Source: Agelas oroides
Lineage: Eukaryota > Porifera > Demospongiae > Agelasida > Agelasidae
DNA length: 64,000 nucleotides
Assembly (NCBI GenBank): GCA_949130485.1
Contig: OX422197.1
Span: 3,106,205 to 3,170,204, forward strand
Reading direction: 5' to 3'
Shown: piece after piece, positions 1-64,000 of the stretch
How the letters are laid out: each line of letters opens with the position of its first letter
Numbering within the stretch: the stretch's first letter is position 1
Translations under genes and position numbers: made by a program
The notes under the pieces: generated by a model
Seen by the model: only the letters and a program-made list of their open reading frames with translations
Told to the model about the DNA's origin: nothing
The model's database searches: none

Positions 1-144
1 TGTCCAGTTTGTGGTTGTGTGTTAAGAACACTCTGCTTCCAGAAGTAGTTTCATTACCTCTTGAGTAGTAGTTATTTTGTGCTCAAAATCCTTTGGCAAG
101 CCAAGAATTTGTTGTTGAATAGAGTGTCATAAATGCAGCATATA

Positions 145-601
145 CAGTGGAACCTCTATAATGCGGACACCATTGGTGCCATCTAAGAGGTGTCCCTATT
201 TTGGAGGCTTCCGGTATATTTCCGGTAGGCGTGGCAATGCGTACTCGTGCCATTGAGTGCTACGAAGGCACGTTCCAGAGCTCTCCCTTGCTGTACGATA
301 GCAAGGAAGGATAACCAGAGGCTAGAACTATGCATACCAGTGTTAGTATAATGTCCAGTTGGTGAATCAATCAGCGGTGCCGGGCAATCTTGTGCGAGAG
401 GCCTGGCAGCGTCCACATTATCGAGTGAATTTTGTACAGTCGAGGTACTAGCGAGACCGCAAAATCTGTCTGCTTTACGGAATAGGTGTCGGAGAGCTGT
501 AAAGTATTATGCGTAATGCAAATTCAATCCGGACCGCAACATTTTGTCCTGTATAATGAGGTGTCCACTATAGAGAATGTCTGTTAAGGGAGGTTCCACT
601 G
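145..601. mobile_element. pogo/Tc1-mariner-like MITE, copy 1
   Basis: The element starts CAGTGGAACCTC and ends with the inverted GAGGTTCCACTG-type terminus, and is bounded by TA dinucleotides, as expected for Tc1/mariner-pogo insertions. A near-identical copy lies at 61747-62230. A short open frame inside it has no recognisable domain and is not counted as a gene. The first 144 bases hold nothing else I can recognise. Confidence 0.75.
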
Positions 602-680
602 TAGAGGGATGCAACTTACAGAGAAGAGAATAGGCCCAAGTTTCTGAGAGAACGATAGTTCCAAGTGTATCTACCTGCAG

Positions 681-3600
681 GTGTTATGGATGCGGGATCT
701 CCTGAAGAGAGGTATAGCTGTTCACCACAGTGGAATTCTACCCATCATCAAGGAAGTAAGGCAGTTTGAAGTCAGTGTGCACTCTGCAGTGGGTGTGGTG
801 TTCCATTGTCTTCAGACTAAGGACGTCTGAATCAGTAGCATTAGTGGAAATGTGTTTGTGCGTCCATCTCCTGATGCATCTGTTTTGTGGTTTCACACAT
901 AAACCTACCAATTCTCCTTCACCACATCAGATTTTTAGTGACCATCAAGCCTATAGTGTCCTCTATAGCTGTACTGTCTCTATGAATGTGTTGCCCCTTG
1001 TTAGCAACTACGCATGTGAATATGTATGTTTCTAACATATAGGTAATTGAGCTGTTATTCCAGAGAGGACGAGTCAAGGTAATAATTTGTTTTATCTTTA
1101 CTGAGCTACACTGAAGGATTTTTGTGTTGCTAGAATATATTCTAAGTCCTCTGTATTAGGTGATGACTAAAAGTTTCACAGCAGCTACATATATGGTTCA
1201 TAAGCTTGCATCAGATTGAGTTTTCAATCCTTCCTCTACACAGCTGCTGTTTGCCACAGAAACATTTGCCATGGGAGTGAATATGCCAGCAAGGACTGTG
1301 GTGTTTGACTCAACCAGGAAACACGATGGTGTTAAAACTAGGGATCTCCTTCCAGGTATATAGGCAGAAAGCGAAATTGCTTCAAGCACACATTTCGGGA
1401 GGAAATTCAGCCTCTTCCTAGGGTGATGTTTTGCATGTGTAGACATTGGTCTGTAAACAGAATCAGAATCGACTGAAACAAACCACATTGTGTATACATG
1501 CACTTGGAGAAGTTTCAACCATCTGTTCATCTAGGGGAGTACGTTCAGATGGCTGGCAGGGCTGGTCGCAGAGGGTTGGATACTACTGGGACAGTGATCC
1601 TGCTGTGCAAGGGAGATGTGCCTGAGGCCAGTGACCTTCACAAGATGATTCTGGTAAATATAAAACCTCTTCTTCTTCTCATAGTGCTTATACTAGGTAG
1701 AGGATAGAGGTCTAGGATTATAGATAAAGTATGATTATGGCAGCTCACCAGAAAAGGTAAATAGCAACTTGCTTGCATTTTTGGGTGAAATATACATATA
1801 CATAGATCATTTAAATATACAGAGATCATACTGCTGTTACATTTGGAAGGACAGGGTCAGTGACTGTAGTGTACTACATTCAGAATTTTTGGAGGGAAGA
1901 CTATACAGCCTATAGACTGAAAATTCGAGGGGTTGTTAAATGTCTTCATTTGTTAAAGTGCAAGAACACTTCCAAGCCTTGAAGTTGATCTGGAGCAACT
2001 ATTATGAGATCTGTGATGGTTCGGCATACTGGCAATAAAGAAGCATACTTTCCTTTGTATGCAGGGCCACCCAACTACACTGCAGTCTCAGTTCAGGCTT
2101 ACCTACAGCATGATGCTGAACCTAATGAGGGTGGAGACTCTCAGGTGAGTCAGCAGGAGCAGAGAGTGTGTCTGGAGACGTTTCCTGCATGCCAAAGAGT
2201 ATGAAATGTAGACAGTCCCCCTCTCCCTTGCACCAAAGTGGGGCATGAGTCCCTAACATGAAAGTTCGACTATCAAGCTCAATACTAGGATTGCACTATT
2301 AACTTAGCCTCGTTCCCAGGCTCTCCCCCTCCTTAACGGGGAGAGCCTGGGAACGAGGCTACTATTAACTAACACATAGCTTATTCTTTCCACAGGGTTG
2401 AAGACATGATGAAGCGCAGTTTTGCAGAAATTGACTCAGCTCGTCATGAGGTGGATCGCAAACAGGCACTGCAGGACCTGGAGCAGAGCATCAGAGAACT
2501 CCAAGAACTAGACTGTCCTATCTGCTTTGAAGACATTGACTCCTACTATAGTGCATGTGCCCGCATTACTTATCTCATGAGACAGATGCAGGTACCTTAT
2601 AGTATAAAAAAACAATAGTGATCATTGTATTCCTAGTGTGGTAAACCTGAAGTCCTGTGCAATTAGCGTATTGATACCTCGCATGACTTGTTTACAAGTT
2701 GTTGCACCTTTCAATTTGACAGACCATCATGCTGTCCACTGTTCAAGTTCTGAAAGCACTCTCACCAGGCAGGGTGGTCACAATATTCACAGCAAAGTAC
2801 CATTACTCTCTGGCAGTGATTTTGCAGCAAACTCATAAAACTGTCGACAGGTCATTCACAGTACTGATGCTGTGTAATAGTGGTGATGAAACAAAGGATG
2901 TAGCAAATTCACTGGACCAGTACAAGGGTGTGACCCCATACAAGCCACTCACCGAGCTGTTTCACCCAGAAGGTGTGGTAAAACATGCTGTGGTGGATAT
3001 TAACGGGCAGCGTATTGTGAACATAACTCAGGAAGTTCTCAGTGTGGAACCAGCAAGGATCATCGAGGACTACACCAGGAGGCAAATACCAAGATTTCAG
3101 TAGGTGTTGGGTATACAAATGTATCTGTTCTTAGTCATGAAGGCTTCTTGAGCATTGCAACACTCATGGCAATAATTTGATGCTAGCTTTCAGGCGGTTT
3201 GTAAGTCGTCTGCATTTGCATCTAAATCTCCAAAGTATGTAAGTTAACAAAAGAAAGTAAACAAGAACATGCTTAATAATTTGGATTGTCTCTTCCTTTC
3301 CAGAGATGCTCCTCCTGGTCCAGCAGCCACACGTGCCACACAAGAGCTGCTGCGACTGGTGGAGGCCCATCCCAGTGGGGATATACCCTGCTTCAACCCT
3401 GGAGTGACCAACATGGAGTATGTGGAGATGAGAGATGAGTGTCGGCAGTTTGAGCCTACGCTCGAGCTCTATGCCTGCACACGCTGCCCACACCTCACAG
3501 AACATGTGAGTCACAAGCTGATATCATATATCACTATACTTATGTTACTATGGGTTATACATATAAAAGTTAGAGTATATACGTCTTAGCACTCACACTC

Positions 3601-6458
3601 TACCCCACATCATCATGATACATGGTTTGTTTTTGAACAACTGAGATGTTGTGCGTATTATTTGCTTGCACCACATCACAACCAACTTATGTACCAGGGG
3701 TATACTTAGCCAACCTACTGTATGATATCAGGGCAAAATATTTACACTGTTTTGCTGATAGTGGCATAAGATTCTGTTACTATGTTTTTCTGTCTCTGTA
3801 TAACTTCTGCAGTTTGATGTTGCAAGAAGAAAGGCTGAACTGCAAGAGAAGCTGACCAGTCTCAAGTTTATGCTTTCTGAGGCCAGTCTGCAGTTGTTGC
3901 CAGAATACAAGCAGAGAATACAGGTCAGGAGTTTTCACTGCTTCTGTTTGAGCCCCCTCCTTTCTGAAGCAGGAATGTAGGCCCTTCTACAGGCCAGACA
4001 TTCTATTGTTTTGCACTTCATGCTGAACATGATACGTAAATATAGTAGCAACTGCTTGTTCCTTACAGGTGCTGAGGCACTTTCGTTTCATCAATTCTCA
4101 TGATACAGTAGTGTTTAAGGGCCGGGTGGCCTGTGAGGTCCATTCCCACGAGGTGCTGCTCACGGAGTTGCTCTTTCAGAATGTGTTCTCGGACTACAGT
4201 CCTGCTGAGATTGCTGCTCTACTCTCTTGTATGGTCTTCCAACAGGTGAATCCTTCAGTCAGTGAAACCCTAGCCTCGTACCTATGCAGACCTTCTCCAT
4301 TGCACTTCCTCTTTCAAGTATTATTGTGACTGCACACAAAAAAGGCCTGGGAACGAGGCTAGTGAAATCCCACCTTGTTCAAAATATCATTCATGTTTAG
4401 AGCGAGTTCAGAACAAGTGCTTGTTAATAATACCATATTGTACTTCAGAACAGTTCAAATTTTTCAGCATTGAACACGAGGTGTGGTTACGTTTTGTTTC
4501 TTCCAGGCCCCTTTTCAAATTTTCTTTCAATTATTTTATATTCCCTGTCCCATGACATGCCTATGTAAATTCTCATCCTGTATTAGCTACTACAATTATA
4601 TGCATAAGGAGACGGGTATTGGGCTGGTGTTATGGCATGATTCACTGGTTAATTTTACACACTGGTATCCACATTTCTCCAGGCAAAGTGTAGCGAGCCA
4701 AAGCTCACTGACCAGTTACAAAAGGTATCTTCGTGCACTGCTTAATTACCGTGTTAATTATTATGCTTGTACCACACTTACATATCAGTAGTGCTTGGTA
4801 TCATGTGGCTGTGTGGTTAGCCTCGGTATGAGGCTATACTGTGTGGTAGAACATTCATCTGTGATCTTATTCTTACCAAGCACACTTGTAATGTAGGAGC
4901 AGAGTTCCTCTATAGCTCATCCATGCATACAGGGCCGGCAATAGCTGGGCGTTAATAATAGATGTGCATGATATTGGCCAAAATGCATCCTGCACAGTGC
5001 ATGCATACCATCTAGGGCTACCTTTCTTCAGGGAGATGTGGTTCATTGATTGTTCATGTACAGTGAGTGCATATAATATACACACTAGTTGGAAAATGCT
5101 AAAGCACTTGTTATTTGGACTTTATATCTGCAGGGCAAGGAGGCCATTCTAGATGTGGCTGCACAGATAGCACAGACAGAGCGGCAGTTTGGCATTGATA
5201 CCTCAGTGGAAGACTACCAGAAGGAGCTCAAGTTCGGGCTAGTGGAGGTAGTCTATGAGTGGGCAAGGGAAATGGTAAGGATGTGTAGGTATATATGCAG
5301 ATGTGTTGAATCTAAGTGTGCTCAATATCCCTGCTAGTGTAACCAATGAGGAGGGAGGATTGGTTTGGGTTCTGGCAGATAAAAGTGGCACACTGTTGGG
5401 TTTGGTATAATCATGATCATCATTCTTTTGTGTTTCATAGGAATTTCTTGAGATCATCGACCTGACGGATGTTTCAGAAGGTACTTCAGTCTCATCAAGA
5501 GCCAAACTAGTCTTGTCCCCAGACCTCATCCGGCGCATATATCGCTTCCAGTATAACACGCGGGAATACTGAAAGTGATCCGCGCTGGGGTTGGTTTTGG
5601 GTCTGGGACCGAGGCTAGAGCCTAACATAGTTCAGCTCTGACAGTGTGTCAAATCGCTAATTTATCAACGAACTCTCATCAAGCTCTTGTTTTCATGCAG
5701 TTAAAAGTATGTTAGTCTCATATGCCCAGACCACACCTGCTATGGAAGGAGTGGTCTTGTTTTGTTGTTATCAATTCTTGGGAGTGTTGAGTGCTATAGC
5801 AGCCATGTAGAGGCATACTTACAAGATACAAGAATGTAGATCAGATCAGAAGTTTGTTGATTGTATCCCAACTTTTGAAAATGCTATACAAGACTGCCAC
5901 ATCCACAGAAAAGTCACACCTTAGCTGCTATCATCTATGAAAATCGCTCAACTCCGTGTTAACACAAAGTAAGGACCACCTTACAACTGGCATGCAATTA
6001 GTTCCAGGAATTGACCATTTCTTTGAAGGGAGGTACAGTATGGGCTTAACACTACTGGATTTAGCCTGCAATCTTGAAAGTGAACATCACAACAAGGTAT
6101 CATTTGGGTACTAAACTAGAAACCCACATGAAGTTTTGTTGTGTTTAATTGAGCACTAATGGTGGATCAGGCTGGATCTAGTTAGCTAAACCTAGCACAC
6201 TTGAGGTACCGTTGCACATATGCAATGCATACAGGAAATATAAAAATACGAATAAATAGAACATACATCACAACTGTATTGTACTACTGCCTTCTAGGCA
6301 TGATAGTTCGCTGCATCCAGCGTTTGGAAGAAACATGCAGAGATGTTCGCAATGCTGCCAGGGTGATAGGTGACCCAGTGCTCAAAGAAAAGATGCAGGA
6401 AGCTTCAAAGCTGATTAAGAGAGACATTGTTTTCGCTGCTAGTTTGTACACCATTTGA
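681..6458 (+). CDS. SKIC2: SKI2-type RNA helicase, C-terminal half (superkiller complex)
   Basis: Exons: 681-755, 1043-1078, 1244-1355, 1535-1653, 2065-2144, 2396-2591, 2723-3099, 3304-3505, 3813-3923, 4069-4245, 4683-4724, 5134-5274, 5441-5480, 6298-6458. All junctions are GT-AG; together they give 1869 nt, an uninterrupted 622-residue frame ending in TGA. The family protein is about 1250 residues, so the N-terminal half lies upstream of the window. The first exons carry the end of the second RecA domain: [21 protein letters not shown] and helicase motif [14 protein letters not shown]. Then follow the insertion (arm) region and the DSHCT domain with [11 protein letters not shown] and the closing [16 protein letters not shown] end (here [13 protein letters not shown]). 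SKI2 is the 3'-to-5' RNA helicase that feeds RNA to the cytoplasmic exosome in mRNA decay and quality control. Identification is firm; small exons (4683-4724, 5441-5480) were placed by phase and homology. Confidence 0.93.
2304..2361. mobile_element. palindromic micro-MITE in SKIC2 intron
   Basis: A 58-bp hairpin whose arms are TAGCCTCGTTCCCAGGC and its complement. It is flanked by a perfect 8-bp direct repeat, ctattaac, at 2296-2303 and 2362-2369. It lies only 34 bp upstream of the exon starting at 2396, so it sits where the branch point and polypyrimidine tract would normally be. Confidence 0.85.
4920..5065. repeat. dispersed repeat fragment with the motif gatgtggttcattgattg
   Basis: This intronic stretch shares its end (a block around gatgtggttcattgattg, then ttcatg) and an inner block (attggccaaaatgcatcctg) with sequences near 51800-52025 and 55890-56600. 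It is a moderately repeated family of unknown class, with no coding capacity seen. Confidence 0.5.
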
Positions 6459-7705
6459 ATAAGTAAATTGTAAAAGTTGTAAGCCCACTTGACTATATTG
6501 TGTCAAGGAAAGAATACTTCCCGTGTCCATTTTGATCTCAGTTGTGTCAGCTCTTATCACATTGCAGTTAATGGTGACAATGGAATGCAAAGAAACATGC
6601 AGCTGCATGAAGCCCTGTTATTGAAAGTGCATGCCATGGTATGTATACAGCTAATAATTTATGCAGCACATGGTGGTTCTGCTACATATATTGAATTGCA
6701 GCTGACACTTGTTGCTTCAACTGTACTTAATCAGCGTTTAATTTTGCACTCTGAGCTGTGGTATAGGTATATATATAATGTCAATTAAGCATTTGACCAC
6801 TAGCATAGCAAGAATATTGCAAGTGTGCAAGTGTCCAAGTGTTGTACACCTGAGTGAACACTATCTTAAACTATGAAGTTTATTTCCATGATTGTACACT
6901 GCCTTGTTTTGTTCAATATACTCTAAGCTGTATGCCCATCTTTGATCTGCAGGCTGTATATAATATCTTCTAGTAATCTTTATAATTATATTAATATCAA
7001 CTTATAGTTGGAATGCTATAGTATAGGAATGGGCAGTCACACATACCTAGCTTAGTGCAGTAATTAGGCTGTAGTACACTACTACCTAACTGGGTTAGCA
7101 CTTAAAGTTTAACTGTGAAATCAACATAGCTATACACTGTACACTTGCAGCTGAACTTGGTTGTACGAGTCAAAAACATCTCTCCAAACGAATAAAAATT
7201 ATAGTGTACACGGTACACATACTAATTACTATGATACTGTACGTACTGCACTCAGTACATCAAATTTTGTGCCATGTAAGCATCTATAAATGTATGTCCA
7301 GATCATTTCCTTTCAGGTTGCAAATTCATGTAGATGTGTTCTTTCAGCTTTGGTTCTTGTTTTTGGAAAGAAGCTTCGTATGTTACAGCTGCAGAAATAG
7401 AGGGAGAGTGAAATCAATGTATATGCATACCTTATATGGCCATGTGATCTTAGGCTTTTGTGTTATTTAGCTTGACTTAAGTGTCAATTTAAAGTTAAAA
7501 GTATATGTTTATGAATAAATCACAAACTTGCAATAAAGCTACCAGATTTCTATAACAACCAGTCGCTATAGAGAACAGTTTGGCATAACACTAACTTTGC
7601 TATTTAGTACACAGTCGAGTGAGAGTAAGTGGTTGTTTGGTGAGGAGCAGGGTGGCTTCATTGTAGGAAATGCTATACATGCAGGCACGTTTATGATATA
7701 CTAAT
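6459..7705. other. intergenic, 3' side of SKIC2 and of the DED gene
   Basis: AT-rich sequence between two converging genes. It holds the SKIC2 3' UTR; candidate AATAAA signals occur near 7190, 7514 and 7532, too far apart to choose between. No coding exon was found on either strand. Confidence 0.5.
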
Positions 7706-7711
7706 TTTATT
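7706..7711 (-). terminator. poly(A) signal of the DED adaptor gene
   Basis: AATAAA on the minus strand, about 70 bp after the TAG stop of the DED gene. It is the nearest canonical hexamer downstream of that stop. Confidence 0.55.
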
Positions 7712-7782
7712 CATGAACATGTACCAGTAATTACCCTTAGTTTCTAAATACCTGAGGGTTGCATGATCAGGTTTTGACTATG

Positions 7783-10750
7783 CTATGGGATATTTTGGTA
7801 ACCATCACTTGTAACATGAATATTTGTATAATTATATAACTGACCTTCAACTGCCTCTCTTTCAAGGGTCTTGTAGTAGCTCACACCTTCATGCTTGTTC
7901 AGGCTCTTGTAGTAGTGACTGTTTGAGCTTGCTTCCTGCGATGGAAGGTCTGGCAGTACCCTTGTTCCGTGCTTGACCAATGGTCCTTTTAGAAACCGAG
8001 AGGACTCAGAAAATCCACTGTCATCTCCCGAGTAAGTGCTACTGTAATCACTACTATCATCAAGGCCACTTGAAAGATCATTGTGATGCTGTATAGGAGA
8101 TGAACTATGCCTTGCTGAGAATGTCACTATGAAAGGGGAAAATAAAAGAAGGGTTAATAATCATATTCAATAGTGTTATGTCCAGTGTGTACTATACTCT
8201 ATCATATGGATGGAAGGGTACATGTAACAAACTGCAGCAGAAACCCAACTTGAGTATAGTAGTCACAGCAGGGATGTTGGAAGCTCTCTTGGAGTAGAGC
8301 AGTCATTGGGCACAATTAATGTTAGAAAGATTGATGGTGTTTCCCTTGACTGTGGCAAAAATTGTCAACTTTTAGGTGTCAAGAAGCTGTTTTTGTAGTA
8401 TCTTGCTGAATGACTTGCATGCTTTGGAAAGTCAAAGGAAAACGGTTGATCTGGTATTGGCATTTGACGTTGACTTGAACATAATAGTTCAAAGTTCAAA
8501 GAGTTTCCGGAAAGTAGGACAGCTGTCACTTTTGATGACCATGTACAGACAATAGTATATATAATAGTGATATACATAACTCACTTGATGAACTCTGCAG
8601 CTTGCAAGCTGTGCTGACATTAGCTGGCTGGCCATGTGCCCCTAGGAAAATGGAAAGTAACCGTCAGGAAGTGATGCACCCTCAATTTTCAAGATAATTA
8701 CGTGTACAATATGCCATCTTACCAGCCATTGTCGCTCTTTTTGGTTTTGGTGATGTTGGGGGTGGGCCAGTCAACATTCTTGGAACAACCTGTGCTACAC
8801 AGTAGTAGCGGCTTGCATCATCCTGGCCCTGGTCCAAGCTTTCAGTCACATTTTGAGTATGGTATGGTTTATCATAAATGTCAAACTGCTCTGCCTCTTT
8901 AAAAGTCTGTGGATCTGAGAATTTTAATTGTGAGCTATAAAATTTGCATCAAGACCAATTCATGCCAAATTATAGTGGTGTTAAGTAACAGAGGTTCGCA
9001 CATGATATCATATCCTGCCATAAAAATATATGTTGGTGGGCTTTTGAGATATCCAAGAAAACAGGGGTGTAGTGAAGAGGGTTTGTAGGGCCAGTTTTCA
9101 GAAACCTAATTTCAGAGGAGGCATGGCAAAAAATTTGCAGCAGATAGTGAGAATCAAATTTTATCATGATGCCATTCTAGATAACCACACTCATTCCTGA
9201 GCTTAAGTTTGCAGTGTTTGATTGCTGTACTGCAAGCAACGAACACTGTGGAGGTCTGGGAATGAGGCTGGTTCTAGATCTGTAAGATGCAGGTATAATT
9301 AGCTATGCATACATGGTTAAACAGTTTTACCATGATACTAATGACAACTCTCTAAACTGTCTTCAAGAATTTGATTCCTAGTGCTCCTGAAAGCTAAACA
9401 GCAACGAGATGGTTCCTAAACACAGCAAAATTTTCATAAACCCTGGTGGTATCCATCATAAAAGATTGTTTACTTTCTTTTGGGACCACGTTTGCTTGTA
9501 TAATGTCAATGGTTACGGGATACCGCTCGCGCGCGTAGTTACCGTATATTCTAAATTTACGTACGCACGTTACGATTTTCACTTGAAACAGCCACGACTA
9601 GGTGTGTATTTTTTCCAGCCAAATATAGAGTTCAGCAGCTATGTATATGAAGCGGTTTAACGTCCTAAGTGCTAAAAAATGGACAATGCAGGTCCGGACG
9701 GAGAGCTTTTTGGGATAGCGTCAGCTGTCGTAAGTATACAGAAGTTAATAATTGTGTAGTACGTGGAGTTCAGCTGAAAACAGACTGTTTCTTAAAACGC
9801 AAGAGGTATTTTTCAAAAACACCTTCGTCCGGACCTAGAAAATGTTAAGAATTGTCCCTCTGCGTTGCCGTTCCTCCCTTCCGGTTGTTTGTGGAAGCGG
9901 AATTTGGCTGGAAAATTCGCGAACTTTGACCACGCGTGCACGACCGACCCTTAGAGATCTCTCATTGCTTCTCGCTGTGGAAGTTTGTGTCGTGCCTCTC
10001 GACTCATCCTTCGTGTTTTGCAGCTGTAGCCTAACGTACGCAGCCACCGAGAGGTGGTCCATCTGGACCGCTGACCACGCCCACTTTCGTATCCCGTAAC
10101 CTTAATTAATATGCGCGTTGCAATGTGCACTTATTGCATCGCTTACCAGAGTAGCCTAGATCTGATCCTGAGCTGTTACTCTGCAAGCTTGAAGTGCTGC
10201 TACGATTGCTATGTTCCAGTTCCCTCTGGGCCTCCTTGAGGCGATCGGCTAACGCTTGGGCAGTGTATCTAGCATCTCTGATGGCCTCGGCGGCTCTCTG
10301 CCTCTGTTCTTTTGTGCCTGCGACTACTGCTTGCTGCAAGATATCGACGTGTTTCACAAACAGTGCAGCCTGCGACAGCGTCACCTCGAGAATGGATTTT
10401 AGATGCAGTTCCTCGTCGCTCACTGTGGAACTCGTTTTCCCTGCAACTTTACTGCTCGCCTTCTCTTTTCTCTGTCTTTTCTTCATAAATTCTTTCACCA
10501 TGTCTTTCAAATCAAAGCGATTGAGATCTTGGGCAACATCAATTAGCCCTTCTGGGTTCTTCGGCGTAAAAACGCCATCTGTTTCGAGCTTGGATAGAAC
10601 TGCCAGAGTGTCTGCATCTTGGTAGCGCCCTTCGCAATCTTTCAGTCTAATGTACACGAGTGCTCCGCACTCTTCTTTGGTGAGCTTCAGGGAAAATTTG
10701 TAAACTAGACGCCTAAATGCAAGACTCTCGTTATCTGGAGAATTCATCAT
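7783..10750 (-). CDS. death-effector-domain (DED) adaptor with phosphotyrosine-type tail
   Basis: Exons in transcript order: 10750-10147, 8914-8723, 8641-8585, 8126-7783; 1197 nt, 398 residues, all junctions in phase. Residues about 8-90 form a DED: hydrophobic helix pattern as in FADD, caspase-8 and DEDD, and an RFDL at 78-81 matching the RxDL part of the DED charge triad. A basic stretch (KKRQRKEK) and a long helical, probably coiled-coil region (about 105-175) follow. The C-terminal half is disordered and rich in Ser and Tyr, with YYKSL (356-360), YYKTL (368-372), YTNI (384-387) and YQNI (394-397). The last two fit the pYxN motif bound by GRB2-type SH2 domains. No protease domain is present, so it is an adaptor rather than a caspase. 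An in-frame upstream ATG at 10777 would add nine residues. The domain is clear; the link to tyrosine signalling is inference. Confidence 0.82.
9679..10099 (+). other. possible antisense transcription unit in DED intron 1
   Basis: A short ATG-led segment (9679-9729) ends at a good donor, GTC followed by gtaagt, in a CpG-rich stretch that looks like a promoter. A phase-compatible open segment runs from an acceptor near 9838 to a TAA at 10097-10099. Its composition does not resemble a normal protein, so the second exon may be wrong. I would treat it only as a hint of a plus-strand promoter. Confidence 0.2.
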
Positions 10751-10836
10751 GGCGATCGAGTCAGGTTTGAACTGCATGCAGCAGCAGTTCTGCTTATACG
10801 GTCTTAAGATCTTGCGGGGGAAGGGATACGTCATTC

Positions 10837-10881
10837 TATTATAAAGTGACGTAATTTCGCGAAATACTTGAGCCTGATTGG
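10837..10881 (-). promoter_or_regulatory. candidate core promoter of the DED adaptor gene
   Basis: Read on the minus strand, a CCAAT box (10881-10877) is followed by a CRE-like TTACGTCA (10854-10847) and a TATA-like TTTATAATA (10845-10837), in the usual order and spacing. Transcription would then begin near 10810, which favours the in-frame ATGs at 10777 or 10750 over the one at 10834. Confidence 0.45.
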
Positions 10882-10909
10882 CCGATGGGTGGCAACCGGG
10901 AAAAGTCAA

Positions 10910-12985
10910 ATATCAGCCCACTTCTCCTGAACAGCACCTTCCTCCAGCAGGAAATATAAATGTAAATATAGATATGGTGGCTCAGTGGCCAACAACAACA
11001 AAAAGTTGCAATTTTGCTGCACAGAACTCTCACCATAATAATATGGTGATGAAACAATTGCAACCTCAGAGCTAGCCTGAATGAGTTCAAGTATTACTTG
11101 CATGGGTATATAGAAGGAAAGCTCTATTCATCTTCCATACATTTTCATCATTGGTCCAAACTTGTGGAAGGAATCAGGAAGTTGACTGTTCTTCGGGTTG
11201 AGCTGTTGACCTTCACACTGCACACACTAATTCCAGCCAGCTGTAGAAGGTTTACTTAAGAAACTGAGACATTATACATGTTGAAAGATGTAACACTCCC
11301 AGCTTGGCCATGCATAGCTACAACTGAACAGGCACTGAATCTTCTTTTGATACAAGCAAATATGGCTTCTTTTCACTCATGTTGATACCTTTTTTTTTTG
11401 GCATTCCATCCCAACATCTTTTCACATTATTTCTTGTTTAAAGTAGATGGTACATACAGCCTCAGTTCACTGATCTCTGTTCTAGCCTTAGTTAAAGCTG
11501 CGGGGAATTTGATACAAATGAGGCCCACAATGTGGTACTCCTTAGTGTTTTGTGGTGGCACTGTATGCAGTGATCAATATGCAGTTAAGGGACTTTCTTT
11601 GGTAAACTCCCCGGAAATACAATGATGTAGGCATAATTATAATTATATTTTTGCTAGTCTGGGATATTCCCTACTAAATATAATGTACATAAGTACAAGA
11701 CGACGTACTTCACAGTAGTTAACTGGTTCATTAAACCTGCATTTTATACATGCCTCAGTAGCTATTTTTACTCACTATATTGTTACACTGCACAATTCTA
11801 CTCCTACATGTAATGTCAGCCTTGTATCCATGCAGTCACTTGTGGCTACATGCACCTGGGTACAAGGCTACCCAAGTATATACACATTAAAACTGATTAT
11901 TTCCTGTGTACATATACACAACTTCTGCACAACAGGTCACTAGAGAAATTTTTCTGATACTTGCTATGTATTATAACTCTAGCCCATGAAGAAGATGTAG
12001 GGATGGGACTTTGCATAAATATTTTACCTTCACTTTAATATAGTCCCAACCTTGTTTGTATACTTTTTGGCATTCCATCCCAACATCTTTTCACATTTTT
12101 ATGTAGCTAGGTGGTATTTTTCTGAAGTGAAATACGTGACCCAATGCTCTACCAAAAGATGTACAATCTTTAAACTGTGTCTGCTGCACCATTTGATTAG
12201 AAAGAAGTGTCCATGTTGATTATATGATGTATCTACTCTGACTACCAAATATGAAACTAACGGCTAATAATAATGGTATGATGGAATGGAGGAAACATCT
12301 GAATCATGTTGTTGGAAGTGCATTCCAAGGTAGCTAGTTATGTACATGAAATACGTAATGCAGTAGTGGTTTCATGTATCCTCAAATTCAGACATAAAAT
12401 AGCTACAATTGCCTTCCATAGCAAGTGCTGAACTGGCAGCAGCTTTGAATTATTAATTGGCATGATATTGCACACATAAGCTGTTAAGTCCTAGCCTTGT
12501 TCCCAGGCCTCTGCCCACTCACAGCTGTGTATCCATGGCTGTGAAATAAACTTTGCATATAAAATAAAATATGTAAGTCCCCAATAGGAGATGCATGCAG
12601 TGATTAGAATACACCCTGACAAAACCCATCTCTAATTAAGTTAGTGCGCTACTTTTGACAAGTCATGATGTATACATACAAGACCAAGAGTGCATGATGA
12701 TGTCATTTTTAATGATGTCATCATGCACACTTGATGAGACCTCAACAGGTATTCATTCAGGTATTCAGGACAATGCTGCTTTTCAATCATGCAGACATTT
12801 TGGGGAGTAAACTGCCTGTCCATCACATCATCATGCATGTGGCAGTTACTTGTAGTGAGCACAAAGTGAAGTTTTAGAAAACATACTATTACATAATAAA
12901 CAGGTAAATGTACATCTTCATAGTCACTGCATGAGGTCATATTCATCAGTCTGAGAGATGTTTGCTTGTGGAAATGGTTAGATCA
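10910..12985. other. intergenic, no gene recognised
   Basis: AT-rich sequence between the DED promoter and the 3' end of the TPR-CHAT gene. It contains two direct copies of a 30-bp block (ggcattccatcccaacatct and flanks) at about 11397-11429 and 12066-12098; the second belongs to a half copy of the foldback family seen at 16060-16335 (about 11985-12110). A lone arm of the TAGCC-type palindrome family is near 12494. Nothing here looks coding. Confidence 0.5.
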
Positions 12986-15900
12986 TTAATTCTTGGCAAC
13001 TAAACCAGGTGATACCCCAAGAATGCAGAAGGCAGCCCATTTTGCTGGGCTACTGTCTCTAGTGAGGAGCGCAAGCATAGCTTTGTGAAGGGCATACGGA
13101 GCATCTTGATGAATTTGATACTCAGCATAAAAGTGCTTCATCAAGTCAGCTGTTGATTCATCATGAATGGACCAAAGCGTCACAATGACACAGGTAGCAC
13201 CAGCACTGAGAATCGACCTAGACAGTCCTAGTACTCCATCCCTCGTGATCTTCCCGCAAGCAGTTTTGCAGCAGCTTAGGACAAAAAGTTTGCTCTTGAG
13301 TGCAAGCTGCTGTATCTCAGCTGAAGTGAGAACTCCACTACATTGTGAATCAGATTTAGCCAAGATAATGGCACCCTTTGAAGAATAGTCCCCATCATGA
13401 TGTGGGTCAGAATCACTTTTCAAAGAAAGGTGATCAACAAGCGAGTCACTCAGAATTGCATGAGTGGCTAGATGGACAATATTATAGGAGGTGAGTTGTG
13501 ACTTTATTGCCTCTTTTGTTGCCTCACTGCCAGTAAGAAGCTTACCACCCAGGATAGATACAACAGACCGGGCTTCAAGTTCTGAGCCTGGGAGTTGTGG
13601 AATGACTGCTAAAGGCATTTGGGGGTTGCCAACTGCAAGTGCATGCAGGTCTGTATCCTTGGGGTGATCTCTAACTTTCAACAATACAAGATGAAGAAGG
13701 TGAAGTGATGGAGAGACGGAGATAACAAATTGTTCAACAAGATGTCGAGTAGGACCCTTCAAAGCTGGATATGGCACACTAAAAAGGTTACCTTGGGGAA
13801 TGAAGATAAGTCGTTGTAATTCCCTCTTGCCATCACTAGATATAGATTCCTCTATTGGTTGAAAGAGCAAGTGATACAGGCTGGAAAGCTTTTCTGCATG
13901 CACACTGCGCTTCACTTTTCGCTTCACAATGGTAAGATCTCTTGAAGATATAGTATCGTCCGATGACTCTGGGGATGCATCTAGCTTGTTGAACTGCATT
14001 TCTTCCACTCCAATTTCACGCATCATACTATCAAGGAAGCCTTCATTGAGTTCCAGATTCTTTTCAACTGCTTTCTTATCTCCGATACACACCTTTCTGA
14101 ACTCAACATCAGCTGCCTCTTTATTTGGTGCTATAAGCCAGATGTAGAGCCAAGTCTGCTTTGTGCCTTTTGCCTGCAAAAGTGGATCATCCACCAAAGA
14201 GTAAACCACAAGGTAGGAGGAAAGCATAGCAGCTAGGCACCCTACTTCCCTCATTGCATGTGACAAACCCTCAAGGTCAAGATCCCCTTGTTTATCAAAA
14301 ACACTAGCTATGGTAGCCAGAAAGTCGTCTCGTGGGTGTGACTTTACTTGGACGAGATCAGCCAAGGCACGAGCTCTCCCCATTTCAGACACTAGCAGAG
14401 CTGCTTCGGTAAGGCCCTGCTCTGCAAGAACAAACTGCAGCATTGAAAATGTTCTGGACTGGTTCTTCTCAAAATTGGCAATCTTGAGAAGGTCATCTTC
14501 TTTGCTCAGACGTGATCTGATTTCAAGGCTTGTTTGCAAGGCAAGGATTGCATACTTCTTGGCCATGTCTAGGTCATCCAAGAGAAGGTAGTCAAGTGCT
14601 AGCTCATTCTGCATTATGGAAAGGCCACCTGTATCTAATCGCTTTTGAGCATTATCTGCATAAAGCAAGTGATACTTGATAGCATCTTTGTGTCTTCCAA
14701 TGGCCCTACACGCACTTCCCATGTTACCATAGGCTGTTCCCTCTCCAAGTAGATCACCTATATCCTTTGCTAGCTCAAGAGATTTTTCAAAGAGTGGAAG
14801 GGTAAGATCATGATACCCAAGGCTATGATAAGTTTTCCCTATGTTATTCATGCACCACCTAACGCCCTGTACATCTCCAAGCTCCCTGGCTAGCTGAAGA
14901 CGTGAAGAGAGAAATACAACTGCTGTGTCATAGTCTGGTTGGTTGAGGGAGTAGTTTGTAAAACCCAAGTACCCACAGGCTAGTGCAAGGGCCGCAATGT
15001 CACCTCGATGGAGAGCAAAGTTGTAGTATATGCGCTGCCGTTTGAGGGCTTTTGCATACAACCCAGATGAACGATAAGCCCTGCCAAGCTCTGCTTTCCT
15101 TTCTGCTTCTCTAGCTTTGTCATCTAAATCCTTTGCCAATTTGATAGATTCTTTGAAGTATTTCACAGCACTGTGCCAGTCGGCAGCAGAGCGACAGATA
15201 TTGCCTAGAGCTTGCTTTAGAATTCCCTCAGTAAACTTATTGAGTGATGCATTCCCAATAAGCGGTTTCAGTTTTGCGAGTGCCTCATCGTTCTTACCTG
15301 TCATATAGGTGCATACTTGTTGGTAAATGAAAGCAAGAAGCTCACGATCAGGTGTCAAGGAAGAAGATTTCCTGGCTAAGAGCTCAGCTTTGAGGTAATG
15401 ATCCTGAGATTTGACAATACTGTTGGTAGCCCTGTGTGCATGTCCAAGAAGTAGCTCTGCTCGAAACTGGGTTTCTGTTATAGTGTATGCATATTGGTAG
15501 AACACAAAGAAGACAAAGAAGATGGTACTTGGAACAAAGAGTAGTATGATTACTGAGAGTGTACAAGAAGGGCCCACTCACCTTCTCTCTTATTTATGTA
15601 CACTCTAGGTCAAGTTTGTGGCTATAGTAACAAATTATTATGACTTAAATACATTCAAGGAGAAATTAGTCATCGCTGCTGATCAGGACCAATATAGTAC
15701 ACCCTTCCAGCTTGAAAAGTCTATGTATATATACATACATGTTATTCACATACACTATGAAGTGGTGAAACTGTGAGTATAGTATGTGCAAAAAAAGATA
15801 GTAGCCAACGTCCCTGTCCTTGTTAATGGGTCAATGAGCGCCTAGATCCTCCATGAGTCTTAACAATGAGGGAAGAAAAACTTGTTACCATGGTGATGGC

Positions 15901-18900
15901 TACTAAAGAGCAATAACTGTTTCATTTTCATTAAGTTAGCGGCTTGGGTCTTACTACAGAATCATGCAATTGTTAAAACCTTAAAAATGTCTAGTAGAGT
16001 ACTCTAGTACATGATGGCTTGCTTACATGCTTCTCCTAGCTACCACACTGTTTATTTGACAAGACTTGAAAAAACATTAAAAATGTAAATGGATGTAGGG
16101 ATGGCATGCCAAAAAGCATGCAAACAAGGTAGGGATGATATAATAGTGAAGGTAAATTAACAAAGCCTCATCCCTGCATCTTTTTCACATTAGTTTGCAA
16201 CTGTAATGTAAAAATATGTAGGGATAGGGCTTTGTAAATTTACCTTCACTATTATATCATCCCTACCTTGTTTGCATGCTTTTTGGCATGCCATCCCTAC
16301 ATCCATTTACATTTTTAATGTTTTTTCAAGTCTTGTTTCTGTACTTTTTTGATGTTAATCTCAGTTACAGTTAGACCTAAGCCTATGAAGAAATTTTTCT
16401 TTCAAAACTTGAAACGGGATTGACAATTTAGTAGTGGTTCCAAGCATATATAATAACTTTGCCAGCTAGAATCTGATGAGGGCCAACCACTCTCCGGAGC
16501 TTCGCACGATAAACCGATCTCCTGAATGTGTGGCCTGACGACTGACCAGCTGCAGCACAGTTTACTAAAGCTGTGAGTAGCTACTTTATTTAGTGTAGCT
16601 ATAAGTTAGCAGCTGAATGCAGCGCCTTACCTGTGTGGCGTTCGTAAACCTTCCCACTACGGGAAGAGACCGTGCCGGCCGTGCGCGTGGTCCACTCGCG
16701 ATTTCGCTCGTGCACTAGCCTCGTTCCCAAACAATGTGATCGTGGTATTTGGCCTGGGAACGAGACTATATGTGCGCATGCGTACAACATTAGAAAATGG
16801 CGTCCTTCGCAACGGACAGCAACCACAGAGTGTTGTGAATGGCTTTTATCGACCAGGGTGAATTTGAGACTATGAAGACGCTGAGTGGTTGGGAAGCTGC
16901 GCGCTGTGATGAGCATCCGTTTCGTGCTAAAATCAAGGTGAGTGCTTGAACCGTTTTTGAGTTATCGTTGTTTGAACAAAAGTCGTAACAAGAAAGAAAG
17001 AAAGAAAGAAAGAAGAATACGAAAAATGGCACTTTTGCTATCGCACACTTTTGTGTTTAGCTGTCTTCCGCGTGGCTTTTGGCCACTTATATGAGTCTTG
17101 CTGATCACAAAGGCACTCAAAGAGGAAGCCTGGATGCTTAAATAAACTTTTTGCGTGTTTGTGGTGAAGTTATACGGCTTTTGCTTAAGTATTGCATATA
17201 TTGCGCGTTGGCGCCATCCCTACATAGAGAGTCTACCGACTCTCTGATAGTACTATACAGTAACATTTGTTTAAATGACATGATGCGATTACACATACCA
17301 AAGTCATTATTTTGACCGTATACCCCTCTATGTCTTACTAACCAGGATTCTCAAGAGCTGCAGCTCTTTTAGAAAGGTCTTCAGCCAGCTGCACGGCTTT
17401 GGAAAGTGGTCCCACACAGAGCAATAGTTCAGTGAGCTCAAGAAGACATTCACATTCCTTAAACAAACAGAAACAAAATTAGTAACATATGAGTAGAGGT
17501 TCTGTCATAGCATGTTATGCAATTTGTAAGGCAAAACGTATACAGACTCTCTAACTAAGTTGAAGTTGCTAACTCGTTGAATTTGTCTTCACACTCTCAA
17601 AAGCACTCCCACATGCTATCACAAAAGACTGACTAAGCCATTTCCACATGCTCCGTGTGAAGCACATTATGTGTGCGCATGCATATGCCTAGTATTATTA
17701 TTGTTGAGCATACCATCAAAGGTGACAGCACTGCAGCATTGCTGATACTTTCCAAAGTACATTGAGCTGCAAAAAGGTTTGAAGACTTCAGCTGTAGTGC
17801 CTGGGACATCAGCTCATCTATTTGGTAACGTATAAGTGCATGTAGAACAAACAATCACATGCTGGTAAAGAACATACTCTACAAGTTTAGCAGTGAGAAG
17901 AATGGGAGTACTGAATGTGTTATCACATGTCCAACCCACATTAATGAATGTACGAGTTCACGGGGAAGCCTTGCAGGTATGTGCAGTTGATGAAAACTTG
18001 TCTTTTAACTATTAGTCATGTAAAAATTTGCATCATTACAAAGTCTCAGAGAATCTGCATTAAGTCATGCAAGAATCCATGTCAGGTACGTACTACATGT
18101 CATGCATGCTACACAAATCAGTTACACCAAGCTATACCGGACTTGTTTGTTACCTTCGGTTTTTATTACTCATGCTGCGTACTTGTAACAATACAGACGG
18201 TAAATCATGATACTATGGTGATACTTATATTTATACCTCTGCAGCCAATAGCCCTACAAAATTAACATGAGAATTTGGCAATACAGGTGACACATGTTGC
18301 AAAGATTTTACAAATCCTGTGCCAAGTGCGTAACTCATGAGGCAGAGTTGATTTTAGGAAAACAGACAATGGGTGCAACTGGCATGCAAGTGCTGTACTT
18401 CTGCTGGAGGCTCACTTGCTTATTTAGAGGCTTGATACTTGCTCTCCATTGCAGAAGTTGGTGGAATTGGTGTAGACTCGACCCTAGACTCTGTTGTGTC
18501 ACAGCTTTGGAGAAATTCTACTCCAAGCTGTGAGACAAAACCTGGAATGGAAACTCTTTCAGGACTTCTCTCGGTTGGCTGCAGCTGTTCAATGTTGTGT
18601 AGTTTTTCTTCAATTCCAACCACAAAAATTTTCACATCAAATCATCATAAAATGCCCTACAATGCTGCAGTCCTCTGCATTTGATGATAATTTGATGTGA
18701 AAATTGGTTGGAATTGTGGAATCGTCTACCTATGGACATTGTTTGTGCCCCTAGTTTGTGCTCTTTCAAGAAGAGGCTAAATTTCCTGTAACTGTTCAAT
18801 TGGTATCTCTGTTGGTGCTTGCACATTATTCTTCGTTTGTCTTGTTTCTGTATTCTCACTCTTTGTTTTGGGCAGCCTTTATATTAGCCGCATGGCTAGG

Positions 18901-19389
18901 TGGCTTCACCCTTGTATACACTCCTGGTGTTCCGTATAAATAAAATAAAAAATGTTAAAAATTGAAAAAAAAATTGAAGAAAAAAAAACTACACACAAGC
19001 TGGAATGAAAAGCCTGCGTTTGAGGCTATAATTGGCACACCCTTTGGTAACTTTAGGAATAAGATGTAGCTACTCGCAGTTATGATGCAGAATAATTTCA
19101 GTTTGGGTGTTAAGTAGTGATGTATGAATACAGAGTAGAGTATCTAGTTTAATCAGTGTACTATTAGCCTGAAAACGGGACGCCTAGCATCACGATCCAG
19201 ACGGCCAGAAGAGAAAGGTCATATCCATTTATAGTATTTGAATATAGCCCACCTACCTGGTGACAGGAGGGCATCCGGTGGTGGGGAACTGTACTTGGCT
19301 GCTGCGTCTTTCAGTTCGGTAATTCGGCTCTGGATTTTTTGGAAGTGTGGTCGTGCTAAAGCTACATGCGCCTCTGTCAGATACTCCAT
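12986..19389 (-). CDS. TPR-CHAT domain protein (caspase-like/separase-like protease)
   Basis: Exons: 19389-19257, 17817-17714, 17457-17343, 15474-12986; 2841 nt, 946 residues, every junction in phase. Residues about 40-500 are helical tetratricopeptide-type repeats (for example YFKESIKLAKDL, LPLFEKSLELAKDIGD, GEGTAYGNMGSACRAIG). The C-terminal third is a CHAT domain with the His-Cys dyad: HLATH (His789) and LSCCKTAC (Cys853), followed by AGATCVIVTLW and the T-x-x-L-M-x-x-F-Y helix. CHAT is a clan CD (caspase/separase) peptidase fold. The large last exon could be read further upstream as a hydrophobic segment, but that stretch is a polypyrimidine tract ending in the splice acceptor before 15474, so I exclude a membrane anchor. 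Animal relatives are TTC28-like proteins. Substrate is unknown. It faces a divergent gene across 219 bp. Confidence 0.85.
16060..16335. mobile_element. foldback MITE in the TPR-CHAT intron
   Basis: Arms of about 100 bp (from caagacttgaaaaaacatt to its complement ending at 16335) fold on each other. They contain the internal blocks gatgtagggatggcatgcc and aaacaaggtagggatgatat, shared in part with 11985-12110. Remaining intron sequence shows no further exon. Confidence 0.75.
16716..16768. repeat. TAGCC-type hairpin in a promoter region
   Basis: Imperfect hairpin with TAGCCTCGTTCCCA at the left and GGGAACGAGACTA at the right. No convincing target-site duplication remains. It lies about 70 bp upstream of the ATG of the nested small gene. 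Confidence 0.55.
16839..17141 (+). CDS. small two-exon gene nested antisense in a TPR-CHAT intron
   Basis: Exon 1 is 16839-16937 (33 codons, ending at AAG before gtgagtgc). Exon 2 is 17061-17141, after a pyrimidine-rich acceptor (acttttgtgtttag). Phase 0 joins to phase 0 and gives 59 residues ending in TAA. AATAAA (17140-17145) overlaps the stop codon, so the mRNA would have almost no 3' UTR before cleavage. The product is hydrophilic with one short apolar stretch (SSAWLLATYMSLA); no domain is recognised. The ATG is preceded by a GC-rich, promoter-like region (16640-16838). The structure looks like a real gene, but function is unknown, and exon 1 could instead belong to a longer gene. Confidence 0.45.
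18690..18960 (+). mobile_element. truncated LINE 3' end
   Basis: The frame reads WNRLP, then APSLCSFKKRL, then stop. This is the usual C-terminal signature of non-LTR retrotransposon reverse transcriptases (W-N-x-L-P ... S-F-K-x-x-L). A short A/T-rich tail with repeated AATAAA-like units follows. The rest of the element is missing. A short inverted copy of the block ttgatgtgaaaatt lies just upstream (about 18615-18650). Confidence 0.65.
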
Positions 19390-19608
19390 CGCGTGACACC
19401 AGTAGTTCCGCTAGCGGCTGAAGTTACGTACATTTTATTTACACAGGAAATAAGTACAAGGGACACATCCGGTCAGCACGGATTGAGCGACCTAAATAAG
19501 CGCTATTTTCAACTCGAATTTTCTTGAGAACCGTGTGGACCACAGCAAAGCAGTTTGTGCTAGACGGTAGCTGAAAGCATTGTCTTTCAAACGAATCTTG
19601 TTATAAGC
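19390..19608. promoter_or_regulatory. candidate bidirectional promoter
   Basis: Only 219 bp separate the ATG of the minus-strand TPR-CHAT gene (19389) from the ATG of the plus-strand small gene (19609). The arrangement is head to head. No TATA box is obvious. Compact divergent promoters are common in sponge genomes. Confidence 0.45.
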
Positions 19609-21450
19609 ATGCAGAGTGAAGTGCTGGGTTTTAACAACGGGAAATATCAGACTCCTCCAAATCGCGAGGCAGCGATGTCGTCACAGAAGCTACTGCAGAC
19701 ACCCAGCTCACAGTAGGTATGGACTGTTTGTGCCCACATATGTTTAGTACATGGGTGGAAGGCTTCACAAGTCTGATTTGGTCTGTGTCTCTAGTTTAGT
19801 TAGGAAGCTAGAGACGGTGAAATTTTGATCAATTTTTAATGTTTACTGTATACAGCTTGAATGGTATTGACTGCTGTTGTATGGGGATAAAATACTTACA
19901 AGTGTAGTAATTCATCAATTTCTCAGTCATCCACCTCCAGACACTGTCAAGGGGTAGTCAATCATAAAATTATGTTGCCTGAGAAGCATTTGCGACCAGG
20001 ATCAAGAATTTTGATCGGCAAAAATGCGCTTGAATGCTTGATTGTTCCCTTCCGAAGCTCTTGACCGTTTCATTACTGTAGCTCAAAGGCCAAATTGGCA
20101 GCCGCGTGTTCTTGGTATCCTTGATTCGTTGATTTTGCAGTTCGTATAATCAGCTCTTAAAAAAACGATCACTTCATTCCATTCTGATCCCGGTTGCAAA
20201 CGCTACTACAGGGGAAATACAAATGACTACTTCTTCACTGTATCTCATTCTCTTCACCTTCACGTTCTGAACTCACCTCCTAAGGTGTTGTATATATTCA
20301 CAATTTGAGTTTATCTATTTATCTAGCCTCATAATCAGGCTCTTCCCACTGAAAAGGGAGAGAGCCTGGTATCTTATGGTAGACTAGTCTCGCAAGCCTG
20401 ACCCACTTCCACAAGAGAAGGGAAGGGTCTGGTGAGCTGCGTATACAAACCGTGTCCTGCCGCACAGTACAGTGCGGTACAATCACATTGCAGTATTTTG
20501 TCACATGACACATTACGTCACTGTTTGAGTAGCAATAGCCGTCTTGAAAATGGTGAAAGAGAGCTAGGACATCTTTTCTGCTACTGTAGGAACTGTACAA
20601 ACACTTTGACTATACTTCTCAGGGAGCGTGCTTACTCCACAACAGGTAATTCAAGAGTGCATTATTTGCTATGTCATCCAACTAATTGCATTCCGGTGGG
20701 ACACTGCTTGTATACGCAGCTCACCAGACCCTTTCCTTCTCTTGCAGAAGTGGGTCAGGGTTGCGAGACTAATGGTAGACCACACAGGGATGGACTGACC
20801 AGGATACCTACACACATTCAAGCACAAGCGCTCTCAAGACTACTATAGTTTCTTTTGAGTGGGTATGGCTTTAGTGTGTTACCTTCATGTTTGTAGACAG
20901 CGATATACACTGGAACTAGTTGATTTCTTGAGTCATTGTCAACAACTTAGACAATAACTATGCTAGCTTACAATGCTCAACAAACAACATTTCTGGCCAT
21001 TCTGCCAGTCAGGTGCCGTATCCTGCATACTTGGGAATCCACTGCACTGTCTACATTGCAGTTTATGGCTGTTGTAGCAAATTGTTTTTGTGCCATTGTA
21101 GCAATGCATACACTTGGCATGATCACAAGTTCTGAGATGCATGCAATTAAGGTGTATCTACCTTGTGTGTACCCTTGACATCACGCACATGATAAAACGT
21201 ACTAGGCTGTCTCCCTCCTTAACAGGGAGAGCCTGCAAACAAGGCTACTTTGCAGGTGTGTGTTTGTGTGGAAATTTTAAATATGCATCAGCAGATGGCC
21301 CTGTGCTGCTCCCTTTTAATGTTTTCAAGGAGTCTGTTGACTAGCATTGGGGATGATGAAAAAACTTCTCCCTTTTCCAGGCCGTACCCGACAACTGGCA
21401 CAAGGAGCAGACAGGCTAACACCATGGTGGAATCCGTTGCAGTAGATTGA
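19609..21450 (+). CDS. small two-exon protein divergent from TPR-CHAT gene
   Basis: Exon 1 is 19609-19712, with 34 codons plus CA before a gtaggt donor. The best matching acceptor is the strong tract cttctcccttttccag, giving exon 2 at 21381-21450; CA plus G restores Gln and the frame runs to TGA. The 57-residue product is polar, rich in Ser, Thr, Gln and Pro, and probably disordered; I do not recognise it. A second good donor (GCAGAG before gtaagc) follows the stop by 8 nt, so either the 3' UTR has an intron or the real frame continues elsewhere. A 388-bp MITE lies within the intron. Confidence 0.4.
20384..20771. mobile_element. 388-bp TAGTC-type MITE with 8-bp TSD
   Basis: Terminal arms of about 65 bp (TAGTCTCGCAAGCCTGACCC and onward, inverted at the right end) enclose about 260 bp. 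A perfect 8-bp duplication, atggtaga, lies at 20376-20383 and 20772-20779. The 8-bp duplication points to the hAT superfamily. This is the longest clear member of the family that also includes the 25-bp element at 63229. A 138-residue open frame crossing it is a by-product of the repeat. Confidence 0.8.
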
Positions 21451-21555
21451 ATGCAGAGGTAAGCCGTCCTCAAAATTTTCATTACTTTCATTCCAATTTA
21501 GTACCTTCTTCAACTCCTTAATTGTTCCAATTGTCGTCACCTTTACACCAACCTT

Positions 21556-21803
21556 GAGGTAGCCTCATTCCCAGGCCTTTTTCACCTCCAGTGTTTGATA
21601 ACTTGCAGGGAAGGCTTGGAAACGAGGCTATCTTGGGGTGTATTCACTGGAATGAAACCTTCGTTATACTCTTCACCACAGGCCTGACAGATACAGACCG
21701 TTCCAGCTACATCTGGAGCCAGTTGGAGAAATATACCTTTGCTTGGCCTCCAGTTTACTGAACGTGCATAACAGTTGTCATTTTCATTGCACAATGTGTA
21801 CAT
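21556..21803 (-). other. cysteine-rich ORF fragment and adjoining TAGCC hairpin
   Basis: The minus strand reads CTLC, later a lone NC, then CICQAC with a hydrophobic core (FLQLAPDVAGTVC), suggesting a zinc-binding module. No splice context or start could be fixed, and its 3' end runs into a TAGCC-type hairpin (about 21558-21630). It may be a transposon-derived fragment. Confidence 0.2.
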
Positions 21804-22834
21804 TCACACCTGGATAGGCCTGGCTGGCCCTGAGTGCTCTAGCCTTTCAGATTGGAGTGAGATCGGCCATGCTGAAGATTAATCAATTCAAGCACTTCGA
21901 CTTGATAAATATTTTACAAGTACAGTTGTCCACTTCAAATGCTCTAGATTTAATGATGGCATTAGTGAGGATCTGTTTATGTATTGTAAATTCTGAATTA
22001 CATAATAGTAACTGTATTTGATGTAGATTACCATGTACATTCTTAATGAAATTTAAGTCATTTTCTATGAGCTGTGGTAGCTAAACTAATGCGTAGACAC
22101 ACTTCTTTAGTTCATGCAAAGAAGTTGTACCAATCCCCTTTCAAATGATCTCACTTCTGATGGAATTCTGTTTGTGAGCTGGATTTGTGCAGTAGAAATG
22201 TGTACCACATCAGTTAGTGAATATTTTGACCATACGAAGCTTTACTACTCCTCATTTAGCCGGTTTCCCTTTGGTGTTTGAGTGGGTTGAAACCTGAATA
22301 GAGGACTTATCGCTTGTCAAAACTGTGAAAACCGCGTGTTCATAGACCGTATAGTTCCTGAGAAAAATCAAGTTGAAGTTGTCGCACATTTGGGTAAGTT
22401 GACCGTTCATTCACAGGAAGTGCTACTTCCGCTTTACGCGCCAGGACACCACCTCCCGTTACACTGCCTGGGGTAAGGGGACTTTCCCGGGGGATCTCCC
22501 TTCTCAACACAAGTTGAAGTGTCGCAAGCATATACCGTCTATACTCACTGAGTTACAGGTGGACAGCAATTGCAGCGCGATGTCGTCTGTCAGTCCGAAC
22601 AGAGTAAGTACTTTTGAAGCGATCTCTCACTGTAGTACAAATGCAATAGGAAATTATGGCTAGTCTCGAAGCTAGACCCACCTATAATTATCCCCCTGCG
22701 CGTTTTCTAGTTGGGTCTGGTTTGTGAGACTCGGTAGGACTTCTGGGTTCACCCGCAGAACCCTAACTATAGTTTGGCCACATGAAGCTATAGTGTGGTT
22801 GTATAAACGACCACACAGTGGTCATCATCAGTCT
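21804..22834. other. no confirmed gene; possible first exon at 22581
   Basis: Mostly AT-rich unique sequence. An ATG at 22581 begins eight codons that stop at a strong donor (AACAGA before gtaagtac), preceded by GC-richer sequence. No compatible second exon was found. An imperfect TAGTC-type hairpin occupies about 22661-22730. Confidence 0.25.
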
Positions 22835-23585
22835 GGCCATACCAAATTGATTTTATGTTTCACGGATTGCTTAGGTCAGAAACATGACCCGGTAGGCAGG
22901 CAAAATATAAACGAAGTGGCTAGAGAGCCGGCTGTGGAAATTACATTCTAGGGTCGATAACTTCTGATAGCAAACTCCAATTTTAATGAAACTAGTATCA
23001 GTAGATAGAGCTTTAAAAGAGCTACAAAATGATACCCTTTTCGTTAGACTGTGCCTTATATTGTCGTAAATACAAATACAAACGCTTAAAGAACCGGTAC
23101 CGGTACTTTAAGATTATGCGAAGTGAATTTTACTAGGTACGGCGGCTGTACTAAACATCTTGCTGGAAAAAAGGATATCATTTTGTAGCTCTTTTAAAGC
23201 TCTATCTACTGATACTAGTTTCATTAAAATTGGAGTTTGCTATCAGAAGTTATCGACCCTAGAATGTAATTTCCACAACCGGCTCTCTAGCCACTTCGAA
23301 ATAAAAATGACGAAACCTCTCATGAATTTAATTAGATATGCTCAGCCACACAAAACTGCTTGCCATCCTCCATCCTTGCCACGTTGTGAGTACTTAGCCT
23401 CGTTTCCAGGCCTTCGCGCGTTCGCCGCGTTCAGCGACGAACGCGCGAAGGCCTGAGAACGAGGCTAGTGAGTACCGGATTACGTGTACATATTAATTGC
23501 ATTTTTACTTTTTTTTTTCAATTTTCCAAAAAAAAGACCCGGCCGGATCCGTGAAACATAAAATCAATTTGGTATGGCCTCTGCA
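22835..23585. mobile_element. long foldback element, about 750 bp
   Basis: The left arm (about 22835-23035) is the complement of two right-arm segments (about 23165-23300 and 23550-23585). The arms match closely over more than 130 bp around ctagagagccggctgtgg and agctttaaaagagctac. The right arm is interrupted by the younger palindromic micro-MITE at 23394-23467. No open frame of note. Confidence 0.75.
23394..23467. mobile_element. 74-bp palindromic micro-MITE, nested
   Basis: TAGCCTCGTTTCCAGGCC-type arms with a GC-rich inner palindrome. A perfect 8-bp duplication gtgagtac flanks it (23386-23393, 23468-23475). It is nested in the arm of the older foldback element. Confidence 0.85.
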
Positions 23586-23726
23586 TCTGGGTGTTTCATA
23601 AAAGCAGATAATCTGCTATTCCAAACACTGAGTTGCTATATTAAATGATTGTGTTGTTACTCAGCATACCCACCTGTGTACCAATCATGCTCACTTGTCA
23701 CAGTAAATCTGCCTGTACCTTTCATG

Positions 23727-24441
23727 CTATCATGGCGTACGGTAGTACGCCATATGTAGGGATGACCCCGAAAAAAAATGGCCGCCACATTAAAAGTGCA
23801 CAAATAACACGCTCGAAATGTCTTCGTTAGATTAGTCAAAGGCCTGTATGAGCCATATCAGGCATTATCGAGTGTTTTCATGAGCAAAAAGACTGTTAAG
23901 TTTGCTGGAAAGTATCGCTAAGCACCAGACCGGCAAGTCGCCAAAACGGACAAATCGTCTATCTTCTGACTTTCTTTCTTCTTCTTCTTCTTCTGCCTCT
24001 CACCGCGATAGCACGATAACGGCTGGAGCTTTTACAACGATTCAAACGCAAAACAACAGGATAAATCACTAGGTATTGCACCTGCCACTTATCGGTCTAA
24101 AAGAAAGAACTCAAACTTGTCGGCGATTCTCAGGTAATCTCACACTTACGCTAGCTGCTACACGCCATTTTGCTCGAATTAAATATTACTCATAATTACG
24201 TCACCAGGGTTCAACTGAGCACGTGGTTCAGTACTTCGTAGAGAAGGTGAGAATTGAGCGTTGCAGTTTGCAAATCTGATTTCGTGGATCAGTTGACGTA
24301 GTTGTGCTGCACTTTACATCGAACGCAATATGCGTAATGTCCGCAAGAAACGAGCGCAGTACAAGCAGAACTACCTGCGAAACAAAGGGGAAAAAAAGGC
24401 AAGCGTCCCGTAATAGTTACTGGAAGGACCCGGAGAAACAC
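23727..24441 (+). mobile_element. dispersed repeat unit, copy A (5' part)
   Basis: Begins at a small hairpin (atggcgtac, ggta, gtacgccat) followed by gtagggatgacccc, and runs about 700 bp into the start of the tandem-repeat ORF. It aligns along its length with 49053-49802. Both copies carry a CTT-trinucleotide run in the middle. This is probably a transposable element whose coding part is the ORF at 24337. Confidence 0.65.
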
Positions 24442-24882
24442 AGGGCATCTTCCCGGGCGTCCTCCCATGCCTGTTATTGGAAGGACCCTGAGACGAAAAG
24501 GGCGTCCTCCCATGCCTGTTATTGGAAGGACCCTGAGATGAAAAGGGCGTCCTCCCATACCCGTTATTGGGAGGACCCTGAGACGAAAAGGGCGTCCTCC
24601 CATACCCGTTATTGGGAGGACCCTGAGACCAAAAGGGCATCTTCCAGGGCATCCTCCCATACCCGTTATTGGGAGGACCCTGAGAAAGGAAGGGCAGCTT
24701 CCCGCGTATCCTCCCATACCCGCTATTGGGAGGACCATGAGAAAGGAAGGGCAGCTTCCCGCGTATCCTCCCATAGTAGTTATTGGAGGAACCCTGACAA
24801 AAAAAGGACAGCAGCTCGTATGACTAATTTGAAGGCTGCAAAAGCCAAGCTCAAGTGGTATAGACTGTACTATGCCAGCTAG
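24337..24882 (+). CDS. tandem-repeat protein, YW-K/E-DPE repeats, element-borne
   Basis: An uninterrupted 181-residue frame from ATG 24337 to TAG. From about residue 28 it is built of repeats of about 15 residues around YWKDPE or YWEDPE followed by KRASSR; the underlying DNA repeats in 45- or 60-bp units between about 24410 and 24800. Basic repeats of this kind occur N-terminal in helicase-type transposon proteins of sponges and cnidarians, but no helicase domain follows here. In the copy at 49691 the upstream codons (MRNV...) are in frame with the YWKNPEK unit; in this copy they are off by one base because of a G/A homopolymer near 24395. It is likely a decayed or size-polymorphic transposon gene. 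Confidence 0.4.
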   Translation: MSARNERSTSRTTCETKGKKRQASRNSYWKDPEKHRASSRASSHACYWKDPETKRASSHACYWKDPEMKRASSHTRYWEDPETKRASSHTRYWEDPETKRASSRASSHTRYWEDPEKGRAASRVSSHTRYWEDHEKGRAASRVSSHSSYWRNPDKKRTAARMTNLKAAKAKLKWYRLYYAS

Positions 24883-24979
24883 TGTTTTAACCATCAAGTA
24901 CTTCATATGACTTGGAACACTAGCCACTGATATTCAATTTCAAGTTTTATTGTCAACTTTCACATTTCAAATTTGCTTG

Positions 24980-25230
24980 TGTAACGCCCGCTCTGCTCCA
25001 GTTGAGCGCACTAGCTAGCCAAAGGCGATAGCAATACCACACTTAACGGTTCAAGACAGCTCACAGTAACTCTGATTATAGCAAAGACATAGCGTGTCTA
25101 TATATCACCAAAATCACCCCCCTAGATTAGCATGAGTAATGTCTAGACAGGAGTCTGGGCTCTACTAAAGTTAACACATGAAACGGTAAATCATCAGTAA
25201 ATACATCAGTCGAGGTTCTAATCTGTCACA
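24980..25230 (-). repeat. 3' LTR of the retrotransposon
   Basis: Downstream LTR in element orientation. The stop codon of the pol ORF (TGA) is made of the first bases of this LTR, so coding sequence abuts it with no spacer. Confidence 0.95.
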
Positions 25231-28200
25231 TTTCCCCGTCCTTGTGGCTAGCGTCCCTGCTCAGCCGATTCCGAGGTCTCAGCCGACTCTTCCACACTTC
25301 TGGAACATCTCGTTTGAGGTCACTGGTAATCTTTGAGTGACTGCTTGCTGATATTGGCGTTTCTTCCTCAGCATTTGCTGATTGATCAGGCTCTTCTGGG
25401 TCTGGATGAGCTGAATCATCAGGCTCAGATTCATCTGGATTCTGACAGTCAGGGATTTCACTGGGGCATCGACGAATGCAATTGAAAGCCACTCTAATGT
25501 TGGCTGTCTTTGGTTTGGCAATCAAGTTGACTTCAGCACCATTGTTAAAAAGCTGTATGATACGATATGGGCCACTAAATGGTCTGGCGAACTTGTGAGC
25601 TTTCCCACGCTTGGCAGCAGGCATGTAGACAAAGACACGATCACCCTTGCGAAACTTGGGCTCCTTTGCACGACGATCATGATGTCTCTTCTGCTTCTGC
25701 TGAGCCTTACGCACATTTTCTTGTGCCAATTCCCAAGCTTCGGAAAAACTAGTTGTGAGTTCAGAGCGATAGTCATCGATATCCAGAACTTGACGTGTTT
25801 GTGGTGGTGACAAAGCTTCCTCAGTTGGCAGGCATGGATCACGTCCATACAGAAGGAAGAATGGTGACTCTTTGGTGGATTCCTGAATGCTGGATCTGTA
25901 TGCAAACAGCACATATGGAAGACGGGCATCCCAATTACGGCCACTCTTCTCCACTGTCTTTGCGAGCATGTCAGTGAGTGTGCGATTAAACCGCTCCACT
26001 AACCCGTCTGTTTGGGGGTGATATGCTGTTGTGTTCACTTTGTGGACTCCCATGACCTCGCACACTGCTTGCATCAACCTTGAGAGGAAGGCTGTACCCC
26101 TGTCGGACAACAGTTCAGTTGGCACTCCATGCCGACTGATAACCTTTTCCACAAACAAGCGGGCAATAGTGATGGCTGTCTGGTCCGATGTGGCAAACAG
26201 CTCTGGCCACTTGGTGAGGTAGTCTACAAAAACGATGGCGTATTGGTTTCCATGGTAGCTTTTTGGGAACTGGATCACGTCGACACCCACACGATCAAAT
26301 GGTCCCGACACGGGGATTGGTGTCAAGGGTGGTGTCATGGCATTACCAACCCTTCGGGATGCACAAACTAAGCAAGCACGGCACCAGCGAATGATGTCCC
26401 CTCGCATCCTAGGCCACCAGTAGTGTTTGGCTAGTTGACCATGAACTTTTGCATCGCGCAAGTGTCCCCCGAATGGACCTGCATGGGCCTCATCAAACAC
26501 TCTCTTCCGGTCACTCTTTGGTAGCACTACTCGGAGGGTCTTGTCAGGCTGTAGGTGGTAGAGTAATCCCTCTATCACTTCATACTGGCTCCAAGCAAGC
26601 GCAAGCCCATGAGCAGCTTCTCCCTCTGGAAGGGTTCCAGTCTGATGATACTCAATTATCGGGGCTAACTCAGGATCAGCACGTTGCCGTTCTTCCATGC
26701 TTGGTGCCTCCGTGAAACTGGTGGTTGTTGGTACATCCAAAGGGGTGTCCCCGTCCTTTGCTGAAGCCTGGGCAGGTTGCATAGCAGCTAGTAAAACACA
26801 AGAAGTAGGGACAGCTGTGTCAACAGAGTCATTCTCCACAGGAAACCGAGATAACGCGTCTGCGTTCGAGTTGCTTTTTCCTGGCCGGTAATGAATCCGT
26901 AGGTCCAGCTCCTGAAGAGCCATTCCCCATCTGGCTAACTTCCCTGATGGCTGCGGTGTGTTGAGGAGGGACTTCAAGGCTTCATGGTCTGTATACACAT
27001 CACAACCATGGCCGTACAAGTATGGGCGAAAGTGCTTCACGGCCCACACGACTCCCAGTGCTTCCATCTCTGTAATTCCATAGTTTTTCTCATGCTTCTG
27101 GAGTGTTCTACTTGCGAAGGCGATTGGTCGTACCGACCCATCTGCTCGCTTCTGAGCTAGGACTGCTCCCAGGCCAATTCCTGAGGCATCAGTCTCCAAC
27201 AAGAAGTCCCTGTTAAAATCTGGGAATGCCAATAAAGGTGCGTTGGTCAACACCATCTTCAATCTGTCAAAGGCCTCTTGGCAAGCAGGAGACCAGTCAA
27301 ACACAGCATCTTTCCTTGTAAGGGCATAGAGCGGGTTAGCAATGACTGAAAAATTCTGTATGAACCTCCGATAGTATGAGGCCAGGCCGAGGAAAGAGCG
27401 TAAGCACTTGAGGTTGTTGGGAACTGGAAAGGTCTGGACTGCTTCAATCTTCCGTGGGTCAGCGGCAATACCCTTCTCAGACACAATGTAGCCCAGGTAT
27501 TCCACTTCTTGATGAGCCAGGTGACACTTGGTTGGTTTTAATCGCAGGTTTGCTTCTTGGAGTCGATCGAATACCTTCCTCAAATTGTGAAGATGCTCTT
27601 CGAAGTTCCGTCCCAGCACTAGAATGTCATCTATATACACCAGGCAAGTGTCTCGAGCCAGGCCAGCCAACACACACTCCATAAGTCGCTGGAAGGTCGC
27701 AGGTGCGTTGCACAACCCGAAAGGCATGGCAATGAACTCATACAGCCCACTGTGGGTCACGAATGCTGTCTTCTCTCTGGACTCCGGGCTCACCTTCACC
27801 TGCCAGTAACCAGTGGCTAGATCCAGTGTTGTGAAGAAGGTAGAGTTGGCTAACAGATCAAGCGAGTCATCCACCCGTGGCAATGGAAACACATCCATCT
27901 TGGTGACTGCATTGAGTTGACGATAATCCACGCAGAAACGGGTTGTGCCGTCCTTCTTGGCTACCAAGACAATGGGACTGGCCCAAGGGCTCTTCGAATG
28001 CTGGATTACACCACGCTCTAACATGTCTTCCACCATCTCCTCCACCTTTCCACGCAGAGCAAATGGAATACGTCTAGGCAGTTGACGAAGCGGTCGGCTG
28101 TCTCCAGTATCGATGGTATGTTGGACCACGTCAGTAAAACCTAACTCGGAGGGGTTCAGTGCAAATATCTGTGCGTACTCCAATACAAGATCCTTCAATT

Positions 28201-30235
28201 TCTCTCTCTCCTCGTCCTCTAGTGTTGCAGGCCCTAAATCCAGTGTATTGAGCAATGTTTCCTCCCGCTCTGGCATCCTCGTAGGCTCTGGTTGCCCTTG
28301 AATTTCCCGAGCAGTTTCATCTCCAGCTTGATACTGTACTGAAGGGAAGGCTCTCACTACTCCTCGTTCTGCTGAAGTGCCCTCTGGTCTGCTACCTGAC
28401 TCCTCTATCACAGTTGCTGGGTATAGGCTACCAAGTATGTAGCCCCTCTCCAAACACACGGTCTCCAGGCTGTGGTTCTGCACGGCAAGAGTAATGCAGT
28501 TGTTGGTGTCAGGCTGTGTAGCAGCAGTTTCAATCAACAGGCCCTTGCTTCTCAACACATTCTCTTCTGACTCAAACAAAGCCACTCCTTCAATGTCACC
28601 ATTCTCGATGTGTGCCCGCACATACTTCACATGGCGTGCCGGTAATCGGGCAGCTCTAATTAGGCGAACAACAACTGTCGGTCTTTCCTCCTCATTAGAG
28701 CTCTCTGGGGGGAACGGTAGGTCCACAGCAGCCCATTGATCCTTAGATTCCACTGGACTGAGCTTCCACATCTTCTTCTGAAGGAGGTCAGTGACGACTT
28801 CTTCTGCACCTGACTGCAGGAAGAAAAATCCCAGCTTCGACTGAAGGTCAGTCCCAAGCAAGAGGTCAAGAGGTGCGCTCTTCTGTATTAGAATGGTTGC
28901 CTCACAGTAATGATCTCCTCGCGACACCACAGCGCTCACCTGCCTCACGATATTTAGCTCTTTACCTCCATAACTCTGAAGAGTGACACTCGGCGGTTGC
29001 AACTTAGCTTTGACTGCTACCTGCCATTCTGCTACTGTCTGACTGGCTGGCCGCTGCTTGGCCAGTGTCTGCAGAAGAAACTCCAAAGACACAATGGTCA
29101 CAGGTGGTCCAGTGTCGAGCAAAGCTTGGACTGGTCTTCCCTCAAACTTCACCTCCGCTGTCAACGTAGGTCCAAGAGGGACTCTGTTCTGTTGCTCCCC
29201 TGGCTGAAGTACGTGCATCATGGCCATGACCTCTGCCATCGTCTCCTCAACCTCTGCTTCCTGAAGTTGGCGACGCAATTCTGCAATCCTCTGCCGCTTC
29301 TTCGTCTTCTCATCTACCAGCTGATCTCCACTAGTCACAGCTATGGTAGCCACCTTTCTAGCCCCCCGCTCTTTGTTTGCCATCCACTGGCTCCTCCCTC
29401 GCGATTCCTCTGGGGCAGCGCGCCCTTTCAAGGGACAGTGCTTCGCAAAATGTCCTGTACCCTGGCAGTGAAAACATTTGACACCAGGTTTGGCACGGAC
29501 CTGATTCTCAGAGGCTCGGTTAGTTACAAAACCCTTGTACTGACTAGTGGGGACACTTGGCTTCTTGGCAACAACCATGGATGAAATACCTGCCAGATCT
29601 CGCAGTTTTGCTTCCTGAAACCTTGCCTTGACCAGCAGTTCATCTAGGGATCCCTCTACTCCAGCTAGCTTCAGCTTGGTATCAGGCAACAACCCAGCCA
29701 CAAACTGAGAGGCTAACACAGACCGTCCCATGTCCTCAGCCTCCTGGCTCCCTTGCTGTGCTCGTGGGTAGGCTAGATGGAAGAGTCTACGAAGATCTTG
29801 TGCGTAAGCATCTACTGACTCACTCGTCTTCTGCTTCCTGTCATGGAAGAGGCTACTCTGCACAGACTGCAATCGTACTGGAGTAAACCGTTTCGTCAGC
29901 TCAGCCACCAAGAGATCATAGCTAGACCGCTGTTGTGGAGTACACGACCGATAAAACGTGTAGGCTTGACCCTTCAATCGAGTAGTGAGGTTCACCAGCT
30001 TCGTTTGTGGGTCCCAGTGACTAACTGATGCCACCATCTCAAACTGCTCATGCCAAGCTTCAAAGGTCTCCCCGTCTGCTAGACTCGACTCACCACTAAA
30101 CTTCCCAATTGGAGGCAACTGCTGCGCAAGTAAGGCAGTTGACAGGGCTGACTGATAGGGTATACCCGTCTGTTCTAGTCCATCCCACCGAGGTGATGCC
30201 TGCTCAGGCTGCTCTATTGATGAAAACCTAACAGA
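25226..30235 (-). CDS. gag-pol polyprotein of the LTR element
   Basis: The frame is open from 30235; a numbering from codon 30118 gives 1630 residues. Order seen: gag region with a CCHC zinc knuckle (about 215-228), aspartic protease DTG (about 335-337), reverse transcriptase with YIDD (about 828-831), RNase H with TDASG (about 975), integrase with zinc-binding HHCC and the D, D, E catalytic residues (about 1280, 1336, 1374), then a GPY/F module (ARPFSGPY, about 1513). No chromodomain is seen. There is no ATG at the start of this frame that precedes the gag region, so it is probably translated by frameshifting from the upstream ORF or from a non-AUG codon. No stop or frameshift breaks it. Confidence 0.93.
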   Translation of the reverse strand, partial: SVRFSSIEQPEQASPRWDGLEQTGIPYQSALSTALLAQQLPPIGKFSGESSLADGETFEAWHEQFEMVASVSHWDPQTKLVNLTTRLKGQAYTFYRSCTPQQRSSYDLLVAELTKRFTPVRLQSVQSSLFHDRKQKTSESVDAYAQDLRRLFHLAYPRAQQGSQEAEDMGRSVLASQFVAGLLPDTKLKLAGVEGSLDELLVKARFQEAKLRDLAGISSMVVAKKPSVPTSQYKGFVTNRASENQVRAKPGVKCFHCQGTGHFAKHCPLKGRAAPEESRGRSQWMANKERGARKVATIAVTSGDQLVDEKTKKRQRIAELRRQLQEAEVEETMAEVMAMMHVLQPGEQQNRVPLGPTLTAEVKFEGRPVQALLDTGPPVTIVSLEFLLQTLAKQRPASQTVAEWQVAVKAKLQPPSVTLQSYGGKELNIVRQVSAVVSRGDHYCEATILIQKSAPLDLLLGTDLQSKLGFFFLQSGAEEVVTDLLQKKMWKLSPVESKDQWAAVDLPFPPESSNEEERPTVVVRLIRAARLPARHVKYVRAHIENGDIEGVALFESEENVLRSKGLLIETAATQPDTNNCITLAVQNHSLETVCLERGYILGSLYPATVIEESGSRPEGTSAERGVVRAFPSVQYQAGDETAREIQGQPEPTRMPEREETLLNTLDLGPATLEDEEREKLKDLVLEYAQIFALNPSELGFTDVVQHTIDTGDSRPLRQLPRRIPFALRGKVEEMVEDMLERGVIQHSKSPWASPIVLVAKKDGTTRFCVDYRQLNAVTKMDVFPLPRVDDSLDLLANSTFFTTLDLATGYWQVKVSPESREKTAFVTHSGLYEFIAMPFGLCNAPATFQRLMECVLAGLARDTCLVYIDDILVLGRNFEEHLHNLRKVFDRLQEANLRLKPTKCHLAHQEVEYLGYIVSEKGIAADPRKIEAVQTFPVPNNLKCLRSFLGLASYYRRFIQNFSVIANPLYALTRKDAVFDWSPACQEAFDRLKMVLTNAPLLAFPDFNRDFLLETDASGIGLGAVLAQKRADGSVRPIAFASRTLQKHEKNYGITEMEALGVVWAVKHFRPYLYGHGCDVYTDHEALKSLLNTPQPSGKLARWGMALQELDLRIHYRPGKSNSNADALSRFPVENDSVDTAVPTSCVLLAAMQPAQASAKDGDTPLDVPTTTSFTEAPSMEERQRADPELAPIIEYHQTGTLPEGEAAHGLALAWSQYEVIEGLLYHLQPDKTLRVVLPKSDRKRVFDEAHAGPFGGHLRDAKVHGQLAKHYWWPRMRGDIIRWCRACLVCASRRVGNAMTPPLTPIPVSGPFDRVGVDVIQFPKSYHGNQYAIVFVDYLTKWPELFATSDQTAITIARLFVEKVISRHGVPTELLSDRGTAFLSRLMQAVCEVMGVHKVNTTAYHPQTDGLVERFNRTLTDMLAKTVEKSGRNWDARLPYVLFAYRSSIQESTKESPFFLLYGRDPCLPTEEALSPPQTRQVLDIDDYRSELTTSFSEAWELAQENVRKAQQKQKRHHDRRAKEPKFRKGDRVFVYMPAAKRGKAHKFARPFSGPYRIIQLFNNGAEVNLIAKPKTANIRVAFNCIRRCPSEIPDCQNPDESEPDDSAHPDPEEPDQSANAEEETPISASSHSKITSDLKRDVPEVWKSRLRPRNRLSRDASHKDGEM
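25231..25245 (-). other. polypurine tract of the LTR element
   Basis: In element orientation the sequence AAGGACGGGGAAA lies directly before the 3' LTR. Its position and purine content fit the primer site for plus-strand DNA synthesis. Confidence 0.7.
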
Positions 30236-30879
30236 TTAGGTGGTGAAAAGGCATGCTCACCCATTGATGTTGTAGATATGCCTCCACCCATTTCTGGCTC
30301 ACCTCCGGAGTGTCCCGCTTCAGACAGCTCCTGATCCTGCACGCATACGGGGGAAATCCCGGATTGCACTTGACCTTCGACCTGCCGTAATTGCTCCAGG
30401 AGCCGCTCCTCTCGGGCCTCCCACTTCCGACGCTCCACCTCCAACGTTCGGTACCGTTCAAGTTCGGCACGTTCCGCTTCTCTCGACAAACGGTTTTCCA
30501 GTTCCTCGCAACGAGCCATCAGACGCTCTACGTCTTTCTCCAGCTCCGCTGTCCGACCCGTTTCCGACTTCCGTGCTCGATGCTCGAGCTCCGCGATTCG
30601 TCCTTGCGCCTCCTCTACCGTCCTTGCCTCGCGCTCTCGGCTCTCGTGCAGGTCCCGTCTGAGCTCTTGTAGTTCGGTCTGGAGATTTTCATTCTCTAGC
30701 TTGAGTTGCTCTGCCTTCAATGTTGCATCAAGAGTTGCGTCAAGCTCGGCTGCCTTTTCGGGCTGCTCGTCCCGCAGGCTGGCATTGTCGTCCCGCAAAC
30801 GTGCGTTCTCAACTTGGGCGCGTTGCAGCTCCAACCGCAAATTGTCAATCTGCACTCGCAGAGTCTCCACCGTCGACAT
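30214..30879 (-). CDS. coiled-coil ORF1 of the LTR element
   Basis: ATG to TAG, 221 residues. Residues 1 to about 165 are an almost continuous heptad-like coiled coil rich in Glu, Arg and Leu (for example LRLELQRAQVENARLRDD); the tail is Gly- and Ser-rich. It sits between the primer-binding site and gag-pol, in a different frame, and overlaps the open gag-pol frame by 22 nt (30235-30214). It may act as a separate gag-like or assembly protein, or as the N-terminus of a frameshift fusion. A coiled-coil ORF before gag is not standard for Ty3/gypsy elements. Confidence 0.7.
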   Translation of the reverse strand: MSTVETLRVQIDNLRLELQRAQVENARLRDDNASLRDEQPEKAAELDATLDATLKAEQLKLENENLQTELQELRRDLHESREREARTVEEAQGRIAELEHRARKSETGRTAELEKDVERLMARCEELENRLSREAERAELERYRTLEVERRKWEAREERLLEQLRQVEGQVQSGISPVCVQDQELSEAGHSGGEPEMGGGISTTSMGEHAFSPPNLLGFHQ

Positions 30880-30959
30880 CTGTGTTTATCCGAGCAGACT
30901 GAACTGGCTATAATCCGACGATTCACACTTTTGAATGCGAGAGGTCGCAGACAAATATT

Positions 30960-30977
30960 CCCGGACTGGCCCCCAAA
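30960..30977 (-). other. primer-binding site of the LTR element
   Basis: Just inside the 5' LTR the element reads TGGGGGCCAGTCCGGGA. This equals the tRNA-Pro-type primer site known from other retroelements except for two adjacent bases. The host tRNA could carry the matching bases; I cannot check that here. Confidence 0.6.
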
Positions 30978-31228
30978 TGTAACGCCCGCTCTGCTCCAGT
31001 TGAGCGCACTAGCTAGCCAAAGGCGATAGCAATACCACACTTAACGGTTCAAGACAGCTCACAGTAACTCTGATTATAGCAAAGACATAGCGTGTCTATA
31101 TATCACCAAAATCACCCCCCTAGATTAGCATGAGTAATGTCTAGACAGGAGTCTGGGCTCTACTAAAGTTAACACATGAAACGGTAAATCATCAGTAAAT
31201 ACATCAGTCGAGGTTCTAATCTGTCACA
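30978..31228 (-). repeat. 5' LTR of the retrotransposon
   Basis: Upstream LTR in element orientation, matching the other LTR base for base by eye. It should contain the promoter and transcription start of the element. Confidence 0.95.
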
Positions 31229-31239
31229 CTTGTTATAGT

Positions 31240-31484
31240 CATTCACATGCACATAGTACACATACAATGTTTACTGCGAGTTGATGGTAGCACTTTGGCT
31301 GGTGTCTTCTTAACATCCTCCTTTTGTGTTGTGCCTGAGTCTTCATATTCCTCCAACAAAGCAAGTGGCAGCCTATTGGTAGCTTGGTATACTCAAACTC
31401 TAGTAGCACCGAGTCAACAGTGCATGGCTTCATTCCAAACTTCTGCTCTTCTGCACTAGAGGTGGCCCGGTTGTTCAGCTCCAC
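31240..31484 (-). other. weak coding signal, unassigned
   Basis: Two overlapping minus-strand frames look protein-like (one contains LLEEYEDSGTTQKEDVKKTP and stops at a possible donor, CATTgtatgt). They cannot be joined without a frameshift. An AATAAA on the same strand near 24940, on the far side of the LTR element, suggests the retrotransposon may have landed in a host gene or its 3' region. Confidence 0.2.
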
Positions 31485-31895
31485 AGACCCCTATGCGTTC
31501 GTTTCAAACCCATTTAGACTATAGCTACTCACCATCAAACAGTTCTGTAATGGGGTCTTACGACTCAATACTCTGGTGACAGTCTATGGAGAGTTTTTCG
31601 GTGAACCCATTAGTAGTCCACGTGAAATGAGCACAGGATTTATAAGCTTGCATGCAAAGCCTTATTAAACTCATCTGCTTTTCTCTTGGTTTTTATGAGG
31701 CTTTGCTTGGACTGTACTTCTAAACCCCCCGAAGTTTGATGTTTGGATTGATGATTTCACTTCAAAGCGTTTGAATTTATGACAATTCTTAGCTCTTTCT
31801 ACTATCATACTGTACACACCATGCATCTTCCCCTCGGCCTACCCTCCCATGTCACTTCTCTCTTACCATTCCTAAACCAAAAAAAAAACAAAGCA

Positions 31896-32974
31896 AACAA
31901 GTCACAAAAAAGTTTTCTCAATGAAAACAAGCACATGTAGGGATGGAACCCTCAAAAACCAACCAAACAAGATAGGAACAACACCACAATACTTTTACAC
32001 CATCCCTACATCTTGTGCCATTTTGCCAACCACGTACACCACAAAACCCTTCAAATTTAAGTTTTTAGGGTTTGTGCTTTTAGTTTAGTTATAGTTAGTT
32101 TTTATTTAGAAAATACTTTTGGTTTAGTTTAGTTCTAGTTTCCTGGTTTTACAAAATTTTTAGTTAGTTATAGTTTCAACCACTGAAACTCTAAAACCCC
32201 TTACTAAAAGGTATTTAGTTACACTTATTGTTGAAAACAGGCTGTATTCTGTTTTAGTACAGTTACGGTTTCTTCTTGTACGTCCTTGGACGTTTTAGTT
32301 ACAGCCCCCAAGTTAGCAAGAAATTTAAGTTGCACTTTTGGTTAACTAAATTTTAAAAAGGCCATACTAAAATATATTTAGTTAAAGTTATAGTTAACTA
32401 AAACAACACTGCACACCAGCTACACCCACAAACCAACAAACAACCTTTCTCCCTACAACTAGCTACCTACCCCACAAACCCTTCAAACACACCACCATGT
32501 CGTTAACTACGGACCGACCCAGTACTGCTCACACCACAGCCTTCACTTACAAGACAACCCTTACCTGCCATGCCCAGCAGCTACAAAAGCCCACAACATA
32601 CGCAACCCACTCCAACATGCCACACAGACTCAGCACTGATCTTGCACCCCACAGCTTGTACATATTAAACTAGCTAACCATGCCTGCCACACTCAACCGT
32701 AACAAAGTTACAGCCACCCACAACACAACGCACTCTCCATACACAACAACGTACACTACACACCCAGTACTGCTCGTTCTACAGGCTTCCATGCCCAAGA
32801 CAACCCTTCTGTGCACACAAGTAACCAACACAATGCATAGTCGGCAAAATGGCACAAGATGTAGGGATGGTGTAAAAGTATTGTGGTGTTGTTCCTATCT
32901 TGTTTGGTTGGTTTTTGAGGGTTCCATCCCTACATGTGCTTGTTTTCATTGAGAAAACTTTTTTGTGACTTGTT
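31896..32974. mobile_element. long-TIR DNA element, copy 1 (1.08 kb)
   Basis: Terminal inverted repeats of about 130 bp start AACAAGTCACAAAAAAGTTT and include catgtagggatgg and ccatccctacatcttgtgcc. The interior is AT-rich, with repeated tttagttatagttag units on the left (32070-32400), and is CA-rich on the right. No transposase is encoded. A second copy of 683 bp lies at 50201-50883. Confidence 0.8.
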
Positions 32975-33959
32975 ACTCATAAGTACTCTGGTAAGCCTGC
33001 TGGTCAGTCAGTTTGAAGAATTTCACTATATAGTACAAGTACAGCATTCTCCCAGGTAGGGCTGGTATACATGCAAAACTGCCGGAGCAATTAGCATGAC
33101 TATAGCCACAAAGTGAGTGCTGTTTGTTGGTCTGTTGCCTAGCAACCAAAACTTTGAACACAGTGAATAAAAAGAACGTGTATAAGTGATTGTTTTCCTC
33201 TTCCACTGAGTCTATTGTCACAAGTTTTGTAATCACGCTTAGGTGTTGTGAGCTGTTTCACTTGCCAGGCACATGACTTATTTAATTTATGATTATGCCT
33301 GCAACCAAGCCTAATTGTACTTTGTCATTATGGCATATTTCCCCCCCACTATTAAGAATGGGAAGCTTTGTCTGGATTTTGTATATAACCATTAACCCTT
33401 TAACTACTAATGACGACTATAGTCATCATTGAAATCCGGCCGCATGTTATCAGTTGGCGCAATCCATTTTGAAGATAGGTTCTGCGCTAGCAGAAAGGGT
33501 GGGACGAGGGAAGGTGGGTGGGTGTCACCCGGAGGGTGACAGTGCATGGCGGCTGTTGCAGCTGGCTGTAGAAAAGCCCTGGTCAATGCCAGGTGGGCCA
33601 TTGTTCTGCTTTCTTGCACAAACTGGCTTAGAAAACACTCCTTTCGCCTTGTAGGGGCTCCGTTTCTGACATTTTAGGCAGCTTTCAGTCCGGAGGAGTG
33701 CTCTCTGGTCGGAGGGCCCCGATTATAGCAAGGTAGCTTTTGGTTTGTGCGAATTGTATTCTCTTGGATCTGTATAGGACCTCATCCCTGTCCTGGCCTC
33801 CCAGCTAAGCTTTTCATTGTACATTTGTACCCATTGTACTTCTGTGTGTGTCCACCACACTTTACTTTTCTGCATTTACATAGGATCTTCCAGTTTCTCT
33901 ATGCTCTGTCAGTATATAGTTGTTGACTACTGTTAATTTCAACTCTCTTTGAATACAAG
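32975..33959. other. intergenic upstream of the Death-domain gene
   Basis: No convincing exon on either strand. A GC-richer patch at 33430-33720 contains a small inverted repeat (gtcacccggagggtgac, 33527-33543). The promoter of the next gene should lie in this stretch, but I cannot place it. Confidence 0.4.
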
Positions 33960-36900
33960 ATGAGTTCATCAGCTGGTTGTAGTTCAATACACGTAAGTGG
34001 GGATAATTGAATCAACTACAAGACTTATCAGCCACAAACCCTGTCCAAACGGAAGTCACTTACTGTGTACTGCTTCAGTGTTCAAAGAGAGCTGAAATCA
34101 ACAGTACCAGTGTCCGGTCTGTACATACTTGATCCTTCACAGGCAGTATTGCCATGCAAGTTCACATACCTCCAAAGGCAAAACTTGAAAGAAAAAAATT
34201 AGGGGGACATGCTCCAATGGCTTTATGTTCAGATGTTGTCTTGAGGCTTTAGATTTTTCATGCTACTGCACTTTGTGCAGATGTTATCACAAAGTTGGTG
34301 TGCTGATGCTGTGGCCGAACATGCTCTGTATCCAGGCTAAATCATTGGCACAAAACAATGTCACCATTTACAAATTCAGCATACTAACTGCCACATGATA
34401 AAGCATCCTTCTTTTGTCAGGAAGTTTGGCCAGTATTTCCACCAAATGGAACTACCCTAACAGCCTTCTTTACTAGATTTGTACAGGTTGCAGGAACCTT
34501 CACTTTCCCTTTCCTGTGTGTGGTTTTCAGTTATGGAAACCATTTCCATATTTGTACATTTCCATGAAGGTACCAAGAAATGTGGCTGTACCAAGAAAGG
34601 TCGATAACCGTCAAATGTTCTTTTGTATGTGTTTTGCAGGGATACTTAACACAAAGAAGTGCGTCTGGGAATGAGCTCCAGATATTTTTCCAGGGCATCA
34701 GATCTCAGCTGTCAGAATCTATGACTGATGTAATTGCAAATCTGGAAGAAGAGGAGGTAGGCATTGTCAGATTAACAACAAAACTGGCAAACAGCACAAA
34801 TGGTAGATATACACCAAGTGACATAACTGCTAAATAGACTGACAAATGGTACACTGTTGACACAGCTGCTTCGATCCTTTATAATTGTCCTGGAAAACAA
34901 AGTAACCAAGAATGCAGTACAGCACTAAAGAAAGAAAAGCTAGGGTTGATCGTGTGACATGTTTAGGAGTGTCTGGTCTAGGAGTGTGTTGTTATGGTGC
35001 ATCTCCTTGGTAACTGTCTACCAGAAGCTTGTTGGTGAATGGTGTTAACAGCTCTTAAGGTTACGATGAACAACCTGTCCTATCTCAGAATTCAATAAAT
35101 GCGCTTGAATGTCAGCGTTAAAACTCTAGAGTGCTTGGAGGTATTTTAGCGCTTCAAAAGCCTATGGAGATACCGAAGACCAGGCTATACACAATGCTCT
35201 TTTGGTCATAACAGCTCTAGCAGCTTATAATCCACACCATCCAGAACAAAGCCTTCACATAAACTCTCTTGCATCAAATATCTGCTTACTGACGGCCCTC
35301 AAACTCACTGTTTTCGGTTACTACTCTCCTAGCACAAGTATCTAGGTCGAGTCGATGGCATTATTTTCAAGCAGCGCTCGAAATGTAGGCACTACATAAA
35401 ATTTTGAGTAGCATTCTTCGTAAACCACGACCGAAAAAGCCATTTTCTGACGGTTTGTCCAGAACTTTTTTGGCAAAACTTGACAAGTCGACCTTGAAAA
35501 TTTAGTACGGAAGGCCGTTGAGCTGTTATCTTCCACAGAAAATAAAAGTAGTTCGCTAAAATTGACGCAAAGTTAGTAACTGCAGGAATGCATTCGGACT
35601 TGCGGGGTATACGTCATGAATATAATTATAAATAAGCGCGCGCACAGCTTGTTCATCGTAACCTTAAACTCCTGTATCTACCAATTAGGACATGTGAGCT
35701 TGGTCTGCCATCTAGCTACATTGATCCATGGGCCAGCTACATAACTACAGTAGCAGGCTCTTGAAATTCTGTGGTTGTATATAGTGTAAACAGTATGGTA
35801 TGAACCACCACAATTACAACCAATTAGAATTGGCACATGATACTGTGCATATGGTGGCTTTGTATTAGCAGGATACCTTAGAATGAACTGCAGCAATATA
35901 AGTTAGTAAGAGGCTGCTAATCTTGCAGCGTAGGCTGGCTTTCAGCTTGTGTGTATATGTATGTATATACACAAATTTTCACCACACTTAGGAATGCAAT
36001 TTAGTACATCCAGTTAACTGTATGATTACCAGCATAGCAGGCAATCTCATCATTTGATACAACACCTAATGGAACCACAAGAGATTCTGTGTATCATCAG
36101 TGTTTGTATAATAACAATGAAACAAAGAGTAACTATGGATCACAGTGGAAGACAAACTTACATTTCAGTTTGATTTTCACCTACTGACCAGGATATTAGG
36201 AGTATCAGGTTAAAAGTGTGCAGGAGTTGCAGGATTATGTATGCATTTGTCTTCATCTACAGATCACTGTGGAAGACATCAAGCACATGAAGAAACAAAC
36301 TCTCTATAAGTTTGGCGTTAGTAGTTTTGAAGATGCAGAGATTATCCTACAACATGCAAGACAAGGCAATGTTTTTAGACCACGGAGTCTCTCGGAAAAC
36401 TCAAAAAGTAAGTTTGAGCATAGTGTGATGAAAACAGAAGTAAACCCACCCCAGTATTAATTCTTCACAAAGATGTCTTTTTCCTAAATTCCAGTCAAAA
36501 TTAAATTACGATTGCACATACAAAAGCCCAAGTTTATTATTTTGTGTTGCATTTTGCAACACTATACCGTATGTTTATTTATATAATAACTTTGCCACCT
36601 TAACTGTAGCAAATATAATCTCAGTATGAGTGCCTAGCATCTATATATCCTCTTTGTTAGTGTGACTCCTCCTCAACTCTCTATTGTGTCATTCATTTCA
36701 TACACTACTCATTAATGGATATTCACATAATTATGGATCCCAGGAGCTGAAGTGTGGTAATTCTTTGATTGTTCTCGTTGTAGGATTTCACCAAATGAAG
36801 CTGACAGAGATCTCTAAAAGTCTCTGTGATATACTGTCAGAATCGCTGGACCCAAGTATGGAAGGTCTTTCCAGGTGGGAACAATTTGGTGAAAGGCTAC

Positions 36901-38916
36901 TTGGTAAAAGTGCACTTGAACTGCAAACGTTCAAACGGTTTAACTCACCAACTGCTGCTATTCTTAACCAGAAGATGGGAGAAGCTCCCGCAACAACTCT
37001 GGCTGAAGTTCTAGATGTCCTTAATGAGATTGGCCGTAAAGATGTTGTTGAACATGCTACAAAGGTGATACAGAGTGGAGAGAGGACTCATGAACCAATC
37101 TCCCCACCTTGCTTGGCCCAGTTGCGTCAAAGTTCTTCCCTTGATAGTGCTTATGAAGACACACGGACAAAGGGTGATAGTGCAGCTCTGTTTCAGCGTT
37201 CGTCAAGCCTACCAATGCATGCTCCTGCTACTATATCCATTTCGTCAAATGATGCAAGTTCAAAGCTGGAAAGAGCCACACGTGGTAGGTTTGATATACA
37301 AATGAATACATTTATCTATCTTCCTTTTGCTTACCCCAGTTTATAAATTTTGTCAGGTTTAGCAATACTATGCAAAGTAACTGGGTACAATACAAAGTTG
37401 TGCAGAAAGCAGCTTTGTGCTCCATGAAGTGATTTCTTTCAGTAAGCTTCAGTCCACAATGCTTAATAATACCTACGTATGTAGCTATATTGCCTGGATG
37501 GCTCCTTGTTCACTGCCAGGTGAACGCATCTAAAGATCTGCTGCACACTCATGCCCGCCGCACCTATACATGTAGGGCGTGGCTTTCATTGGATCCCTTA
37601 TTTAGCGCATATCCTTTGTTAGGCGCATATTTGCTTACCACTTACACTTATAAGCGCATGTGCTTATTAACCAGAGTCTACGGTATGAGAAGAAGAGAGG
37701 ACAGCTAAGTTGATCGTGTCATCCATGTGCACTAAACCGTACATGGAGGTGACTTTCTTATATATGCAGCAGAAAAAGACAACAAGTATCGACGTAAAAT
37801 CAGAAGACTCCATCCTCCTCGAAGAGACCGGGACTGGCAGCCATTCTATACTCAAGGAGATATGTGGGGCTCTACGCGTCGTACGGGAGAAATTTTACTA
37901 GGCCTCAGACGACGGTCCAGTCGTAAGCCGCGAAGGGTGTGGCTTGTGACTTTGTGTTAGCTAGAAGTGGGAAAAACCTGTATAGCTCTTCTTTGTTTGA
38001 CTTCAGGATGACTATCAAGTGTACTGCGTGCTCTTGGTACCATGGTTTTCACTCGCCGCCATCGTGTACTCTATTTATTGCACATGCGCTTAATAAATGA
38101 TGCCTTGTACCAGGAAGGAAGCATGCGCCTAATAAATAATATGCGCCTAATAGAAGGTGCGCCTAACAACCAGAGTTTACGGTATTGCAAGTAGAACAAA
38201 GCAGTAAGCAGATAATCTATAATTTTACAATCAAACTTACTACTGCACCTGCAGTTGAAACTTGATCACTACTGGTTGCTAAAAACTGCTAACGTAACTA
38301 CTATTTCTTAGTGCTTATAAGCACATAATACTCGCCTTATTTCCTTCCATACTCTGCAGAGCTTCAGCCGCCTACTGAAACTGAAACCCTAGCTGCCCAG
38401 CTGAAATCTATGACTTTAGAAGCAAAGCAGCAGATAAATGTTACATGTAAAGTCTACAATGCTTCCACCAAGACACTAATTCAAGGGAAAACCCCTCAGC
38501 TTAGAGATATTACGGTAATGCCTCGTGTTCAAGAGTTTTCTGCAGAGTGTGTGCCACTTGATGCTGAGATACGGTTAGAAATCACCACCGATGCACCCTG
38601 CTTTCTGTATGTAATCAATATTGGCACATCAGGGAAGACCACAGTGCTACTTCCAAATGATTACCAAACAGACAATTTCTTTCAAGGAAGGCAGACATAC
38701 TATCTGCCTGGAGAGGACTATGGGTTTAAACTTCAAGGGCCATCTGGGAAAGAGATAATTCAAGTCATGGCCTTCTCACAGGAGCAAGTAGCACTAAGCT
38801 CTCATGCAGGCACTAACATTCAAGAACCCCTACTTAGAGATATATCTATTATTCGAAAGAGAGAAGACTCTGAATTAAAGCGTGGTTTTGCTCAAGTTGA
38901 ATTTTTTGTCAAATAG
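33960..38916 (+). CDS. Death-domain protein with C-terminal DUF4384 domain
   Basis: Exons: 33960-33992 (tentative start), 34640-34756, 36263-36407, 36784-37284, 38360-38916; 1353 nt, 450 residues, all in phase. Residues about 60-95 (EDIKHMKKQTLYKFGVSSFEDA) resemble the second half of a SAM-type helical domain. Residues about 101-195 form a Death domain with the W-x-x-(L/F)-G-x-x-L core (RWEQFGERLLG) and the final EIGRKDVVEH helix. A Ser-rich linker follows. Residues about 310-395 match DUF4384: LEITTDAPCFLYVINIG, then TVLLPNDYQTDNFFQG, then YYLPGEDYGFKL and a GPSGKE turn. DUF4384 is mainly known from bacterial proteins, often attached to caspase-like peptidases or kinases. It probably acts as a death-fold adaptor in the cytosol. 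Only the first 11-residue exon is uncertain. Confidence 0.8.
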
Positions 38917-39259
38917 AAACTGCATGCATGCCACTGATCAACTGCATATTATTTCTACTTTGCATATAGCATGGTACAGTTTTGGCATTTCCAATCTTTC
39001 CCTTTTCTGTTTGTGTGTACCATCCAAGTTGGCAGTATAGTGAATTTATCAGTAATTAAGTTACAATTATATGTATTCTTGCAAAACTCACATATTTCCT
39101 TTACGTATAGCAAAACACCATTTTGCAGCCATATAAGAAACTCAGTATTAGTAAATATATTACTTGTATGTAGTTAGTCTAAAGGCCCAAATGTGCATGA
39201 AGTTTAAGGATCAATTACACTCTTAACATCTAGTTTTCGCCAGCTAGAGCATTGGAGAC

Positions 39260-40491
39260 ATGATATGTGCACTTGTTACTGAACTTTCAGATATTCCTAT
39301 ACCAGTTTTGAAGGATCTAGATACACTGAAGGTGTTAGACTGGTATGGTGTTGGTCTTCAGCTTGGAATTGAAGAAACTGAACTGGATATCATCAGGAAA
39401 AATTCTAGTGATGCAAAAGAACAGAGGAGGGAAATGTTCAGGGTATGGCTACGACAGACTGAACAGCCATCTTACCTTCAGCTTGCTAGGGCACTGTTCA
39501 TTGCAGAGGAAACAAACCTTGGTCGCCATGTCTGCAAGAAGTATGGTGAGTGTCTTGTTAGGAACCACCCCCTGAATGTAATGTCTTACAGTCCATCCCA
39601 AGTCTATACAGGGTGCTAATCTAGAAGTACAAAGAGGATGCACTCATCAGGAAAATGAAACCAAGGGGTCTATGGAATTTAGAGCTCCACTGAAACCTCC
39701 TGCATGCAAAGTGCAAGGGTGTCTGTGGATTCTAAATCTGTAGGCCTCAGGAGACACTCATCAAGCAATATATTTTTTCTTCTCTCTCTGGAGATGAAGT
39801 GTAGAGTGAATGTTTGACTGTAGCTACTAGATGATTTTGGTTCTGTGAGCATGGGAAGCATAAGAACAATGACATCACTAAATTACCTGACGGCTACATG
39901 TATGTGCTTAAGGATCCCATTTTATAGAGGCAGAGCTCCATGCAGCTCCAACCAACCGATCACACTCCAAATAGGAGTGTAGAAGTAATTAACTGCATTA
40001 CTTGATTTGCAGACTCAATTGAGAAATGGATGAGGTTGGGTTGGGTGGGGTGCAAAGTTCAGATTTTGCAGATTTCTTCTCTAAGCTATGGAACAAAATC
40101 CAAAATGGAAAGCCCATGGGTTCAAGACTTTAAGTCTAGCCAGGTAGGATTAAGCACCACAAACAAAAACCTATCCTTGTTCCCAGGCTCCTCCTCAGCT
40201 TTTCATAATGTGCACTACGTGACTGAAAACCAGGGGAGAAGCCTGGGAACGAGGCTACCAAAAACCAACCTGCAGTAAGAAAGAACATGTTCCCACCTAT
40301 TTTCACATGCACATATACATGATTGTGGCAATAGCTACTGACTGGTTTGCTAACCCAGTGGTATAGTTACTGTAAGATTCTCTTCATTGTAAGTAACTCT
40401 GTTCAGTATTGACATTGGAGTCACTCTGTTGTATCTATTGCCTTCCCTTCCTGCAGAGATTCCTGTGGAAGCTGTATGTACCCACACATAA
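39260..40491 (+). CDS. second Death-domain exon pair (separate gene or alternative 3' end)
   Basis: Exon 39260-39545 (or from the acceptor at 39291) and exon 40457-40491 join in phase to a TAA. The product is a Death domain: VLDWYGVGLQLGIEETELD, the MFRVWLRQTEQPSYLQLARAL core, and a last helix ending GRHVCKKY. From ATG 39260 it would be a 106-residue, domain-only protein. The acceptor tttcag before 39291 is also phase-compatible with the donor of the preceding gene at 37284 (G plus AT gives Asp), so it may be an alternative end replacing DUF4384. A second donor inside the last exon (GAAGCT before gtatgt) leaves room for further exons. Confidence 0.65.
40172..40257. repeat. TAGCC-type hairpin element
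   Basis: Arms CTTGTTCCCAGGC and GCCTGGGAACGAGG at the ends of an 86-bp unit. The flanks (acaaaaac and ccaaaaac) differ by one base, so the 8-bp duplication is nearly intact. Confidence 0.65.
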
Positions 40492-42032
40492 TATTATCTA
40501 TGACATATATACCACTTTGTGGGGTCAACTGTACAGATATTGTGACTGACCTCTTGCTATCTCTATAGATATGCTCAGAACATGAATGGCTATAGAATCA
40601 CAGTTGCATTTCTTGACACAATCAATAATACACCATAATATTCTCATTCCCAGCTTGGCCCCTCCCAAGGGAAGTGGCCTGGGAACAATAATTCCCTCTG
40701 CAGCTGGTAAGGTACAAGGTATCGCTTTCATATAGTGGTATATCATTTGTAGTGTGGGAATGAGACTACAACATTGGAGAGCACCACCTTTTCTAGTCTC
40801 ATCCTCAGACCAAATTTTCTGCACATGCCAGACCCTATTTTTCTTTGTTGGGAAAAATAGGGTCTGGACAACTTCACCCAGAAAACTGGGGCCTAATTAT
40901 AAAGTGTATCAGCATGTTGTTCAGGGAAGTAAATTATGATCATATATATACATACGTACACCAAGGTAGCTAGCTATTCAGGCGTGTAGTACAATGCACA
41001 CATGCCTGACTCTGACAGTAATCTGTTCTGACTTCAGGAACCCAAAAAGGCAGGATTTACTGCACACCCATGCTATTCTGCTCTGACACAACAGATATAA
41101 CGTAGCACAGCTTGCATGGGGAGATTCATCCACTAAATTTTGGCTAATCGACAGACCTCCGATTCCATACATTCCCAATAGGGATCGTCTAAGTTCACAT
41201 AGCTCTATGAGGTTACGTCATAAAACCTCACATGGGAGTTCCCCGTGCCCACCACATAATCGCGATAACCCTCTATAATTTAACTTACTAAAATTGAACT
41301 AGTATGCATTCAGAGAGTATGTAGCATATCAAGGTAAAAGAGACCAAGTAAGCATAATATCAGTAAGATAAAGTAGTCAGGATGAAGGTATATATTCGTG
41401 GCAGTTGTTGAGGGGGGAAATCGACTGTACATGACTGAGCTAGGCTCCATAAGAGGCATGTTGGAGTCAACTGAGATGGCCCTTTGAAGGTACAGTCTGT
41501 TCATGAGGCCTAAGTTTGTGCTGTATTGGGCAGCAAAGGCTTGTAAAAGGTTTACTAGTCCACACGAATTACTTTTTGATCACTGTGTGCATCATTCCAT
41601 AGCAAGCCCAGGCCAAAGTGAGCAGTGACAGTGTGCATTTAATATCGGCATGTACTGCAAGCTAACTGTGCTGCACTCAAACTCGTCATAGAATGTGTAC
41701 CTTCTCCATTGACATATTCTACCGCTTACTGGTTGATATGCTGCATTCTCACTCAATGTATTGTCACTAGAGTGAAACCTGCCTATAGTGGTCACTGGAT
41801 ATTAAAAACAGCCACCTCTTGTTTGTTGCGGCCACTACTCCTGGTCCCAGTTGTACTAATAATGTGCAAAATGACCACCTGTCTGAAACAGCAAAAAAAA
41901 TAATAAATGCTGGTCCCATGATGACCATTATATCACTATATAGCATACACAACAATTGTTGTCTTGTTTCACAAATTACATTAACTAAAATGTAAATTAG
42001 GAGAAGGAGGGTTGATGCTCTGAGAGAAATGG
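40492..42032. other. intergenic between Death-domain and kinase-kelch genes
   Basis: No exon recognised. A single TAGCC-family arm occurs near 40640-40690. A decayed Tc1-like terminal sequence (gtgaaacctgcctatagtgg) lies near 41772. The promoter of the kinase-kelch gene is expected at the right end. Confidence 0.4.
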
Positions 42033-42090
42033 TAGTTTGGTTCCCAGACTCTCGCCCCGCCCATACAGGAAGGGTCTGGGAACCAAACTA
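42033..42090. repeat. 58-bp hairpin directly before the kinase-kelch A start codon
   Basis: Arms TAGTTTGGTTCCCAGAC and GTCTGGGAACCAAACTA form a perfect 17-bp stem ending 7 bp before the ATG at 42098. Copy B at 60221 has no such hairpin. If transcribed it would put a strong stem in the 5' UTR; no target-site duplication is evident. Confidence 0.75.
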
Positions 42091-42097
42091 CAGGAAG

Positions 42098-45000
42098 ATG
42101 GCTGAACAAAACTCAGTAAACTGTTACGCTACTTTACCAAGAACACGGTCTCTCCAGTTTGAAGCAGATCGTCAACGTGCCGTTACCACCACAGAGTACG
42201 AAGATCGCTGTAGGTCCGAAGCGTTAGCTGCACTCGAACTTAAGGGAGTTGAAATAGTTCATGATGCCAAAGGACCGAAGGTGCTTGGGACGGGTGCTTA
42301 CGGCTCCGTCATTGAGCTAAGATTTCGAGGTAGGTAGTGTACTTACCTTTATACTCAGGCTATCATGTTGTGTTATATTATCGCAATTGTCCATTTATTC
42401 CTTAGGCTTGAAGTGTGCTGGAAAGAAATTACATGAAGTATTCTTCAATAACGTACCTTCAAAACAGAAGATTGGAATTCTTCAACGATTTCAGGTTGAA
42501 TGTAAGTTACTCAGTCAACTACGCCATCCACATGTGGTGCAATTTCTGGGGATCTGCTACGAACGTTCAGATTCCAATATTCCGTTGTTGGTCATGGAAT
42601 ACCTCCCAATGACACTTGCAAACTGTATTGAGCGCTGCATGCCCAACAGACTTCCAGATGAAATTGCATATTCCATCCTGTACGAGGTCGCTTTAGGTCT
42701 GTGCTACTTGCACCAGCAATCTCCTCCAATCATTCACCGTGATTTGTCAGCTAATAATGTCCTCCTCACATATGACATGACAGCCAAAATATCAGATTTG
42801 GGGGTGGCTAAAATCTTGGATCTCACTCCAGCTAAGAAAACAAAAAATACCTTAACAACAGGCCCAGGCACCCCAATCTACATGCCACCAGAAGCAATGG
42901 TAACACCTCCCAACTATAGCATTGCGGTTGACGTGTTCTCCTATGGTATTCTCATTCTTCACATCTTCAGTGGGCAGTGGCCAATACCTGGGGAGGCAGT
43001 GACACCTGATCCTGACAACGTCGACAATTTGATAGCAAAATCAGAAGTTGAGCGCCGAGAGGAATACTTCCAGGGCATGGAATTAAACCACCAGCTTGTA
43101 GATTTCACAAAACGCTGTCTCCATTACCATGCTGCAATGCGGCCAACTGATTTAGAAGCTATTAAGGTGATTGAAGAACACCAAGCACTTGTTCCTCCAT
43201 CATTGAACAAGGTACAGTTGATTGAAGGAATGAAAGAGTTGAAAGTGACTAACTCAAGGTTGCATGCAGAGATTGCTAGACTTGAGCAGCAGCTTGAGAG
43301 AGCAGAACGTGCACCACTTGAAAGGGTAAGGAGCATAACCGACAGTAGCCTAAGTGGTAGTAAGCAGTCACTCACTTCTGACAGTGCGGAACGAACAAAA
43401 TTACCACCACTCACAAAACCTGCACACCACATCTCTCCTTCTGAAGTGAACAGTCAACATGGAGAAGTAGTAAGTTCACATGTGAAGTCAGCCACTAGAT
43501 CTGGAATTTGCAGAGTATTAATGTTTGACATTCTTGGTTCCTTAAATATCAGGAATGTTTGTGTGTTTGCCATGTTGGCACAGAGTCATGGCACTGCAGG
43601 TTGACCTGCATGGGCCTCCAAGCACATAGCCAACTGTTTGAGCAGCGATATACACAACGTACACCTAGCAGTTTCATTCTTTTTTTTTGTTTGTTTGTTT
43701 GTTTTTGAGGCTAAACACACCCCAAGTGGAAAGAAAAAAGGTGACTGGAATGCAGGTGGACAAACCAGTTTGTCCTGTCTATGTACAAATCATGAAGCTA
43801 ACCTATTGCACATAGTGTCAAGGCTTACCTACGATTGTGGAATAGGGAACCAAATCCAGTTAATCAGCTGGTGTGTGTCTGTGTGTGTGTGTATGGTGTG
43901 TGTGTGTGTGTGTGTCTATGTGGGTCTGTATGTGTGTGTGTGTTTTAATTAGCTACGCATGCCTGTGCATGGTGTGTGTATGTATGCATGCTAAAGTTAG
44001 CTGTGTATGCACATGTTGTGTGTATGTTGTAGTTAGAATGTGCATGCCAGTATAATATGTGTGTGTGTGGTACAATTTATTCATGGTATATTGAAATGCA
44101 GCTAAATGGATGTGTGTGGGTGGGTTTGGTAATGGTGTATGACCATACAGTTAGAAGCAAGATGGCTGAAATCCTGTGTGACTGAAATCCTGTGTGACCG
44201 TAGATCCCATTCGTGGGTGGCAAATATTTTGCCTAGTGCACTTTTTGTGGGTTAGTTGTCAGCCTTAGCACTTGGACTGTAGATACTTCTATGATAACTG
44301 CTTCTAACTGTATGGTCAAAGTTGAGTATATATTAGCCTCGTTCCCAGGCCCTGGGAACGAGGCTAAGTATATATATATATATATATATCACTGTAAAAA
44401 CAAAGTTGTTATTATAGCTAAGTAATTGGATACTATAGTTCCGTGACTATCTTACTATATGAATGCAGTGCTAAAAAAGATTCATGCAGTGAAAGTTAAT
44501 GCTTGATTTGACCTTGACCTTACAAGCCTCCCACAGAATGTTTTACAAGCACTACATTGTTTGAGTTAGCGTAGGAAGGACAGTCACGCAATTGTAGTAA
44601 CCAAATAATTTGCTAAAACCACAGTTTTGTTTTTACAGTGGGCCATGGACTGAGAAAGGCTATATAGTAAGCACATGATAGCACTCGTATGGCTTTTCTC
44701 AAATTGCTATCATTCATTACTTTTGCAAAAAAAATTCCAATTGGAGTATATATAAATTTTTCCCCCTTGGTAGTCTGTTTGCTACATTTTGACTTAAAAC
44801 AAAAACCACCCCCTAATGTCATGGTAGCATTTTCATTTATTTGATTCTTGCAGCCCCACCCTTGCCAGCCTGGTGCTACTCTCGTCTGGAGTAGGAAGTG
44901 TGCAGACCTGCCAGTGCCCATGTACCATGCCCAAGCACTAGTAATTGGAAACACTGTCTATACAGGTGGTGGATGCACAACAAAAGATCACAGCAACACA

Positions 45001-45783
45001 GTCTTTGTGTACGACATAGTTAGGGACAGCTGGAAATCTCTTCCCCCCTGCCCAGTTAGGTACTTTGGGTTAGCTGAGCTTGAGGAAAGGCTAGTAGCAC
45101 TAGGTGGGATCACACAGTCCAGTGGAATCTCTGAAATAGTGTATACCTTTGATCAGAGGTCCCAACAGTGGAATAGCACACTTCCAAACATGCTAACTGC
45201 TCGCCACAGTCTCACTGCGATTGGGTTTGGTTCAAACCTTTTTGCTTGTGGAGGCAAGGATGCTTGTGGTGTCTCTGACACTGTAGAAGTCCTCAAAGCT
45301 GGTAGTTCTCAGTGGTGTAAGACACACCCACTTCCATTTCCTTGTTATCATATGTCGTATACAATCATCCATGGAGTTTGCTATATGCTCGGAGGATTTG
45401 ATCAGCATGCTTTTACTGACAAGGTTATCTTTATATCTCTTACAACTCTTCTTGATGGTACAGCAATTGTATCAAAATCTAGAGGTCGCCAGTGGCATAG
45501 TCTGCACAATATCCGCTATACTTGTGCTGCAGCAGCAAATGTTGGAGGCTGTCTTCTTGCAATTGGTGGTGGTCGTACATTTGGGAATGCAAAGGTCTGC
45601 ATATATTGCCAGCTCAGAAAGGCTTGGGTGAAGCTTACAGATTTAATGAATGTTCATGCATACGTGGGACCTGCTGTAGCCGAGCTGCCTAATGGTGAAC
45701 TGCTGATCATTGGTGGAGCGACATCCAGCTTTGAACCACAGGCCACTGTCTACAAGGGAAGCATCTCATATCAACCTGCCTAG
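42098..45783 (+). CDS. TKL-type protein kinase fused to kelch repeats (copy A)
   Basis: Exons 42098-42329, 42406-43469, 44854-45783; 2226 nt, 741 residues, in phase. Kinase domain about 58-340: P-loop GTGAYGSV (64-71), VAIK-equivalent Lys at 84 or 85 (CAGKKLH), HPHVVQFLG, catalytic loop HRDLSANN (188-195), magnesium loop DLG (208-210) in place of DFG, and PPE for APE. All catalytic residues are present, so it should be active. The HRDLSANN loop and overall pattern are those of tyrosine-kinase-like kinases. A coiled coil (about 355-385) and a Ser-rich linker precede five or six kelch blades (433-741; for example LEERLVALGG, GSNLFACGGKDACG, GGCLLAIGGG, NGELLIIGGA). The start is supported by the same MAE start in copy B. 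A kinase-kelch fusion is unusual; partner is unknown. Confidence 0.85.
43872..43951. repeat. TG microsatellite in kinase-kelch A intron 2
   Basis: Interrupted run of TG dinucleotides on the plus strand, followed by degenerate TG-rich sequence to about 44080. It produces spurious cysteine/valine open frames. Confidence 0.8.
44333..44366. mobile_element. 34-bp palindromic micro-MITE
   Basis: Essentially two fused terminal repeats: TAGCCTCGTTCCCAGG followed almost at once by its complement. It is flanked by an 8-bp duplication, agtatata (44325-44332 and 44367-44374). The right flank runs into a TA microsatellite (about 44368-44389). Confidence 0.8.
44390..44640. mobile_element. CACTGTAAAAACAAA-type MITE, copy 1
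   Basis: 251 bp with terminal inverted repeats of about 60 bp beginning CACTGTAAAAACAAA. A second copy lies at 59521-59777. No target-site duplication was clear. It sits in the intron before the kelch exon of copy A. Confidence 0.75.
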
Positions 45784-46036
45784 ATGTTAGGTTCCTGAAG
45801 CCTTAAACCTGCAGCAAGTCATTATTTATTGTGGTTGCCTATAGTATGCCAGTTTATACCTTACAGAAACATAATATTGTACAAACATGCACTTTGTACT
45901 TTCATGGTATGTACTGACATATGTATCTTACAACAACAAAGTCAAAATGCTCCTTTGAAATTGAATTCAAGATTAGTAACTAGTCTAACAACTCACACTT
46001 CACATACAAATGCAAAAAGATGATTTTGTCAATTAT

Positions 46037-49000
46037 TTAATTTGCTTCATCTACATGTGCAGGCTGATCATGGTCTTGCTCAGCATGTGGTTTTGCGTGT
46101 GTCTCATTATCTTCATCAGCTCTGTCTTTTGTGGATGTCTTGGGTGCTCCATGGCCTTGGTTAGCTTTGTCAGAACCTTCTGTCGGCGTTTCATGTTCTT
46201 GGGTAATTTGCTGAGTGTGTTTTATTTGTGTCTCTGCCAGTTCGTGGGGCTCTTTCTTGTCTCCCGCTTCAGCTTCTCCACCTTTATGGCACCAACCATA
46301 TAGTTGTCTCTGGGGGGGTGGGGGGGTAATTTGTAAACATTCTACACTCACATTCTCATGCAGAATTTTTTTCTGTGCATATGCATGAAGCCACAGTGAT
46401 ATAATAGCCCACTACTCACAATCTCAGTGCTGAAACATGCTGAAAGAGTAACAAGAAAACAAACCTTAAGATCACACATGATTTGCTTGTCAAAAACAAT
46501 GACAAGAGCAAACAGTAGACCTGTAGAAGTTAGAAACATAATGCATATGCTGACGTCCTAAATCTGGTGTACACTCAATTGTTGCATGACTGTAATATAC
46601 ACTGAAGTACTGTCAGTGATCTTAGTTGTTTTACACACACAGTACACTGACAGCATGATCCATCTGCTTGCATGTGTATTATTAGTATAAATGTTTTTCA
46701 TATATATAATGTCCCATTGCCATTCCCTAATTCTTTACAGTAAAGGAGGAACGATAGTCGTTCATCTCACCTGGCAGTATGTACTGCATGAGCAAATTTC
46801 CTTTGAAACAAGATTGTGTATGGGCTATTGTGGTAGTCACATGGTTTACAAAGCACTAATTGCTGCCACCTTGCACTTTACTGCTATTTACTGTTTCATC
46901 TGTAGGACATCTGTGAGAATCACTACAACTGCTCTTGATAAGCAGGTGAGTCACTCACAAATGTTCAGTGGTTAGCTATGCTACTGACCTGAGGGTTCAT
47001 GGTCTGAGCTAGCTTCCTTTTTGGTCTCACACTCTAGTACCAAAATAAACCTCTCGTAACCTGTTTTCTCAAAACCAGGTGGGGTGGCTACTAATGGAAA
47101 TTTCCTTAAATATTCAAAATTCCAAACAACCCACCAATGAGATTCAAGACCCTTGCTTGATAAACACTAGTGTGCAAGTGTTTGTAATGTTTGGTAGTAA
47201 ATGTGCTGGGAATTGCACCTACTCTCCCCATTTCTACATATTGATGACCCTGGAGACTTCTTGCAGTATGCTCAGTACTTAATAACCATTTCTTAGGTGG
47301 GAATGGTCCACTATGGCTCAGAACAAGGGTGGGCTAAGCCATTCACTGGGTGGCAAACTTATTGTTAGTTTCCAGACTTGTGAATTAAATGAAACTGTTA
47401 GTTGCTATTATTGAAAACCCTTTAAATTTGTGACAAATACTAGCTTCATAGATCACAGGAACTCCTAATTCTAAGGCCATGCATTTTCAATGCAAGGCAT
47501 AATGCTTGCCTTGTTCCCAGGCTCCCCCACTCAAAAGTGCAAACATCACCAGGTGGAGAGATCCTGCATGGTATCTGTTCTCATGTGAGCATGATGTAAT
47601 TGGAATAGGGCCGGAATTTTTGGGAATAAAAAGGCAACATTTTGCTTGTTTTCAACCAACTATACATTCAACGCTTAATATTCACCCGCTGCTAGCTAGT
47701 ATGCTACCTGGTACCTTCACTCTTTTCGCTGTTCTGTGTCCCCCAGCATGCCCATGTGCAATTTAAGGTCTTTCTACCCCCCTTCTATATACCATTGCTT
47801 ACATGAGAAAAAATAACAGGTTCTCTCTGTCTTCACAATTTCAATGTTCGTCATATTCCAGAGCAGGGGAACCTAGGAATGAGGCTAGCATATTGCCTCA
47901 TTGTAGCTGATGAGACCTGCTACTGACCTACATCCTGCACAGTAGGGTGACTCTTAATATTCAAGGCCTGCCTTATTAGCAGGGAAATTTGGGTCGATCG
48001 TTCATACTACCACACCATGGAAGTGTGTGACAATGAAAAGTCCAAGCTTAGCAACAGCGTCATCTACCAATAAAAGTACATGGCTTCAGAACTAGGTACT
48101 TGTTTACAGGTGTCTCCATTACAAGTAAAGAGTCTGAAAGGCAAAGTATTTTGTAACCTGACCAATAAATGGGTTGCAATTATAGTAATTACCAGCCACA
48201 TACCAACATCAAGTCTGGTGGTATATCTGGCCACTGTTGTTTTACAGTGAGTGAGTTAGCTCACTCTAGTTCTGAGCTCTTCATTAATTTATTGCACTTA
48301 CCCGGAAGGGGGAGGCTAATGGCATGAAGGAACCACAGGGCAAAGTGTGCTGGTGATTCAGGATCATTAAAGCCAATTGCCAGCCGCATCCTAAGAGAAG
48401 ATATCAAAGAACATTCTGCTGACACTTTTTCATAGTCATATAGTTAGTATTATACTAGAGTATTGTTGGTTCACTCGCAGTTCTACAACATTGCCAACTG
48501 TTGCTGTGAATAAACTGCATGAGCTACTGTATATCCAGAGAGTAGCATTCCTTCAATTACTTGAGTGTCTGTGTCAGAGAAGACTTAGGCAATGTTTATG
48601 TAGCTATAATAATAGATCCGTTTGTAAACACTGCCAAGCTGGCAATAACATTGCTGTCTATCCCCATTAAGTGAAGGTGTATGCAGAAAACAATTATTAC
48701 TAAAAGTATAAAGACATCAAAACAAGCTTTCACACAAGGTTGTGTACTTGGCCACTCTGCAAGTTCCTCATTCCCAGGCCTTCAATCTCCACACAATTTG
48801 TATTGCAATCAAAGACGGCTCTGATACTATAGGACTGGAAAACAAGCCTAGCAAGTTGATTGGTTGCTCTAAATGTTGGAATGTCAGAGCACTTGACTGC
48901 GCAGATCACTGTCTCTAGGCTGGAATGTATGTATGTGGGAGTCAAGCTAAGGTTCATTGATCATGTACGTAAACAGTCTGTAAACCAGTAGTTAGAAGTA

Positions 49001-52000
49001 ATATAATACATGTAGCTACAGGCAATGACGCTTTAATATTCACTTCTACATACTATCATGGCGTACGGTAGTACGCCATATGTAGGGATGACCCCGAAAA
49101 AAAATGGCGGCCACATTCAAAGTGCACAAATGACACGCTCGAAATGTCCGCGTTAGATAAGTCAACGGCCTCCATGAGCCATATCAGACATTATCGAGTG
49201 CTTCCATGGGCAACAGGATCGTTAAATTTGCTGGAAAGCATCGCTAAGTACCTGACAGTCAAGTCGCTAAAAAAGGCAAATCGTCTATCTTCTGACTTCT
49301 TCTTCTTCTTCTTCTTCTTCTTTTGCTCACCACGATAGCACGACAATGGCTGAAGCTATTACAACGATTCAAACGCGAAAGATCAGCATAAATTACTGGG
49401 TATTGTACCCACCACTCATCGTTCTCAAAGAAAGAAGTCGAATTAATCGGCGATTCTCAGGTAACCCCACGCTTATGCTTGCTGCTATACGCCATTTTGT
49501 TAGAATAGAATATTCATAGCGATTACGTCAACAGAAGTTCAACAGCTACAGCACGTGAAGTTGGCATGCAGCTGCGGTTATTCTACTTCCGTAGAGAACT
49601 TGACGATCGATTGATTCCCAAACGATTGCATATGTTGCTACTTTCATACAGCAGTTGACGTACTTGTGCTGGATTTGACAAGGAACGCAGTATGCGTAAC
49701 GTCCACAAGAAACGGGCGCGGGATAAGCAGAACTATCTGCGAAACAAAGAAAGCAAAAGGCAAGCGTCCCGTAACAAGTACTGGAAGAACCCGGAAAAAC
49801 ACTCTTACTCTCCAAGGGTTCCTTTACCACAGTTATGCCTTACCTCTTTATGACCTATGTACCTGCCACCCACCATACACAACCTACACACACCTGCCCA
49901 CAATGTATAACCAGCTATAGAAACTGTTCCTTGGACAACACACAACATACAGTGTTACAACCCTGTCATACAACAGAACAGGTAGACAGTCGTGTATATA
50001 CCACAGTGCCTTAGAACAACCACTCACACACACATGCACATACCCAATTAGACAACAGTTACACCCATGATTCCATTGTCAAGTGGATAAGTGCAAAACA
50101 GCTAACATCCTCCAGAAATCCATCAACATCAACAATAAACTACATAACAAGTCATTTCACTTGGGGTGTGGTTACACAACAACAAAAAAACAACAACAGA
50201 AACAAGTCACAAAAAAGTTTGCCAAACGCAAACAAGCACATGTAGGGATGAAATCCTCAAAAACCAACCAAACAAGACGGGAACGACACCACAATACTTT
50301 TACACCATCCCTACATCTTGTGCCATTTTGCCACCTGTACACAACACAAAACCCTCTACATTTGTACTTATTAGCCCACACCAACCACAAACAAACATAG
50401 TACTTCACTCCATTCAACTATCTCACAAAATAACCCATCCTTCACAAAGCATTACAAAATTACCACTACTCACTTCACAGCCACCTGTATACAAGACAAC
50501 CCATATCTATCATGCTAAACAGGCATAAAACTTAACAACATAATGCACATTCCAACATAACACACACACTCACCACTCCTCACTCACTCCACACCTTCTA
50601 CACACAACTTGGACCATACCTGCTACACTCAGTAGCAACCACCAACAACACAACATACTCACTATGCACAACACACCCACGCCACACCCTTCCATCTACA
50701 AGACAACCCTCTTCTACACACAACTAAAAAACAAATACAAACACACAGTTTTGGCAAAATGGCACAAGATGTAGGGATGGTGTAAAAGTATTGTGGTGTC
50801 GTTCCCGTCTTGTTTGGTTGGTTTTTGAGGATTTCATCCCTACATGTGCTTGTTTGCGTTTGGCAAACTTTTTTGTGACTTGTATATATGGTAACCATGA
50901 AAATATTTACACACATACCCACCTGCATAATATTCATACCTGTTTGTAATTGCTTACACACCTGTTGATGACAGGGAAGACAAAAGTTGCAATGTAGATC
51001 CATGGATATGGCATCAGTGGCTTGATTTCGTCTCGCCAAAGGTTCTGTAAGATTAGATAGTTACTGTACAAATGTACTAAATATGCAAACAGTCAGGTGT
51101 TTACAGTACCTTTTGAGCGTCCATACTTGGTCCATCATACTCTGCATTTCCTTTGTTTAGTTTCCTCAACTATAGAAAGTATTAATGATGTAAAGAACAA
51201 CAAATCATGTACCACGGTATATTGTATGCATGATTGGCAAACCAGTAGGCTGGAAGCAAAACTAAACTCACTCTGTAGTGAATAACACAGGAGATAGCTA
51301 TCAAAAAAGTTGCCACGACAACACACAAGACCATCCATGGGCCATAGTACCTTGTAATTGAGTGGGAGAGAACATTATTATACTATATAGCTGACATAGT
51401 TCATTGGCAACCAATTGCATCAGCTTACAGTGAAAACTGCAGAGCTACTCCTGGAACAAATGTCTCTCCATCTTTGCGTGAAGAAATCCAGCTTTACAAA
51501 ACAAGTACACAAATGAATATGCTCAATACACACAAAACTAGCCATTGGTATGTAAGCTTACCACCATAGTCCAGCTGGCCCATAGGCTTCCACAGTGAAT
51601 GGTATAACACAGAAGATAATAGGAGGTATCAGGTCCACAGGGATGTAAACCCTGAAGGAAGGATATGTGCAATGCATGCATGTGGACAAGGCTACAAGGA
51701 TCCCCACACACATACATGCATATGTATACACATATACATACACATGAACAATGAACCATGGCTCTCTGAAAGAAAAAAAAGCAGGCATGTTATGCAAAGT
51801 CACCCACTGTGCATTACCAGGCCTTATCAGCTGCAAATGGGGACTGCTATCTTATGCACAAAATACAGTCAGGCATGTGTGTGCATGACAGCATTTTGTG
51901 CACGAGATAGCAGTCCGATCACCCCAGTGTAGCTAATGAGGCCTGGTAATGGCCAAACGACAGGGGTGGCTTTGTATAACATTTAGTCTCCCGAGAGATG

Positions 52001-53434
52001 TGGTTCATTGATTGCTCATGCATGTCTATACACACAAATATGCATGTGGTAAATGCACTATGAGTTCATAGTGCAGGTGCATGGTGACTATATGCCGTGC
52101 ATGTTGGGCGCAGGGTAATGAAAGATACCTTTCAAACTTCTTCCCAGTCCTCTTGAGAAACACGGTGATCCAGAATATGTTGAAGGTTATGATGCACACC
52201 CAAAGGAAGGCAATCCAAGCTAAAGAAGTCAAACCACTGCAATATTCAATATACATTAGTACATGCATGCACGCATTCTTTGCAGAATACTTACCAGTGA
52301 GAATATGGTAAAGGCCTTGGAACATACAGAACCCCACCAGCTTGCCCATGCGAGCCATGTTAGCCACACGAGGATCAGCCTACATTAACAAAATGTTCAC
52401 TATATACTCAGTAGTATTGCTAAGTGGGCAAGCAGGTCTTATACAGAATGAGCTTAAGACTAGTGTAAACAAACTATAGGCTATTTCTTGTACACAAACA
52501 GCTCAAGTGCTTGCCATGCATACCCATGCATAGTGGATAGTATGGAAGAACACGGCGATGGTCAGGTATAGGATGAGACGCTGTAAGAGTAATGAAAGCA
52601 ACATTCAGTTAGATGCATATAGATACACATGCATGGTGTGTAGCTACATGCAGTCATCATCAACAATTTGCCTTATAGTGCATTATCAAAGTACATGTAC
52701 TAACCTAGTACTTAGCAGACAAAAATACACAATCACCTGCGGTAGAAACTTGTATTTCTTCAGTGCAACTATCACAAATATAATGAACAGGCTGCCACAA
52801 GAAGACAAGAGAGTCATTAAACATGGATGGATTGATGAATAGATTGATGGATAGATGATGGATGGATGGATGGATCTTATCTGAAAATGCAGGGTGGTAT
52901 ATAGCTACATGATGGTTTTATGTTCTTGCTGCTAGAATTTGATCTATAAATGCAGTGTTTGTTTTAAAAGTCAGTGAATGGCTGCAAATGAAACCCTGGC
53001 GTCTGAAATATGATAAGACTAATTCTCACCAGGAGATCAGAGAAAGAACAGCAATTGCTCGACGGCACCACACAATGGCTTCCTGCATGTGTGCAACAGA
53101 ATCATACTAGTTGAGTAGTAGCTAGAACCATCATTCACAATCATGCATCTTGTAAGTTAGTCTCGCAAAGCCAGACCCACTTCCGCAAAGTGGGTCTGGC
53201 TTGCGAGACTATCTTGTGATCACAAGACACAATGTAAGGCAATCTAAAACTGTACACCGCATCTGCTAGACTGCATGGCGTCTTCGACCGTTGCGGATCG
53301 AAGACGCCAGTGTAGAGAATTAAATAGCCTTTTACACATAAGGAGATGGAAGAAAACGCCAAGCACTCCACAACATCTGTCGAGTTGGAGGCATTGGAGA
53401 GGTTGCTGAGTAAATAATCGCCGCTTCCAGACAT
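46037..53434 (-). CDS. seven-transmembrane receptor, cAMP-receptor-like (class E type)
   Basis: Exons in order: 53434-53336, 53082-53030, 52791-52737, 52580-52524, 52379-52295, 52219-52129, 51651-51562, 51491-51429, 51350-51272, 51169-51110, 51044-50962, 48390-48302, 46520-46465, 46309-46037. They sum to 1233 nt, 410 residues, with all 14 junctions in phase. The N-terminus has Asn-rich glycosylation sites (NLSNASNST). Seven apolar helices follow (for example AVLSLISCLFIIFVIVAL; LILYLTIAVFFHTIHYAW; WMVLCVVVATFLIAISCVI; LWFLHAISLPLPGLLFALV). YGPAGLWCWI after helix 4 is the diagnostic motif of the Dictyostelium cAMP-receptor/GPR157-like families. The 90-residue tail is acidic, His-rich and disordered. 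It is convergent with kinase-kelch A (254 bp apart). Ligand is unknown. Confidence 0.85.
49053..49802 (+). mobile_element. dispersed repeat unit, copy B
   Basis: Aligns with 23727-24441, including the starting hairpin, the CTT run and the ORF start. Here the MRNV-led frame (49691 onward) is continuous into one YWKNPEK unit, then homology ends and the frame stops soon after. Truncated relative to copy A. Lies in an intron of the receptor gene. Confidence 0.65.
50201..50883. mobile_element. long-TIR DNA element, copy 2 (683 bp)
   Basis: Terminal inverted repeats of about 130 bp match those of 31896-32974, with the same start AACAAGTCACAAAAAAGTTT. The interior is CA-rich on the plus strand and partly shared with copy 1 (acaagacaaccc). 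No coding capacity. Lies in an intron of the receptor gene. Confidence 0.8.
53158..53211. repeat. TAGTC-type hairpin near the receptor first exon
   Basis: 54-bp hairpin with arms TAGTCTCGCAAAGCCAGACC and complement. Flanks tcttgtaa and tcttgtga are similar, suggesting a decayed target-site duplication. It lies in intron 1 of the receptor gene. Confidence 0.75.
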
Positions 53435-55415
53435 AGTTTTCTTGGTTGCGATCTCGGCGATCTGCGCTGCACGTCAAGTGTCTCGTTCCCAGCCCACTCT
53501 GGAATGACTACTATCCGGAAGTGGGCTCTAAATAGGCCCTACCAGAGTTGACGAAAGGGAGGAGGTGAAAACAGAACTGTGTGAGTGAGTCGTCAGTTGA
53601 ATTAGTTGTATTACAGTAGCCTGATATGCGAATGCACGAATCATACCTTTGGTGGTTGTCTACAATCACTGGACTGGACTGATGAGCTGAACTGGTGGAC
53701 TGGACTGGCGAACTGGACTAAACTTATGCTCATCTGTAGGGTTGCACTTGGAAATACAGCCACTTTCCTTCACAGACCCTAGCAATAATATACTAACTAG
53801 ATGACATGAAGCATACACACTCAGTCTCATAAAGTCTACTCAGCAAGCCTCGAGGCATCCACCGTCAGATGGGAGAGGGTGGGAGATTTGTCATTTAGAT
53901 AATGGTCGATTCCCCATTTATGGGGTAGGATGCTGGTGTACTTTGCCTATATATATATATAATGAACACTAGTTACAAATGCCCCACCCTGCCCATCTCA
54001 TGGGGCATGAATTCATTGCCAATCTTCCAACTCTTCTCCCATCTTCACTCCAGGAGGGTAGGGTGGGGCATACCATTGATGAGTGCATTAGTGGTAATTA
54101 CACTGTCTGAAAGTTACACATTTCAAGTCTACACAGAGAGAATTGTGTTTCCAGGTTTATAAAGACTAAAATGCATCATGGCTAAACCTACAGGGGAGTG
54201 AGGTCTTATTAGAGAGCAGAAAAGTGATTTTTAGCACAAAAAAGGTCAGTCCACCAGTCCAGTCCAGTGATTGTAGACTACCTACTGTTGGTGGTATTAC
54301 GTGGAGATCTCATGAGATCCCCTTGGGGCACATGGGGTAGTCTTCATTGATAGTAAATTATGGGCATGGTTGGCAAGCATCATTGGCCCACATTGTTTCT
54401 TGGGTCAATATATAATGTCATGCTAGTGATCAGAAATTTGACAATTGGCATCAGTTATATATCCTCTTTGGGTGTGGTTGTTTTACACATTGGTAAGCCC
54501 AACTTCCAATAGAGCTATTTCATCACGTGGTCGTAATTTTATATACAAGTGTTGGGCCCTATCTTGGTGTACAGCATGTGCAGTATGTCATTGACAGTAT
54601 TATGTGGTAGCAGTTGAAACCCCACAGGTAAGTCATCTATGCTTTAATTTACATAGCCGAATGGTATTTTAGCCAATTCAGCACGTAAGTATATTCTCCA
54701 TTTGCCAAGATCACTGTAGAAGCTACTATCAAAAAGCTCTATATGCAAAACCACCCCCGAGGGAGAGTTATATAACCTGTTACTTTGCATTAATTAATGA
54801 GTGTCCATTTCTCTTTGTGACCCCCCCCCCCCCCCCCCCCTCTGTCTACCTTGGTAGACACTGACGTCATTCACGTGATAAAATATACCAGGCCTTCCCC
54901 CCTCCGTTTTTGCATACTGCAAGAGATCAAAAACTGGACGGTGGGAAGGCCAGGGCTTCTAGACTGACAATTTACAGAGAGCAATCGTGTCCTGGTCCTA
55001 ACTAGCCCTAATCAACACTACCTACTGAACTTTACTTCAAGTGTGATTGGTCAATAACTGGGACAAGGGCTTGTGTGGAATGAGCATTGGCAACACAAAA
55101 TGTGTTATAACTTGTTTGGCAGAGTCAAACCAATCAATCCATGCACAGCCAATGAACCATATCTTCTTGAATAAAAATGCACATTCCTGTAAATTTGTTA
55201 AAATTGTTAAAATTGTTAGTGAGTTAGGAGTGCCATGCAGTTGCTGATGCATGAATGATGGAAGTTAAAAGCTCTTCTTGTGTGTGTTACCATGCAGGCT
55301 CTTTCCTCCAACATTTTTTAAGGAGGTAAACCATGTGTAAGAAGTAGTAAGGAGGTATTCCATGTATCAAGTGCACTTTTGTTTCTTAAATTTGTAGATC
55401 ACAATCCGTAGAGCT
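53435..55415. other. intergenic between receptor and BRK1, repeat-rich
   Basis: The receptor promoter should lie within 53435-53600. An inverted repeat element spans 53658-54278, with 30-bp arms around gtctacaatcactggactgg; the left end also contains tandem actggact units. A second hairpin sits near 54880-54950 (ccaggccttcccccctccg and complement). A 20-base poly-C run lies at 54821-54840. No coding exon was seen. Confidence 0.5.
54821..54840. repeat. poly-C homopolymer
   Basis: Twenty consecutive C residues. Length of such runs is unreliable in assemblies. Confidence 0.9.
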
Positions 55416-55616
55416 ATGTCTTCAGTTCAGAGCCAGATCCAACAAGATTGGAACAATCGAGAATTTGTGGAAGTGATTGCATCAAGTATCAAGAAGATTG
55501 CTGAATTTCTCAATGCATTTGATCTCTCAGCACGCTCCCGGCTAGCTGTGCTCAACCAGAAGTTGACTCGCCTTGAGAGACAGGTGGAATACATTGAAGC
55601 CAGAGTCACAAAATGA
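55416..55616 (+). CDS. BRK1: BRK1 (HSPC300), smallest WAVE-complex subunit
   Basis: Intronless coding region of 66 residues, ATG to TGA. It aligns end to end with animal BRK1: [20 protein letters not shown], then [20 protein letters not shown], then the conserved closing block [12 protein letters not shown]. The usual length is about 70-75 residues. BRK1 is a helical subunit that nucleates assembly of the WAVE regulatory complex, which activates Arp2/3-driven actin branching. A probable splice acceptor (aaatttgtag) 18 bp upstream of the ATG suggests a separate 5' UTR exon. No paralogue is in the window. Confidence 0.95.
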
Positions 55617-57024
55617 TAAACTGTTGGCAATGATTTTTGCTTCAGAGCAAACAAGGATGTAGTATGAACTGTTTGTCGCGCATAATTTTGTCAAGATGCT
55701 GTGTACATTTTATTCCACATGCAATGGATAATCAGCTTGTTTGTTTTAGCTGTTGACACTGGTCTCTGTACTGCATTATCTTAACAGGAATGATGATTAC
55801 AATGTCCAGTTTTTTTTTCATATCCACCAGGGCCATTGACAACAGCTTGTGTTTGGAAGTGATTTTGAAAACGACTGCTTGCTACAGGAAATCACTTGAC
55901 TGCAGCTAGCAATTGAATATTGGGGGTGCTGATAATGAAGCTTGCATGAACAATCAACAACTCACATCTCCCTTGAAAAATAGCGTGCATGCCAGCCATC
56001 TGCATGACTGCATTCTGTGCATGAGATAGCAGTCCCCATCTCCAGGTCACCCAGTGCAGCTGATGAGGCTGAAATGCGTCCTGCACAGTAGGTGACTTTG
56101 AATAACATCTAGCCCTATTTGTAAGGGGGATGTGGTTCATTGATTGTTCATGCACTAAGCACTTGTAGCTATGTTATGCATTATTCATCAAACCCTGCCA
56201 GGCTATAGCCTATATAGCCATTTGGGCTTTCTTGTCTGCATGGCTTTAGCAGTTGTACTGGTCTAATTTCTGGTGGTGGTGCTTGCATGTTGTAAATCAT
56301 GAGCTGTTCCATGCTTCACAACATCATTCATGATATGGCTATCTCCAGATCCTGGTCACCCCAGTACATCTTCCCAGCACAGCAGATGAGACCTAGTATT
56401 GGCCAAAATGTGTCCTACATGGTGGGTGACTTTGTGTAACATTGGCCTGCCTTTTCAGGAAGATATAGTTGATTATTTGTCTATGCCCAGTATAACAGGC
56501 CCGCACATCATTACATGCAGCCGGATGTATATAAAAGCTGGACTGTTGGATATCACCCAATACCAGGTCATCTGCAGGTCTCACGTATGACAGTTGTCTA
56601 GCTGGAAATCTTCCACACAAGCACACCCAATGGATTATGGAAATCAGACCACTACAAAGCTTGGCTATATGTAGCCTGGTAAGTATTTGGAAGTAGTAAG
56701 CCTGTATTCTCAGGACATGGCTGAATGTTGAGAAAGGATGGGCTGCATGCTGGAGGTGTTGGAGTTACTCACATGCACTCCCACCTGGTATTCCAAAGCA
56801 CAGTGTTCAATTAAGTGCTAAATATCAGTTCACCCACTAACTTCTCAAATTTAACAACTATACAGTTGCAGTGGTCATGCATAAAGGTAATACTGGAAAT
56901 TATCACACGAAGGACTGGAATTACTAAAAATCTTGTTAAGAAATAACTGTACAATGTAGTTACAACATGTGAACATACATCAATGAACTGATGTAACAAT
57001 ATTATAGTTACAAAATGAAATAAT
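55617..57024. other. intergenic with dispersed repeat copies
   Basis: Holds the BRK1 3' UTR and two to three diverged copies of a repeat family (about 55890-56160 and 56330-56600) sharing gcatgagatagcagtcc, gatgaggcct and gatgtggttcattgattg-type blocks with 51790-52025 and 4920-5065. No gene seen. Confidence 0.5.
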
Positions 57025-58013
57025 CTATTCCTTGCCATTAATTGTATTGCGAGCAGGCTCAACTTCTGCATCGAGGATGTTCTCAGTGCTTGCTGTGGGA
57101 TCTGTAAGAGCTTGACGTTTTCTTCTGATCTCACGATGTTTCTTTCTGCTGAAGAATCCACACTGTGTGGTGTGATTGTGTGGGTGTGTAGTGTGGTTGT
57201 TGTAAGGTAATGACAACTATGTGGTTATGTTAGGTGTCTTACCCCCCATAAGAGGCCAGCTAGTACTGCAATAAAGAGTACTGCAGCTATGATAGACACA
57301 ATGATGATCCAAGGCTCCACCCCTCCACCACTAGTTGTGGGTGGGGTTCCTGAAGGGGGCTGAGTGCGAACTGGTAAAGGAGGGATTTGCATGCATTTGA
57401 GCCTGCAGTGGATGACATAAGAAGAAAAGAGACACATCGTAATTGTGCCAGAAATTCAAAGCTAGCATATAGGTAATGTCTGAGGATGTTCTTCAGAAGA
57501 ATATCAGCTGTTGAGCCACTGCTTAGACTCATAACTTGACTCCAATAAACTTGACAATTACATAACCCTCCCCTGTATCTATGCACTCTTATCAGCCAAG
57601 CTATTGTTATTGTGATCTCACTGTAGAAGTGGTGGATCTTCCGACTCACTGAATGTAGTCTGCACCCACAATGGAGACAGTGACAGCAGTCACTATTGTG
57701 AAACTATCCTCTCTCTGTCAGAGTGGGGCAGGCCACACTTCCATGGGCATCGTAAAGTCTACACAAGTTCTGCAACACTGTGGAGGCTCTGACGATAGCC
57801 CAGAAATATGACTTGTTGAAGAATCACATGTACGTACAAGCAGCTTACCTTGGTGGTTGTAATGGTTCTGCATGTATGGCTTTCAGAGACACCCTTGGAC
57901 GGTTTACAGCAAGCAGGTGGATGGTGGTGGATGGTGGTGCATTCTGTGCTGTTCAGGATTGTGATGCAGGCCATATGCATGTTCTGGAAAATCAGTGTTG
58001 CTTTGCAGATTGT
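57025..58013 (-). CDS. single-pass membrane protein, C-terminal part
   Basis: Exons in order 58013-57849, 57714-57650, 57402-57243, 57162-57025, all in phase, 175 residues ending in a stop. The extracellular part has several cysteines and an N-glycosylation site (LNST), then a Pro/Thr/Gly-rich stalk (PPSGTPPTTSGGG). One transmembrane helix follows (WIIIVSIIAAVLFIAVLAG), then a basic stop-transfer cluster (SRKKHREIRRKRQ) and a short cytoplasmic tail. The orientation is that of a type I receptor. A further upstream exon at 58149-58109 fits in phase but is less certain, and the signal peptide exon was not found. The extracellular fold is not recognised. Confidence 0.55.
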
Positions 58014-58149
58014 CTGTACAACCCAGTGATATCTTGTAAATGTGAAAGAAGTCCTAGTGTGTTGTGATGGTTCAACAAGCATCAATAGGTAAAAGCCAGC
58101 CATCTCACCTTGCACTCATCCAACTTCACCATGATACATTTGTATAGAC

Positions 58150-60220
58150 CTGGTGGATAGATATATAAATTCTTGCACGCTTCATTATGGTCTGTCTACT
58201 GGGAACATGAACCTCCCCATTCAGATATCAGCGTACGGGCGTGATCATCCCCCCCCCCCCCCTCAAAATTACATCATGCTTGCAAAGAGCTACCACAGAC
58301 AATTGTCTGTGGTACGTAACTCTTTGCTTCTTAATAAAGCTTGATGGAATTGTGAGGGGATGATGGATAGTTATGGAACCAGATAATAGTCAGCAAATGG
58401 GCCATAAGAAATGGTATACATGTGCATTAGCTAGAAGACAACTGTTTAGCTGTTTGCTTCTTAATTAATGAAGCTTGATGGAATTGTGAGGGAGATGATG
58501 GATGGTGATTACAGTTTCTTCATAGTCTATATTCACCAGTTCAATGAACCCTGAAACTGGAGTAAGCACTCTGTGAGGTTATATTACTTTAACCAAGTAA
58601 TTTTTTCAGTGATATAGCTAGCTAGCTACTGGCTTGCTACACTGAAAAAACTACAAAATCCCCTTTTGATCTTGGTCGCAAATCCTTCTATCGGCGACAT
58701 GTAAGTGACTAACCCTTGTATATAAGGTGGGAAACACAAGGCAGTAGGTGGCAGTGTTATAGACAACATCAGATTAATCAATGCTGTGATATCTTAGGTG
58801 TCCAGGTAATATGTACCCCTTTACTTCGTTCTTAGTAGCTTCTTAACTCGAATTTAACTCAACTCATGGCTGTTTATCTGCATGGCATGTTCTAGCTGTC
58901 AACTCTTTCAATTGCTACCCTCATCCTGTACATGGTCATGCCTTGCTGTCATATTATACACTTTCTGTTCCTTCCCCAATGCTGACTCACAGTTATATCA
59001 TCCTCCACCTTTCATCGTTCTTTGTTTGCATTGCATGGGTGGGCATATGTTTGAATGAAGCACTTCAGGGGAAAAAAATGCTATTTTAGGATAGTGCTTT
59101 CCTAATTGCATGATAAGTAACTTGTTCTCTTCACTGCACAAAAGGTCTTAATGCACAATTACTACTAAAGCAAAACCTCAAGAAACAGAACAATGTTGTT
59201 GGTCTGGATCATGTTGAACTTCTTCACCTGCAAAACTGCCCTTCCAGTTACATCCTGTCCTTGCAAATAGCTAGTTTTCACTTGCTAGGAGCAGTCCTGG
59301 AATTTTCTTATGCTTCTTGATGAGATGTCATATTACTAGCTATTAGCTACTATCTCTGTATTCATGAACATAATGCACTTGCATTGGCTGTACATACATT
59401 TAAGTATGTTACACAGTGGCTATCTCACCCTTATGGAAAAATGAAGCATTTTCCTCCACAGAAGTGCCTAGCTATAGGGATTGTGTGTCAACTACAATGG
59501 AGCACAAATATAACACCAAACACTGTAAAAACAAAATTGTGGTTTTAGCAAATTATTTGGTTACTACAATTGCGTGACTGTCCTTTCTATGCTAATTCAA
59601 AGAATGTAGTGCTTGTAAAAACATTTCATGGGAGGCTAGTAAAGTTTATTCAAGCATCAGCTCCCACTGCATGAATTCTTTTCCAGCGCTGCATTCATAA
59701 AATTTGCATAGTAAGGATAGTCACGCAACTGTAGTAACCAAATACTTAGCTAAAATAACAACTTTGTTTTTGCAGTGAACACTTTAGAATTTTCTTGCCA
59801 TAGCTGAAATGCAAGATTTGTTTGACATGAGGCAGATAAAGGGGGTTGCGAAGGCTGCTGATTGTCTGGTGGTTGCATGTCAGTGGTCAGGACAATGGTG
59901 GCTCAAGCCAGGGACCATGTGTTCACATGCAAATGCTGGCATTTTCACTTTCCTCTTAGCCATTTGCCACATACTGAAAATTCAAATGTTTGTGGTAGTA
60001 GTCTACACATTAAATTTGTTGGGGTACTAGTGCAAGGTAATTACACCTGGCAGTGTTATCAACCATAATCCACCCGTATATCTTGACCTCGATCATAGAC
60101 TACATTAAACCATGACCGTCTTTTATGCCTCGTATACCAGATGTCACATGACTATTTCCGTACTTGAAGTATTGTGCATGTGAACGAAGTGCATCCCGTA
60201 TGCATGGTACCGCGATTAGT
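58150..60220. other. intergenic before kinase-kelch B
   Basis: No certain exon. Includes a 14-base poly-C (58249-58262) and a short inverted repeat around it (agagctaccacagacaattg and complement, 58285-58325). Two diverged copies of a block (ttaatgaagcttgatggaattgtg) occur at about 58330 and 58465, and a MITE at 59521-59777. It should contain the copy B promoter. Confidence 0.4.
59521..59777. mobile_element. CACTGTAAAAACAAA-type MITE, copy 2
   Basis: 257 bp with the same terminal repeats as 44390-44640. It lies upstream of kinase-kelch copy B, whereas copy 1 is inside copy A, so these are independent insertions. Confidence 0.75.
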
Positions 60221-61575
60221 ATGGCAGAGGAAAGGCATCACGCAACTCTTCTGAGAACACGCTCTTCCAAGCCAGAACGTAAACGTTCCGCTACCACCAC
60301 AGGGTACGAAGAACGATATAGATCCGATGCGTTAACTGCATTCGAACTTAAAAGAATTGAAATAGTTCATGATGCAGAAAACCCGGAAACCCCCAAGGTG
60401 CTTGGGACGGGTGCTTACGGTTCCGTCATTGAGCTAAGATTTCGAGGTGGGTTACATACCTTATTCTACTGGTATTGATAATATTAGATTCGGCAATTGT
60501 CTATTCATACTTAGGCTTGAAGTGTGCTGGAAAGAAATTACATGATATATTCTTTGCTGAAGTATCCTCCAAAGAGAAGATTGGAATTCTTCAACGATTT
60601 CAGGTTGAATGTAAGTTACTCAGTCAACTACGCCATCCACATGTGGTGCAATTTCTGGGAATCTGCTACGAACGTTCAGATTCCAATATTCCGTTGTTGG
60701 TCATGGAATACCTCCCAATGACACTTGCAAACTGTATTGAGCGCTGTATGCCCAACAGACTTCCAGATGAAATTGCATACTCCATCCTGTACGAGGTCGC
60801 TTTAGGTCTGTGCTACTTGCACCAGCAATCTCCTCCAATCATTCACCGTGATTTGTCAGCTAATAATGTCCTCCTCACATATGACATGACAGCTAAGATA
60901 TCAGATTTGGGGGTGGCTAAAATTTTGGATGTCACTCCAGCAAAGAAAACCAAAAATCCCCTAACAACGGGCCCAGGCACTCCAATCTACATGCCACCAG
61001 AAGCAATGACGCGTTCCCCCAACTATAGCACTGCGGTTGATGTATTCTCCTTTGGTGTTCTCATTCTTCACATCTTTAGTGGCAAGTTGCCAGAACCTAG
61101 GGAGCCAGTGACGCCTGATCCTGTCAACATAGACAAGTTGATAGCAATATCGGAAGCCCAGCGCCGAGAGGAATACTTCCAGGGCATGGAATTAAGCCAC
61201 CAGCAGCTTGTAGAGTTCACAAAGCGCTGTCTCCATAACCACCCTAAAAAGAGGCCAGATGATGTTGAAGTTATTGAGGTAATTGAAGCATTGGTTCCTC
61301 CATCATTGGACAAGGTGCAGTTGATTGAAGGAATGAAAAAACTGAACGCTACCAACTCAATGTTGCATACAGAACTTGCTAGACTTGAGAAGCAGCTTGA
61401 AACACCAGAACGTACACCACTTGAAAGGGAGAGGAGCATAGCCCACAGTCTGAGCCTAAGTAGTAGTAAGCAGTCACTCACTTCTGACAGTGTGGAACGA
61501 ACAAAATTACCACCACTCACAAAACCTGCACACCACATCTCTCCTTCTGAAGTGAACAGTCAACATGGAGAAGTA
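60221..61575 (+). CDS. TKL-type kinase, tandem copy B (kelch exon outside window)
   Basis: Exons 60221-60446 and 60515-61575 join in phase (429 codons) and end at the same in-frame donor (GTA before gtaagt) as copy A. The kinase core is almost identical to copy A in DNA and protein, including GTGAYGSV, HRDLSANN and DLG. The N-terminus and the region after the kinase differ more. The coiled coil and Ser-rich linker are kept. No kelch exon follows within the window. However, the last 60 bases (63940-64000) match the copy A intron at about 44235-44290, roughly 570 bp before its kelch exon. The gene is therefore probably complete but cut by the window edge. Without that exon, translation would read through the donor and stop at 61612-61614. 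Confidence 0.85.
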
Positions 61576-61746
61576 GTAAGTTCACATTCAAATTTACTTT
61601 TACTGTGCATGTGAAGTCAGGCACTGGAATAGATTGCAAACCTTTAGTGTCATTGGGAATATATATGTGTTTGCCTTTCCAAGTTGACACAGTAACATGT
61701 ATAGTACATACTATTATAATATTATCGTGAATGACCAATATTATTA

Positions 61747-62230
61747 CAGTGGAACCTCTATAATGCGGACACCATTGGTGCCATCTAAAGTGTCCTGAGT
61801 AAAGAGGTGTCCCTACTTCGGAGGTTTCCGGTATATTCCCGGTAGGCGTGGCAATGCGTACTTGTGCCGTTGAGTGTTACGAAGGCATGTTCCAGAGCTC
61901 TCTCTTGCTGTACGATGGCAAGAAAGGATAACCAGAGGCTAGAACTATGTGTACCAGTGTTAGTATAATGTCCAGTTGGTGAATCAATCAGCGGTGCCGG
62001 ACAATCTTGTGTGAGAGGCCTGCCAGCGTCCGCATTATCGAGTGAATTTTGTACAGTCCAGGAACTAGCGGGACCGCAAAATCTGTCTGCATTACGGAAT
62101 AGCGAGGTGTCCGCATTTTGGAGAGCTGTAAAGTATTACGCTTAATGCAAATTCAATCTGGACCGCAACATTTTGTCATGTATAATGAGGTGTCCGCTAT
62201 AGAGAATGTCCGTTAAGGGAGGTTCCACTG
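61747..62230. mobile_element. pogo/Tc1-mariner-like MITE, copy 2
   Basis: 484 bp, TA-flanked, same CAGTGGAACCTC termini as 145-601 and closely similar along its length, with two short extra segments (about 61789-61805 and near 62100). It lies in the long intron of kinase-kelch copy B. Confidence 0.8.
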
Positions 62231-62515
62231 TATTAAGTTGAAAAATAGGCAATATTTAGTTTCATGCATGGGTAGCAACGTACCTGCAAATTTTCGTCTT
62301 GAAACCCAGGCCTCCTTGTGACTTTCACTAATTCCACCCAAAGTGGAAAAAAAAAGTAATTATTAATGAAAAGCCACAAAAGTGCATGTGTTTGTCCAAT
62401 GTTTTAGCTTTCTTTCCAAGCCTGAGAGGACTTACTGAACTTTGACACCACAGCTAGATACAGTTGTCATTGAAGTATTTATCTTTGGTTAAAGCGCTAA
62501 TTATATATGTATATA

Positions 62516-62761
62516 AACAGATTGGTTGTTTTAACCACAGAGTGGTTACCCTGGTTACATGGCTTATTTTGGTATCAGAAGCTAATTGTATAAAACAACT
62601 AGAGAGGTAGTTTTCTTGTTGTTTCCTTATTCCAGAATGACGAAAAGAGGAGGAAACAACAAGGAAACTGGTTGTCTTATATTATACAATAAGCCTCTAG
62701 TACCAAAGTAAACCATGCAACCAAGGTAACCAGTATGCAGTTAAAACAACTAATCTGTTTC
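62516..62761. mobile_element. foldback element in copy B intron
   Basis: Arms aacagattggttgttttaac and gttaaaacaactaatctgtt at the ends of a 246-bp unit, with further pairing inward (ttgttgtttccttattcc against ggaaacaacaaggaaa). No coding content. Confidence 0.7.
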
Positions 62762-63486
62762 AGGGGCAGCGGAAGGTACTTGAGATTGGGGGGGCAGCAA
62801 GGATGGTGCGTGCGTAAGCACGCACACGCTAGGGGGGTCTGGGGGCATGCCCCCCCAGAAAATTTTTTTTTAAATTAGGTGCTCTGAGATCGCTTCTGAG
62901 GCCATATTTGTACCCAAATGCCACTAGTCCGACTAGAGTACATGGCGAGAGTAATACCTCCGTTTGCCACGATACATGTCAGTCATCACGAGGCGTTTCA
63001 GTCACTATAGTCGACCGTACATGGCGGGCCTGATGAGGTGGGCATCTTATAGACGAATTGACGACCTGGACAAGAACAGTTTCTACTTTGTACTACACTC
63101 TGAAACTAGTTCAGTGATCACCACGCCTAACAGCTTGAAGGGGGGCAGTGCAGTGGCAGTGCACGTGTTTGTCTAATTAAAAGTAAATAAACTTATCCAG
63201 TCACACCCACAGGAAAACCTACTACGACCTAGTCTCGCGGCTACGCGAGACTAACTACGACGATGGTTTGTGCTGGATACCGTACGGTAAGTAAACGACG
63301 CATCATTGACACTGGCATTTTGATAGTAACTGTTGTATATTATTACACATCAAGTAAGCAGTAGCCATCTTTGGATTGGGGGGGCAAGGCCCCCCCAATC
63401 TGTACTTTGGGGGGGAATTCGCCCCCCCTGCCCCCCTGCCCCCCCTGCTCTGCCCCCCCTGCCCCCCCTGCTCCGCCGCCCCTGTC
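62762..63486. mobile_element. CAGGGGC-type MITE with G/C-run ends
   Basis: Begins CAGGGGCAGCGGA and ends CCGCCGCCCCTG. Long G runs lie near the left end and C runs with tandem tgccccccc units near the right end (63371-63480). Termini of this form are common in non-autonomous hAT-like elements of invertebrates. It hosts a nested 25-bp palindromic insertion at 63229. Confidence 0.65.
63229..63253. mobile_element. 25-bp palindromic micro-MITE
   Basis: The inserted unit is little more than TAGTCTCGCG joined to its complement through a 4-base centre. It is flanked by a perfect 8-bp duplication, actacgac (63221-63228 and 63254-63261). It is the shortest member of the family in this window. Confidence 0.8.
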
Positions 63487-64000
63487 AGTTTTTACAGTGA
63501 TATATAATTAAGGCTGAGAGGTAATCTACGGAGATTATACGTGGCCAAACATTTGCCATCACAAAATGGTGGTGACACAGGATTTTACAGTGGCCAAACT
63601 AGCTATCTTAGCATGAAGGTACTTACATTTGCTAAAGATGAGAAAATGTGATTTTTTAAAACCACTGCTAACCTGAGTTATGATCAAAAATGTTGACACT
63701 TCAGTGACCACACAAACTTCATCCCGACGTGCAGCTCTGGAGCCTTGTATTCTGCCATATTTGTCCAGGATTATAGGTTGCAAATAGAATTCATTTTGCA
63801 ATTGCATGTTGTTGCCAGACAAGGGGTCGAACTCTGACTATATTCAGGTATTGTGATAAACTCAGGTTTATGTAAACACTGGACTGTATTGATCTATAGT
63901 TACATGCCTACTCTCAATTCTTACAGCAAATATTTCACCTTGTACACTTTCTGTGGGTTAGTTGTCAGCCTTAGCACTTGGACTGTAGATACTTCAATGA
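63487..64000. other. intron of kinase-kelch copy B, cut by window end
   Basis: No exon. The final 60 bases match copy A intron 2 (tcagccttagcacttggact and flanks), showing the tandem duplication extends to and beyond the window edge. Confidence 0.7.

Follow-up and report, generated by a model that had tools for sequence, protein, structure and literature searches.

Features of the window

The window, by which we mean the whole 64,000-nucleotide stretch of Agelas oroides DNA that was analysed (C15:3106205-3170204 in a 259-Mb assembly of 141 contigs), contains several long open reading frames and a series of short palindromic elements. A frame of 1669 aa lies on the minus strand at 25226-30235 and is presumably a Ty3/gypsy-type gag-pol, going by its motifs. 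The 863-aa TPR/CHAT frame at 12986-15577, on the minus strand, has a closest relative at 92% identity and a relative in Geodia barretti at 53%. Two kinase-like frames on the plus strand, at 42321-43604 and 60433-61614, lie about 17 kb apart and are very similar by eye, which suggests a local duplication. Two palindromic elements with CACTGTAAAAACAAA ends occupy 44390-44640 and 59521-59777, and one of them lies close to the 33-bp unit described below.

The elements that are the subject of this work begin with TAGYCTCG and end with CGAGRCTA. A preliminary description of the window had listed five of them as insertions with exact 8-bp duplications, and all five are present at its coordinates with these ends. 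The 8-bp identity is real in five of five, but it requires that the base before TAG be counted in the element, on the left side only, and the true length of the duplication is 9 bp. When the ends are read symmetrically, from TAG to CTA, the 9-bp duplication is exact in three of the five and matches at 8/9 bases in the elements at 23395-23467 and 63230-63253.

The first of the five is an apparent 57-bp palindromic remnant (2305-2361, minus strand), in which the terminal hairpin of a longer family is fused to the opposite terminus; it is flanked by the 9-bp duplication CTATTAACT, with the left copy at 2296-2304 and the right copy at 2362-2370. Its reverse complement matches the end of an element at locus L075 over 46 of the 57 bases at 93% and then continues into the opposite terminus; beyond the match L075 runs into other sequence, and its far end lies outside the sequence examined. 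The inner stems of two hairpin ends would be direct repeats, so that one deletion would be enough to give the form seen at 2305-2361. The second, a 387-bp member with hairpin ends and inverted ends of about 78 bp, occupies 20385-20771 between 9/9 copies of ATGGTAGAC. The third is a 73-bp member at 23395-23467 with the duplication GTGAGTACT/GTGAGTACC. It lies in a larger repeat (22835-23579, inverted ends GGCCATACC) that is partly common to locus L094, where the same insertion is found as a 95-bp copy (930-1024). The fourth is a 33-bp member (16 + 1 + 16) at 44334-44366 with AGTATATAT on both sides; it is situated in a TA microsatellite, which makes its duplication weaker evidence. A comparison of 32 short elements gave no specific parent for this unit or for most other short copies. 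The fifth, of 24 bp, lies at 63230-63253 inside a dispersed repeat and carries the duplication ACTACGACC/ACTACGACG.

Three further members were absent from the preliminary description: one of 91 bp at 4271-4361 (GTGAAACCC/GTGAAATCC, 8/9), one of 110 bp at 5508-5617 (GAGCCAAAC/GAGCCTAAC, 8/9) and an older one of 382 bp at 47506-47887, whose ends have 2 and 1 mismatches (GCATAATGC/GCATATTGC, 8/9). Three shifted controls gave no such members. A 54-bp palindrome of the TAGTCTCGCAAGCCAGACCC type at 53158-53211 has no 9-bp duplication; its flanks, TCTTGTAA/TCTTGTGA, agree at 7/8 bases with two extra bases on the left. The motif TAGYCTCG occurs 21 times in the window, where shuffles give an expectation of 1.31. 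A chance origin of the insertions is excluded by the shuffles and the shifted controls.

Length of the target duplication

We determined the length of the duplication in several ways. Pairs of ends were counted in a sample of 264 kb comprising the window and 20 stretches of 10 kb from C1-C4. With exact ends, 12 of 23 pairs were flanked by a 9-bp repeat that has no more than one mismatch, and none had a repeat of 7, 8 or 10 bp or a repeat at any of six shifted positions. When one mismatch per end was allowed, 21 of 162 pairs had a 9-bp repeat, the controls giving 1, 0 and 1 at 7, 8 and 10 bp and none at six shifts. In a scan that was blind to the end sequence, 7 of the 8 matches at 9 bp had TAGYCT ends, as against none of the 11 matches at 8 bp; of the three matches at 7 bp two start with CTAGCC, and the single match at 11 bp starts with AGCCTC. 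For a test of the ninth base, pairs were chosen on the first 8 bases alone and repeats of fewer than three letters were dropped. The ninth base agrees in 26 of the 30 pairs that match at the first 8, about 8 being expected by chance (p ~3e-12 against random composition). The target bias in these pairs is weak, with a purine at the start in 23/30 and a pyrimidine at the end in 23/30.

The 17-mer TAGCCTCGTTCCCAGGC, which matches exactly at 14,907 places in the 259-Mb genome while the reversed control matches nowhere, provided another sample, namely 60 stretches of 301 bp at places 9-68 of the matches listed. A partner end and a 9-bp duplication are present in 15 of the 60, with controls of 2, 1 and 1 at 7, 8 and 10 bp and none at five offsets. 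Some of the remaining 45 resemble longer elements with the far end beyond the stretch, and in L038, L040, L051 and L053 a partner end can be made out by eye, together with a repeat that is poorer or out of register. Repeated segments account for 14 of the 60 stretches (11 share one flank and 3 share another), and none of these 14 has a duplication. The 11 recur as the same element with the same flank in a repeated segment at G000:C1:1.25-1.43 Mb.

The hAT superfamily characteristically produces 8-bp target duplications, and the preliminary description had proposed that a hAT-type transposase acts in trans on these units. The abundance of the hAT domain in the genome (at least 150 matches, from the best 150 of 249 candidates) would favour such a source. 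The duplication is 9 bp and not 8, however, in the end-blind scan, the exact-end pairs, the 60 stretches and the ninth-base test; it therefore argues against a hAT origin, which we have rejected, and fits a transposon of the Mutator/Foldback kind.

Abundance and structure of longer members

The elements constitute a large group of DNA transposons with TAG(C/T)CTCG ends and a 9-bp target duplication, non-coding in the copies read. Extrapolated from 21 in 264 kb, the number of copies in the genome that bear a duplication, whatever their length, is about 20,600. The members of about 300-830 bp have the features of MITEs, being short, with inverted ends, a duplication, a high copy number and a non-coding character that is judged from length only.

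In the longer members read (about 300-830 bp) each end is itself an inverted repeat, consisting of the TAGYCTCG terminus, a few bases, a CCAGRC-like stem, a loop and a return stem GYCTGG, followed by the interior. Four ends were folded, giving three clear hairpins and a weaker one in L012. An 831-bp copy in L091 has a 9/9 duplication and is almost entirely palindromic, its two halves agreeing at 389 of 422 aligned columns. It is the one copy for which inverted ends of the foldback type, long and internally repeated or palindromic, were shown. Across the window and 26 loci of 3-10 kb, no pair of ends separated by more than 1.2 kb had a duplication, and autonomous copies, if any, are therefore uncommon. 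Four chimeras (L019:1862-1963, L046:37-128, L048:37-97 and L092:4171-4253) have ends that match two families, as judged from the short-element comparison and in L092 by eye, and have kept a duplication of 8-9/9.

Empty sites and same-site size differences

The joined flanks of 29 insertions were compared with all the sequence examined, and related unfilled sites were found for two of them. For the 303-bp insertion at L021 477-779, five related sites span the insertion point, four with a single 9-mer at 8-9/9 and one with a 4-base gap. For the 41-bp insertion at L014 2577-2617, two related sites have a single 9-mer at 9/9 and 8/9. The empty sites fit, and these two insertions and their duplications are therefore real. 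The preliminary description is borne out to this extent, that the elements are transposase-type insertions with target duplications and non-coding as far as read.

Several short copies share their ends with longer ones and differ in their internal junctions. Three short relatives of the 831-bp copy, for example, measure 97, 91 and 110 bp, and each has a junction of its own. Two same-site series also differ in internal length. In the first, L094 930-1024 and window 23395-23467 have the same flanks and duplication, and the main difference between the 95 and 73 bp is a 23-base internal gap beside CTGCA direct repeats. The 95-bp copy has the fuller hairpin, from which we infer that the change went from 95 to 73 bp. 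The second series lies in copies of another repeat, where the insertion measures 53 bp in both L014 and L024 and 40 bp in L022; its site has no clear duplication. A dispersed palindromic repeat with ends GGATGGCATGCCAAAAAG is represented by L014:2276-2844, L022:3919-4434, L024:6093-6528, L021:1138-1673 and window 16099-16296, and copies of it carry TAGYCTCG insertions. A stub of 19 bp at L011 1735-1753 has a perfect duplication and reads as one end with a deletion between AGGC repeats.

One variant of the view that the stubs are remnants places the loss at excision, through incomplete gap repair, so that the stubs would be excision scars and not products of later slippage. Junctions with an overlap of 1-2 bases, or with three unexplained bases in L008, favour this variant, as does L036, whose right end may be missing precisely as far as the duplication (8/9); incomplete gap repair and MITEs are also named together in the excerpts of the literature available. 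Existing stubs, however, show further losses of 3, 5 and 13 bases that need no excision, and we treat excision scars as a possible but somewhat doubtful source.

The 24-bp unit and its carrier

The 24-bp unit at 63230-63253 corresponds to the two ends of a 305-bp element in L006, with 10 bp from one and 14 bp from the other; these ends match it over 10 and 15 bases with 1 base overlapping. A search for TAGYCTCGCG-N0-12-CGCGAGRCTA gave 58 places in the genome and none for the control. The exact 24-mer is present at 45 of the 50 places listed among the 58, the window's own included; the other five are a one-base variant and four forms of 26, 30, 31 and 32 bp. Around the 32-mer there is a separate duplication, which is perfect; that of the 30-mer matches at 8/9 and that of the 26-mer at 7/9, and the 31-mer has none in register.

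Forty-five identical copies might be taken as proof of mobility, and we rejected them as such because all 20 examined copies, of the other 44, share the flanks of the window's 24-mer. Per side, 55-71 bases are identical of 62-71 aligned (in L111 one side only, 29/29), and the same duplication is present with 0-2 mismatches in all examined copies except L108, which has an extra insertion in the left copy. Judging by these flanks, the 24-mer looks like one old insertion that was copied along with its host repeat. Two same-site relatives have shrunk to 21 and 19 bp, with 3 and 5 bases lost. Two carrier copies that are free of the 24-mer, L119 and L120, mismatch the predicted empty site, and no carrier with the full-length 305-bp version was found among the best 40 of 88 candidates.

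These observations bear on the claim of the preliminary description that movement needs nothing beyond the ends. The claim is not supported by the 24-bp unit, which fits a deletion remnant that reached its other sites inside a larger repeat, or by the 73-bp unit, which has a longer relative at the same site, and the same is true of the scarcity of recurring forms described below.

Recurrence of short forms

A search for TAGCCTCGTTCCCAGG-N0-14-CCTGGGAACGAGGCTA gave 114 places in the genome and none for the control. The 50 places listed among the 114 comprise 35 distinct sequences of 32-46 bp, of which 29 are single and six recur, three of the six with two copies each. One 43-mer recurs five times, and in 5/5 copies the 12-base flanks are identical and the imperfect duplication is the same. 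Another 43-mer is present at three unrelated sites; at the first it has a perfect 9-bp duplication, and at the other two, of which one has inverted flanks, it has none. This 43-mer is the best remaining case for the movement of a short form, and its sequence also allows that the same deletion could have occurred repeatedly through a 3-base GCC repeat in an end of the L083 type. A tandem array at G000:C7:896207-896687, which takes up seven of the 50 places, consists of seven identical 40-bp palindromes with a period of 49 bp (the element plus 9 bases) and a gap of three units, and is apparently made of the element and its duplication.

We considered whether the units of 24-74 bp can move in their own right, with a hAT transposase acting on them in trans and requiring no more than the paired ends. 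They are real insertions with duplications, the 41-bp copy has fitting empty sites, and one 43-mer occurs at three unrelated sites with one perfect duplication, all of which favours mobile units. Against this, the recurring 24-mer (20/20) and the five-copy 43-mer (5/5) share their flanks, 29 of the 35 distinct short forms among the places listed are single, and sizes differ at one and the same site. Together with the length of the duplication, this makes the proposal highly improbable to us.

A narrower alternative is that the hairpin-only palindromes of about 40-110 bp are a separately mobile class of MITEs and that only the stubs shorter than about 40 bp arose as remnants of deletion. Hairpin-only forms are common with perfect duplications, and similar forms are found at independent sites, such as the three-site 43-mer and the palindrome at window 53158 (54 bp), which shows 86% identity with a 57-bp copy at an unrelated site (L075 144-200, duplication 8/9). 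However, the junctions differ among all three short relatives of the 831-bp copy, the deletion route predicts the same products, and no two of more than 46 bp are identical among the 32 short elements compared, a small sample. We consider a separate class of this kind unlikely.

Still more doubtful, in our opinion, is that transposition extends to some of the palindromic stubs of about 40 bp, which might move as extruded hairpins whose ends would not have to bend around a stiff duplex; the three-site 43-mer would be the first case. Should this be true, mobile stubs of about 40 bp would be far shorter than transposons are expected to work at, and if any 40-bp form is mobile the lower size limit of cut-and-paste transposition needs rethinking.

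Relationship to known transposons

Based on the duplication of about 9 bp, the TAGYCTCG group likely belongs to the Mutator (MULE) superfamily. The MULE transposase domain has 119 matches in the genome. None of the ten MULE loci examined has the transposase inside TAGYCTCG ends, and no autonomous element with ends of this group was found; one MULE locus, L095:1629-5792, has 76-bp inverted ends GGTCGTTACTAAAACCCG, starting with GGTCGTTAC, that are unlike those of the group. The end sequence has two matches in viral contigs, neither with a partner end.

A literature search gave no match to the terminal sequence. Searches on sponge MITEs gave no description of TAGYCTCG elements among the records listed, and their absence from print is stated on these and neighbouring searches only. 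Searches on short palindromic MITEs gave no useful match, and one on the smallest MITEs gave unrelated matches only, among those listed. As far as the available parts of two articles go, one treats mitochondrial DNA only (PMC11572364) and the other has nothing about sponges or palindromes (PMC8277862).

The following comparisons draw on the accessible portions of the articles cited. Tm1, a Mutator/Foldback family of root-knot nematodes, resembles the group in its composite inverted ends of variable length, its short terminal motifs, its duplications of 8-10 and mostly 9 bp and its MITE-like members. It differs in having members with a putative transposase, and stubs of 19-33 bp are not described for Tm1 in the portion available; the comparison is one of descriptions (PMC3169594). 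Tetris of Drosophila virilis, reported with DAIBAM, is likewise a non-autonomous foldback element with duplications of 8-10 bp whose autonomous partner was not found, and it was placed in Mutator from the length of its duplication; its ends carry repeats of about 220 bp, whereas TAGYCTCG ends are short hairpins (PMC4079207). Galileo of Drosophila shares very variable end lengths, deletion gradients down to copies consisting of ends only, and chimeras. It belongs to the P-element superfamily and makes 7-bp duplications, and its chimeras are described without matching duplications, whereas the four two-family chimeras found here keep 8-9/9 (PMC3573991). The hairpin-forming repeats of sponge mitochondria are also short hairpins in sponge DNA but are mitochondrial, and the accessible text reports no duplication for sponges; here too the comparison is one of descriptions (PMC2800124).

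Origin and significance of the short units

We find it quite probable that the short units are worn-down leftovers of larger foldback transposons, shrunk in place, rather than the smallest moving elements. For stubs under 35 bp an origin as remnants is very likely, and the forms of 40-110 bp are probably remnants as well. Insertion would be carried out by a transposase in trans, probably a Mutator-like one. After insertion the palindromes would lose their middle, through slippage or microhomology-mediated deletion across the hairpins or through incomplete gap repair after excision, and the direct repeats provided by the hairpin ends would favour products made of one hairpin and both termini. 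Further loss would lead to stubs of 19-74 bp, still flanked by the original duplication, and the stubs would reach other sites mainly through copying of the host repeat.

The TAGYCTCG group is ordinary in kind and instructive in detail. It shows how a foldback group, when abundant, can leave palindromes of 20-70 bp scattered over a genome, where they resemble miniature transposons with perfect duplications and are probably leftovers. For an animal genome the stubs provide a natural record of how palindromes are lost, and they are a warning that the size of an element at one locus is not necessarily the size that moved.
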